The notes beneath the pieces were generated by a model that saw nothing but the letters and a program-made list of their open reading frames with translations, had not been told where the DNA came from and searched no databases. A stretch of DNA of 64,000 nucleotides from Macrolepiota albuminosa (Eukaryota > Basidiomycota > Agaricomycetes > Agaricales > Agaricaceae): the NCBI GenBank assembly GCA_027475525.1, contig JAMWFC010000092.1:558001-622000 (forward strand). Direction: 5' to 3'. How positions within the stretch are numbered: the stretch's first letter is position 1; each line of letters starts with the position of its first letter. The translations under genes were made by a program, and so were the position numbers. This document shows, one piece after another, positions 1 to 64,000 of the stretch.

Positions 1-546
1 GACTCAGCTTACCTAGAGGAGGTGGCTCGAGAGGAAGACTCTCGCCTCTCTAGGTTTCCGCCACGTGAGCACCTCGACGCTTCAGATTCCTTCATTGGCA
101 ACGTAAAAACTTTCTTTTAACTTAACAAATTCAAATCTAAATGCGTATCGAGTGCCTTCCGGGAGAATCAACCTTTTTGGAGTTGGAACGTAGAACAAAA
201 TGCGGATTAGTAATGAAAGCATTGATAGATTGAATACTCTTACGAAAGCGGATTCTATATTTTATGCTTCATTAAACATGAAGATAAAAAACATAAACAG
301 GTATCATTAATTACTATTTGCCGGAGGCCTGGTGTAACGTTTTGCGTAAAATGGAATACATTGAAATTTCACTCGACGAACCAGTCGGACTACCCTGTCC
401 CATTAGAACAAACATAGTTACTATACTGTGACCCGTTACGCAGAGTGGAAGAGGCCTCTGGTACCGCCAGCATTCCATAGCGGGAACCCCAAACCGCTAC
501 ACCTGGTTCCACCGATACACACACAAAAATTCAAAGACAACTGAAA

Positions 547-632
547 TGAGTCGACCCAGGCTCGAACTGAGGACCTCCTGTGTTCCATATCACATGTGAG
601 ACAGGTGCGATGACCAACTACGCCATCGACCC
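547..632 (-). tRNA. tRNA-Val (anticodon CAC) with a 12-nt intron
   Basis: Read on the minus strand this folds as a full tRNA. The acceptor stem GGGTCGA pairs with TCGACTC (one G-T). The A box TGGCGTAGTTGG and B-box region GTTCGAGCC are present, with T stem CTCAG/CTGGG. The anticodon stem CCTGT/ACAGG encloses 19 nt, best read as the loop CTCACA...C with a 12-nt intron TGTGATATGGAA after position 37. U33 precedes CAC, so the anticodon reads the valine codon GTG. A run of five T lies about 8 nt beyond the 3' end, as expected for Pol III termination. The CCA end is not encoded, as usual in eukaryotes. Confidence 0.85.
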
Positions 633-749
633 ATGATGAAGTATCGGCAAGGCACCAATCAGAGTCGATGTAGCAAGAAGAAGACCCCCGACAAAAAGTT
701 TGTGAATAGTGCAAGGTAACTGGTTGCAATTAAGGTTTTTGTGTCTTCT

Positions 750-2238
750 TCTTCAGCAAACTTCATAGTATTTTAGTATTAATTGAAGCACTATGTCATA
801 GTCTTCCAAGAAACTAATGGATTGTTGCAATGTCCACAGTTGAAGCCAAATATATCACTTCCTTAAATGCAACATACAAAGCTATCTGGCTATAAACTTT
901 ATTATTTGATTTTAAGTCATAGCTACTATTATTCACTCAGACAGTACTGAAAGTATTGCACTATCAAATAATCTGGTCTCATGCTCCTGCACTAAGTACA
1001 TTATTACTTCATTCATGATCATGTTGCCTATGTAGATGTCAAATTACAATGTGTCTATGAAAGACATGAGAGCTGACATGTTATCTTAAGAGGCCTTGAG
1101 CAAGTGCCAAAGTGAACTTAGTGTAGTTGATTCTTAGTCTTTGTTGAGTGGGACCTCATTGACAGTCTTATATTATGGTATCCTGTGTGCCCTAGCACTT
1201 ACAGCAAGGCATATGAGCTTGGATATGCTAAGCTTCTAAGTTAATCAATGCAATATTTATTAAACACTAACATCTTCACCCTTTATTACCATATACTATT
1301 CAGAGTTCACTATAACTCTTGGTGCTTTTTCTTTTTCCACTGTTATTGGACTTTGCTGCATCTCCACTACACTTAAGCATGTCCTCTGGGACCTGCCCAG
1401 AACTTCTCATCACTTAGTGTGCTCAATGCATTTTCTGGCTCAGTAGCCATGCTCTGGTCTGCTCCTTAGCAACTTTTGAGCATCATCAACAGTCATGTTT
1501 GGGCACTCATTGGGTAGAAGTCTTTTTAGAGTCAGTTGTTGTGCTTGAAATGTGGTGTGTGGAGTCACATATTCCATCAAGCCAGCTACTAATACATCTG
1601 GGACTTGCTGCCAAGTTTGTTTGGCCTGAAAGATTGGGACATGCTAGACAGTCTTGACACAGGTGGATTGTAATGTGAGTGAAATAGAATGAGTGAGTGT
1701 TCAATGGAGGGCTTTTGTGAAAAACATGTAATTGAATATATATAGCATGCTCTGTGGCCAGAGGCACCTGTTCATATTATCATTTATACATATGTATACT
1801 CAGTCAACATCTTTCAACTTGTTAACACCAAATACATTATACCTATCAAAGCTTGCATTATACTATGTTGTATCATACTCACCACAGGGGAAGAGAGGAA
1901 GAAATAAAAAGGAAAGGTTTCTTGTTTTTTGCTGCATGCTTATTAGTCTGCATGGCTTACAGTACTTTCTTGTATGGCTACATAGTCAAGCAGCTCTGTG
2001 CAGTCACAAAGAGCACAGAAACTCCAAGACGTATTTTTACAACCGGACACATTATACTCATCTCTAGACATTTTGCTACAATTTATTCTATTTGTCAACC
2101 CATTGAATTGAAGTGAAGTGTAATATCTCTCTGACTATCTTTTCTACAAGTGTTCATTCAAGTAAGAGTTCTGGTGTCAAGTGTAGTAAGCTTTCTGGGG
2201 TAGGATCTGACATCCAGACACTGACCAGTACACACTCG
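750..2238. repeat. AT-rich, CpG-poor decayed repeat; LTR-1-like fragment at about 1380-1520
   Basis: No convincing gene. CpG is nearly absent over about 0.8-2.1 kb, unlike the flanks. The stretch around 1380-1520 (ccTGGGACCTGCCCagaac... then lAGTGTGCTCAA-type text) resembles the 3' part of the long LTR family at 47.5-49.3 kb, including the 'gggacctgccc' core, but with CpG sites lost. Short open frames here overlap on both strands and show no recognisable domain. Confidence 0.5.
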
Positions 2239-2239
2239 T

Positions 2240-2289
2240 TCATCACTGGGAATTTATTTCATTCAGCTTGGTTAGTGTCCCTCCTGTGT
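2240..2289 (+). repeat. ~50-bp direct repeat, left partner
   Basis: The text starting tcatcactggg and running through ttagtgtccctcc recurs, diverged, at about 4639-4690. The two copies bracket the left 2.3-kb duplication exactly, one just before its first base and one about 40 bp after its last. No matching pair is seen around the right copy. Confidence 0.6.
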
Positions 2290-4600
2290 TAGATTTTTCA
2301 ATCACTTTTGTTCTCGTTGTTTCATGTTTTCTACATTATTTTATATCCAGCATTATTTTTCTTTGCTTTTTGATCTGGGGAGGAGTGAAAAGAAAAGGGC
2401 TCCTTCCAACGATGTGTTTCCTCTTTTTTTCCCGATAGTTTTGTCATGATTTTTTTCTTTTTGGCACAATTTTTGGTACTTGTATGACATTTTCCAAGGC
2501 TGAAAATACAGTTCGGGTTGGGTTGGTTCTCCAAAACTTGAAAAAATTTCAAGGGTGTATCCTTAATTTGAAGTTTGACCCTTTGCGTGTTTCCAGACTT
2601 CTTCCTTTCTTCCTTGATCGGGTCGAGTGAGGCCCAAGCACTGGTGAGAGTATGGAGCTTAATTCATAAGCTTTTTCCCCCCAGAACATTCGGAGAAACC
2701 CGAATGAAAACTACACGAGAACCAGCGCTGACATACCAATGCCTTACTACCTACACTTGTCTCTGGGAGTTCGTCCACGTCTAAAGAAGCAAACAAGTCA
2801 TAAGGGGGGTTTATCGCGTTATGGAACATGCCATAACAAGTTTCAGCCACTCAAATATCTACTGAAGAACCGGGTGTACATGTGCAAAGCCACAGGAACT
2901 CATCATTGACCCAATGCCGGGTGGAATCTAACACAATGCTGGGACAGAGCTGCCAATATCAGATCCGATGTAATTCCTACTTATACTGCTAGCATCACTG
3001 CGCCATCATAGGCTATCGTACTAGCGATTCCTTACCTCTCTTTGTCAACTACAAAATCGATTTACCAGATGTCTCCCCATATTCGTGTTCTCGCTGGAAC
3101 TGGTACAACACTCACTCCCATCACACATCTTGTCAATACCACAAGAGCTTTCTCGCTCGTTTCTGATCGTTTTGAGGGCCAGGTTGTCGTGTGCATTAAA
3201 GGCTTCACCGGCTCCAAAACAGACGCATACGACTACTTTAAACATCCGGAGCGCCAAGGAATGACCTGGAGTATCCAGGTCCGAGGTGAACCCCGTCTCT
3301 TCTCGACATCTGGGACTTGATCAAAGTCGATTATCAGGCAGGTTCCTCGAAAACATCTCAGCAGACGATGTACTTTTTGGTAGCACCTTTGACCGCCAAT
3401 TAAAGTTTCCAGAGAGGAGTGAGAAAGTGCTAGACTTTCTAAGGTGATTATACACCAAGGGGCGATTAAACCAAGCAGATTCTAATACTCCCGAAGTAAT
3501 TTAGATCCAACGGTAGGACACGACCTCACATCGCAGACGCACCCATGGGTATTGTCACCGCTCATATCAACGATGCCATACTTTGCGCACAAACGTAGTG
3601 CCCCCGACCGCGGCGATGATCCTTTGCAAATGTCGAAAAATTTCCCGGAAAAGGCTCCCATCTCTGATGACACTTCCCAGCTTCATCTTGCACGCAGAGA
3701 TGCCCCATTATTTGACACGGGAAGTTTATTATATGGTACTGCATTCCAACGTCGTGTGTATTTTGCTACTGCGGAACATCGCCAGGAGATTACGTTCGGG
3801 CCAAAGGTTTGTTTTCTTTACTTTCCCGTCAGTCCTCATCACGATAAAGGGTGTACAGGACATTCTAACGACCGACATCTCCAATGGCTTTCTGGACTTT
3901 GACCCCTCGTTGACGCTTCGTCTTCCTGGTGGTCTATCTTTTGATCTAACACAGGGATTTGATGGGCAGCCGGCTCGGTTCGTGTGCTGCAAGCGTAAGT
4001 CCGCACGCGGCCCTGGTTCGGACGATGGTGGATTACCATGGGGACAGGTGTTCTGGACCGTGGTTGTTGATGTGGTTGAGGATTAGGTGGCTCCACGACC
4101 TTTGATTTCATTTGGACTACATTTCAACTTTTTCAGTTACAGAATAGGACTCGGAGGACATGGAGAGGTTCGAGTGCGAGCAAAGGGGGTATCGGTTCTG
4201 AATTATGAAAACCCCAAACCTGACAATTAGCCCAATTGTTATCAGTTTTCTCCATAGCGCTTCATTTCACAATTATGATCACGAAGTCTCGTTTATGCTT
4301 GTCTCCTCTTGTCTCAGATGCCGTGATAGATATTTACATCAAGTGCTCAGAATGATAGCTCCAGATGCTGGGGATAGTCCTAAAACCATCACACCACTAC
4401 ATTAATGGTCGCAAATATCGTCACAAACGAGATACAACCGGTTGTCGTCCTAAATCAACTTGTCCTCGGCTGGAGAAAGATCGACCTTGGGTAGAAACTC
4501 GTGCTGCTAGGACTGGAATAGAGAACTATGTTTATGTATACAGCGGGGTACAATGGCAAAGGCAGGTTAGAAAGATACAACGGAATACAATGATTAAAGA
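2289..4600 (+). repeat. Left copy of a 2.3-kb direct duplication (with 26323-28626)
   Basis: From ttagatttttcaatca to about caatgattaaag the sequence matches 26323-28626 in the same orientation, with scattered substitutions and small indels (for example a 6-bp in-frame insertion in the right copy inside the DUF1769 gene). Similarity covers the gene, its introns and non-coding flanks, so this is a DNA-level duplication and not a retrocopy. The two copies are about 24.0 kb apart. Confidence 0.9.
3069..4086 (+). CDS. DUF1769-family protein, left copy
   Basis: Four exons: 3069-3285, 3338-3443, 3497-3806, 3850-4086, giving 289 aa with all joins in frame. The protein matches my recollection of the fungal DUF1769 family in order: an N-terminal RVLAG...LTPI segment, FEGQVVVCIKGFTG, YFKHPERQG, SIQVRGRFL, the ADDVLFG box, HPWVLSPLIST-MPYFAH, an S-D-D-T stretch, and PGGLSFDL followed by FDGQPARFVCC and VFWTVVVDV near the end. 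The function of the family is unknown. The ATG at 3069 is chosen because the family begins close to it; an upstream exon is possible. The last intron (43 nt) is short and its acceptor is the least certain part. The frame is intact, so this copy could be expressed. A near-identical gene lies at 27112-28132. Confidence 0.82.
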
Positions 4601-4638
4601 AGTACTCCCTGCACCAATTCCTTACTAGAAACACTAGC

Positions 4639-4690
4639 TCATCACTGGGCATCTATTTCATCCAGTTTGTAGTTAGTGTCCTTCCTACAT
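4639..4690 (+). repeat. ~50-bp direct repeat, right partner
   Basis: Diverged copy of 2240-2289 (tcatcactgggc..., ttagtgtccttcc...). It lies immediately beyond the left 2.3-kb duplication. Confidence 0.6.
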
Positions 4691-5498
4691 CAAAGGGGAT
4701 GGGCCGCTGCGACGCACGGCGAGACCGAGGTCTACGGGTTGTCGGAAAGGTGACGCTGTGTGGACGTGGCAGTGTCAGCGTGACATTGTCAGTGTGACGT
4801 GCCAGCACGACATTCGAGGGTACGGTAATTTATGAGTAAATGAATAGAATTCGTCCCCGTTTATGTAGACGTCAGTATCGAAACTGCATAGATTGATGTC
4901 CGTAACCATAAGATATAAAAAAAAAGGCATAAATGTATCAAAAAAAAATGTCATAATTTCGAAAAACCATTCTTCAGTTCTCATCGTCGTCCCTGTAGGC
5001 GTAGAACGTGTTTGCGTCGACACGGCCGCCGTACAGGAATAGATACATCCCTGTGCGACGCGGCCTCGCGTTCGTAGCCTGTAAATGGGTTGATTCGACC
5101 AATCATAGCGAAAAAAAATGCAACGAACCTGTCCGTTGTAACAATTGGGTGCTTTCCTCCCCATAACTCCCTTGCAGCGCTTCAATGAGCCAACAACGTA
5201 CGCGTACGCACGCCTGACCGTTTATCAGGCATTCAGAGCAAAAAAGAAGGCACAAGGCCACTTACTTCATGCCTTGAACCACACCAGTCACTCTGCCTCC
5301 CCTTTTTCCGATTTTACGCGACGGATCGCCGTCGACGGTTCGGGAAACCGCATGCGATGATTCATCGAAAGTCGAAGAGCAATTCATGGACGTTGTGAGG
5401 TCAAAAATAACGTCGAATAAAGCGTTCACGGCTGGGCAACGTCTGGGACGCTGTGACGATCCCAATGCATCGAATCGCGCGTGACGGTCACGAATACC
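4691..5498. other. Intergenic, no gene supported
   Basis: GC-balanced, CpG-containing sequence with short echoes of GTGTCAGyGTGACrT around 4770-4800. Open frames are short, overlap on both strands and match nothing I recognise. Confidence 0.5.
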
Positions 5499-5499
5499 C

Positions 5500-5900
5500 T
5501 ACCTGCGCCTCAACGTCGCTCCCGTTGGCCTTTAAACGGCCAACGTTGTCTCCCTTCGTCGTCCTTGATGTCCCTGTACGCGGGTTAGATACATTGTGCC
5601 CTGCCTGCACCTCAACGTCGCTTCCGTTGGCCTTAAAACAGCCAACGTCGGCCCTCTTCGTCGTCTTTGATGCCTCCGCACGCGGTTTGACGGTCACCAA
5701 TACCTACCTGCGCCTCAACGTCGCTCCCGTTGGCCTTTAAACGGCCAACGTTGTCCCCCTTCGTCATCCTTGATGTCCCTGTACGCGGGTTAGATACATT
5801 GTGCCCTGCCTGCACCTCGACGTCGCTCCCGTTGGCCTTAAAACAGCCAACGTCGGCCCTCTTCGTCCTCTTTGATGCCTCCGCACGCGGTTTGGAATAT
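5500..5900 (+). repeat. Four ~102-bp tandem units, each with a palindrome
   Basis: Units follow the pattern CTGCrCCTCrACGTCGCT...GTTGGCC...GGCCAACG...CTTCGTC...CTTTGATG or CTTGATG. The palindromic cores lie at 5523-5545, 5625-5647, 5728-5750 and 5830-5852, spaced 102, 103 and 102 bp. Units 1 and 3 have the longer stem (CGTTGGCC/GGCCAACG, 7-nt loop). Units 2 and 4 have a shorter one (CGTTGGC/GCCAACG). Units 1+2 and 3+4 form a higher-order repeat of about 205 bp. The open frames across it merely reflect a period divisible by or near three. Confidence 0.9.
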
Positions 5901-6850
5901 ATTCGGCACGCCCTATAATATAAATGGATACCATGAAGCTTGAGCGTGAGGATGGACGCCGAAGGTATGGATGGGATAATGCAAAGCAGTCAATTCTACA
6001 AGCTCTATCACAGATTTAGCACCAATAGGATGGTCCTGGCCATACCCAAGTTTTATGCGCGGATGAACAAAGGTACCGCCTGAGAAATCCAGAGACCTTT
6101 AGAGTGATTGGTGAGAATTATATGTTGGCAAAGAAGGACAGACAGTCTTTTGCATCCCTGGCTGCGTTTAAATGACGTGGCGTCCAGTGACCATGCACAG
6201 GAATAACCATTAAGTAGTTAACAAATTTGACTGGCTTACGTTAACGCCGATGCAGTGTGAGCACAACGGTTAATGATGTTCTGCCCTGCTGAGTCCTGTA
6301 ACAGAAATAGAAACGGTGACTCCGATTCCTTGATATCTAGCAGGATAATGAATAATTCATAGATGTTCGTTATTAAAGAAAAAGTAATGGACAACTTCGT
6401 ACCTGTGTCAATATCAAATCGGGGCTTTTCATTTTTTCGCCTGAATTGTGAGAGGAAGGGAAAGTGAGCAAGTTTTTATGCTTTACATTCTTCTCCTGTG
6501 TTTGAGACGTAGGATATTCAATCGCCAATTCCAAAGCTTATAATCAGCTGTGATCCAACGATGTCAATGCTGTCAAACCTAGAAAGAACTAATAAGAACA
6601 AACTGCCCCGTAGTCCTGGAGACACGTAGTCTTTCGTCTATATGCCGACTTTACCCACATTTGCATTTGGCTGCATATGACCCGCCAGTGTGACTATATG
6701 ACGTTTTCAGAACATATAGCCGTGCGGGTGAGAGGAGACATACCTAGCACTTTGAATGTCGACAACGCATGCTTGAGCGACTCCCATGAGAGCGGATGCT
6801 GACAATGAAACTGCTCGTGGGTGCACGGGGATTGCCGCAGATCTGTCAGG
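5901..6850. other. Intergenic region upstream of the JmjC gene
   Basis: No gene supported. A short frame near 5937-6017 reads like a peptide scrap (LEREDGRRRYGWDNAKQS) but stops at once and has no visible splice partner. Confidence 0.45.
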
Positions 6851-6856
6851 TCACGT

Positions 6857-6865
6857 TATATAAAG
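6857..6865 (+). promoter_or_regulatory. Possible TATA element for the JmjC gene
   Basis: TTATATAAA lies about 180 bp upstream of the ATG at 7041 in otherwise mixed sequence. Position and sequence only; the transcription start is unknown. Confidence 0.35.
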
Positions 6866-7040
6866 TCTTCCCATGCTCTATTCTAGAATAAACTGCTGGT
6901 TCCAGAACTGGTTACATCAGAAAGTGCCAAACGTGGCGGTCTCGGCTCCTGCAACAGCTGACAAATAGTTGTGTATGTTTATCGTTATTGTATGATTTGT
7001 ATTTGATTGGCCCATCTGTTCTTGTTCTGCAATTGTCACC

Positions 7041-10000
7041 ATGGACGGTACAATGTCATCTAGCCACCCTCGCATTGACAACTCTAAGTTTTACAATCAC
7101 TCTTGGTATTCAGACGTTGTTCCTAACACTCCTGACCTGTCCTCTCACTTTGACAGCACACCTGTGGCGGCAAGTTGATTAGGTTTTTTTCATGCATGCT
7201 CTGCTGACCTATTCAAGGCTCTTGCACGTGTGTTGTCTGATGAAGAAAAAAATATTTCTCTTGCTAGCCGTTCAGACGTATTCTCCATATTTCGAGATAC
7301 TATAAATGATGTCCCTGTTTATTGTGTACCGAAAGATAAGGCACTCGAAGCCTTTTTCAAAGTCATTTTATCATATCGTGTACTCGACATATACACCCTT
7401 GTGTGTGAGGATAAGATGCGCCCTCCACGAACCTCAGGGCCAATGACGGAGAATAGTCGATCAGTAGGTTCATCCCTATTACCCATTTCATTGATTGAGT
7501 TTGTATTTTAGCCGGTAAACCCTTTAAACTCACTCCCAAACCTTATCGGGAAATTCCATAAAAACCTCGTACAACATCTGAATAAAATACATGCCGAATC
7601 TAGAGGAGAACGACCGAGAGACCGCCCCACCCCGAAGTTTACAGGTCCACGCATGAAGCTGTATTCCGAACTCACGTCTCGGGTCAGCAATAAGGGTGTT
7701 CAAAACACCATAATCAATCTTACAAGTGCGGCGCTACATCTGAGTTGTCTATTGAAGGTAATCTTAATTGATATCAATTTGAATGTCCATTAAAGTTGCC
7801 TCAGGGCAACCTCTATTTACCGTCCGATATCAAGGCAATCGAAAATATCATCGTTGACGAGTATTGTCCTTCCCGTCCTTATTAGAATGTCTGCTCATTG
7901 TCTTCGATGTGTATAGCGAAAGCAGGTCTAGCGACCAAGATCAATTAAAATACCTTCATACCGCGCATGGCAGTGCCATCGATGGTGCCGGTTCATATGG
8001 TTGCTCGACTATTATGCACAACGCACTTTATTTGGCATTGCTCGTATCCCCGCTCATGTTACTTCTTCCTCGTGAGTATGGGGTACTAACCGGTAAAGAC
8101 TCCCTGCTACAGGTAAATTGATCTACCTTTTATTTTGTTTGAGCGACTCTGATTGCTTCCAAAGCTTTGGAGGCATGTTGGAGGGCTCGAACGTCCGCGT
8201 ATCATCGTCGAGGCGGATCGAGCATTATGGCGAGTGTTATTCTCGGCAGCTCAGGGTGGTGACCTGCTAACCGAGTTGTCATCTGCTTTGAGTACCCTGA
8301 CCGATCAAATTAACGAAGCGGCACCTGCTTGGATCGAAATTGTATCCGTCCCTTCCCCTTCTAAGAAGCGTCTCTGCGATGCTTCGCTTGCTACTCCTGC
8401 ATCGACCACTTCAACGAGCGACGAAACCCAACGAGACGATGACGCAAGCCAGTTGTTTGGACCCGCTCCGTTCCCTGTTGGATCGGATGCCTTACCAGGA
8501 CCCTCTAATCGCTCGGCAAGCCCGTCGGGTCACGTAGATGTTCCTCATCCAACCGTCGGCGACAAGCCTGATGGTTATGAGCAGTCTTCACCTACGAGGC
8601 CCGATTTTTTTGACAACTTAGGGGACCTTATGGACGTCACACCTGATGATTCCCGTATTGACCCGTCTCCTAGTACAGATGCACTTGTCCGTGCATCGGA
8701 AGACACCACAGGTTCCGAAAACCTCAACCAGTTAACCGATGTACCTTCCTCTCCAAATAACGTCCGTGCGTCGGAGGACGCTATGGACGTATCGCCCGTT
8801 ATTTCCAATCGTGACGTTGAGAATTCCCCTGAACCAGACCCTATGGACGTGACGCCCGACGTTTCGAACGTCGAGGATTCCCCTGCAGGTGACCGTGAGG
8901 TCAATCATACCAATTCTAATATGGCACCTGCTACTGGGGCACCTCTTCCCAATACAGAAGCACCGGATGGAGAGCAGATGACACCCGTAGTTACCGGTAT
9001 TGGTTCATTAACTTTGGTCAACGCCTCCGAGACAACAGTTAACGACGACCTGCCTTCTCCCGAACCGGTGGTGACTGTCGGCCCCGCTAAGACTTCTAAA
9101 AACAACCGGAGAAAATCGGCGCGTATTGCGGCTAAAAACAAGCGACGTAGTACGGCACCCTTGACGCCTAGGAAGAGGAAAAGAAACTTTACGAGTAAGG
9201 TGCACGTTGACTCAGATAGCGCGAGCGAGTCTCCCATGTTGGACTCGGATGGCGCTAGCGATTCCTCCAATGACTCTGCTGAGGTAACGGCGGTTGCTTC
9301 ACCCCTTGAAAATGTTGAGACAGATCGGGGTTATATTGACCTGACCCTTGAGTCTACGGTGAGTGACTGTCTATGTATTGGTCAACTGGTTGTGATTCTG
9401 GGTTTAGGATGATGAGGATAGCCATATGGTCAAAAAACCGAATCGTCTCGATCTCTCAGAATCATGGATCCTCCGTGAAGGGGACGCCGTACAAATACCT
9501 TTGACTGGCAGCAATGGGGTATTTGAATACACGCCAAAATTTCACGTGCGTATATATTCTATTCCGTTATAGTAGCCTTCCGTTCACTGCTCTGTAGCTT
9601 GACAGGGACCTTCTTTGGTTTCGCAGAATGTATGCCGCATCTATTGCTCGTCGGGATCGACCCTCGTCCGTGAAGGTGATGACTCAAACCGAGTATCACT
9701 CTTCATCTCCGCTTGCTCTCTCGAAAATATTGGCATCGCAATCATGCATTCTTGTTATTGGGAACCAGCATATTGACCCGGGCTTCAATGCGCGCTCCTT
9801 ATCAGATGTATGTGTCCTGGACAATGTTATCCAGGTGCATGGTACGTTCTCCTTTGTTTTATTATTATTGTTGTTGTTGTTGTATTTAATTTAATTTAAT
9901 TTGTTTTATTTTTTCCTGCAGATTTCACCATATCTGGTACCGAACGCTTGAAGCATGCAACCCCTCGAGATCTTCTAAGGACACTGGAATCTTCGTACCC

Positions 10001-11697
10001 AAGATCATTAAGTGCTTTGGATATCCCTGCTTCCCTAGAAACTTTTCCGCGCCTCCCGTTCTCAAGCGACTCAGCTGTCTGGGGAAAAGTTCAAGGTCAC
10101 GGGTACTGTAAAGTGGAGGATTTTTATCCAATTTCGGATATGCGATGGAATCTAGCATCTACCAGCGGAACCCACCATTACTGGCACATCGATGCCAATG
10201 GTTTTGCTACCTTTGTCTTCGTCGAGACTGGCACGAAGTTGTGGTTCGTGGCGTCGCCCAAATCTGGAAATTACGATGACTTCGGAGACTGGGATCTTTA
10301 CGTTAACGATTTTTACACCAGAAAGCCAAACGATGAAAAGTGGGACGTCGAGCTACTTGTTCTGCAGCCGGGTTCCATGCTGTTTGTCCACTGGTTATTT
10401 CTTTTCCTTATATTATTTACTGATAATATATTATTACAGCATTATGCGCCCGTGTCTACCTCACGCCGTAGTTACTCCCATACCAACAATATGCCGCGGG
10501 GGTCATTTCTACAACACATCGACTCTCGCTGCCTCGATAATCGGCTTATATCACCATTACGTTGCTTCCACATCAATATCCAACACCGACCACGCCTCCG
10601 CCTCATACACGGTGCTAATGCGCCTCCTCACCTATTTTGTCCTTGTTCTCGTCGACTCTGTGACCGAACACGGTACGTGTAGTCACCACCACATCTGTTT
10701 ATACTGTTCACGTATGTGCAGATTACGACCATGGTCATGTTCCGGACACAAACTCATGGGACGGTGTGCTGATCCTTCTTTGTCTATGCAACTATTTTGA
10801 GTTGCATGATGCACTTGTGTCTACGAACTATGCTTGGAGCGGCGACCTTCGATCCTTTGAGGTGTCCGTCAAAAACCGGGTCCGCGCGCGAAGGCTTATG
10901 TACTGGTTCTTCTCCAATCACGAACTTGAAAGCGAGTCCGATGGCAGTGTCATAACGGGTCTGCCTGCGCTTGAATACATATCGTCTCGATTCCTGGCTA
11001 CACATGCTTGTGTACTTATGCACTACAAAAAGCTCGCGTGGCTGAATAATTTACGCGGGTCCGACGCAAACACCCCACCGTCAACAACTTGTATCAACAT
11101 TCAATCCGTCCTCCGCGATGGACCTGCCTGGAAGGCATACACCCTCGTCCGTCCGCGTCTTGGTGCTTCCGATGTCGATCCTGCCGAATTGACGTTTGCA
11201 TGGAGGGGAAGCAGATACATTGTTCGCAGAGTTCCTACAGTTGACTTTTGTGAGTGTTTTCTGCGTCTAAGTCCTGACATTTCTCATCCTTCCTCAGCTT
11301 ATCCGTACATCGACGGTTATGTTTGGCGCGACTTCACGATTGCACGCCAACTCGGCGTCACGCTCACAAATGTCAATCCCCGACGCGACGAGGACGCCGA
11401 CTTGTCTTGCTGGGTCGAATTTTCTGTTGATGACTTGAAATCTTACAATGCCTGCCCTGATGTCGGTTATATCAGCGACACCCCCCCCGAATCTCCTGTA
11501 CTCGCTCCTACAAACACGCCCCCCCGTAGTACCAGCCCCCGTCCTCCCAGCCCCCGTAGTCCCAGCCAAAGTGATACTTCGAGTAGCTCAAGCAGTGACG
11601 ACGAATCATCGGACAGGCCCGGTGAGTTGCTCTGTACAGATATCAATATTGTACTCATTCGCGTAATCTAGCTGCTAAGCGAATCCGGCGGTCCTAG
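7041..11697 (+). CDS. JmjC-domain protein, 14 exons, 1325 aa
   Basis: Exons: 7041-7163, 7218-7361, 7410-7463, 7512-7757, 7805-7860, 7917-8112, 8165-9358, 9408-9545, 9598-9841, 9922-10393, 10440-10672, 10722-11249, 11298-11621, 11672-11697. Every join is in frame. Residues about 300-680 (exon 7) are a low-complexity, acidic/Ser-rich linker with repeated MDVTPD-S motifs and basic NLS-like runs (RRKSARIAAKNKRR, PRKRKRN). The catalytic fold is near residues 770-1000: HYWHIDANG at about 888 supplies the H-x-D pair of a Fe(II)/2-oxoglutarate dioxygenase, GTKLWFVA follows, and MRPCLPHAVVTP at about 964 carries the distal His. The tail is Pro/Ser-rich and ends KRIRRS. JmjC proteins of this sort are numerous in Agaricomycetes; the substrate is unknown (histone, other protein or nucleic acid). 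It abuts the mobile cassette but faces it tail to tail, so membership is unproven. Confidence 0.78.
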
Positions 11698-11899
11698 CGA
11701 TTTTTTAAATATATATTGTAGTTTATCTCGTGGCGCGGTTGTTTATTTTATTTTTTTCTTTTGTAAACTTAATATCGTGTAGACCATCAAATAAGATGGT
11801 ATATCCAGTGTCTCCAGTGCTTCAAAAGATTAAGATTGTTAAGTTGTTTACCACGCAGTAGCCTATAAAAACACTCGAGCCAGTGTTTGTATTTATCTC

Positions 11900-12064
11900 A
11901 AGCTATAGTACCCTGCTGCTGTAAGCTATCGCTCCAGCTATGGTTTACGTAAGCTGTTGCTACAGCAATATTTTATGTAAGCGGCTGCTCCAGCGACGAT
12001 TTATGTAATCTGCCACTCCGTTATATTTTATGCAAGCTCCAGCGATGATTTATGTAATATGCCA
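11900..12064 (-). repeat. Array A: degenerate ~28-bp units, inverted orientation
   Basis: Four to five degenerate units of the type gctrTGGTTTAyGTAAGCtg-TGCTcCAGC. This is the reverse complement of arrays B and C. It starts about 200 bp after the JmjC stop and ends just past the 3' end of the Helitron reading frame. Confidence 0.75.
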
Positions 12065-12078
12065 GTCCGTTGACGTGA

Positions 12079-15000
12079 TCACTCCGTCCTGATGTATACA
12101 GCCAACGTGGCTGTTCTGGAATTGCACTTTGACATATCGATCGAGCTAGTAGATTCACTTTCCCTTATCATTTTATGTCCAGTTGTCAATCCGTCGTGAT
12201 ACCAAGATTCGTTGGATGCAGATACGTAGCGGCTTGAAAAATGAGAGTTGCCAAAATATATAACTCCTTTTAGTATGTACTTACTCACACTCGCAGAATC
12301 AACCGTCGTGATTTCAAGCCTCTTATCCACATTAACTGATACGCTTGATATATCGAAATAGACAATCGGAGGAGCCATCAAAAACTGAGAAACCTTGATT
12401 AGTCGTCTCGCACACGAATCACACCTTGTGCTTGTATAGCACCAAAAATCATCAACATGCTCACGAATGGATGGTCTTCCTGGCGTCAGTATGATCATTA
12501 CTGATTTTGATTTAACTCTCCGACGGGCCGTGGCATGGTGAGCTGGACAGACCATAAACGAATCAAGCACATCTGACGCGTTGACAGATAGTTCGTTAAT
12601 CAAAGAGTGTACAGACGTGTATTCACCAAATGGGAACTCTCTGTGATTCCTCTGAGACAGCTTGGTCCGAAGCCATTCCCTGGTCTCCTCGAGGGCCTCA
12701 TGATCTCCCGGCGCGATACTATGGAAATCTTTCACTAGATGTTTGTTTAGACGCGGGCTCGATGTACTAAGCTTTCGAGACCATTCTAGAGGGTCTTCTC
12801 GCCATAAGTTGTATATAATAGACAATACGGAATCGTATGCGCAACTGTTCAGCTTCCATGAACAGGCAAAGGGGGGACAAGTACCTTGCAAAATAGACAG
12901 ACTATCTGCGTGACTCAACCGTCGGCGTTTGCTTGGACCATGCTCAATATCTTCCTGTATCTTCCGTTTTCCTGTGCTACATGGATCCTTATATACCTTG
13001 GCCCCTCTGGCAGGAACGAAAGTGTTTTTGGGCAATGGTCTTTCTTGCAGTGGCCTTTCTCTTGATATTATATGCCAATTTATGTCTATGTACCCTGAAT
13101 CATCAAATTGATCGTTTTTACTCCATCTCAGGGACGGATGCAAATGAGGAGGAAAGTAGGTGTCGCTTTTGCATCGTCTAAATGATGCTATCAAATCGGA
13201 CCGTCTTGGAGCGTCATGGAAACCCTTTGGCAGCTTCCCTACATACCTCAGCCTTGTTATCTCATCCAGCAACTCCAAATCCCGGAACTCCTGGCGTAGT
13301 GCGCCAGTTGCTTTTCCTTGAATGACGGTTCTGTCAAATCCGCGTATTATAATAGTTCCGGCTGCAGTAGCGCTTCGGGACAGTGCTGTATAGTAAGCCT
13401 GATGGGATTGACATTTGAACAAGTCAACAGGATTGAAAGGCCTAGTCTTCCCTTGGCTAGCGTAATCGGTTATAGCATAGTTGACGAGTATTTCGACTTG
13501 TGATCGCGAAATTGTAATCTTTTGATCGTTAGGTAGACTGCATTCAGTCGAAACTGTGCTTCTAGTTATTGGTACTACGTCTTCAGAAAGACCTTCTATC
13601 TGTACGTGGTGCGGTGGATTCTTCAGTTTTACAAACAGCGTGTCTATCATACGTTGACCAACAGAACCCGTACACGACTTCCATCCATATACGTAACCTT
13701 CTTGACCATTTGTGATACAGAGCTCTGTGGCAATGTTAGTCTTGATGATAATAGGTAAGCCGACGCATAGCGACAGTTTGCCTGCAACTTGACCAGATGT
13801 GGATGAAGGAGGCTGCTCCCATAAAATATTCTGAATAGAGGAGTGTAGAGGAACTCTGTTTCTACCTGATGCTCCTCGACCTTTACCTTTGCATGTGCTC
13901 TCGTCACCCTTGTCAAGTACAGTATCTTCGCTAAAGAAATCTGTCAGCTCGAGCCCACTCTCCAGGGCAAATCTACTACTTCCAACCACATTGACAGCAT
14001 CTTTATCTATGTTGTGTGCTGTTATGATAGACACATTACGGAAGTCATCATTGAGAAGCGAGGAGTCTGAAAGATTGGAGACTCGCCGAGACTCCAGGAA
14101 CTGGATATCGTCTTTGGTGCATGCTCGATACCTCATGTTAGCGAGGGCCGTTCTAAAGGATTTGTCGTCTGGACTTTGCATTGTCTGTCTCATATTCTGT
14201 CTCAATATGACTACTGCAGTAACCTGGTGCCAAACTGCTTTACCCAATGCAGCCTTTTGTTCGTTCAGATCGATAGATCGCATACCCACACTGCGACTGT
14301 ACAGCGCTGCATTCTCACGGCCAGTTACTGGCGGCAGCTGGGCAAAATCGCCAGCAAACACCATGTTCATACCGCCAAAAGGGAGGTGCGACAGACCTGT
14401 AATCTGAGTAAGGCGCGCTGATATCTTGTACATATCCCTGCAAGACAACATGGATACTTCGTCGAAAAATACATATTGCACCCCGATAAGGCGTGACTTT
14501 ACTTGAGCCAGTTGTGCCGGAGAGTCACGTACCATATCATTAATTCCAAACAGATAATGGTAAGTCGATCCACCTAACAGTGATGCTGCAGTGCCGGTAG
14601 GAGCAACCACTGCAAACCTATGAGATTCTCCACGGGCTGCAAAGTATTGGGACAGCGCTTTAAGCACCTGTGTTTTCCCGGTGCCCCCCATACCCCCCAT
14701 ATACATTCTCAACTGTTCGGGGTTAGAAGTGGCAGCGTGGTTAGCCACTATTCTAAATGCTCTGGTTTGTTCCTCATTGAGATTGAAACTGGTAGTAATT
14801 TCGGATATGGTGGGTTCCCATTTGATATTTAAATGTTTTTTCTCTAGGAAACTACGATCACATACTTCCACAATGCCCGGCTTGTTTTGTTCATCTGATC
14901 TTCCAACGCGCTGTTCACGAACAGACAACATGTCTTTTTGCCTATCTTTTAATATGGACGCACGAGTTTCACTGACCTTATGTCTCCAGTAAGTACCGGG

Positions 15001-18000
15001 CATGTCTGACACCGAAGGTGAATGCTTCGTTGTATCAGGGGAGGTTTGGGCCATTACAGGCTTATCCCAATTCAGGTTCGTCATGGTGGAAGTCATAATA
15101 GCCATGTCTCTCCGACGTTTTAATTCGGTTTTGCCAATCTCATTACTACAGTCAAGGTCTATCCCGTAGTCCTCAGGTTGTCCGTTATCTTCGTCGTCCA
15201 CATAATCCTTTTGTTCGATATCTCTGATATTGGAAACTGAATTGTCCATTCCCGGGAATGCCATACCGCCTCGCTTCAGTTGTGCATAGAAGTCGTCACG
15301 GGCATCCATACACTCATACTTAATATTCATATTAGCCATAAGACACAATTGCCTCTCGGTAAAATGGTGGCTGTCGAATGCTGCGCTCCATAAATCATAC
15401 TTGTTTTTTAAATCAGCACCTGAACGCCAAGGCTTGAATAAGGTAAGCATTGTGACGCAGTATTCGTCTCTATCCCCTTTATCACGCCTTGGAAGAGTAG
15501 GACCTATGAAATTGGGCACGCGCTTCTGCCCTGGCGGATACACAAGGGTAGCATGAGAGTCCGACAAGGGATGATCGTCTGTAAAGTTGACGGTCAGTGT
15601 GTTGGCCGTTTTAGACTTGGAACTTTTGTTCCCTCTACGAGTTGATTTTACTCGTTCGCATCTAGAAGCCCATTCGTACAATGTCATGTTGCGCAATTCT
15701 ATGCCACGGTATATGTAGTCAAACACAGGAGATAGTCCCACTACTCGGCCTTTCTTTCTGATGATCGCTATTTTGTCAGACCCGTATGAACTGTCAGTTG
15801 GCTGATCTTCGGGCCAAGCACGTTTGACCTCGCGGACGAAGCTGGGCCAATGAAGATTGGTGAATTTATGGTCGGTGTAATGATCGGGGTTACCAAGAAG
15901 GTACATACATATCATCGGGGAACCCATTTCTGACTTTGCACTCATTACATTGGCCATTTTTGTCATGAGAGACCTTGCTTTTTCTTGCTGTGGGAGAGGT
16001 CCGTTAACAATATCTTGGTATTTTGTGAGCACTGTGCCAACGGCCTCAAATGCTGTGTACGTTTTAAGCGATGATTTAGTTATATATTTAGTGACATATA
16101 AAAGGACACCCCTGACCGCCGTTCCCGAACGAAGACTAGTTACATCAGTGTTGCATCTAAACAAATAACTCAAAGATGCGGTGAATGTATTCAGCCATGG
16201 TTCCGCTTTACGCATATTGAGCGCACCTGTTAGAGGGTCGACTTCAGTCTGTTGGAAGAGTTCTTTGGGAAACCGAGCCTTACATCTGCCCCATTTGTTG
16301 TCTAGACATCCTTTATTCTCTTTGCCTAATTTTTTACTTCCGTCCTTCTTATATGATGTATGGCAGGTATGCACATTTGACCTAAATACAATGTCATCTA
16401 CAGTGTTACGGAATTGAGTCCACCAATTAGATGTCTCCTCACATCCGACACACTCCTGGGGCAGTGCCTGAGGGTCAGATTGACCAGCATCGGGTATACT
16501 GTCCGTAGAAGCATCACGGGCTGTTGGTACTGGGAGTCTGTTGATTGAAGTTTCTTGTTTACTCCGACACAAATGATCGGGAGGAGGGGGCTGGGGCATC
16601 GTCCGTGTGGGATCAATATATTCTGGCATCTTCTTGGATTTTTCAATGTTATCTATTACTTGGTCCATCGTCCCTGTAAGGAAGTCGCCGGTGAAGGCAG
16701 ATTCCAGATATTCTACTAGGGCCCTCTGAAAGTCAGATGAGGGGTCCATGATTTTCCGACGAGCTTCCTCAGGTGATAGACTTCCACGAAGCCAAAGAAG
16801 CATATGCAGATGCAAGGTAAGTCTACCTTGCTGCTCGACTGTCCCGTAGTATGCAGACGTGTGACCATACAAGCCTTCGTGCTCAGTATCAACACCCAAT
16901 ACGTGCTTTATGAAAGCAGACACCATAAAATGAAAAAATCTGGCCCCTGCAACAGGATTACGTGCAATAAGTCGATATGCAGTGTCAGAAGGTAATAATA
17001 CATCAGGTTCAAACTTTATATTATCACCGGCATAGTACAAACATATAGGGTGTCTGATATCCACAGGCGACAACGTTATAAACCAAGAAGGTGCGCCTTT
17101 GTCAATCACTAATGACCATATCTCGTTCCTCATATGCTTTTTTGTTATTGGAGATCCGTCGATCCGGCCCGACACAGCATCAACGTCTTCAATAACTTTG
17201 AAACATTTCTGTTCCTCCTGGTTCGTGGGCTTGATAATCTCGCCTTTGGCCATACGATCAGCCATACTTTTGAGTAATTCCACGTCGAGACTTGCTATGC
17301 GTTCAGCAATATGAGCAAAGTCGTTTCTTTCAATCGCCAGAAAGCCCCCTGTAGTTGCGGCTCTGATCTGCTCATGACTGAATGCCGCAAAGGGAAAGCC
17401 AGTATCTCTCTGGAACCGCTTATCGTGATACATGAGCAGATTGCCTTTGTGAACCTTAACAGAGACACAGCCTTTTACACAGCCTGGACCCCCAAAGCCA
17501 TACGGAAACAACCAGGGAAACATTTGGGGATAAACAGTTGCGTCCTTCATCCAATTAACCGGACGGGATGAATGTCCAACCAGCAGTGCTTTGCCATTGG
17601 AGTGCCAGTGCTTCAAAGCAATGCCTTTAAGCTCATCTTTTGTTTTTGCTGATAGGCTCTCCCCCGTCAGTCCATGCACGACAAAAGGACAATCACCGGC
17701 TGATACCCCATTGTCTCCATCAACCTTGTAAACAGCAGGGTCAACTGTTCTGTTTTCCTCCAGAGACTCTTTGTAAACGACCTTTACAGGTGGTGTATCT
17801 TCTGGATAGTCGTCAAGATTGCTATCGCATATTTCAATGTCCGTATAAGCAGAGTGATTAAGCTTGAGCCATTCCAATGCCTGCTTCACAGCGTTTCGGC
17901 GGACAAGCAAAGGCAATCGTTTGAGATCTTCCCCAGTAGGCTGACAAGGCCCTGTAAATAGAATAGCTAAAACATCATCCATGTCAGCCCTCGGAGGAGG

Positions 18001-19770
18001 CAGTACATGGTAAACCTTTTCAACGGGAGATTCAAAAGCGATCAAATGTGCGTTCATTTTGCTGAGACCCGAGGACGACACATGTGTGAAACAGAGAGAC
18101 CTGCGTACTTTGGCGACAAGGAGCTGTTCAACCCAATTTAAACGGGATAAAACAACTGGAACAGCACCAATCCAAAAACCGTTTGCAAGTGCATACTTAG
18201 GAACTTTGCCCTTCAACAATGGGATCCTGCACTCTGAACAGACAGAATTGCATCTATGATCCAACACCGGGCCTTTTATTTCTCTCACAGATTCCGTTCC
18301 TGAACGCCTCTCCACTCTGGTAACTCCTTTGGCGGATAACACACCGAGAAACCCTTTCATACTTTTTAGAGTATGCATATCCTTAACTGGGCGCAGCAAA
18401 CCACAAACAGCGCAACCACTCTCTTCTAATTGCGCTGGACCTGTTTCGTTGCAAAAGTCGCGTATGATTTGAGTAGTTAGGCTTGGTGTAAGAGGCGCAG
18501 GAGGAAATTCGGGCTTGTCAGGGCCCCGAACATCTGCCTCAAGAACAACTTCATACTTTTGATTACGCACTACAGAGCGTCTCAGCGTGTTTCTTGCTTG
18601 TGAACTGAGTTCAGCCGTCAATACAGTAGACCAACTAACGCATTTCGAGCAACTGTGAGAATTAAATAAATCACTTGGATGTGACGCTCTAAAACGCTTA
18701 GGCAGCACAATCCCATGTATACGCGCTACGGATCGTAGCTGCTTCAATGTGAGATGTTGTGAAAGGGTAGACAAAGGCAGCCTAGCATGCACGTATCCTG
18801 CAGCAATCGGGTACGACAGCAAACCTACATCATCTGCATGATTGATGAATTTGAATACGTGTCGCGGGTTGTGTTTGCCCTGACTCGCGTCGATGTACGT
18901 ATCTACTTGTGCAAAGGAGAACGCATAGGTTTTACCACCGCCTATAGGTCGCCTGAGGACACGTTTAGGTTTACGAAGCGATCTTTGACGTCCGAGGGAC
19001 TTGCGCGCGGACAATCGACCACTCCTACGGGAAGCTCTAGACGCAGATAGATGCGAATACCCTGATATTCTAAGTCCAGGTACCACAAACGATTTTACTG
19101 CAGAAAGGGTTGAGCTAATAACGATGTGTTGGTCCAAACAAGGCCACGTATCAGGCAAACGGTATCCACGCAGTAAGGTTTCGACAGCAAACGTAACATT
19201 ACATACATTGTTCCTCATCATGCGGTTACACAATATAGGACCTAGGTGGCATCGGCGCAGGCACGCTAGAAAATCGTGACGGGACATGAGGGATCGCATC
19301 ACAAAAAGTCGCGTTATCCTGCATCGTTTGAACGTCGCCGGAACAGTCGAAAATCTACAATAATATAACCAGGGCATATAGAACCGAAAAAAAACATAGT
19401 ATCGATTAGGTATGTTGACCCTAAAAAAGGAAAATACCCAATGCGTGTGTGTCCTGTTGCCCATGGAGTCTTGAATTGCAAGGTATGTGCACTGATTTGT
19501 GCACATATCAAACCGTACAGTAGTATGGCATTCTGTATAGGTACGATAGCATCGTTCAGTATCACGGATCGAGCATCGCTCAGTATCATAGATCGAGCAT
19601 TGCTCGGCGTTCGACAGAACACATAGGTATCGAGAGCGCGCGGGTTGAATTACTGTAGGCTCCCTGTCGACCGTACATGAGATATGTCGCACCAAATTAG
19701 ATACGTGCATACCTTGTGAACGATGCATATTTAAAAACAACGAGCAATATATGGACTGATAGCCAGGCAC
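12079..19770 (-). CDS. Helitron Rep/PIF1-helicase with C-terminal USP-like protease domain
   Basis: A single uninterrupted frame of up to 2563 codons. A CxxC pair at about residue 453 (CAVCGLL) and another near 512 (CSEC), then ALANGFWIG, look like the zinc-binding N-terminal region of fungal Helitron proteins. The HUH nickase motif is HLHML at about 986, and the Rep tyrosine motif YVTKYITK lies near 1227. The PIF1-type helicase has Walker A GGMGGTGKT (about 1695), Walker B FFDEVSML (about 1770), AGDFAQLPP and TALSRS. Residues about 2300-2530 hold NSCAYDSVLS (Cys about 2310) and, about 200 residues later, YILKGVIYFGNSHFSSRYV then WYHDGL (His about 2510), the Cys-box and His-box layout of ubiquitin-specific proteases. 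The first ~160 residues are Cys/Tyr-rich and partly repetitive; the true start may be an internal Met such as that at 19286. Intactness suggests recent activity. Confidence 0.9.
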   Translation of the reverse strand: MPGYQSIYCSLFLNMHRSQGMHVSNLVRHISCTVDREPTVIQPARSRYLCVLSNAEQCSIYDTERCSIRDTERCYRTYTECHTTVRFDMCTNQCTYLAIQDSMGNRTHTHWVFSFFRVNIPNRYYVFFRFYMPWLYYCRFSTVPATFKRCRITRLFVMRSLMSRHDFLACLRRCHLGPILCNRMMRNNVCNVTFAVETLLRGYRLPDTWPCLDQHIVISSTLSAVKSFVVPGLRISGYSHLSASRASRRSGRLSARKSLGRQRSLRKPKRVLRRPIGGGKTYAFSFAQVDTYIDASQGKHNPRHVFKFINHADDVGLLSYPIAAGYVHARLPLSTLSQHLTLKQLRSVARIHGIVLPKRFRASHPSDLFNSHSCSKCVSWSTVLTAELSSQARNTLRRSVVRNQKYEVVLEADVRGPDKPEFPPAPLTPSLTTQIIRDFCNETGPAQLEESGCAVCGLLRPVKDMHTLKSMKGFLGVLSAKGVTRVERRSGTESVREIKGPVLDHRCNSVCSECRIPLLKGKVPKYALANGFWIGAVPVVLSRLNWVEQLLVAKVRRSLCFTHVSSSGLSKMNAHLIAFESPVEKVYHVLPPPRADMDDVLAILFTGPCQPTGEDLKRLPLLVRRNAVKQALEWLKLNHSAYTDIEICDSNLDDYPEDTPPVKVVYKESLEENRTVDPAVYKVDGDNGVSAGDCPFVVHGLTGESLSAKTKDELKGIALKHWHSNGKALLVGHSSRPVNWMKDATVYPQMFPWLFPYGFGGPGCVKGCVSVKVHKGNLLMYHDKRFQRDTGFPFAAFSHEQIRAATTGGFLAIERNDFAHIAERIASLDVELLKSMADRMAKGEIIKPTNQEEQKCFKVIEDVDAVSGRIDGSPITKKHMRNEIWSLVIDKGAPSWFITLSPVDIRHPICLYYAGDNIKFEPDVLLPSDTAYRLIARNPVAGARFFHFMVSAFIKHVLGVDTEHEGLYGHTSAYYGTVEQQGRLTLHLHMLLWLRGSLSPEEARRKIMDPSSDFQRALVEYLESAFTGDFLTGTMDQVIDNIEKSKKMPEYIDPTRTMPQPPPPDHLCRSKQETSINRLPVPTARDASTDSIPDAGQSDPQALPQECVGCEETSNWWTQFRNTVDDIVFRSNVHTCHTSYKKDGSKKLGKENKGCLDNKWGRCKARFPKELFQQTEVDPLTGALNMRKAEPWLNTFTASLSYLFRCNTDVTSLRSGTAVRGVLLYVTKYITKSSLKTYTAFEAVGTVLTKYQDIVNGPLPQQEKARSLMTKMANVMSAKSEMGSPMICMYLLGNPDHYTDHKFTNLHWPSFVREVKRAWPEDQPTDSSYGSDKIAIIRKKGRVVGLSPVFDYIYRGIELRNMTLYEWASRCERVKSTRRGNKSSKSKTANTLTVNFTDDHPLSDSHATLVYPPGQKRVPNFIGPTLPRRDKGDRDEYCVTMLTLFKPWRSGADLKNKYDLWSAAFDSHHFTERQLCLMANMNIKYECMDARDDFYAQLKRGGMAFPGMDNSVSNIRDIEQKDYVDDEDNGQPEDYGIDLDCSNEIGKTELKRRRDMAIMTSTMTNLNWDKPVMAQTSPDTTKHSPSVSDMPGTYWRHKVSETRASILKDRQKDMLSVREQRVGRSDEQNKPGIVEVCDRSFLEKKHLNIKWEPTISEITTSFNLNEEQTRAFRIVANHAATSNPEQLRMYMGGMGGTGKTQVLKALSQYFAARGESHRFAVVAPTGTAASLLGGSTYHYLFGINDMVRDSPAQLAQVKSRLIGVQYVFFDEVSMLSCRDMYKISARLTQITGLSHLPFGGMNMVFAGDFAQLPPVTGRENAALYSRSVGMRSIDLNEQKAALGKAVWHQVTAVVILRQNMRQTMQSPDDKSFRTALANMRYRACTKDDIQFLESRRVSNLSDSSLLNDDFRNVSIITAHNIDKDAVNVVGSSRFALESGLELTDFFSEDTVLDKGDESTCKGKGRGASGRNRVPLHSSIQNILWEQPPSSTSGQVAGKLSLCVGLPIIIKTNIATELCITNGQEGYVYGWKSCTGSVGQRMIDTLFVKLKNPPHHVQIEGLSEDVVPITRSTVSTECSLPNDQKITISRSQVEILVNYAITDYASQGKTRPFNPVDLFKCQSHQAYYTALSRSATAAGTIIIRGFDRTVIQGKATGALRQEFRDLELLDEITRLRYVGKLPKGFHDAPRRSDLIASFRRCKSDTYFPPHLHPSLRWSKNDQFDDSGYIDINWHIISRERPLQERPLPKNTFVPARGAKVYKDPCSTGKRKIQEDIEHGPSKRRRLSHADSLSILQGTCPPFACSWKLNSCAYDSVLSIIYNLWREDPLEWSRKLSTSSPRLNKHLVKDFHSIAPGDHEALEETREWLRTKLSQRNHREFPFGEYTSVHSLINELSVNASDVLDSFMVCPAHHATARRRVKSKSVMIILTPGRPSIREHVDDFWCYTSTRCDSCARRLIKVSQFLMAPPIVYFDISSVSVNVDKRLEITTVDSASVSKYILKGVIYFGNSHFSSRYVSASNESWYHDGLTTGHKMIRESESTSSIDMSKCNSRTATLAVYIRTE

Positions 19771-19883
19771 CGTACACAGACAATCTCATCGTTGAAATCA
19801 ATTCACGAGTACAAAACAAGTTACATATGAAGCAACCATCACTATAGTCACCTGATCTAATATTACATCACAACTCGAAACCA

Positions 19884-20247
19884 TCGATGGAGCGATAGCT
19901 TACATAAACCATGTCCAGAGTAGCAGCTTATATAAACCATTGTTGGGGCGACAGCTTACATAAACCACTGCTGGAGCGACGGCTTACATAAACCACCGCG
20001 AGAGCCATAGCTTACATAAACCATTGCTGGAGCGATGGCTTATATAAACCACTGCTAGAGCAACAGCTTACATAAACCACCGCTAGAGCAATAGCTTACA
20101 TAAACCATTGCTGGAGCGACGGCTTACATAAACCACCGCTAGAGCAACAGCTTACATAAACCACCGCTGGAGCAACAGCTTGCATAAGCCACTGCTAGAG
20201 CGACAGCTTACATAAACCACTACTAGAGCGACAGCTTACATAAACAA
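19884..20247 (+). repeat. Array B: about 13 units of a 28-bp repeat
   Basis: Tandem units of the type GCTTACATAAACCAytGCT followed by GGAGCGACA (variants tAGAGCAAC, GAGCGAtg). Thirteen GCTTAyATAAACCA cores are countable, the last truncated. It lies 110 bp upstream of the Helitron open frame and in the same orientation as array C. Such subterminal or promoter-proximal iterons could be protein-binding sites; that is inference. Confidence 0.9.
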
Positions 20248-20560
20248 GCATTAACACAGTAACCGAAGGTAACGCGACGAAAGATTCAAAGCACGTTGGA
20301 AGTACAATTAAATCCAGTGGGGTAACAAACCATTTATACATAGATTTGCCGAAGAAAAGATTATTCACTCAGTGAACAAACGGTCAAACAAACAACGGCT
20401 CAACAAAAAGTCTGTCTATATCGAGACTATCAAAACAACGCAACACAAAAACGACTGCTAAAAGTAACAAGTAACGTCCGATGGCTAGATGGCTAAGGTC
20501 ACAACTGATGTCACAATCCGCCCGTCTGCACTGTGCCTCCCAGGCGGAAGGTCGCCGAAT

Positions 20561-20564
<4 letters not shown>

Positions 20565-20602
<38 letters not shown>
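20565..20602 (-). repeat. 38-nt poly(T) on +, i.e. poly(A) downstream of the 614-aa gene
   Basis: A pure run of 38 T on the plus strand. In the direction of the 614-aa gene it is A38, starting 44 nt after the stop codon. Confidence 0.95.
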
Positions 20603-20603
<1 letters not shown>

Positions 20604-20646
20604 GCACAGTCGACCAACAAGGACAAAGGAGCGGCGAAAGCAGGAA

Positions 20647-23175
20647 CTACTTACGCCCCTTGGACTTGGCCTTCCCCTTAGTGGCACCGGCGCGGTCCAC
20701 CACAAGAGCAGGTTCAACAAGACGCATCACGTAAGTAGGGTCGTGCAACACAATGACAAACAGCAAGTTCAAGGTGAGATACCTGAAAAACGTGAGAACA
20801 TATTCAAACACAACGAACACCAACGTACTTGTGACCACCGGACTCATACCAGTTGGCACTAAAACCAACACTGACGACAGAACTTTCCGGAACCTCAACA
20901 TTGTTGTTTTCGTATGGACGCCAAGAAGGAAGAGAATCAAAGTCACTGGGCGTAAAACGGAACGGTTGACCGGTTTCTACCCTGCCGTCATACACAGGCA
21001 CTGAGAAAATGTTAGAACACCATCTGGAAACGAGCATAACAAGAACCTTTTTGATCAAACTCAACGACCGGCTTATACAGATCGGCAACCCCAGCCGATT
21101 TGAACACAGGAGCATCCATCTCGGTAAACATTGAGTTACTCTTTATACCGGAGGGCCTCTTGGACTTAGGGGTCGCGTACCCACCGTCTGAAGTCACATC
21201 AAATGCAGAACCAACAAAAACAACGAATCACGACTCACCAACATTGTATGTAGGGGTTTTACCCTCACCTCTAGTAACAAATGCCACACCATTACCAGAA
21301 ATAGTACCTCGAACACCGTCCGGGAGGTTGAAAACACAACCCAAAACAGCAAACTGGCGAAGAGACTCTTGATGGAATTCAACAATCTCGATACGATGCT
21401 GACCATACTTGTCAGACGGACTCCCAACAAGAACAGAACTGTCAAATAAATGCGAGGCAGTTACCACTCCAGAGGTAATACAGACACAGAAGGGACCCGT
21501 CAAATCCCGAAGAGCCAATCGCTGCTTCGGGGCATTGAGTTGGACAGGGTCAGTCCTGGCCAAGTTAACGTAGAAGGCGTGACGATTGAATAAAAGAGAA
21601 GACGACAACGAACTGTTGAAAAAGTCATACATAAGAACAGAAAAAAATACAAAACAAGAAGCAAAACGCACGTCCAATTGTCTTCATTCATATGCTCAGC
21701 AACAACACCAATGCGCGCGTAACGGATTTTACCGTCACTGTTCATTTTGTCATATCCAAAAGGCTGGATTATGAGTTGTTTCCTGACGACAAGTTGAGTA
21801 AATGCAAGCAAAATAGTAGACGTTGGTCCGCACTTAAGGAACGGCAGTCCTTGATAAGTCGACACCATAAACTTTTCTTGGATAGAAGGCTGCATGACCG
21901 CATCCACTGCAAGCTCTTCCGCAGGATCGAGACAAGGATCAATGCTGCAGCAAGACATCAACAAATGAGGTACAGAGACGAAGGGAAGAAAATAAAATAA
22001 AATAAACATACGGTTCAACAGCATCTGAGCGGACAATCGAAAGCGGAGCAGCCAAAGCAGACGAAACGGGGACGGGAGGCACGGGAGACTCGCCATCTTC
22101 CGACAATCCATAATCGGGAGCAGAACTATCATCGACAATAAAGTCCGATAGCGTGTCACTATTATTGTCCGCAACATCCCAATCGTCGATGTTATCATCG
22201 CCCGCCGTGACAACAAGAGGCTTCTTAACAAGCGGTCTAGGTACGGGCCGCTTAGCAATCCTATACCAAAGCGAAAAGAACAAAATGAGCACAAGCAAAT
22301 AACAGAAGAAACAATCCACACTGACACAACAGGCAAGTCATCATCGTCATCGTCAGACAAGTCAACAAGTTTTTTGGGTGCAAATTCGTCATCCAAATTC
22401 GGACTAGCGGCCTTGGCCGCAGCTCCGGCACGCGACCTTTTAGGGCTTGACTGGCTCGCAAACAAAGCCTTCTCCGTCATGGTACGGGAGCGCCTTGAGA
22501 GTGCAAAACATAAGGCAAACCGCGCATGAACGCGAACAAATCAGAAATCACGTACACAGCACGACCACTTGACAAGGTCGCATCTTCAGCAGTCAATCCA
22601 GCCATAGCCCGACTACATAGCAGCAGTCAAGCAAAGTAACAAGGAAAACGGAGATACAAACATGACAGGTGTATCAACGGACGGAATAGACACAGCCCTC
22701 TTTTTCTTGGGCGACGGCGTGGCAGGAACACTAACAGAACTGACACCAAGACATTAAGTAAAACGATAGTCACAAATACAACAAGTAACACACGAACCCA
22801 TCATGCGAAGCAGAAACCTTTCGCTTAGACGGCGACCCGCCGTCAATAGACCTAAATAACATTAGCATTACAGATTACAACACGAAAAGAGTACTCACCC
22901 AGCAGATGGTTCGCCTGTTTCAGATCCAGAAGCTGTCGCCGCAGAAACGCTATCAAATATGCTACAATAAGCAAATTAGCAAGACCAACCGGAACTGAAA
23001 GAGCCGTACACACGCTTGCAACCTATCCGCACTCCTGCACCGAGGACAACAAGTTTTTTTCTTTAAAAAAAAAAAAAAAAAATCAAAGACACCAATATAA
23101 AACACACATGGTCTTGAGTTGGTCAACAAGTGTCTGAGCCTTATTCTCTTCAGACTTTATCTTGCGAGGGGGCAT
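20647..23175 (-). CDS. Unrecognised 614-aa nuclear-type protein, 13 exons, Helitron neighbour
   Basis: Exons (minus order): 23108-23175, 23023-23034, 22899-22961, 22798-22851, 22662-22739, 22556-22612, 22326-22493, 22012-22260, 21672-21944, 21239-21612, 21047-21187, 20829-21000, 20647-20782. All twelve joins keep frame; exon 2 is only 12 nt. The N-terminal third is Ser/Lys/Asp-rich with NLS-like PSPKKKRA and an acidic LSDDDDDDL run. The middle part contains a folded-looking region (SIQEKFMVSTYQGLP, KQLIIQPFGYDKM, RIGVVAEHM, TGPFCVCITSG). The end has strand-like SSVVSVGFSANWYESGGHKY and LTLNLLFVIVL, then a basic tail KGKAKSKGRK. I do not recognise the family. Similar anonymous proteins may sit beside transposons in other Agaricomycetes, but that is memory only. 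A single-strand DNA-binding partner of the Rep/helicase is one possibility. Confidence 0.72.
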
Positions 23176-23256
23176 GGGTTCGTATAGTGACACAAAACAC
23201 ACAGAGAAAAAAGAGGAGGCGGAGAGGGGATTATCAAGGAGAGTGGACAAAGGACA

Positions 23257-23264
23257 CTTATATA
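23257..23264 (-). promoter_or_regulatory. Possible TATA box for the 614-aa gene
   Basis: TATATAAG on the minus strand, about 82 bp upstream of the ATG at 23175, inside the 747-bp divergent region between the two accessory genes. On the plus side ACTATAAAG near 23788-23796 is a weaker candidate for the 311-aa gene. Confidence 0.45.
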
Positions 23265-23922
23265 GAGCAGCAAGCTGCACGTCGCATCAAGGAGGGAAAG
23301 ACAGTATAACGTAAAGAACGGTGTATCCCTTTCTTCGAACAAAATAAAATTAAGTAGAATGAAAATTTCAGTAAGACAAGATTCACAGAAGGCACAGCGG
23401 GACCTTTTAGATAGAACACAAGCATTGCAGATCCACAACTCGTAACGTTGTACCTTAATAGCCGTAACCTCAGAAGGGCAACACACTAGAGATTCACCAA
23501 TGAGAGGACAAAGAAAGAGAGACAGAGGAACATCATAAGGTCTGTCCCTGAACAGTTGAGGATGATAAAACGAAGCCAGAAACGAAGCCAGAAATTAATG
23601 TACCACTGGAGACAGACTACGGGAAGCGTCACGATGACAGGCACAGAAGGTACCAAACAACCGAAGTGCATATACCAAAAAAGACGAAGCCGATAGGAAG
23701 GAAACGAGTTGGGTATGGGATAGGTAAACCAAGATACGTCACGTCATACACAGGAAAACAGTCGAGGCACTCACTGATCACTTCCTGATACTATAAAGAA
23801 TACACAGATAGCACAACAGACTAGAAGGATATCAAGACACAGCAGCAATACAATGTACGTCTAGCCACTGTCCGACAGGTGTATTATACTGACAGAGCCA
23901 CAGTAGATATATCATAACAAAA

Positions 23923-25089
23923 ATGACCTTAGGAGCAGATTACGACACAGAGGCAGCAAGTAAGCAACGTTTACAGACATCTCAACATCAGTAGACTCAT
24001 CACGCAACCAAGAAACTGCGATTGAGAAAGCCATACGCAAAGGAGAAGAAGAAAACGACGTTATGTTGACCAGCGTCGCAAACGTAAGTAACCAAACCGC
24101 ACACCGTATGTCGGACTATCAACATACAAGACATAACAGGAACCAAGATGGGCAGAAGCCATTAAGACAAAAGAAGTAAATAAGCCTCACTCATGGCGAC
24201 TAGTGTACGTCCATGAAGACGGCGATATATCAGACGAGGAGTTGGTTTTCACGGTATACGGAGCCATAAGCGAAAAGGATCTCCTGCCACTGAAAAGAGA
24301 AACACGCATGAGGTGCGTTCAATGAGATCCAACAGAACAGAGTCTAATCACATAAAGCAGCGACTACAGACGACTGAAATACATGAAGCAATACGTGAAG
24401 CTGGACGGCCTAGGAACAAAACATTTCGACGATGCAATGATAGGAGCAACGGAGATTAACAAGCACTTCGAACTTGAATTCTCAGAAGGCCGTCTCGAAT
24501 GCTGGTATAACGCGTTCCTCGGACAGCAAGAAAGATCACTAGACATCGCGAACAGGATATTTACACCGACATGCGATGTAGAGAAGAACGAACAACACAT
24601 TCCCATGGACAGGGAACTAGACCCGTACAATCTCACAGAGAAAATAAGGCAGAAAGGGTTCATGATTACCGAAGACAACGTGGTCCAATTTTCGAAGATG
24701 AAGGTAAATGAAGGGAACAGGACAACGTAAGTACAACACAATAGAGCAACACACAAAACTGAAGGAAACTTAAGATACGAACATTACAAGCCGGAAAGAT
24801 TCCGAGTGGGAGACCTCGTTTCTGTCCAGCTATCTTTCCAGATTGTTAACCTGGCGGGTGGGAAACTCAAAATGCTTCTCGTATTGAGATCCATGACTCT
24901 TATCGAGCACCGGTCTAGCTTCATAAAAGTGAGCGACAAAGCAACACAGTAAACACACTGATAAACACCCCACAGAACGTAGTATCCAACGAAGGGACCA
25001 AGAACAAACTGAAGAGAAAGCTGAGAGACATTTCAGACAAGGGCCAGAACAGAATGGACGTAGACGCATCAGGCAACGGCAACCAATGA
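23923..25089 (+). CDS. Unrecognised 311-aa protein, 6 exons, divergent Helitron neighbour
   Basis: Exons: 23923-23959, 23992-24083, 24140-24312, 24361-24726, 24775-24928, 24976-25089, all in frame. The first intron is only 32 nt, so the 5' end is the weak part of the model; a later start or a different first exon is possible. The protein is charged, with LVYVHEDGDISDEELVF, a long helical centre (KHFDDAMIGATEINKHFEL), and near the end RFRVGDLVSVQLSFQI followed by GGKLKMLLVLRSMTLI, an alternation typical of beta strands. The last exon is basic (KNKLKRKLRD). The VGDLVSVQ-SF...K-LLVLRS pattern reminds me of anonymous proteins abundant in agaricomycete genomes, but I cannot name a family. It is transcribed away from the 614-aa gene, probably from a shared promoter region. 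Confidence 0.68.
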
Positions 25090-25403
25090 TTACATCGATC
25101 AAAAAGCCTTCAATTGCGACCACGACACTCGGATCTCATTCGCTTTGTCACATTGTCAATAACGGCCTCGTTGATCTTTGCCAATCGCATATAGTTTCGA
25201 CTACGATTCACAGACACTTGCTTGGGTCTGACTATATTGTCGTCCTGCTTCCTTCCCTAACGAGTCCACTGGACCCGTATTTTGTTTCTCCCTCATCCAC
25301 CGATCCTTCTCGTTTTAGTCGCTTTTATAGTATTCCCGCATCATCACATTACCAAATACACTGCATTTGCCCGCAAATGTAATATCACAAACAAACAACC
25401 GCG

Positions 25404-25505
25404 AAGGCTTACATAAACCGCAGCTGGAGCGACGGCTTACATAAACCATAGCTGGAGCAACAGCTTACAGAGCAGCAACTTACATAATGTCAACTTACAT
25501 AACCA
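25404..25505 (+). repeat. Array C: three to four ~28-bp units
   Basis: GGCTTACATAAACCGCAGCT-GGAGCGACG and variants, same orientation as array B and opposite to array A. A stray half unit (GACTGCTGGAGCA) is seen at about 25710-25724. Confidence 0.85.
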
Positions 25506-25975
25506 GCGGCCAGGAATTTGTTTCTATTTTCTTTTGACGCGACCCCAACTTGTACATATTTTATTCACTTTCGTACTTCTTCACTTTTGTTGTTCACCAG
25601 TTCATTAGTTCAATAATATTTCATTCCTGCTGACAAGTCGATAGCTACCTATCTAGTGTAAGTAGATTATGTTATCGTAATATAACGATTCATCTATCGA
25701 CGATGTAAACGACTGCTGGAGCAAAGAAATAATGAAACATTCTCACATCCGTCAGAAAACATAACAAATTACATACACAATAAAAATATACAAACAGGAA
25801 ACAAATGAAAATAAATCAAGATAAAGGATAGCAAAACAAACAAATAAAAATAAAAAACACATTCGTATATATAATCCATCGACTTGGTGAAATAAACACA
25901 ATAATGCGCTCAACACAAGAAAATTATATATATGTGTATATAAAGAAAACGCAAGGATTTTTCAACATGAGGATG
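25506..25975. other. AT-rich spacer, no gene
   Basis: Low-complexity A-rich sequence with no open frame of note between array C and the minisatellite. Confidence 0.6.
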
Positions 25976-25978
25976 AAC

Positions 25979-26215
25979 ATAATAGCCGGTAGAGATAGCC
26001 GAAAGGGAGCAAATATCGAGGACATGGCAGTAATAGCCGGTAGAGATAGCCGAAAGGGAGCAAATATCGAGGACATGGCAGTAATAGCCGGTAGTAATAG
26101 CCGGTAAAGATAGCCGAAAGGGAGCAAATATCGAGGACATGGTAGTAATAGCCGGTAGTAATAGCCGGTAAAGATAGCCGAAAGGGAGCAAATATCGAGG
26201 ACATAGCCGGTAGAG
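25979..26215 (+). repeat. Minisatellite, 51-63-bp units
   Basis: Four units of AATAGCCGGTAGAGATAGCC-GAAAGGGAGCAAATATCG-AGGACATGGCAGT. The first two are 51 bp and the third and fourth carry an extra 12-13 bp AATAGCCGGTArt insert. The array ends about 110 bp before the right 2.3-kb duplication. Confidence 0.92.
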
Positions 26216-26322
26216 GAAGAGAACGGCAACTGCCGAGATCACGTGAGGGGCACAAATTTCGAGGACAAAATGCGCGCCAAAGCAGGTAGTAAAACCTCAG
26301 TCTACTAAAGTAGACCTCGGAA

Positions 26323-28626
26323 TTAGATTTTTCAATCATTTTTGTTCTCATTGTTTCACGTTTTCTACATTTGTTTTATATCCAGCATTATTTTTCTTTG
26401 CTTTTTGATCTGGGGAGAAGTAGAAAGAAAAGAGCTCCTTCCGACAATGTTTTTTCTTTTTTTCTCGATAGTTTTGTCATGAATTTTTTTTCTTTTTGGC
26501 ACAATTTTTGGGACTTATATGACATTCTTCCAATGTTGAAAATAGTTAGAGTTCGTGTTGGGCTGGTTCCCCAAAACTTCAAGGGTGCATCCTTAATTTG
26601 AAGTTTGACCCTTTGCGTGTTTCCAGACTTCTTCCTTTCTTCCTTGATCGGGTCGAGTGAGGCCCAAGCACTAGTGAGAGCATGGAGTTTAATTCATAAG
26701 CTCTTTTTCCCCAGAACATTCGGAGAAACCCGAATGAAAACTACACGAGAACCAGCGCTGACATACCAATGCCTTACTACCTACACTTGTCTCTGGGAGT
26801 TCGTCCACGTCTAAAGAAGCAAACAAGTCATAAGGGGGGTTTATCGCGTTATGGGACATGTCATAAAAAGTTTCAGCCACTCAAGTATCTACTGAAGAAC
26901 CGGATGTACATGTGCAAAGCCACAGGAACTCATCATTGACCCAATGCCGGGTGTAATCTAACACTATGCTGGGACAGAGCTGCCAATATCAGATCCGATG
27001 CAATTCCTACTTATACTGCTAGCATCTCTGCGCCCCATCATAGGCTATCGCACCAGCGATTCCTTACCTGTGTCTCTGGTCCTCCTATCAACTACAAAAT
27101 CGATTTACCAGATGTCTCCCCATATTCGTGTTCTCGCTGGAACTGATACAACACTCACTCCCATCACACATCTTGTCAATACCACAAAAGCTTTCTCGCT
27201 CGTTTCTGATCGTTTTGAGGGCCAGGTTGTCGTGTGCATCAAAGGCTTCACCGGCTCCGACAAAGATGCATACGACTACTTTGAACATCCGGAGCGCCAA
27301 GGAATGACCTGGAGTATCCAGGTCCGAGGTGAATTCCGTCTCTTTTCGACATCTGGGACTTGATCAAAGTCGATTATCAGGCAGGTTCCTCGAAAACATC
27401 TCAGCAGACGATGTACTTTTTGGTGGCATCTTTGACCGCCCATTAAAGTTTCCAGAGAGGAGTGAGAAAGTACTAGACTTTCTAAGGTAATTATACACTA
27501 AGGGCGATCAAGTTCAAGCAAATTCTAATACTCCCGAAGTGCAGATCCAAAGGTAGAACACGACCTCGCATCGCAGACGCACCCATGGGTATTGTCACCG
27601 CTCATATCGATGATGCCATACTTTGCGCACAAACGTATTGCTCCCGAGCGCGGCGATGATCCTTTGCAAATGTCGAAAAATTTCCCGGAAAAGGTTCCCA
27701 TCTCTGATGACACCTCCCAGCTTCATCTTGCACGCATAGGTGCTCTATTATCCGGCACGGGAAATTCAGAATACGGTCCTGCATTCCAACGTCGTGCGTA
27801 TTTTGCTACTGCGGAACATCGTAAGGAGATTATGTTCGGGCCAAAGGTTTGTTTTCTTCACTTTCCCGTCAGTCTTCATCACGATTAAGGGTGTACAGGA
27901 TATTTTAACGACTGACATCTCCAATGGCTTTTTGGACTTTGACCCCTCGTTGACGCTTCGTCTTCGTGTTCCTGGTGGTCTATCTTTTGATCTAACACAG
28001 GGATTTGATGGGCAGCCGGCTCGGTTCGTGTGCTGCAAGCGTAAGTCCGCACGCGGCCCTGGTTCGGACGATGGTGGATTACCATGGGGACAGGTGTTCT
28101 GGACCGTGGTTGTTGATGTGGTTGAGGATTAGGTGGCTCCACGACCTTTGATTTCATTTGGACTACATTTCAACTTTTTTCAGTTACAGAATAGGTCTCG
28201 GAGGACATGAAGAGATTCGAGTGCGAGCAAAGGAGGTATCGGTTCTGAATTATGAAAACCCCAAACCTGACACATAGTACAATCGTTTTGACAATTATGA
28301 TCACAAAGTCTCGTTTATGCTTGTCTCAGAGATCGTGATGGATATTTTCATCAAGAGTGCTCAGAATGATGGCGCTCCAGATGCTGGGGAAAAACCATCA
28401 CACCACTACATTGGTCGCAAATATCGTCACAAACGAGATACAACCGGTTGTCGTGACCGTTCCATCCTAAACCAACTTGTCCTCGGCTGGAGAAAGATCG
28501 AACTTGGGTAGAAACTCGTGCTGCTAGGACTGAAATAGAGTACTATGTTTAAATACTCGGATGTATACAGCGGGGTGTATTGACAAAGGCAGGTTAGAAA
28601 GATACAACAAAATACAATGATCAAAG
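26323..28626 (+). repeat. Right copy of the 2.3-kb direct duplication
   Basis: Partner of 2289-4600. Both edges are sharp: ttagatttttcaatca at the left and caatgatcaaag at the right. Next to it lie SPC1 and the kinase, a normal-looking host gene block, so this may be the original copy. Confidence 0.9.
27112..28132 (+). CDS. DUF1769-family protein, right copy
   Basis: Exons 27112-27328, 27381-27486, 27540-27846, 27890-28132, giving 290 aa. Intron positions and most sequence equal those of the left copy. Differences include FGGIFDRPLKF against FGSTFDRQLKF, ADPKVEHDLAS against NLDPTVGHDLTS after exon 2, and RLRVPGG against RLPGG (6-bp indel). The right copy keeps the residues I expect for the family at several of these places (FDRPL, EHDL). 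The third exon starts after a different AG than a casual reading suggests: the acceptor CCGAAG at 27539 keeps frame, whereas the next AG does not. Confidence 0.83.
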
Positions 28627-28804
28627 GCTGTCAAAAAGGAGTAAACCAAATAAATCCGAAACCCGACATCCCTTGTCAAGTACACGTCAGTCCAAGGAGT
28701 GTCTCCTTGACAATTACGCTTGGCTATCAACGTTATATCAACCTTGAAACGAGAGAACGAGACTCAAGACCAGTACCATCAGAAGGGGCAAGAAAAATCC
28801 AGTA

Positions 28805-29266
28805 ATGTCAGGACTCACGACGTATGTGCAGCGAATGACGGAGGGTCGAATCGTGCGTAACCGTCGTTTCTCGATTTTATGGGTGTGAGACGTGGGAGTG
28901 TTCACGACGTGATAGGATTTTCACGGGCAGGTACTTGTAGAGCTCATCTCGCGGATTGTGCTCATTGCGAGCGCGGTACGTATCACCAGCCTCGATTTCG
29001 AAATAGACGATGGGTGTTAAATGACTCGGGCTCTCCTCGTTGATAGATAACTGGATTCATTCTGGGCTTTGCTGCGCAATCCCTTGCACTCACGTTTATC
29101 TTCTTCGGCGGGGCGACAGTGGTGCTTGCCTTGGTGCGTGATTTGGATTAACTGCCTAATAATTGCTGATTCTCTGTGCTAGGTGGTATTACCTGCTTGG
29201 CCCATGTACAATTCCCACCCTGTGGAATGGCTTCCCCCAGTAGAGACCAAGGAGAAGGGGAAATGA
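28805..29266 (+). CDS. SPC1: Signal peptidase complex subunit 1 (SPC12/SPCS1-like), 92 aa
   Basis: Four short exons, 28805-28852, 28916-28975, 29047-29133 and 29183-29266, all in frame, make a protein of the usual length for this family. It begins MSGLTTYVQRMTEGRIDF, then DFHGQVLVE. Two membrane spans follow, IVLIASAITGFILGFAAQSL and LTFIFFGGATVVLALVVL, separated by a short loop, and then PAWPMYNSHPVEWLPP. The DF-GQ start and WPMYN-HPV-WLP end are hallmarks of the SPC12 family. It is a small ER membrane subunit of the signal peptidase complex. The exons are 48-87 nt, so single-frame ORF scans miss it. Confidence 0.9.
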
Positions 29267-30039
29267 GCAAATGACGAAATCACTCCAGAGTATCGCTTGT
29301 AAATTATTACTGCCCAAACTGTTACGAGGGGCGTTGCTATGTTGCAATTCATCATTAGTGCGCACTATGGTAACCGTCGCGTGTTCTCAAGACAAGCTAT
29401 CTTCATAGAAGCTGGCACATTAGGAGGCTTCCTGAGGTGTTATGGAAGGTCATCCAGAATGTAGGTACATGACAATCCAAACATCAACGTCAACACTCAC
29501 GTTCACCAAAGACATGCATATGTACGCTTGCTTATATTCACGTAAGAAAAAAAAACCCAAAGAAAACGCGAGACAGGTAAGTAAATGAGAGGAAACGAGA
29601 AAAAGAGTTAAACCCATAAATATGTAACAATGAGAAACGAGGAGAGGAGGGAGGAGAAAATGGCGAAATGGAATGAAAATGACAAAGACCGGCGATAGTA
29701 GTCACGAGGGGGTGAGGTAGAAAGCATTAGCAGAAAGCGCATGGAGATGGCCAGACTGAGCAGCTGGGGAAAGTTAACGAGCGAGCTAGTAGCGTAAAAA
29801 CAGTAAGAGGGTAAAGGGTAAAGGGCATGCACGCACACACGCAAAGCAGAGGGTCAAAGAGGAACTAGTAGGTAGGAGGTAGGAGAGGAGTAGGTTGAAA
29901 ATCAATACTAAAGGTAGAAAAAAAGGGGGGGAAGAAAACCACGTCGTTATCTCATTCTTTCAATTCACGAATCCCATTCCATCATCCCCAACATCGAAGA
30001 GGAGGGGGAAAAAGAAAGAAAACTTAAAAAAGAAAAAAA
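29267..30039. other. Intergenic, convergent 3' ends of SPC1 and KIN1-type kinase
   Basis: No gene supported. The stretch 29560-30030 is purine-rich on the plus strand (runs of GAGG, AAGAAAG). It probably contains both 3' UTRs. Confidence 0.5.
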
Positions 30040-33000
30040 TCACAATTTTAGTTCCGTCAGGACTCTCCGCGCAAGCATCTGGTACTGCCATCCATCTCCA
30101 CTCGCGCGTCTGAACTGGATCCCATGCAACGGCAACCACGGCACCTAGACAAGACAAAAACACGCATCAGAAAGGGGGCGGGGAGGGTGAAAAGACACAA
30201 GAAACCACGAACCTTGACGATATTAATCTCAAACTTGACGCTAAGGGTATTATTCCCCATCGTCTCAAACACCTGTCTATCGACCTCGCCAGTGGGCAAC
30301 GGGCTCGGTGTCCTCGCATTCACAGGCGGCGGCGGCGGTGGCGACGCAGCTCCAAAATCACGCGGTATCGGCGGAAGCACCTTTGTCCTCGACGCCGTCG
30401 AACCCATGAGCTCGCTCGACGGGACCATCGCGATTCCCACCCCGTTCGCATTAGGCGAGGTGGACGGCTGCTGCTGCTGCGGATGCTGAGACACGTCCTT
30501 GGCTGCCGCAGGCAAAACATTAAAAAACGACGAAGACCCGCTCGGCGTCGGCGAAAGCGTCGTCGTCGCTCCACTCGGCCGGCCTTCCCTCTCCTTGTCC
30601 TTGTCCTTGTCCTTGTCCTTGTCTTTCCCAGCCTTGACATCACCCAACCCCACATCCCTCTTCTCCCTCTTCATGCTAAACGAGATCTTGGACGCCTTCT
30701 TCACGATCCCCGGCCGAGTCGTGTTCGACGCGCCAGACAGCGTATGTTGCAGCTGCATATTCGCATTCGCATTCGCATTCGCGCTCGCATTCGCGTTCGC
30801 ATTCGCACTCGTAGCCGCAGTCGCAGTCGCAGTCGCGCTATCGCTCGGAACGACAACAGAGGACAGATCGATAGACGGCACATGTATACACTCGAAACCG
30901 GTCCTCGTCTCGCGGTACTGCACCTGCATTCTATCAAGCACGCGCCTAATATCCGCCTTGATCACAGACGGCGGTTTCGTCGACGTCGTCGCGACACTAC
31001 ACAAAGTCAGTTCCTTCTCGCGCGCACGACGAGCCCCCCCAAAGACGCACCTAAACAGCCCCTTGAGATACACAGGCTTAAACTCCCGCTCCCCATCAGG
31101 ATCAGCATCACCATGCTCGTCCTCCTCCTTCCCTCCTCCGTGTTCATGTCCCTCCCCCTCCTCGTCCTCTTCCCGCTCGCGCTCTCTCACGTCCCCAAAC
31201 AGCCTCTCGCGCGCACTATACCCCGTCGACGGCCTCCGATGGCGTCCCACGGACCCTCCAACGCCCTCCGCACCTCCACCTCCTGCTCCACCTCCTGCTC
31301 CACCGCCACCCGCACCGCCGCCACCGCCACCGCTACCGCCAAGCAGCGCAGCGCCCGTCGAGCTCCTCCGACTATGCCCGTACCTCGCGCCGCCGCCGCC
31401 CCTCCCCGTCGGGTCAAGCACAGTCGCCGCACGACGATGCGCACTCCCCAGCGGCTGCGAAAGCGAATGCGTCACTCCCTTTTCCTTCGGCGGCGGCGGC
31501 GGCTGCATGTTCTCTTTCTCCTTCTCTTTCTCTCTCTCCTTTTCTTTGTCTGTGTCTGTGTCTTTGTCTTTTTCCTTGTCTTGGTCTTTCTCGTCGCCCT
31601 CACCAGCCTTACCCCGCTCGCCCTCCCTCTCCCGCTTACCACCCTCACTCCGCCCACTCACGACACTATCCACATCCACACTCGGCCGCGCAGCCTGCAT
31701 CCCCCGCGACTGCGAATGCGACTGAGACTGCGAATGCGACTGGGACTGGGACTGGGACTGGGACTGAGACTGCAACTGCGACGGGACCGGCGAAGGCGAA
31801 GGCGGCAACGACACCGACACCGACATACTCCCGCGCCTCCCAAGGACTGCAACTGCGACGGGACCGGCGAAGGCGAAGGCGGCAACGACACCGACACCGA
31901 CATACTCCCGCGCCTCCCAAGCGCCCCATACCCATACCTACTCCCGCCCCCAAGTATATTCCCAAACTTCCTCACTAGCGCCGTAGCGAGCGGTGCGGGC
32001 GCAGGCGCCGGCGCATGCTCCTCTCTCTCCTTCGTCTCGCCCTCTTTTTCTTTCTCTTTTTCTTTCTCTTTTTCTTTTTCTTTTTCGGTTTCGATTTCGA
32101 TTTCGCGCTCTTTCTCCTTTGCGTTTTCGTTTTCGCGCTCCCTCTCCCCCTCCCTCTCCTCATCCACCTCATCCACCTCCCGCGCGCCCCCCTTATCCCT
32201 ATCCCTATCCTTCTCCTTCTCCTTATCCCCTCTAAACTTATGCACCTCCAACCCATGCCCATGCCCATGCCCATGTCCAAACATCCCGCCCCACATCGGT
32301 CTCTGGGACATACTATGGCTCCTGCGATGCGTCGTCGCAGGCGGCGCCTGTATCGCTGCGCGCCCTGGCCCGTCCCCGCGTCCCTGTCCCTGTCCTAGCC
32401 CTAGCCCTTGCCCGAGTCCTTGCAGTCCTTGCAGTCCTTGCCCATGAATCGACGGCTGCGCGTGGATAGGCTGCACCGACGAGTGCGCCTCGGACGGCGA
32501 AGCGACGAGCACGCCTGCGTCCCGCGCTCTCGGCTGCGACGCCGCCCCGACACCAACTCCACCCACACCACCGACACCACCAAGTCCAGCACCGACGCCA
32601 ACTCCAACACCACCGACACCGACACCAACTCCAACACCACCACCGACGCCAACGCCAACGCCAGCACCAGGAAACGCAGGCGACGTCGGCGTAGACCCCG
32701 GACTCTCATACGCCCTCGCTGAGAAATGCGTCGTCGCCGGCGCGGGTAACCGCGGTACCTGCATCGAGTAGTCTGCTTTCTCTCGTTCCCTCTCTCGGTC
32801 TGCATCCTTCTCCCTCTCCCTCTCCCTCTCCTTGTGATCACGCACCAACTCCCGCTCCTCCTTCTCCTTCTCCTTCTCCTTCTCCCCAGCAGCAGCCGCA
32901 ACCGCACTGGGAGAAACACCAACACCAACACCATCCACGCCCAAACTCAACTGCGAGCTCGCAAACACACCAGGACCATACACCTTCTCCCTCTCAATCT

Positions 33001-34792
33001 TCTCCCTCGCTAAAAAATACATACTCACAAGCGGATGAAACCCACTCGTCGGGTCCGCCTCGTCCTCTACCGCCCCTCCTCCAGCCCCTCCGCCGGCACC
33101 GCCACCGCCGGCGCTCCACCCATGCACACTATGCCCGCGGCCCGAAAACGTCGAAAACAACGACGTGTGCGTCGACTGCGACGGCGGCGAGCCCGGGGAC
33201 CCTCCTCCCCCTCCCCCTGCTCCTCCCGCAGCGCCACCGCCGCCGCCGCCGCCAAAGAGCTTACGCCCATAAAACCCAAAGCCCGAGAACCGTTTCGACT
33301 TTTTCGCTTCGCGATCCTTGTCTTTATCTCTAGCAGGCGCCGCAGCGGAGGACGACGACGGGCCGGCATTGGTTGAATCAAAGGACACGGCGAGACTCGA
33401 CCGGGACACTGCGTAGGTATGCGGGTGGCCCCATCCGTTGACTGTGGGTGTGGGTGTGCTGAAGCCGTTGACGGGGAGAACACCGTGTTTCTTTTCCCAG
33501 GACCGGACGGCGCGGCGGTACGCGTCGGAGGTGAGGACGTCGCGGAGCTTGCGCTCGATCTCGTCGTCGTCGCCAAACTCGAAGCCGTCCATGCGGCGGA
33601 TGACGGCGCGGTCGATGTCGTCTGCGCGCAGGGGCTCGCGGCGCAGCATGTGTGGGTCCGGAGGCCCGTTGTGTCCGCGGACCATCCACGGGTGGGACAG
33701 CACCTCGGCGAGTGTGGCGCGGTGGGAGGGGGCGGTGACGAGCATCCGCGAGAGGATATGTTTGCAGTCTGTAGGAAAAATGAGGAATGGTGAGGTGTGA
33801 TAGGGAGAAAACTGACCGGCGCTAAGCCAGACGGGATACTCGACAAAGCCGCGCTTGATTTTTGCATGGAGGGCGGGCATGCTCTGGTCGTCAAAGGGGA
33901 CTTTGCCGCAGACGAGGACGTAGAGGACGACGCCAAAGCTCCAGACATCGACTTCGGGGCCGACGTAGAACTTTGCGTTGAGGAGTTCGGGGGCGGCAAA
34001 GTAGAGGGAGCCGCAGAAAGTGGAGAGACGGGCGGCGGGGTCGTAGAGGTTGGAGAGGCCAAAGTCGATTATTTTGATATTACCAGATTGGGAAATGAGG
34101 ATGTTTTCGATTTTGAGGTCTGTGGAGTGCGTGAGTGGAGAGTGGAGGAGACAAAAGGGACGGACCGCGGTGGACGACGTTGTTGCGGTGGCAGTACTCG
34201 AGGGCGCTTCCGATCTGGCGGGCAAACTTGCGGGCGACGCGTTCGCGGAGACGGCCGTGTGCGATGATGTAGTCGAGCATCTGGCCGCCGTTGACGTACT
34301 CGAAGAGCATGTAGTAGTGGTGCTGATGGACGATCATCTGGCGCATGCCGCAGATGTACGGATGGTGCAGCAGCATCGACAGCGCCGCCTCGCGCAGCGT
34401 GCGGATCTCCTTCGAGGCATCCTTGGACGCCTGCTTGGCCGCAGACTCGTTGGTGGGGGGCGGCCCGGGGTGTGTCCGCGGCAGGATCTTGACTGCGAGC
34501 TTGCAACAACCGTCAGCGACTGCACCAGCCACAAACCAAACGTCACAACCTTTTCTGCAGTCACACTGTGCGTCGCCAGCTTCACCTTGCCCATGCTGCC
34601 CGCCCCCAGTGTCTTGCTCAGCATGTAGTCGCCCAGCATCCGGTTCGTGCGGTGGCGCGACCCCGACCCCGTCCGTCTGCTCGGCGTGCCCTCCCGCGAA
34701 GCCTCGGGCGTCCCCATCCCCGTCTGCCCAGACGCAGGCAGCGACATCGGCCGCGGCTTGTGTGAGGCGGCCCGGCTCTCTGTCGAGCTCAT
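30040..34792 (-). CDS. KIN1: KIN1/PAR-1 (MARK)-type Ser/Thr kinase with C-terminal KA1 domain
   Basis: Exons (minus order): 34550-34792, 34166-34499, 33817-34119, 31906-33768, 31051-31846, 30213-30996, 30040-30144. The kinase domain spans about residues 55-330: [10 protein letters not shown] loop, [16 protein letters not shown] (split by an intron after HR), DFGLSNLYD, and the T-loop [36 protein letters not shown] then shows the KIN1 subfamily. A very long Ser/Gly/Glu-rich linker follows ([19 protein letters not shown] runs). The C-terminus has [20 protein letters not shown] then LHGIQFRR and TELKL, a complete KA1 membrane-binding domain. Such kinases act in polarity and exocytosis. Oddity: an exact 77-bp tandem duplication (31768-31921) breaks the frame. 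Frame is restored either by removing one copy or by splicing a 59-nt GT-AG segment (31847-31905), as modelled here. With either, the protein is about 1,470 aa. Confidence 0.9.
31768..31921. repeat. Exact 77-bp tandem duplication inside KIN1-type gene
   Basis: 31768-31844 equals 31845-31921 base for base, and flanking bases differ. Length is not a multiple of three. Confidence 0.95.
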
Positions 34793-34863
34793 CGTGGCCC
34801 AGTTGTTGCCCACAAATGCCAGCGCCTGACAAGCCAAATCAGCTTATGTCAGCTTACTAAATA

Positions 34864-36854
34864 CTACATGTTCTCATAAAACTCTCTCGACAGCCCTGCC
34901 TTGGCTCTGTCCTCTACATTGAACGGGCCCTTGAGCGCGCCCCTCCACCCACGCCGCACCTCTTCCCTAAACGCCGCCACTGCATCCTCGCCCCCGCACA
35001 CCCACGTGAACCACCGGTGTCCCGACGTGACGTGCGTCACTTCGTCCGCGTGGATAATCTCCATCACTCGCACGCTCTCCATGTCTCCTGCCCTGCGGAA
35101 CCGCTCGATCGTCCCCGGGTTCACATCCAGCCCCCGCGCCTCGTGCACCAGGTGGATAATCGCCAGCCGCGCCCGCAGCGAATGCCCCGTCACCGTCGCC
35201 GACTCCCACAGCGCCGCATGCACCGGCATCGTCCCATACGGCGTCGTCGGCGATATCTCCGCCAGTCTAGACGTCAATAGCGTACTAATCACTGTCAGTA
35301 GTTGTCAACAACATAGAAGCCCTCTTACAAGTGTTTCGACTCGTCCAGCGCCATTTTCGTAAAATCTGAGAAAAACGCAAGAGGGATATCCGGATGCGCA
35401 GGTCCGAACCGCGCCATGATATCCCATCTAAGCAAAAAATAAGCCCTGTAATTCGTACGAAAAAAAACCACCAACGCAAGATCAATCCTATCAAAAAGTC
35501 AACACCTTGCAAGACAGAACCTCGTCAGAAACTCACGCCCACTGCTCGATATTCGCCAACGCATGCAACATGACCGCTCGACTCTTCCTACTCCTCATCT
35601 TCGCCGGATCCATTGTATTCCTCACAACACGCTCTTCACGGGTCGGCACGTCCGGCGGCCTAGGCGCATTCGGCGATCGATGCCCGATCGACACTAACTC
35701 GCCTCTACGAAACCGACTCACCGCCTCCCGCGTGCGTTGTACCTTTACCACCTTCGCATTAACCCCAACCCACGACGAGACAGGAGGGGAGACGGGCGCA
35801 CCTTTAAAATAGGATTAGGCGTATTCAGAATCAACACCGCCCAATGCATCAACGTAGTCGGCGGATCCACGATTGGCACAACCGGCTCCATCTCCATCTC
35901 TCGCTCATCGACTATCGCTATACCCGACGACGACGACGACGCGGTGATAGGCAGCAAAGGCGCCGTGGGTCGCGCAGGAGGGGGGTCCGCGAACTCTGCG
36001 GCGAAGCATCAGCGGAACGCAGGCACGGAACGCGGGGGACGCGGGGAACGCACCTTCGGAAACGGGACGAAGCTCGACGAGCGTCCACCCCGTGCCACCC
36101 GTCGGCGTCTCGACCCACACCCAATCCACCGTACCCTCTCCCTGCCCCTGCCCTTGCTCCTCCCCACTCTCGCTGTCGCGAGCGCTCTCACGCCTCACTT
36201 CGACCTCGTACGTACACGCTCTCAACCCCGTCTCGCTCTTCCCAGTCTTCAAATCAAAATCATACCTTCCACCCATCGCGGTCGTCATCGTCATCGATTC
36301 GTTAAGATCAAATTCAAATTCGAATTCATATCAGAATCGAGAATCGAGAATCGAGAATCGAGGGAACGGGAATGGAGGGAGTAAGATCAACAAAAACCCT
36401 ATCCATCCAAAAATCAACCCCCAACACAAAAACCAACAAGGACTCACTTATGCCACGGACATACAAGGACTCGACTCGACTCGCATTCTTCGATGTCCGC
36501 ATGGGAGAGGTCGGCGCCGAGATGTGGGCACGCGGATTCCATCACGTATATCTGCGTGTCTTTGTCTTTGTCTTTCTCTGTCTCTGTCTCTGTTTCTGTC
36601 TCTGTCTCCTTGCCGTGCTCCTTGTCGGTGTCCTTGGGCTCCTTGCTGTTGTCCTTGTGGTTGTCCTTGCAGTTCTCCTTGCCGATCTCCTCAGGCTCAT
36701 TGCCGGGCTCCTTGCGGTCCACCTCCACCTCCACCTCCACAGCAGGGACAGCACCAGGGACAGGAGCAGGGACAGGGACAGGGACACACCCCACAGGCGC
36801 AAGTCGAAAGAGTATAAGCGAGCGATACACACCCTCGCGAGACCGCAGCGTCAT
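34864..36854 (-). CDS. Rieske [2Fe-2S] - DUF455 (ferritin-like) fusion protein, 516 aa
   Basis: Exons (minus order): 36448-36854, 36054-36265, 35802-35995, 35537-35742, 35476-35487, 35329-35427, 34864-35284, all in frame. The Rieske ligands are CPHLGADLSH and, after an insert-free stretch, VCPWHKYDFDL (C-x-H ... C-x2-H). Before them, between the first strands, lies a low-complexity insert (VPVPAPVPG, EVEVEVD, KETETETETETEKDKDKD). The DUF455 part begins WAVLILNTPNPILK and continues through SRAVMLHALANIEQWAIDLA, WDIMARFGPAHPD, DESKHFTLL and a second helix pair with HLVHEARGLDVNPG and IIHADEVTHV. These Glu/His residues fit a ferritin-like di-metal bundle. Exon 5 is just 12 nt and encodes part of the helix junction A-IDLA. 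The role is unknown. The start at 36854 (MTLRSREGVYRSL) is chosen by domain fit; an upstream exon cannot be excluded. Confidence 0.85.
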
Positions 36855-36899
36855 GAAAAAGCGTGAATGGCTCAACACGTCGTTCAATGGGGATATCCT

Positions 36900-36957
36900 G
36901 AATGAACCCCAGCCCCAATCGACACCGAAAACGAAAACGAAAATGAAAATGAAAACA

Positions 36958-36988
<31 letters not shown>

Positions 36989-37040
36989 AAACGACACCGA
37001 AAACGAAACCAAAAAACACCAACACCAAAAACAAAAAGAA
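36900..37040 (-). repeat. Hexanucleotide-like microsatellite upstream of Rieske-DUF455
   Basis: Runs of CGACAC / GAAAACGA on the plus strand (GTGTCG / TCGTTTTC on the minus), just upstream of the chosen start. Confidence 0.8.
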
Positions 37041-37619
37041 AAACAAAAAGAAAACAGTGAGCCAGGTACGAGATTACAGGCGTGGTGCGTACTTGATTTT
37101 CTCCATCGTGATCGTGCGTGTGGGATCCAAAGTGAAGACGAAGATGAAGATGAAGGACGCCGAGTTTCTCAATGCAGAGCACGTGTGTAGATAGCCGATG
37201 ATTCACATGTGACCTTAGGAATTACCCACCCAATCCTTGAACCAGCTGACAAGTGAATGACGATCGCTAATCACCGAATAGGGTTCGTAATACATACTGA
37301 TAACGACACCAAGCTTTGACAGCCACACATGTACGAAGTAGTAGATTTTTTTTTGTTTCCGTGTTCATTAGGTACCTCACCTCAACTTGAAGGACAAGGG
37401 CAAGAAAGTGTTGTCTGCAAGAAGGTTGTGGTTTTTGTCCATAGATGTTTATGTGTGTACTAAACCCCGGATTTTCCTTGTGAACGTGGTCCACATGGTA
37501 GCTAATAAGTAGCTTTCGCATTCTTCTCCTCTATCCATCGTCACATATCGCTTCTCCACACTCTATCTCTTCACAAATATCGCACCTGGCCACACCTGTG
37601 GCCCTTCCATTGTTACATA
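37041..37619. other. Intergenic, no gene supported
   Basis: Transition from host genes to the repeat island. CpG becomes rare from about 37.6 kb. Confidence 0.5.
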
Positions 37620-37975
37620 CACTGGGTGCAGAGAATGATATTCTTTGCCAAAACAATGTAAAAATACAGTAAAAATAATGCAATTAATTTCAGAATTTTA
37701 TTTAAATATTTCTGTCAAAACTATAAAAAAAAATATTGTAACCAGATTTTGAATTGCACTTGGTCTAATGCTCTCCAATGCATTGGAGAAGATTACATTG
37801 GTCATTCTTAAGCCTAAGAACCAGAGCAAGCCTCCTGTGGCAATTTGTTTTCTTATTCTTTCAAGTTCAGTTAAAATATTTTTTTTATAATTTTAACAGA
37901 AATATTCAAATAAAATTCTGAAATCAATTGCATTATTTTTACTGTGGTTTTGCAAAAGAATGTTGTAGAGAAAAA
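37620..37975. mobile_element. Foldback MITE, copy 1 (right end displaced)
   Basis: Begins cACTGGGTGCAGagaatgat and continues with the same internal text as the copies at 54.9-55.7 kb. Its right arm runs to about 37975; the matching outer end (ttctgcacccagtaa) appears only at about 38249-38266, so about 270 bp has been inserted or rearranged. Confidence 0.75.
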
Positions 37976-38266
37976 CAGTAAAAATAACTACAGATGCATA
38001 AGTACATGCTTGCAAAGTGTAAGTAATGTGGCTTACTCTTAGCAACTCTACACAGAAGTGAGATGGCTGAGGGTAACCAGTTTTATTGGCTGAAGTATTT
38101 ATACTGTCAAAAATAAGGTTTTGGTAAAGATTAGTAAATAGAGCAATAAAAACACAAGGCTCATGAGTGGCAACATGCCCAAATAAGTAAAAAAAAGAAA
38201 ATGGTACTTTTGTGTACATAGTTAGGATTCATCTCACCCAACAAATGTCATTTTCTGCACCCAGTA

Positions 38267-40084
38267 ATAGGGAGCATGGTAGAGTAGTGGTCTCCACCAT
38301 GCATCTGCCATTGCATCCTGGCAGACACCAACAGAAGGTAAGAGTTTGCACCATGAACATGTGTTTAAACCCTCAAGGTTGCAAAAATTCCACTTCCCTT
38401 TTAGCATATAAATTCTCCACTACCAATGATCTGACCCTTTCTTTTGACCATGGATCTTCTTGGCTCATCACTGCCAATCTTTACTCACTGGCATGTATTC
38501 TGCCCAATGCCATCATGTACATTAAATCAAGACAATGGTATCCTGCCTCTGTATGCAATTGGCTCCTGCAACAGGAACCTTGTCCACCCTTGGTTATCTG
38601 GAAAACCCCAGCTCTGAATCACTGCACCATGGCTACACACTGGAGTAAGTTTCAGCCAGGATAGAAGAAAGATTGAGGAGACATTGTGTGACAAGAAAAT
38701 CATGCTAGATCTGATTCCTGCATACAAATTGTTCAACAAACTCTAACCATTCCAACTACTGGCACTGGCAAGGAATTCACACATCATGGGAGGTCACAAC
38801 ATTCTGTGTCTGCACAGCATAAAGGAATATCACTAGTTATGAATTACCTCCAGCCTAGAATCTATACCCTCTGATATATCTTTGATCATACTGCAATGTG
38901 AACCTGCTACTATATATGCCACCACAATCTCTGCAAGGAAAGTTCCAATATCAAACTTAGATTACATTGATACACTACATGCTACACCCTGTACAAGGTA
39001 CTGCACACTAGCCTGTTGGCCTGCCTCTTAGCTCTGTATTGTAGCTTGCTGGCATTAAATCAATTCATTCATTTATTCATTCCATTGTTATATACTTTAT
39101 CTTCTCATGCATGTCATACCTAGACACACTTGTGGCTCTTCCATTGTTGCTAGAATGCATACATATACAAGGACTACATACCAACACCTCCAGTCAATCA
39201 TATACTAGACTAGCAGTAAGTCATACATCCTTACACATCTTACTACAGACACTGATGTAGTTGCTGGAAAGATCTGTAAACTTATGCTGCTGTCAGGTAA
39301 TATCCTTAGTCAATCATATACTGAACTAGAGATCTGTAGACTTATGCTTCTATCAGGTTAATAATAGAGTTTCAGTTCTAACATAGGTCCTCATAGATAC
39401 ATACTTCTTTCATTATGGTATCAGGTATATATGTTACTCATACACATTGTGTGTGCCAAGTTACTTAGCAGACCTTGAATGGGGCCATTTGTTAATGACT
39501 GACTATGGTCACCTAACTTTTTTTCTAGCAGCAGTTCCAGAAATAGCAGGTATGTAGCACATATTTCTCAAAAATCTTGTCTGCACCTAGATGCATAAAT
39601 AGCAGCCACATATAAAGTAATAAATTTTTTGTATTCACCAGTAACATTTAAATTGAGACATACTGGTGTTAGTTGAAGCTACAGTTTAAACTGATCAAAC
39701 AAGGCATAGTTGGTCTCCTCCAAGTTTGAAAACTGTATAAAGCCTGTGAATGGAATACTATTGCATTAAAGGCTTTGCACCTCATCTCTCAAGACTCAAA
39801 CATCTTAAAAAAAGTCGAGTTGAAAGAAACTATTCCTAGAAATTGGAAATAGTTCTCTGGAACAAAGTGGTTATTGGTTTCATCCATGTTAGGTACTCTC
39901 TTAAAGAGTACATGGGCACTTGTACCAAATCCAGTGTTTTCAATGATCTTGTATTGTAGTTGTTTCTGACAGAATTCAATCATGGCTGTACTGGTAAAAT
40001 AATCCTATCATATAAGTAATGTTGCCTGAAAAGGCCAATGAGGTGATGTCCCAACACAGCATGCAAGTTCCTACTTGCTCAATC
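38267..40084. repeat. AT-rich, CpG-poor unclassified repeat material
   Basis: No gene recognised. Two partly repeated lines around 39190-39370 share AGTCAATCATATACT and GATCTGTArACTTATGC. Otherwise no structure. Confidence 0.4.
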
Positions 40085-40330
40085 TGTAAGGGTGACCTCT
40101 GGAGGCTATAGCTCAGTCACACAGCTGGCAGAGGGAGAGCCAAAGTATATTAGAGTATATACTAACAATATCATAATAACTACTCACCTGGCAGAGGAAG
40201 ACCCAAAGAAAACAAGTCTAGGGATTTTCTATGCCAAGTTGGATACTTCTGGGGCCTCTGAAGCATGAGAAACAACTATACAGGACAACAGAATCTTAAA
40301 AACTCAAAAATTGCCTAAACAAACAAGTTG
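40085..40330 (+). mobile_element. LTR-2 family, truncated copy
   Basis: Starts TGTAAGGGTGACCTCTGGAG and follows the LTR-2 consensus for about 245 bp (CAGTCACACAGCTGGCAGAG, GTATATACTAACAATATCAT) to aacaaacaagt, then diverges. Confidence 0.8.
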
Positions 40331-40639
40331 TAACGAAGTTATGGATTTAGTGAGAGCTTAAAGTTTATACTACACAGAATCAGACCAGTCTGGTCTATTG
40401 ACAATGTAGTATGAATACAAATTAAGCTGCTTAATAAGCAGCACATAGCTAACTATTTATAATTATGTACATAATATTATATTATAATAAATATAATATA
40501 ATATTCAACTACTATACTAAGTAAAAGCTATGTGGCCAACACCACATAGCGAACTACATTACATACTCCTCAATCAGACCAAACTATGGCTTTGAAGCAC
40601 CATGATGGTCAGGCCATTGGTGTCAGAGACAGGGATGAT

Positions 40640-43600
40640 TGAAGAGTCCCTAGGCTCTCAGAATCGATTAGCAGTCATGTCATCCATGTTGTAGTCGAAG
40701 AGATCATCCTTGGATGCAGGCTTGTGAGAGGTGTCCAATAGCCCTGCTATTTTACTAAGCAAGAGACTGAGGAGTCCCATAATAATCAAAGCATTGTGGC
40801 CTCTTATTGTTAATAGCAACTGCCTTATTGTATAGCCAGTTGTCAGCAAAAAAAATATGGGCCAAGTAGATGACCCCATAGATATATGCATGGTCAACTC
40901 AGCTGACCAGAATTTGGTTGTGAATAAGGACACATAACATGTCCAAAGTGGTGAAGACAGAAGCTGATGCCTCCAGAATGTCCATAGCTTAGGCCTCAAA
41001 AGTTGGGTCCTCAGAGTGGAGGGGCACAAATGATTGCCTTGTAGCCACCTTATATTCAGTAATGGCCTCCTTATAGAGGCCCAGCCACGCAAACATATAT
41101 GCCAGATACTTATGCACTGTAGTCTTAAAAGGGCAGCTAGCACTGATAGCATGTACAAGTATAAATCTAAAGAGGCTATGCCAATGAATGTGTATGGCAC
41201 AGTTCATGGCCAGACCAGTCCACATGTTGGGCATCCCAGAATGCCTATAAAAAAGGGCATATGAGCCCAGGTAGTCCAAAGCAACCCTTTGTTTTGGATT
41301 AGGGGAAGTCAGGCTAATAAAAGCCAGCCTCCTACTTTCCTTGCAGTGATAGATTCATGAAGGAGCAATCATACATGGAACTTGCTCCCACTCTTTGAAA
41401 CTTGTAAAAAGTACTGCAATAGTCCTGTACAGAACCTCTCCAAGTAATTGAGACATTGTTCTGTCTTGGGCAGTAGGGTGACAGTTAAGAGTCACCTGTT
41501 TGGACTCATTGAGCAAGAAATAGTCCAGCTGATGCTGATGAATCGGCATAAACTGGTTGTTAACTAGTGCATGGAGCTGGCAAAGCTCCTGAGAGCTGCA
41601 AAGAAATTCCTGAGATGCAACTTGGTACACTTTGCTGTTGTGGGGCATCTGTGCAGAATTGTCCTCTTTGTTGGCCTTGAAGGCCCTGGCTGCACAGGCT
41701 TCTTGCCTGACAAAAATAATGTTGGTCATTGGCAACCAGTAGAATTGGAGAGCCAACCCTGTGCCAAAGAATGTGTTCTGGTGCTCAATAGTATGATCTC
41801 AATAGATCACAATGCTGGGTGCATCAAAAATGCGCCCAGTTTCTTCTTTGAAGAGAGCAGCTCCTTGTTTGGCACTATTTTGCACCTGATGGTCCATTTT
41901 AGCCTGTCAATTACTGTTGCGCCGCTCATGCACCATACATTGTGCCACAGTCTCGTGCAGCATAGGAGATTCTATTCAAGCCTTTTTAGGCTCCTCATAC
42001 CAGTTGTTATTGGAGGGTAGAAACAGCAGCCTCTCCAGGACAGAACTCTCTGAATGTAGGTCTATCACTCACACACATCAAGAGTATTGGGCTGGGGGGC
42101 CCTCTACCAGTACTATGAGTAAAAAAGAGATGTTAGCCTCTGGGGCCTGTGATGACCACAACTCCTGCAATAGAAGTAATCTACCAACTGGGCTAAAAGG
42201 CCACAATGTCAAGCCTGGCTTGACATGTTGCAGGCACTATTTAAGCAGTATCCAGTGTCATGATGCTGTGGGTTATGACAGGGCCCCTTTTGGGGCATTC
42301 TTAGGAAAGTGCATATTAACATAGGTGTGCTTTTTTGGGTGCTTATCCTGACAGTCTTTTCAGTGTTGTAAGGCCTTAGCCTTAGTATGGCATGCACTGA
42401 CATCTCAGGAACTCTGCTTTCTAGAGTGCATGATAGATACTATAGATAATGGTCATGCAGACATGACTTCAGATACACTACTAATGAGATGCTGAATTAG
42501 CTAGAGAGCAGCTGGAACAAGGACATCATTATAGGGGAGGATGTCCTGTCTTAGGCTGGCCTCCTAGCCAGGAATAGAAATGCTCATCTAAGTTGAGCAG
42601 GAGGGCACATCCTCTACTCCTTGCCAATGTACCCTTTTGCTAGAGTTGGTATCCCAACTTGGGGGTGTAATCTGCTGCTTATATGCAGCTAAAAGTGCAA
42701 GGAGATTAGTTTTGTGCTGAGCACACATATAATTCATGTCATCTATCATCCAACTGATGAGGACAACAGCCTCTGCATTGCAGAGGAACAACGAGTCTGC
42801 AGGTATGTCATACCTGTTGTCCCTCAGATGTTAGAGGAGGGAAGCCAGGACAAAGTCCTAGTTATGAGTAAGCTTGACAGCCTGTGCTTTTTCTTTGTCA
42901 TGTCAACGACATGACTCTTCTTCTGAGCTGGGCTTGGGTTGGTGCGGCATCTCCAGCTGCTGTAACAAAGAGAGCCTGGCCAGGCTCTTTGTCAGTGCTT
43001 TAGCTGGAGACTTGCTGCTTGGTTCTGTATTGAGAGCTTCTGTGCTCTTACTAGCTGTTTTTGCTGGCATGAGGGATGATTTACATTCCTCTGGACTGTT
43101 GGCAGGCATTGTAGCTGACTAGAAGGTTAATTTTCCTTTCTCGGTGGGCACCTCATATAAGACATTGTACTGGGACATCATGCCCTAAGCTCCTATTCAA
43201 GCCAGAGAGTATGGCATCATTGTTGGCACATCAGCCATGCCAGGATAGTATGCCAGAGCCATAAACTGAGGCAAAGAATGTGCCTTCATTGGCCTCCTCA
43301 CCAGTACAGGGGCAAGCTGCCCCTATCCTGGCATTGCTTGGGGGCTAAATAGCCCCCTGTATTGGATTTTCTGAAATTGGCCCTCAGCGTGATGTGGCGT
43401 ATAAGCACCCTGTACTGTCTGATGAGGCAGAAAACTGCTCACAAGTGCATTCCAAGATATAAAGTTGCCTTGCATAAGTTGTTGTAGCTGATAGCTACTG
43501 ATTACTGGCTGCTGTGGTAGGTAGCCCACTGCTGGTTATTGCTGCTGCTATGGAAAGCCCACAGCCTGTTGTGATTGTCTTTACTGGAGCACACTTTAAG

Positions 43601-43776
43601 TAAGTGGAAGAGCCATCTGCCCCCCCTTCAGCTAACAGTAAAACCAACGGCAAAAACTCAAACACTTGCTGCTGTTGCTGCTGCTGCTGCTCATTGGTGT
43701 CCATAGGCATGTTGTCCATGATTGAAGAAAGAAAGGAAAAAAAGAAATTTTGAATTTTACGACGTGTCTTAGCCAT
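40640..43776 (-). pseudogene. Decayed protein-coding element, family not recognised
   Basis: On the minus strand, long open stretches in a consistent order are broken by many stops: a start MAKTRRKIQNFFF with a poly-Gln run (CAG/CTG repeat at 43668-43692), then a Lys/Ser region (PAKALTKSLARLS), a region with WMIDDMNYMCAQHKTNLLAL, and near the end YKEAITEYKVATRQSF. CpG is scarce and stops often fit C-to-T change. It resembles an old transposon or selfish gene, but I cannot name the enzyme; no HUH, DDE or RT motif is clear. Confidence 0.45.
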
Positions 43777-44018
43777 AGTTGCTGATCAACTCAGCCAAGC
43801 CATGATTGGCACTGCCAATCAAATTAGGCACTAGCATGCTTATTTAACTGATGTGGATGCTTAATGTTTTTCAGCTCCAAATAGCGGTCAAATGCCACCA
43901 ACTTTGAGCAATGGGAGTATGGCTCCCATGTTGTGTCTATGAGAGACTAACATACCTCAAACTTAAGTGTATTCTGCTCAGTCCAGCAGTGTCCAATTAT
44001 GCACTTAATAAACCATTC

Positions 44019-44536
44019 TATCAGAGGACTCCTCATTTCTTTCTTCTTTCACTCTTTATTTCTTCACTCTCCTTTCATTTACTTCCTTATTTCTTTTAGC
44101 ATTCTCTCATTTTGCTGTTACTACTTTTTCAACACTATCTGTTAGTACTATTCTCAACCTTTGAGGTGCTCTGGTTCTTTAGCTATCACTCAGACAAGTG
44201 TGGGCCCTTCAGCACCGCTCCAGGCTGCTTAGATAAGCTGGAGTTTGCCTTTCTGACTTCTAAAGTCCGGAGTTTTCCTCCCTTGTTTGCACACTTGTTT
44301 GGTTAGTCAATTTTTGAGTTTTTAAGGTTTTGTTGTACTGTACAGTTGTTTCCCATGCTTCAGAGGCCCCAGAAGCGTCCAACCTGGCATAGGGAATCCC
44401 CAGACTTGTTCTCTTTGGATCTCCCTCTGCCAGGTGAGTAGCTACCTTGATATTGTCAGTATATATTCTAATACACTTTGGATCTCCCTCTGCCAGCTGT
44501 GTGACTGAGCCATAGCCTCTAGAGGTCGCCCTTACA
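44019..44536 (-). mobile_element. Solo LTR of LTR-2 family (TSD CATTC)
   Basis: About 518 bp. It reads TATCAGAGGACTCCTCATTT ... CGCCCTTACA on the plus strand, i.e. TGTAAGGGCG...CTGATA on the minus. The 5 bp CATTC occurs directly before and after. No internal region is attached. Confidence 0.85.
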
Positions 44537-44799
44537 CATTCATTGTTGTCTTGTGCTCCAAAGTCATAGGGGCTTGGGATGGCCCTGTTAGAGAATAGCA
44601 TGTTGTCAGACATGTCATACGGTTACAGCAGTAACACATAAAACTTCAGAATGATACGTTGTTCCTGCAGTGCTTATGACAGCTCTAATATGTAGTTGGA
44701 GGTACTAGGCTCTGTGCCTAGTACTTGATATAGGCCTATCTACTTTGGGCAGAGTTTACTTGCCCATTTCTTAGGCAATCTCAGATTACATGTTGACAG

Positions 44800-45640
44800 A
44801 TGGCTATTAATCTAAAAACTATTCTATTTTCTGACAAATTCAAAAGATTCAAAAATAAAGCAGCTTACTTTTTATGAGCTTGCAACTCATACTTTGCACA
44901 AGCCTAAGTTTTAAAGAATAAAGTAAAGATGGCAATAGCATTAATATTGATAAAGGAAGATAAAACAAGTAAATAAGCAGAGAATCAGTTGAAACTTATC
45001 TAAAATAGAAAAGAAGAAGCACTTATTACTTGAATATTATTTTAAGCTGCTTTTAAAGACTATTTTAAAAACTGCATTCTTTAAAAAACTGCTGCTACCA
45101 AAATTTAAATCTTAGTTATGATAGACAGGACAGTGAATAAATATAATATCAAATTTAATAATTTCAAACAGGATATAAGGTAGAATGAAGCTATACTGCT
45201 TAATTGCTATAAGTTAAGACTAGAGAAAAATCTTTTTATAAAGATTTATTGATCTGACCCTTTTCTAAGAATGCTACAAGAATGTTAAAACAAAGCAGAC
45301 TTTTTAGATTGGCAATAAAGGTAGTTTAAAGTTACAGTAAAAAAGGCAGAAGAAGAATGACATATCATAAGAAACTCAAACAAGCAGTTTAGCATTCTGC
45401 AATTATTGGCATTAACTAAAACTATCAGCTCTTCTAATGTTCAGACAAATGCTACTATCAATCCAAATGCTATAGATATTAATAAAATTTATAAACAAAA
45501 ATTCTCTACTTGCTATAACTATGGAAAAGTAGGCTATATTGCAAAAAATTGCCACTCATCAAAAATTATTAAAAGTAGTAGAAGTAAAAGAGATCACAAA
45601 TTAAATAAAGAAGGCAGTGGCAGCTCAACTTTGTAAGCAG
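44800..45640 (+). pseudogene. Retrotransposon gag relic with a mutated zinc knuckle
   Basis: At 45511-45552 the frame reads CYNYGKVGYIAKNC. This is a Gag zinc knuckle (C-x2-C-x4-H-x4-C) in which the second Cys and the His have both become Tyr, changes explained by G-to-A and C-to-T. Basic residues follow (SSRSKRDHKLNKEG). Upstream the Gag-like frame is fragmentary. Confidence 0.65.
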
Positions 45641-45849
45641 GATTTTTAAATAGCTCACTATATAGCTAAATAGCTGAATATACTCAGAATTCCAGTTTAA
45701 ATATCAATTATATCTCTTTTGTAATAACTAATCAAAAACATTTTATTTTAACAAAAAGTGAGAAATCTAAGGCTAAACAACAAGAATCTATGATGATGAA
45801 TGAGCACATTCCAAAAAATATTCACACAAGTTAATATAAAACTACACTA

Positions 45850-46590
45850 GCTTGAAAACTGCTCTAATGTTTGGCTTTTTTAAAAAGATTTACATAGTGT
45901 GCAACAATTATCTAAGCAAAAAAAAATTGTAGAAAATCACATGACATACAACTGCATCTTGGCTTTATAACAATATATAAATCATGTGATTTAAACAAGA
46001 ACTTGCTGATTAATAGATCAAACAAAATATTCAATCATTGGAGCAATTTTTTAACTCATTTTAATTTACTATAATTTTCATATATAGTACTTGGAATAGC
46101 TCTTATTTGCCTTTATAGCTGCTTTGATCTTTCTAGGCATGCTTTCTATGAGGCTTTGACATACCTCTGATGATATTGCATTCCACTCCTTGATCACTTT
46201 CTTCTACAACTCATGTACTCTTTTAAAGGATACTTCATACTCTAAAAGTTTGCACTTGATATAAACTCAGCAATGTTCAATAGTATTGAAATTAGAGGAT
46301 TGGGCAGGCCAGGATATTACAATGATATTGTTATTAGAAAACTGAGTTGTTGTCTTGCTAAAAATATTGTTCTTTCTCCTCTATTTTCAACTTTTCAAAG
46401 CTTTCCACCACTCTTTTATTTAAAATCTCATAATACTGTATAGCACTTATTTTTTTCTAAACTTCTATGAGCTTTTCTAGTCCATTTTAATCTATACAGC
46501 TCCATACTATGAAATTATTTCCTTCTCTATGCTTGATAGTTGGCATAGTAATGTAGTCGAATAGTGGTTCTTCTGAAATTTTTCACACAT
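45850..46590 (-). pseudogene. Tc1/mariner-type transposase relic
   Basis: Reading the minus strand, SWPAQSSNFNTIEHC matches the Tc1/mariner box W-PAQSPDLNPIEH-W, with the catalytic Asp now Asn. It is followed by VHEL*KKVIKEWNAISSEV and SLIESMPRKIKAAIKA, the usual C-terminus. Stops interrupt the frame. The plus-strand left part (45850-46080) is a non-coding end whose relative is at about 50370-50650. Confidence 0.8.
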
Positions 46591-46615
46591 TGATAGGATT
46601 TCACACAGGCTAGAT

Positions 46616-47132
46616 GTCAGGGGACTCCTCATTTCTTCCTTTTCTCACTCCTTATTTCTTCACTCTCCCTTTATTTATTTTTTTATTTCTTCTGACATTA
46701 TTTCATTTTATTGTTTCTATTCTTTCCACACTATCTGTTAGTACTACTCTCAGCCCTTAAGATGCTCTGGTTCTTTAGCTACCATTCAGACAAGTATGAG
46801 CTCTTTAGCACTGCTTCCAGACTGCTTATATAAGCCAGAGTTTGCTTTTCTGACTTTTAAAGTCCAGAGTTTTCCTGCCTTATTTGCACAGTTATTTAGT
46901 TAGTTAATTTTTGAGTTTTTAAGGTTTGTTGTACTGTACAGTTGTTTCCCATGCTTCAGAAGCCCCAGAAGCGTCCAACCTGGCATAAGAAATCCCTAGA
47001 CTTGTTCTTTTTGGATCTCTCTCTGCTAGGTGAGTAGTTATTATGATATTGTCAGTATATACTTTAATATACTTTGGATCTCCCTCTGCCAGCTGTGTGA
47101 CTGAGCCACAGCCTCTAGAGATCGCCCTTACA
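46616..47132 (-). mobile_element. Solo LTR of LTR-2 family nested in old LTR-1
   Basis: TGTCAGGGGACTCCTCATTT ... ATCGCCCTTACA, about 517 bp. Flanked by CTAGA and CTAGG (4 of 5 match), as expected for a decayed target duplication. The LTR-1 sequence continues on both sides. Confidence 0.85.
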
Positions 47133-47541
47133 CTAGGTGCATCAATAGCAGGCTCAGCATCAGCTTCAGACACTTTGCTGCACTTATTCTAAACTTAGCA
47201 TATACAATTTATCTATTTTAGGCCATACTCAATAGCCATACACAGCAAGCAATGGATTTTATTAGTGATAGCACTGATAGTAGCTAAAATGACAGGTGAC
47301 AGTTGGCATCATACTATAAGCAAGTATTGACAAATGGCATCACTTTGTTAGCACATAATACAGCTAGCCAGTGGCAGCACTTACAACTTGAAATGATGGT
47401 ATTTCTTCATGACAGACAGCCTGATATTTTACTTTGGCACTCTTTTTCAGTTTAGATAAACAGCATTCTTGTTAACTTCTTGTTATTTAATATAATGCAT
47501 GGCATTTACTTACATTCTTTTCAGTTCACTGCTCTTTAACT

Positions 47542-49309
47542 GTCAGGTTCCGCTGAATCGGGGGCTTTCCGGGAAAGCGACGCCCTTACGATGCGGACTT
47601 GACCTACGAATACTTGGGTGTCTGGAACTCCGAGGCTAGGGCTCCGGGGTTCAAGACGGGGACAGGGGTAATCCCGGGATAGGGGACTAGAGTCCGGAGG
47701 TTTTGGGTTGGAGGTAACTGGGGTTAGAGGGGGTCGAGTCGTGAACCGGAGGTTCTAAGACGAGACCAAGTTAGTAACTTAAGAGTCGCGAAGTGCGTAC
47801 CAAAGCTTAGAGCACGCGAATACTAAGGCGTGCCAGTCGAAGCGTACCAAACAAGGCGTACCAGTCAAGCAAGGGGCACGCAATATCCAAAGTAACAGTT
47901 ATGCAATATCAAGACTACCGAATACAACAGGGAGCTACACTATAAGTACTACGGGGCCGGGTCTCGGGGTTCCGGGATGTCTGGGATGGGTTCCGGGGGT
48001 TATTGAGTAGCGGCAGGGGCTGTATACCGGGATCGCGCGTGTGGGGTGCGCGATCAATTGGCGCGGATGGAGCCGTGATGCGTGATGCGTGATGGCCGGC
48101 CGAGTCACGTGATCTGATCGTTGATCGGGGCTGGTGACGGCTGATGGCGGTGATAGGACCCTATACAGGTTAGGCGCATCAACGGCAGGCTCGGCACTGG
48201 CTCCGGAAACCTTGCCGCACTCGTTCCGAACTTAGCGCACACGTTCTACCCATTTTAAGCCATTCCCGACGGCCGCGCACGGCAAGAAGCAGATCCGATC
48301 AATGATAGCGCCGACGGCAGCAAGAATGACAACTGACAGATGGCATCAGTCACTGACGACAGCGCTTAGCGAGAAGCTTGATGATCTATCAAAAACTGAC
48401 GGACAGCTTGGCGTTTGACCTTGGCGTCTGACACCACTTACCGTCTCAATTTGGCGCCCAACGTTGCTTAGGTGTTCTGACAGACAGAAGGGTGATGGAT
48501 TGATGATTTAGCACCGCGATCTGCCGCCTGGTGGCGCCAAGGGTCTTGAATGGACGGTAGGGATCTGAAACCGTTGGAGCTACCCCTATGAAATTTTCCA
48601 GTTTACCGCACTTTGGCGATGGTTAGTCACTGGCAACGGTGAACTTATTGTAGTATAAAAGTACTTACCGACTTGTACATTGGACAAGAGACGAATAGAC
48701 CAGAGTTTCCCCCTTCCTCAGTCTCCCTTACGCTCAAGAGCTCATTTACGCTACGGTCGGCAACGTCAAAACTCATCGGCAGTTGCAGACGCTTGCCAAC
48801 ACTCGACATACTCGTGCCTTGCAACTACGGCAGGCATTATCGACGCTTAGATTTCGCTAAGCATATCGTGCTCTTGCCGCTCACGTTGCCGTGTTCACTT
48901 ACCGCATTTTCCTTAGGCGCTTTACCCTAGCGCTTAACACTTGCCGACACCCGTTACCGACTTTTTCCTCTTTTTCACAGACGCGTTCTCTGGGACCTGC
49001 CCGGGACTCCTCACCACACTTTTAGCGCGCCCAACGCACACTCTTGGTACGGTAACACTTCGTTCTCTGGGACCTGCCCGGGACTCCTCACCACACTTTT
49101 AGCGCGCCCAACGCACACTCTTGGTACGGTAACACTTAAGTTACATTTGTTGCTGACCAAACTTTGGGCGTCATCAGCGGTCCTTGATGCGCGTGATGGC
49201 GGTGTCGGCGGTCGTGATGGCGGGGCGTGTCCTGTGGGGTCGGAGGGAGGGTCCCGGAGGGTGTTCCAGGGGTGTCCCGGGGTGGGCCCGGAGGGGAGGG
49301 GTCGTGACA
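47542..49309 (+). mobile_element. Young, CpG-rich solo LTR (LTR-1), TSD TTAAC
   Basis: 1768 bp starting TGTCAGGTTCCGC and ending GGGTCGTGACA (TGTCA/TGACA ends). The 5 bp TTAAC stands directly before (47537-47541) and after (49310-49314). CpG is abundant, unlike in all neighbouring repeats. It contains one exact 77-bp tandem duplication (48984-49137). No internal gag-pol is attached, so it is a solo LTR made by LTR-LTR recombination. Confidence 0.92.
48984..49137. repeat. Exact 77-bp tandem duplication in young LTR-1
   Basis: 48984-49060 equals 49061-49137; flanking bases differ. Confidence 0.95.
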
Positions 49310-50369
49310 TTAACAATGCTTAGCCACTTAGTAATGGTAAACTCATTCTTACTATAAATATTTATTGTTGTTACTAGTTAAACACAGAACAGAGTATCTT
49401 AGTTTACACTCCACTTCAGCTCAGTTCACCTTACAGTTCAGATTTCTTTTGTGCTGACTTAATTTGAAGTTGCCAATTGTCTGAACACTTTTAGCTTACT
49501 TGCCACAGTTATGTATATAGAACCTACATGCCTTGCATTTATAACAAGCATTATCAACTTAGTCATTGTTAAGCCTTTAGTTTTCTTGCTGCACCTCATT
49601 TACATTTACCTTCTCTGTTATCTAGATGCACTTGTCCATTAGTGCACTTTCCTTACTGCATATTTCTTGCTAACTTTCCTTACTAATTTTTCTCTTTTCC
49701 TGCTATTTAACTTGTTTTCTGACTTGTTCTCTAAAACCTGCCCAGAACTCTCTCAAATACTTAGCATGCTCAACACATATTTCTCAGACAATAGCTATAA
49801 GCTATGTCTGCAACCAATCAACTTTTAGATGTCATTAATATATACTTTTCCATCTGATCCAATCTTAATAAATCTTTGTCTCATCATTTCACAAAACTTT
49901 CTTCCAATCCTCCACTATCCAGTTTTCATGATATTAAGCAATCTTGAGCCAGTTTATAGAATAGCAGCCTTGAGCATAAAAACTTTCTTTTTTGTTACTA
50001 AACAAAAACCTGCCTCTTTTAAAGTATTTCTGACTGTCTGAAGATTAACAGAATTGGAGATGACAAAATTAATAAGCTGTGTGGCTTTTATTTAGCTTTC
50101 TAATAGTAATTTGACAAATAATAAACTGTTGGTCACATGCTCTAAGCTTAAAAAGACAATCTCTGAAATGATTCTCTTTGTTGCTCTTTAGTTTTTTGCT
50201 GATCCTCTCTACAGTGCCCTTTTTCAGGCCAGTTTTTGCTTGGATTTAACACTGAAAATATCTCTTATTGAGAAGAGAAGCAACAAAAAAGTAATTGACA
50301 GCAAAAATAGATTGTATAATAGTAGTAGAGTGTCAAGAAAATGATTGACTAAAGTTGAACATGTTAAAA

Positions 50370-50650
50370 TTGATACAAACAAGGTCACATGACATTGTTT
50401 ATACTTCTCACAGGATGCTTCTATCTTCTACTGTTGAAGAGTATTGTGAAAATATAAAAATTAGAGTGGGTCAAAAAAACTACTTTAATAATTAAATATT
50501 TTGTTTAATTTATTAATCAGCAAGTCCTTGTTCAAATCACATGATTTATACATCATTATAGAGCCAGGATGCAGTTGTATGTCATGTGATTTTTTTTACA
50601 ATTTTCTTTAGTAATTGTTGCACACTATATAAATTTTTCTAAAAAGACCA
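50370..50650 (+). mobile_element. Tc1/mariner relic, end fragment
   Basis: Contains the same AT-rich block as 45855-46060: CAAATCACATGATTTATACA, GGATGCAGTTGTATGTCATG and TGTTGCACACTATATAAATT, in opposite orientation. No transposase is attached. The rest of 49836-51166 shows nothing recognisable. Confidence 0.7.
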
Positions 50651-51166
50651 AAAATTGGAGCAGTTTTTTGAGCCAATATACAATGGCTAGATAATCATGG
50701 ATCCTTGAAGGTCAAAGAACTACTAGATTTAAACATGACTAATATATTTATTTACAAAAACTTTGCCCAAAAGCACAACCTACTAATTCAAAAATGACTA
50801 TATATAGTACCAAAAAATGTGTCTATAACAGAGTTTGTACTTTTGAAAATGAAATACAAAAACTATACAGAGAAGATTTATTTCTATGTTGCAAATATAG
50901 GCAGATCTGATATAATAATTGAGCACAATTAGCTGAAAAAAATATAATTTTGAAATAAACTGGAAAATAGGCAAAATAACTTTCAACTAGTATTCAAGTT
51001 TCTGTAGCAAAATAAAGATTGATAGGCTGAAAAAAAAAAAAAGTCAAAATAAAACAGCATATGAAGAAAAAACAGAAATTGACAAAAAAAAAGAAATTGT
51101 GAGCAAGTAAAGTATAAAAAAAAAACAAAAGAGGTAAAAAAAAATTAGATGGCTGAAAAAAAAAGC

Positions 51167-51761
51167 TGTAAGAGCAACCTCTAGAAGCTGTAGCTCAGTC
51201 ACACAGCTAGCAGAGGGAGATCCAAAGTGTATTAGAGTATATATTGACAATATCATAATAACTACTCACCTGGCAAAGGAAGATCCAAAGAAAACAAGTC
51301 TAAGGATTTCCTATGCCAGGTTGGATACTTCTGGGGCTTCTAAAGCATGGAAAACAACTATACAGTACAATAAAACCTTAAAAACTCAAAAATTGCCTAA
51401 ACAAACAACTGTGCAAATAAAGCAGGAAAACCACCTAAACTTTGAAAGTCAGAAAGGCAAACTCTGGCTTATATAAGTGGTCTGAAAGCAGTACTGAAGG
51501 ACTCACACTTGTCTGAATAATAGCTAAAGAACCAGAGCACCTCAAAGGCTGAGAATAGTACTAACAAATAGTGTTGAGAGAATAGAAACAGCAAAAATAG
51601 CTAAAGAACCAGAGCACCTCAAAGGCTGAGAATAGTACTAACAAATAGTGTTGAGAGAATAGAAACAGCAAAATGAGAGAATGATAGAAAAAATAAGAAA
51701 ACAAATGAAAGGAGAGTAAAGGAATAGAAAGTAAAAAAAAAAAATAAGAAGTCTCCTGACA
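51167..51761 (+). mobile_element. Solo LTR of LTR-2 family with internal 77-bp duplication
   Basis: TGTAAGAGCAACCTCTAGAA ... GTCTCCTGACA, 595 bp, which is about 518 bp after removing one copy of the exact 77-bp tandem duplication at 51519-51672. Flanks AAAGC and AGAGC agree at 4 of 5 bases. Confidence 0.85.
51519..51672. repeat. Exact 77-bp tandem duplication in an LTR-2 copy
   Basis: 51519-51595 equals 51596-51672, with one extra chance match beyond. Removing it restores the family length. Confidence 0.95.
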
Positions 51762-53190
51762 AGAGCATCAATACATACAGTTTTTTAACTTTGATATTAA
51801 AATATTTAACAATCTCTTCTTTGAAAAGAAATGTATGTTAGTGATAGCAACATAAAAAATAAATACAACTTCAAATATATTGCAATGAATAGCACAAAAA
51901 GAGAATAAACAAGAATAAAAAATAATTATAAAAAAATAATTTCCAAATAATACTATGAATTACTCAAATTAGTGTTTGAAAAAGAAAGATTTAGCAACTT
52001 ATCTTTATAAAAATCATGGAACTACACAATTGACTTAATGCCTGAAGTAATGCCAAATAAAGCTATCAAAGTTTATCTGATTAGTCTTTAAAAGCAAAAA
52101 AACATGATGTATTTCTTAAAGAAAACCTAAAAAATGGGTATATATATAAGTCAAAATCACTATAGAAATCAGAATTTAAAAAAAATTAGAGACTCAGGCC
52201 AGTTCAAGGTTATTAAAAGCTAAATATGATAACAGTAAAAAATGCCTGCCCACTACTATCAATTTCTGAAATTATTGTAAAGTTATAACATGTGTATATA
52301 TTTTTTAAAATCAATAGAAAATGATGTTTCAATAACATCTGAATCAAGAAGAGTAACAAACATAAAACAGTGTTTTTAACAAATCAGAGATTATTTGAGC
52401 CAATTGTAATGTTTTTTAGACCTGAAACTCACTAGCAACTTTTCAAACAATAATGAATAATCTATTTAAGGACCTAATACTCTGTAGTATTATAATGATA
52501 TATATAAATAATATCTTAATGTATATAAAAACTCTTGCTAAGCATTAAAAAATAGTTCTAGAAAAAAACAAACTATATCTAAAATCAGAAAAATATGAAT
52601 TTAAAAAGCCAAAAATAAAATATTTCAGAAGAATCATTAAAGAAAGAAAGGTAGAAATAGATCTGGCCAAATTAGCTACAATCAATAAATAGCCAGCACT
52701 CAAAACAGTTAAATCTATTTGTGAATTCCATGAACCTCGTGAATTCTATGAATCTATGTCACATACTATGACATCAAGCCACTAGCTACAGTATCATTGT
52801 TCAATGTTCAATGTTTGACAAAGACATATTCTAAACTATTTCCAGCTAAAAGCAGAGATTGAAACAATTTTGATAATCATGCCCTTGCTTTCAGTATTCC
52901 TTACAGGCTTAGTTTGACATGCATGATTGCACTTTGTAACAGTAGCAGCATATTGCTCTCTGCCACCCTGTAGCCATCTTTTTTTTACACCTATCAGATA
53001 CTGGCTGCAGGAGTGCCCTTTCAGATTCAGAATTAGTGGCTTTTGCAGCAAAGTACCTTGAAGTTTCTTGTCTTGAGAGAAAATAACACAATAATAGGAT
53101 TCTATGTTGTTGTTAAATGAGAAAAACTACTTAATTATCATTGTAAACTTCAGTTATGGCAATAAGTTATATATTTGATCTGCAACATAC
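51762..53190. repeat. AT-rich, CpG-poor sequence, nothing recognised
   Basis: Lacks open frames of interest and recognisable repeat ends. Confidence 0.4.
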
Positions 53191-53709
53191 TATCAGGGGA
53201 CTCTTTATTTCTTCCTTCTTTCACTCCCTATTCCTTCACTCTTCTTTTATTTATTTCTTTATTTCTTCTATCATTTTCTCATTTTGCTATTTCTATTCTT
53301 TCAACACTACCTGTTAATACTATTCTCAGCCTTTGAGGTGCTCTGGTTCTTTAGCTATTATTCAGACAAGTATGGGCCCTTTAGCACTACTTCTAGATGC
53401 TTATATAAGCTGGAGTTTGCCTTTCTGACTTCCAAAGTTCAGAGTTTTCCTGCCTTGTTTGCATAGTTGTTTATTTAGGCAATTTTTGAGTTTTTAAGAT
53501 TTTGTTGTACTGTACAGTTGTTTTCCATGCTTCAGAGGCCCAATGAAGTGTCCAACCTGGCATAGGAAATTTTCAGACTTATTCTCTTTGGATCTCTCTC
53601 TGCCAGGTAAGTAGTTATTATAATATTGTCTATATACACTCTAATACACTTTGGATCTCCCTCTGCCAGCTGTGTGACTGAGCCACAGCCTCCAGATGTT
53701 GTTCTTGTA
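53191..53709 (-). mobile_element. Solo LTR of LTR-2 family, decayed
   Basis: TATCAGGGGACTCTTTATTT ... CCAGATGTTGTTCTTGTA, about 519 bp. ATAC on the left and ATAC one base past the right end may be the target duplication. The terminal CpG-containing segment seen in other copies is lost. Confidence 0.75.
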
Positions 53710-53929
53710 TATACATCATATACTGTTGAGTTGAACAAATGTTTTATATACTTATTTATTTTGTTATATTACAATATGACATGGGTTTATAAAGTTCATT
53801 GAGATTCATGGAGTTTACAAATAGTTATAGCCACCTAGAACAATCAAAGAGACATGATTGTTATTTGGATTTTGTAACTTCTATTAAAAATTTATTAAAA
53901 GTTTTGCATCAATTGCACAGCCTGTAAAA

Positions 53930-54060
53930 GCAATCTCCAGAAGTTATAACTAATTACACAACTAGCAGAGAAGAATCCAAAGTTTATTAGATAGGTTACT
54001 ATACAGCAAGGAAAATAACTAATTATCTGACAGAGAAAAATCCAAAGAAAACAAGTCATC
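53930..54060 (+). mobile_element. LTR-2 family, decayed 5' fragment
   Basis: TGTAAAAGCAATCTCCAGAA ... CAGAGAAAAATCCAAAGAAA follows the first about 130 bp of LTR-2 with many substitutions. Confidence 0.65.
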
Positions 54061-54587
54061 AATTTCCACCAAAATAATCCAGTAGCTACTCAACAAATTT
54101 TGTTAACAGACTACAACTTTCTCATGTTTATGCCTATTTCTAAAGCCTTGATTAAAATTTCTTTCAGCTTGCCCAGAATTCTCATATTCAAAGAAAAGTG
54201 ATGTCATAATCAGATATTTCCAATATATTTACTTACTTATTTATTTTTATATTTTACATATTGTTTTATATATTCTTCCCCGTTTTACTCTATTCTATCT
54301 TCCAATTTTATGAGTGCTATATTCTCTTTTATTTTCTTTTAGTTCTTCTCTGGTTCTCCTATAAATTATAACTTTCAAATCCATTTAGTTATCACAAGGA
54401 CAGTTTCTATTCACACATGATTATTAGAAAGTAAAATATAAAAACCCAATGTATTTAATAGATAGCTCTAACTTGGTTGTTGCTATTGGTTTTCTGATCA
54501 TTTTTTAAGTTAAATTCTGACAGTACACCCTTTCTCCTGGATAATTCTATTTGTGAATCCCTGCAAGTTGTGAACCCAAATAGAATT

Positions 54588-54882
54588 ATCCAAATATTTC
54601 TGTCAAAACTATAGAAAAAATATCTTAACTGAATTTAAAAGAATAAAGAAACAAATTGCCACAGGAGGCTTGCTCTGGTCTTTAAGCTCAAGAATAACCA
54701 GTATAGTCTTTTCCAATGCATTTGAAAGCATCAGACCAAGAACCATTAAAAGTCTAATTACAATATTTTTTCTATAGTTTTCACAGAAATATTCAGATTA
54801 AATTTTGAAATTAATTAGATGATTTATACTATGTTTTTACCTTGTTTTGCCAAAGAACATTGTTCTCTGCATCCAATGTATA
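54588..54882. mobile_element. Foldback MITE, copy 2, left end missing
   Basis: Internal and right-arm sequence of the MITE (ATATTTCTGTCAAAACTATA ... GAACATTGTTCTCTGCATCC). The outer left terminus is absent. Confidence 0.7.
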
Positions 54883-54905
54883 TATATGGCTAGTAGATCT
54901 TCAAA

Positions 54906-55335
54906 CACTGGGTGCAGGGAATGATATTCTTTGACAAAACAATGTAAAAACATGGTAAAAATAATCCAATTAATTTTAGAATTTTATTTGAATATTTCTG
55001 TAAAAACTAAAGAAAAAATATTGTAACCGGTCTGATTCTCTCAAATGCATTGGAGAGGACCATTTCAGTCATCCCTGAATCTAAGAAATAGAGCAAGCAT
55101 CCTGTGGCAATTTGTTCTGTAATTCTTTTGAATTCAGTTAAGATATTTTTTCTATAATTTTGCCAGAAATATTCAAATAAAATTCTGAAATTAATTGGAT
55201 TATTTTTACTTCAGTTAAGATATTTTTTCTATAATTTTGCCAGAAATATTCAAATAAAATTCTGAAATTAATTGGATTATTTTTACAATGTTTTTACATT
55301 GTTTTGCCAAGAAATATCATTCCCTGCACCCAGTG
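54906..55335. mobile_element. Foldback MITE, copy 3, complete
   Basis: CACTGGGTGCAGGGAATGAT at the left is mirrored by ATCATTCCCTGCACCCAGTG at the right. The arms stay complementary for over 100 bp (GGCAAAACAATGTAAAAACA / TGTTTTTACATTGTTTTGCC). Too short to encode protein. It holds an exact 77-bp tandem duplication (55133-55286). Confidence 0.9.
55133..55286. repeat. Exact 77-bp tandem duplication in MITE copy 3
   Basis: 55133-55209 equals 55210-55286; flanking bases differ. Without it the MITE is about 353 bp, close to copy 4. Confidence 0.95.
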
Positions 55336-55352
55336 AAATGCTTTCTTTCAAT

Positions 55353-55723
55353 CACTGGATGCAGGGAATGATGTTCTTTGGCAAAACAATATAAAAATAC
55401 TGTAAAAATAATCCAATTGATTTCAAAATTTTATTTGAATATTTCTGTCAAAACCATAGAAAAAATATTGTAACCAAACTTGCAATAGTACTTAGTCTAA
55501 TGCTCTCAAATGCATTGGAGAGAACTACATTGGTCATTTTTGAACCTAAAAACCAAAGCAAGCCTCCTGTGACAATTTATTCTCTTATTCTTTTGAGTTC
55601 AGTTAACATATTTTTTCTATAATTTTGACAGAAATATTCAAATAAAATTCTGAAATTAATTGGATTATTTTTACCTTGTTTTTACTTTGTTTTGCCAAAG
55701 AACATCATTTTCTGCACCCAGTG
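55353..55723. mobile_element. Foldback MITE, copy 4, complete
   Basis: CACTGGATGCAGGGAATGAT ... ATTTTCTGCACCCAGTG, 371 bp, same long inverted arms as copy 3, only 17 bp away. It marks the right border of the AT-rich island. Confidence 0.88.
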
Positions 55724-56102
55724 AATGACAAATGTCAGATAAGGACAGCCATGGGAGCCATGATGTATCAATTCAATGTACGGATGGTCCTTGGATTTGG
55801 GCTATCTTGTATACTTATCGTGATGTTTTGTAACCATTCGGGGTTCTGGGGTGTCATATTTGGTGTTTCAGCTCACGAAATCGGAGGTGTGTGGCTAAAA
55901 TCGTTCTCTCGCACTTTCGAAGTGACGCCCATCTTCTATGTGGATGGACAGCCCAGGTCCACTGGTCAAGGAAGCATCACAATGATTGACAATTAAAAGT
56001 CCATCCATATTGCCGTTCTGCGTTTCAATCTGAATCGCCATGGATTGTATAAGTATGAAGTGCAAGGTGATTAGGAGAATCATTTCCACAAGCACAATTG
56101 AG

Positions 56103-57085
56103 ATGTTGTGTCTGAAAGTGACGTCTTTGGCTCTGTTGCTCGTACTTCTGCAGGTCTTCTCATCTGCGGCAAGTAGGATTCGGCAACCCGCTCAGCCCTT
56201 GGAAGGGTGTGATGAGTTTCACGGCAGCGTTATTAAAGCTCTTCTCATTTTTAGGGTCATTGGTCCATATTCTGATGCTGGCCTCGCTGAACGGCAATTC
56301 TCGTCATGCCCTTTTGGTACGCATGCATGTTCGGGTGAGTCTTCTGGAGTCGAAACCAAACGCCTTCTAAATGTGTTTCTTCACTTCTTACAGCCACAAC
56401 ATGCTGCCCAGACGGCTTCGATTGCGTTGGAACTGAAGAATGTTGTCCGAGTGGTGAAACCTGTGTTGGTAACAGTGGCGGATGTGCACCAGGCGGTTTC
56501 AGGTGCCCAGGAGGCTTCTGCTGTTGTGGGTGTTTGACTGCATACTAAGTTGGCCTTCATCTGAACAGTCACTCTACAGTCATAGGTACTGACTGTGGTC
56601 AAGAGACCTGTCTAGAACAGACCACTAGTACAAGCACAAGAACTACCACAAGAACGACCATACATCTAACCACTGAGACGCCCAAAATGACCACGACACC
56701 CGAAACAACTCATACGTTGCCCCGAACAACTGCTACGATTATGACTACAACTCTTTCCAATACTGGTCCTTCGGTTAAATCCATTAGCACGAAAGCAGCA
56801 TCTTCTGGGAGGACATCATCGGACAATCCCACTGCGACTTCGATTGCGTCAGTACCAACAACATCGAGCCCTCCAACAAACACAATACCAGTTCCGCTCG
56901 GGGTAGCTACAACAAACTCGTAAGTTTACCCCTTGTCTACATTTTATACTAATTAATCATTAGTTATATGACTTAGCGTTACTCTGAATGGAGGCGCCAG
57001 AGGTCATGCAATGACTTCATTGGCAGCTTTAACATATGCTATCTTCATCACTGTTGCTTTTGCAACCAATTTGATTGGCCTCTGA
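56103..57085 (+). CDS. GPI-anchored, Cys-rich, Ser/Thr-rich cell-surface protein
   Basis: Exons 56103-56206, 56255-56334, 56394-56529, 56569-56919, 56977-57085 (259 aa). The signal peptide is MLCLKVTSLALLLVLLQVFSSA. A dense Cys region follows (SSCPFGTHACS, TTCCPDGFDCVGTEECCPSG, CVGNSGGCAPGG, RCPGGFCC), then a mucin-like Thr/Ser stretch of about 110 residues with many TTT-type runs. The C-terminus has small residues NGGARG and a hydrophobic tail SLAALTYAIFITVAFATNLI, typical of a GPI signal. The gene probably makes a wall or plasma-membrane protein; knot-like Cys modules like this occur in fungal surface proteins. Two points are open: the 39-nt third intron could instead be a 57-nt one (56523-56579), and the first intron (48 nt) is read-through in frame. 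Confidence 0.78.
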
Positions 57086-57569
57086 CACACATCTGTAAAT
57101 GAATAAGTATGCTTGCCTTACAAGACGTGATATCAATATAAAAGGCCTCGAAGGTTATGCTGATGGTGTGAGTCTTTCCTGCTTGGATGGATACTTTTTA
57201 GTACATACAAAACACCATATTGAATGATCATTCCGAGGTGAGTATCGCAATCGATGGCAACCGAGTTGTCATCAACCTTGGTAGCCTCAAAACTTTCCGA
57301 CACGCGGCTTAACCATAAGCATATGATCAGAGGGGCCGGATCCTTATGATCCCAGGAGTCTCCACAAAGAGAAAAATCAGGACACCAGATCTTATGAGAG
57401 AATCGCATTGTCTGATAAGCTTAGATTTTGGGATCTAGTTCCGGGGACGCCTGCACTGCTTTAAGGAAATAATCACATAAGGAACCATCTTGTGGGATGG
57501 AAGCGTATGTCAGACTTGGGGCACCACGTATTACCCCAGGACTTTGTGAATATGGTGATGTGATAATTG
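57086..57569. other. Intergenic, one doubtful minus-strand frame
   Basis: A 91-codon minus frame (57133-57408) contains SFEATKVDDNSVAIDCDTHL, which looks protein-like, but no family or splice partner is visible. It may be a remnant or exon of an unseen gene. Confidence 0.35.
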
Positions 57570-59645
57570 ATGGTCATTCTACTCACGTGGGAATCGTATT
57601 TACTTTCCTCGGACTTTCCCCTTTCAGCATCACATATCCCTGGGCAAGGCCACGACGACAGTGATTCTGATGTCTTGAGGTTAGACGACTGTTTCTCAAT
57701 GGTTTCAGACTACGTATCCTATCATAAGAAACTTCGTGGGTGGTTAAGTTACGCATTTGCCAGGTGAATGACAATGAGCTTCGGCCCAACTGTTTTTTTT
57801 ACCCTTCAACATTCAACAGCGAAGTTTTCGTCATAGTCTCGTTGACGTTATTTCTACCAATCTGCCTTGAGCAATATGCAAGAGACAATGGATTTCTTCT
57901 TCCTGATCGTACAGACCGGTGTTCCGCAGTCGCCAAGCTAGGCGCAGGGACAACGCGATGTGTGGTCAAAATAGGCTGGGTTTGGATCGATAGTGCCAGC
58001 TTTAGGTCAGTGTATCCACTTTGCTAACTATATCCGAAGCTTGACTTGGCTGTATAGCTTGTATACTTACTCCTTATCTGTGGCTTTGCAAGCCCTGACG
58101 GTGATTTCAATGGGTGGAATTGCTGATCACCGTACGCCTTACCTTATACATCTATATCAATCACTCCAAGTTAATACGGCCTCCGTTCAACAGCTCCTCA
58201 TAGAAAGCGCTTGCTTTTATCATTCGCTCTGTTTGGCGCAATACCTGCGACTATCTTTCTGATTCTACCTTCGACCTCGTTTGCTTGGATGTTTGTTGCG
58301 CCGCTGGCCATCTGTGCAAATGTTGGCTTTGGTGCTTCTGTTGTAGCTATGAATGCATATTTACCCACACTAGCACGGGAATCTCCCGAGGTTCGTCAAA
58401 TCCTTGCAGAAATCGACGACGCGCAGGAGGCACATCCTCCAGCTATGCCAGACGAGAACTCCGATCATTCGGATTCACCTCTTATTACTCACAACACCAC
58501 AAGTGAAATTGATGCCCTTCAGGCTAAATACGAGAATGAATTGTCCAGAGCTACCTCTCGTATCTCGTCCTTCGGGATTGCCCTTGGATACGGGGCAGGA
58601 ATATTCCTTCTCATAATCGCCCTTATCCCCGTGACACTCCTTCACGGGTCTACGTTTGCTCTCAGACTTGCTATCGGGCTTAGTGGCGTTTGGTGGGCCG
58701 TTTTTACGATACCTGCTGCAATCTGGTTGCCGGGAGGTGAAGGAGTTGAGCTGTCTGACACGCCGCCCGGTCAGTGGAGCACAAAGAGGGAGATTGGAGC
58801 CGCATGGAGGCGTCTTGGTAACATGCTCCGGTGGACAGAGATCAAGAAGTTGAGGAACACTTTCAAGTATCTTGCTGCGTGGTTCTTACTATCAGATGGC
58901 GAGTCAATTAGTTCTACTATTTCTCTTTGGTTTGACTCATACTATCGGCCCGCCAGGCTTCACTACAATTACATCCACCGCCATTCTATTCGGCAAAACT
59001 TCATTGAATATGCAGCCTTCTGCACTTATTCTCGTAGGCGTACTGACACCAACATCCGGAATTCTTGGTTCCCTTGCCTGGCCATATATACAACGCCGAT
59101 ACAGATGGTCGAATCTAAAAGTCATCGTCATACTCGTACTCATGGCGTCAGTCATTCCTGCTTATGGATGTCTTGGCTTTTTGAGCGTCTTCCAAGGGGG
59201 GTATACCCGATTCGGCGGGCTAACAACGCAAGGCGAAATGTTCGCTCTCGCTGTCTACTTCGGTGAGTCATTGTTCTCTGTCCTTTTCGTCACCACGGAT
59301 GTCATTGTCATAGGTTCTGTCTATGGCGCGTTCCAGGGTTATGCACGAGCCTTTTATGCCGAGCTTCTACCCCCTGGCGAAGAAGCCCGGTGGTACGGCT
59401 TATTCTCCATTACGGATAAAGTACGTTTATTTTTACTTACTTGGAATGAAACGTTCATCTGTCCGTAGTCGAGTTCCTTCATTGGACCACTCATCGTTGG
59501 TTTAATTGCAGACACAACGGGTAATATCCGTTATGCCTTCTTCTTCCTCGTTATCATGGTTTGGTTGGCCGTGCCCATCCTGACCAGTGTTGACGTAGAG
59601 CGAGGTCGAAAAGACGCTAGAGACTATCGATATAGTGCAGCATAA
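57570..59645 (+). CDS. ATG22: ATG22-like vacuolar effluxer (MFS fold), 582 aa
   Basis: Exons 57570-57763, 57820-58005, 58058-58131, 58194-58898, 58957-59262, 59314-59420, 59469-59645, all in frame. An acidic, soluble N-terminus leads to LRGWLSYAFASEVFVIVSLT, then LFLPICLEQYARDNGF and WVWIDSASFSLYTYSLSVAL. It continues MGGIADH-P-HRKRLLLSFAL, FGFGASVVAMNAYLP-like text, a cytosolic loop rich in Glu/Asp/Ser, ISSFGIALGYGAGIF, SDGFTTITSTAILFGKT, and VYGAFQGYARAFYAELLPPG with EEARWYGLFSITDKSSSFIG. Order and motifs are those of ATG22, which exports amino acids from the vacuole after autophagy. Intron 4 starts GC instead of GT. The exact start codon is uncertain because the N-terminus is poorly conserved. 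Confidence 0.9.
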
Positions 59646-61271
59646 ACGGCATTTTTAACGATGTTCTTCCATGCATACAGATGAATCGTCATCGAAAGCA
59701 TGCTCGGCCGATTCGTGCTGTCGCTGCAGAAGGACTCTGCTTTGCTGCGTACGGTAGTTAAGAGACTTTTCATTTGTGTCCAATGCTAGATGTATGACAT
59801 CCTCCAGCGCTTGCCAAGAATGTTTGCTTCTGCTTAAATAATAGACATTCATCTATATGTGTGCTGGCAGTTACTTTTTCATAAAAAAAATTCTCTTTAG
59901 GTAGAATATTTGTGCCATGCCCATCTCGTGCATCATACTATTCAAAACCACAAACTGCCGTTCGTTCATTGGTCAAGAACAGAAGAACCAGAGCTCAACA
60001 AGTTATTTGTTTGACAAGATTTACCTTGATTTTCAGCCTACTGTTGACACATAAGTCTTTTGTACTTCTTGCTTCTGCACTTTCACCGGTCCTACATGGC
60101 GCCTATCGTGTAGTTCGAACCCTGTGGTCTTGTCTTGAGTGAGGTAACTGAGGGTGAATCTGGACTATCAGCTCATGACTTCCGATGTCTCTATATACCA
60201 ATTTTTCGTTAGCCAGCATATTCGACTTCAGGAACTTTTTTCTCGCTTAAACTGCACTTATTTCGAAACCAGGTCTTTCCCCTGTATCCTGTGTATCAAT
60301 ATCGCTATGGACTCATCAACCGCTCCCAGCAGAACCGAAGAACCTGCCATCTACCTATGAGACGACGATAGAAGCTCGTCTTCCCTTCTTTCCTCGATCA
60401 ATCAGTATCTCATCCATTGATTTCTGTCTCGTCATCAACCTTTAGAAATTGAAGATCTCCTTATTTGTCGGGTTGGAGAGTCCCTCTCCTCAAGAGCATC
60501 TATCTCGTAAATGTGTTCAACAAACGAGGTTTGCCGTATGTTCTCTTCCTCAATAATTAGCTTTCACTGGTGGTTAATGATCCCTGAAAGAGACTTTCAG
60601 TTCATGTTCTGCTTTGAGCAGTCTAGTGTCGCTATAGAAGGACTATGATTTACCTTACACTCACTTAAAGGTAGAGGGATAAACTTTGCGACTGTCCAAG
60701 ATCTTCATTAATTGCTCTCTAGCCTCCCTCAAAGTTCTCTGTAATCAAGGGTTGAATTCTTCTCCTTCGTTTAGCGCTTCACCTCGCAATTTTCAGCACT
60801 TGACCCAGAATTTCTTTATAGACATGTCAGAACCAGTTGTCGTGGTAGACGATGAAACAGGAAAGTTCAGGGTCACATTGAAGTCGCCCTGGGAGCTGGT
60901 TCTTTTTTTTTAGTTGTCGTGGTAGACGATGAAACAGGAAAGTTCAGGGTCACATTGAAGTCGCCCTGGGAGCTGGTTCTTTTTTTTTCTAAATTAAAGG
61001 CTTCAATCCCACGAGGTGACTCAAGAGGCAGCCTCAGAATGACGTACTCGTGACTGTCAATGCAGTTAGTAACCATCCTATACAACATCTCATTGACTAT
61101 GAGAAGGTACAAATCATTCTGATGTGACGATAGATTAATCTATCGAGACAACTGGCGAGACATGTAGGAGCGCCGAAACTCTGTGATTGGCGCTGGGACG
61201 GCTTCGCAAAAACCTAAACAATCTAAATTGGCAACTCTACAATTCCCTCCGTGACTCGTCCCTCGAACGAT
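59646..61271. other. Intergenic; short frames only
   Basis: No gene is supported. A minus frame at 59655-59852 (MNVYYLSRSKHSWQALEDVI start) and a plus frame at 60823-60913 (MSEPVVVVDDETGKFRVTLK start) look protein-like but are short. The second contains the exact 77-bp duplication. Confidence 0.4.
60835..60988. repeat. Exact 77-bp tandem duplication in intergenic DNA
   Basis: 60835-60911 equals 60912-60988, including a terminal run of nine T; flanking bases differ. Confidence 0.95.
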
Positions 61272-62305
61272 ATGCAAATCCAACCAGAAATATTTCTTTC
61301 TGATGCCAGAATCCTCATCTCATCGGATGGTACAGAACTTTATGCTGAAGCCGCCGGTGATCGCTCGAAGCCTTCCATTGTGTTCATCCATGGGTTCTTT
61401 CTTAGTAGCGTTGTTTTTGATGACATATTCTACGATCCATCGTGGCTGAATGATGCATATCTTGTGAGTAGATTGATGATCTGAGTCTCAACTCTCATCC
61501 TTTGGTGCCTTAGGTTCGATATGATGTTCGTGGTCATGGTAGAAGCGGAAAACCTGGATTCAAAGACGCTTGGGAGTCCCGGCGATTGGCGGAAGACTTT
61601 GATACTGTACTTGAGGCATTTCAGCTAACAAAACCATTTGTCGCTGGTTGGTGAGTGGCAGAGTTATCTACCTTGTAGTGTCAGATTCGTGGCTTAGTAT
61701 TCATCCCCGATTCTATCTTGTAGGAGCCTCGGAGGTTTGTTCCATAACGTCTTCCCATGCTTCTACAACTCAACTGACTGATAGCCACGATCATCGCGGA
61801 TATCCTCTCGTTCCAGGAGCCGGCATATTTGTCGGGTATTATCTATATATCGCCGGTGCCATCTATGAGCAACATCTCCCGAGCCATGTCGGATATTTGT
61901 CACGATTGCTTTCCGCCCCTCATACAGAACCAAGACGTTGACGCATACCAGGAAGCATCAAACACCTTTGTATCTCTATGTTCCACGTCTATGAGCCATT
62001 CTATGAGGCTCGCATGCCTAGGTAGTTTCTTAATGCAGTCACGCTCTGTGGCGACACACTTACTCTCTCGGACGCAAAGTGAAGCGGGGTTATTGAAGAC
62101 AGGCAAGGAATTCGGCCTACCACTATTAGTGTTCCTCGGGCAGAGGGATGATCTCATCATCAACGAAGAGATAATCAGCTGGACTGTAGAGTGGAAGAAT
62201 GCGAGAGTGATTGAAATCGATGGAGATCATACACCGTGGTTAGGAAATTCTGTCCTTTTTAGATGGGAAATCTCGAAATGGGTCAGAACGACTGCCTCGA
62301 GGTAA
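61272..62305 (+). CDS. Alpha/beta hydrolase, 286 aa, with an 11-nt exon
   Basis: Exons 61272-61463, 61514-61650, 61724-61734, 61785-62305, all in frame. IVFIHGFFLSSVVFDD is the oxyanion-hole HG region, and YDVRGHGRSGKPGF is the classical strand 4 text. VAGWSLGGATIIADI carries the nucleophile Ser in G-W-S-L-G, and LVFLGQRDDLIINEE has the acid Asp. IDGDHTPWLGN places the catalytic His. A complete triad suggests an active enzyme (esterase, lipase or epoxide-hydrolase-like); the substrate is unknown. Exon 3 is only 11 nt (GAGCCTCGGAG) and encodes the residues just around the nucleophile elbow. The Met at 61272 is the first in frame. Confidence 0.85.
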
Positions 62306-64000
62306 TCACTTGACTCATTTTTACTCACCTCATGTACATAGCATCCAACACTCAATACCTTTGACAGATGATCTTGATTCCCATTAAAATATTGACAAAA
62401 ACGAGGAGACGGAGAGATACACTTGAGGCCTAAGGCTTGAGCTTAAGGCCTTGAGGCTTCAACCTGTTTGGAAATTCAGATATTCGGATTGTGCACGTGC
62501 CAGCTATTTGAGATCAGTGCCTGAAATAGGTGATTTCTATAAGCGTTCATACTCACCAAATCCTCGGAACCATCCTACTTTACCTTGACACGACTCTGAC
62601 GGCCTGGGTAAGTATGTACATAACTCAAGCTCTGATCCAGGACAGCAATTTCTGGATTTCTATAAAGAATCATATGTATCCACATCCATACGACCGTCCG
62701 GATGAGTGGTCCGATTTCTTCCTGAAAGGACAAAGAATGCTCCGTCCCGGCCTAAGGTACGTATGGCATGCGCCCTGATACGATGATCGGCGTGAAATCT
62801 CAGAATGAAAATTTGGTAGTTTTGCTAAGGACATTGCATGGTATGGTAATCCAAAATGATGGAGGTCACGCTCCCAGCTGATAATAGCACCAGCTTCGAA
62901 AATATTGTCTACTGACTTACAGAAAATGTATACACAGAGTAAAAAGAAAGGGGGATTTTGGATGGGGTAAGATTCATTTGCTTGCCATGCTGTGGCGTTA
63001 TGGCCATCAGTTTCTCAATGAGATTCAGCCGACAGTATCATGGGTGTAAAGGACAATCGTACTAAACTCTTTTCGCACTTTTGGGTTCTTCAGTTCGATA
63101 TTGAACTAGCTGGAGGATCCAATGGGAGAGGGACTAGAGAAAAGGTAAGTCTTTTTCCCTTGGAATTTGGTCCGGTTCATTAAAAGGTGACTTGATTATC
63201 TTTATTTATGGACATACCAAAGCTTTGATCGTCTTCGACAGGACCACGTGTCGTCTGGTCGACCAGGACAATATCTTCTCCGCCTCGGGCCAAGCGGTGG
63301 TTCTATCGTAACAATACCAGGCAAAAACTCTATCAATCTGATTTCAAACTGAATTTGTGTCTTCAGCAATTCAAGCTGGGTCTTCCTGCTCTTCTGTGGG
63401 TCCTCTTCGCGTTAGGGTCAGTTATTTGATATGCTTCTTTTCCAGATGGACCAAATGTGGTCCCACTAATTGAGGCATCTGTTACTTGATTAGCAACTCA
63501 AGTGACACAATCTAGGGATTGCATTAGTCTGCCATTACATAACTCGACGAAACTTGGCCTCACGCAACGTTTCCGCTCATCTGCCTCGGGCACCTCAGGG
63601 AAAAACTCAGATCGACCGCGTAGCTAGGTTCGTCGTAACCCTTGGTCTCTCTAGCAATTGGATATCTCTTAGTCAAGTTGTCAAAATAGAAAGTCCGAAA
63701 CCTAAACTTCCAAAGATCCACGAAAAACTGAGGCAAAACAATTTACTCGTCTTACTCTCGGTATCTTTTTTAACGTGAACGCCCGGCCTCTCACACGCCT
63801 CTTTAAGGGGACTCTACCGCCGAGTACGGCTTTCAAGTTGGATGGCCACTTTGTTCGAAATGCCCCCATCCCATAGATCAAGTCCACCTTTCTCACATGC
63901 GATCCAACAACAAGCAGTAGCCGTTTTGTTCTTGATAGAAAATTCCCAAGCCATGACGGCGATGTGGCCGAACCTCCGAGATAATGTTTTGCAGGATGTC
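62306..64000. other. No gene supported; decayed exons possible
   Basis: Open frames are short and unrelated. Near 62640-62770 a frame reads HPYDRPDEWSDFFLKGQRML followed by a GTACGT donor. It looks like a real exon, but upstream and downstream partners were not found. The window ends without a recognisable gene start. Confidence 0.35.

Follow-up and report, generated by a model that had tools for sequence, protein, structure and literature searches.

Why should five unrelated sequences within one short stretch of a fungal genome each be duplicated head to tail with exactly the same unit length? The window analysed here is a stretch of 64,000 nucleotides (C43:558001-622000, where C43 is the contig that holds it) from an assembly of 100,137,612 bases in 129 contigs. 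The first-pass annotation had reported five perfect head-to-tail duplications in it, unlike in sequence but all with a unit of 77 bp. We therefore asked whether these duplications belong to the genome or to its assembly.

Five exact 77-bp tandem duplications in the window

We compared each base of the window with the base p positions further on, for p from 10 to 3000. This period scan recovered all five duplications at the places reported (Table 1), and Tandem Repeats Finder returned the identical five arrays, each of 2.0-2.1 copies at period 77. No two of the five units have the same sequence, and all have period 77, as had been claimed. The third site is likewise an exact 77-bp tandem, but its end had been set one base short. 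Periods of up to 18 bp in simple sequence aside, just one other period in the window gave a match run that equalled or exceeded its unit and reached 20 bases, that of a 51-bp minisatellite at 25980. There is no N anywhere in the window, hence no gap letter at any of the five joins.

Table 1. Positions of the 77-bp tandem duplications in the window and of the reading frames that meet at the first of them
Feature	Position in window	Copies	Strand	Detected by
77-bp exact tandem duplication in Kin1-like kinase coding exon	31768-31921	31768-31844, 31845-31921		period scan, Tandem Repeats Finder
77-bp exact tandem duplication in LTR-like dispersed repeat	48984-49137	48984-49060, 49061-49137		period scan
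77-bp exact tandem duplication, match run 78, in dispersed repeat	51519-51673			period scan
77-bp exact tandem duplication in AT-rich repeat with inverted copies	55133-55286	55133-55209, 55210-55286		period scan
77-bp exact tandem duplication, unit ending in T9 ('intergenic' in the first-pass annotation)	60835-60988	60835-60911, 60912-60988		period scan
Upstream reading frame of Kin1-like kinase, part of catalytic domain; runs off frame inside duplication	31658-34225		minus	
Downstream reading frame of the same Kin1-like kinase gene, C-terminal part; opens inside duplication	30057-31826		minus	

The settings of the five sites were partly as first labelled. The assignment of the first site to a kinase exon was right, a Pfam match and alignments with homologues identifying a Kin1-like kinase. 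The site at 48984, labelled an LTR, fits a dispersed repeat, for which the genome gave at least 40 additional match rows, two of which overlap. The sites labelled LTR-2 (51519) and MITE (55133) are repeated sequences that have inverted copies within the window. Repeats and low-complexity sequence, the setting first proposed, are not the only one: the kinase unit begins where two apparent haplotypes differ by a base.

Period 77 dominates exact tandems in a wider sample

Exact tandems with units of 20-1000 bp were counted in 304 kb of the assembly, consisting of C43:458001-622000 (which includes the window), 50 kb from each of C114 and C6, and eight stretches of 5 kb drawn from six contigs. The sampled contigs were chosen from a list of matches to the LTR-like repeat, so that each holds such a match, and the stretches were placed at round coordinates. 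Loci obtained in the LTR search were excluded from this count because the query itself carried a duplication. The first-pass annotation had reasoned that an assembly artefact should give the unit-length histogram a sharp spike at 77, and this spike was found in the 304 kb, which are a sample and not the whole genome. Twenty-nine tandems had period 77, whereas the remaining periods of 40-1000 bp yielded only two between them, one of 51 bp and one of 53 bp; eight more had periods of 34-39 bp. The excess at period 77 is far beyond chance.

Outside the window, the sample contained 24 period-77 tandems in 240 kb. One of these, a sixth duplication at C43:557866-558019, straddles the window start. 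Their spread was uneven: the C43 stretch held 15 (five in the window), the 50 kb of C114 one and the 50 kb of C6 three, while two 5-kb stretches of C110 held three and four and half of the eight 5-kb stretches none. The loci from the LTR search were likewise rich in 77-bp tandems.

The matches are mostly exact and run past 77 only at chance level

With a one-in-four chance of agreement for each base beyond a 77-base overlap, runs of 77, 78, 79 and 80 matching bases are expected 16.3, 8.2, 3.1 and 1.0 times, and we observed them 18, 8, 2 and 1 times, respectively. The matches thus extend past 77 only to the chance level. We also collected all adjacent pairs of at least 70% identity in the 304 kb. 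At period 77 there were 29 exact and four imperfect pairs, whereas the 60 other periods of 50-110 bp together gave two exact and 50 imperfect pairs. These counts indicate that natural tandem repeats in this genome are mostly imperfect and that those at 77 are mostly exact.

Of the four imperfect period-77 pairs, three had 76, 74 and 76 of 77 bases identical and one lay at 70-74% identity. The LTR-search loci yielded four near pairs, three with a single mismatch and one that was an echo of an exact pair. The pairs with one to three mismatches (three in the 304 kb and three in the LTR-search loci) mean that later polishing must be assumed if all of these duplications began as exact copies. The pair at C43:505513 has three C/T differences, two of them at CpG, which could be the result of polishing by reads from other repeat copies.

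Successive duplications gave 36 distances when the unbiased and LTR-search loci were taken together. The minimum was 147, and none was below k + 1 = 78; the test is a weak one, all distances being well above 78. An exact overlap between the two sides of a 100-N gap was looked for in one fetched locus, and none was seen there.

Eight of ten searched units occur elsewhere without that duplication

Ten of the 29 units, including all five of the window, were searched exactly against the whole genome; counts of repeats from this search are lower bounds. Eight were found elsewhere, with at least 14 further places listed, and none of these 14 was a tandem of that unit; the other two had no further exact copy in the assembly. 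The proportion of eight in ten was not used as evidence by itself, since random 77-mers may also be repeated in this genome. At two of the 14 places (on C36 and C6) a different 77-bp tandem overlapped the unit, and the stretches fetched around the other 12 contained no 77-bp tandem, even when up to 30 bases were allowed to be missing.

Each unit of the window had such a copy. The kinase unit is present once at C78:402935, in an allele that differs at the base directly left of the unit. The 48984 unit occurs once each at C6:2161619, C53:437438 and C78:1251389, and the base directly to its right differs in all three; the C6 copy carries its own 77-bp tandem in another register, overlapping the unit. 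The 51519 unit is found once, at C36:472910, with no adjacent variant in that copy and with a different 77-bp tandem that overlaps the start of the unit. A single copy of the 55133 unit lies at C107:875794 on the minus strand, differing at the base directly left, and a single copy of the 60835 unit lies at C78:422238, where the nearest haplotype difference is at the 29th base to the left.

C78 accounts for four of the 14 places, and three of these (392717, 402935 and 422238) are collinear with C43 (557866, 589768 and 618835). At these three places C78 is apparently the other haplotype of C43, and the assembly seems to hold both haplotypes. The C78 loci that correspond to the kinase and 60835 sites (3,077 bases each) aligned piecewise with the window, at 92.6-99.4% identity, and neither contained a 77-bp tandem. 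The distance from the second of the collinear anchors (C43:589768) to the third (C43:618835) exceeds its counterpart on C78 by about 9.8 kb. We also observed that the identity of the window to the C78 haplotype shifts at the joins, from 97.9% to 92.6% at 31844 and from 94.9% to 99.4% at 60911, as if pieces of different phase or collapse state had been joined.

The frame of a kinase gene is open on C78 and appears broken in the window

In the Kin1-like kinase gene, the upstream and downstream frames (Table 1) overlap in the duplication, and an identical 19-residue peptide occurs in each, one per copy. The upstream frame matched the Pfam protein kinase domain over profile positions 114-263, and a Pfam search with the downstream frame gave no match. 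Both frames align along Kin1-type homologues, of which three are shown (from Termitomyces sp. Mi166, Lyophyllum shimeji and Hypsizygus marmoreus), and in these the region lies in one frame. Among the best 120 of 3378 matches in a protein search, the top two were Termitomyces proteins, 77% and 81% identical across the part that was searched. All three genera, Termitomyces, Lyophyllum and Hypsizygus, are members of the Lyophyllaceae.

The C78 allele of the gene has a single copy of the unit and is stop-free over all 1025 codons fetched. In the matching region of the window no frame stays stop-free for so long: the two longest stretches, of 578 and 558 codons, lie in different frames and meet in the duplication. 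The frame shifts there because 77 leaves a remainder of 2 when divided by 3. One assembled allele of the kinase gene is therefore open, and the other looks interrupted at the duplication.

Unit ends coincide with variants more often than chance

Since a piece of a de Bruijn graph ends where copies diverge, the word common to two pieces should directly abut a variant. We found this at five of the eight sites for which another copy was available: C43:458904 (left side, in four of five copies), C114:5047940 (right), the kinase site (left), 48984 (right, in all three copies) and 55133 (left). The last is uninformative in this test, its common block being only 78 bases long. At the seven informative sites, four units abutted a variant and three did not, compared with 0.50 expected if a 77-base unit were placed at random in the common block (P = 0.0004). 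The seven probabilities behind this value were entered by hand from the alignments, those of the two multi-copy sites being 3 of 40 and 3 of 15. As the idea arose after the sites of the window had been looked at, we also considered the sites examined afterwards (C43:458904, C43:557866 and C114:5047940) separately; two of the three abutted a variant, with 0.19 expected (P = 0.010).

No variant was seen beside the unit at three of the eight sites (C43:557866, 51519 and 60835). A strict graph model therefore needs a branch there from unassembled alleles or from read errors. Length errors are common at runs such as T9, and at the T9 end of the 60835 unit length errors in the reads could make such a branch. 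Left of the unit at C43:557866, a stretch of exactly 77 bases is the same in both haplotypes, an observation that we counted against the graph-overlap explanation set out below, which does not account for it.

Origin of the duplications

It is very probable that the five duplications are assembly artefacts and not a biological feature, with 77-base overlaps of a de Bruijn graph placed end to end and left unmerged. This is what had first been proposed, namely that contigs overlapping by k = 77 were joined without collapsing the overlap, and the proposal is supported by the constant length and exactness of the duplications, the spike at 77, the copies without duplication, the kinase frame that is broken in the window and intact on C78, the chance-level edges of the matches and the excess of unit ends at variants. 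On this reading, the short-read assembly used a de Bruijn graph whose final k was 77. Neighbouring pieces of that graph would have exactly one 77-base word in common per join, and splits would fall at points of divergence between two genomic copies or between two haplotypes. Neighbouring pieces would then, in a later step, have been placed end to end, with no gap letters and with the common word kept, leaving it present twice, and the few mismatched pairs would stem from polishing after that. We infer the value of k, the program (SPAdes or one with the same overlap rule) and the step that left the overlap in. Edges in SPAdes overlap by exactly k, and 77 is its usual top k for 150-base reads; SPAdes is the likely, if unproven, assembler.

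A different artefact would be a step with a fixed 77-bp overlap of its own, such as a gap filler or scaffolder that extends sequence by 77-base words. Such a step could explain why not every unit abuts a visible variant, why two units are unique in the assembly and why the five joins have no remaining gap letters. However, an excess of unit ends at variant bases is a prediction of graph-edge ends, and we regard this second kind of artefact as very unlikely. Ordinary minisatellites or transposon-internal repeats that share one period by chance would fit the location of some sites in dispersed repeats, but the five units differ, each is present exactly twice, and the other exact periods of 40-1000 bp total only two in 304 kb; with the period histograms leading us to reject chance minisatellites, the probability left to this explanation is negligible. 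A single inherited duplication borne by the LTR-like repeat was also rejected: seven other copies of that repeat had 77-bp tandems at shifted starts or registers, and two fetched copies (on C53 and C78) had none, an observation that speaks against minisatellites as well.

A real process might also make tandem duplications of a fixed 77 bp, for instance if nicks staggered by a set distance were filled in and joined, and the duplications are indeed exact, frequent and constant in length. Against such a process stand the single copies on the apparent other haplotype and the near absence of decayed 77-bp pairs, compared with many at other periods. It would also have shifted the frame of a conserved kinase gene whose C78 allele is open, and the ends of the matches are those expected from chance extension and lie at variants more often than chance predicts. 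To our knowledge, no enzyme has a 77-bp duplication footprint. We consider this mechanism extremely improbable. It is just as hard to credit that a fungus tandem-copies exactly 77 bases at thousands of places, so recently that nearly all copies are identical and single-copy alleles remain. The uncollapsed k = 77 overlap is our preferred reading.

Relation to known assembly artefacts and consequences

Several known systems resemble uncollapsed k = 77 overlaps in part. In Bionano hybrid scaffolding, overlapping neighbour contigs are both written out and the overlap appears twice (BiSCoT, PMC7649008; also PMC8389630), so that, as we propose here, a stretch common to neighbouring contigs is present in two copies. 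In the accounts given there, however, the copies are separated by 13 N and the overlaps span several kilobases (up to 237 kb in a human example), whereas our window has no 13-N mark and every unit measures 77. Overlapping contig ends are left by SPAdes and removed by Unicycler (PMC5481147); this is a known source of common sequence at neighbouring contig ends, and the passages that describe it give no overlap length. Homotype false duplications were described by Ko et al. (2022, PMC9516828) as under-collapsed sequence that read errors produce, and one of their characteristics is the presence of gaps between the copies. They resemble the present case in being false extra copies that can be misread as gene changes, but the relevant passages of that paper do not tie them to one fixed length. 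The RegScaf paper (PMC9326850) goes no further than to mention the merging of overlapping contigs. For Termitomyces cryptogamus, SPAdes was used for one homokaryon and CANU for the main assembly (PMC10021994), with no tie to the present genome established. Our literature search, in which most papers were judged from listing-level information, brought up nothing that we recognised as describing a tandem artefact of fixed k.

If the sampled rate (24 in 240 kb outside the window) holds, the assembly would contain on the order of 10,000 false 77-bp duplications, or about 0.7-0.8 Mb, a figure extrapolated from a small and uneven sample. As 77 is not a multiple of 3, each duplication in a coding exon breaks the frame of a real gene; the Kin1-like kinase is an example. 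Gene models and pseudogene counts for this genome would be affected, and so would surveys of its tandem repeats and the dating of its transposons. A histogram of exact tandem unit lengths provides a quick quality check that can be applied to any assembly.

Two further features of the window were noted. A 28-bp minisatellite of about 13 copies lies at 19878-20245, with more copies near 25401. An uninterrupted frame of 2563 codons at 12079-19770 on the minus strand contains DUF6570, Helitron_like_N and PIF1 helicase domains and is a Helitron-type transposon protein.
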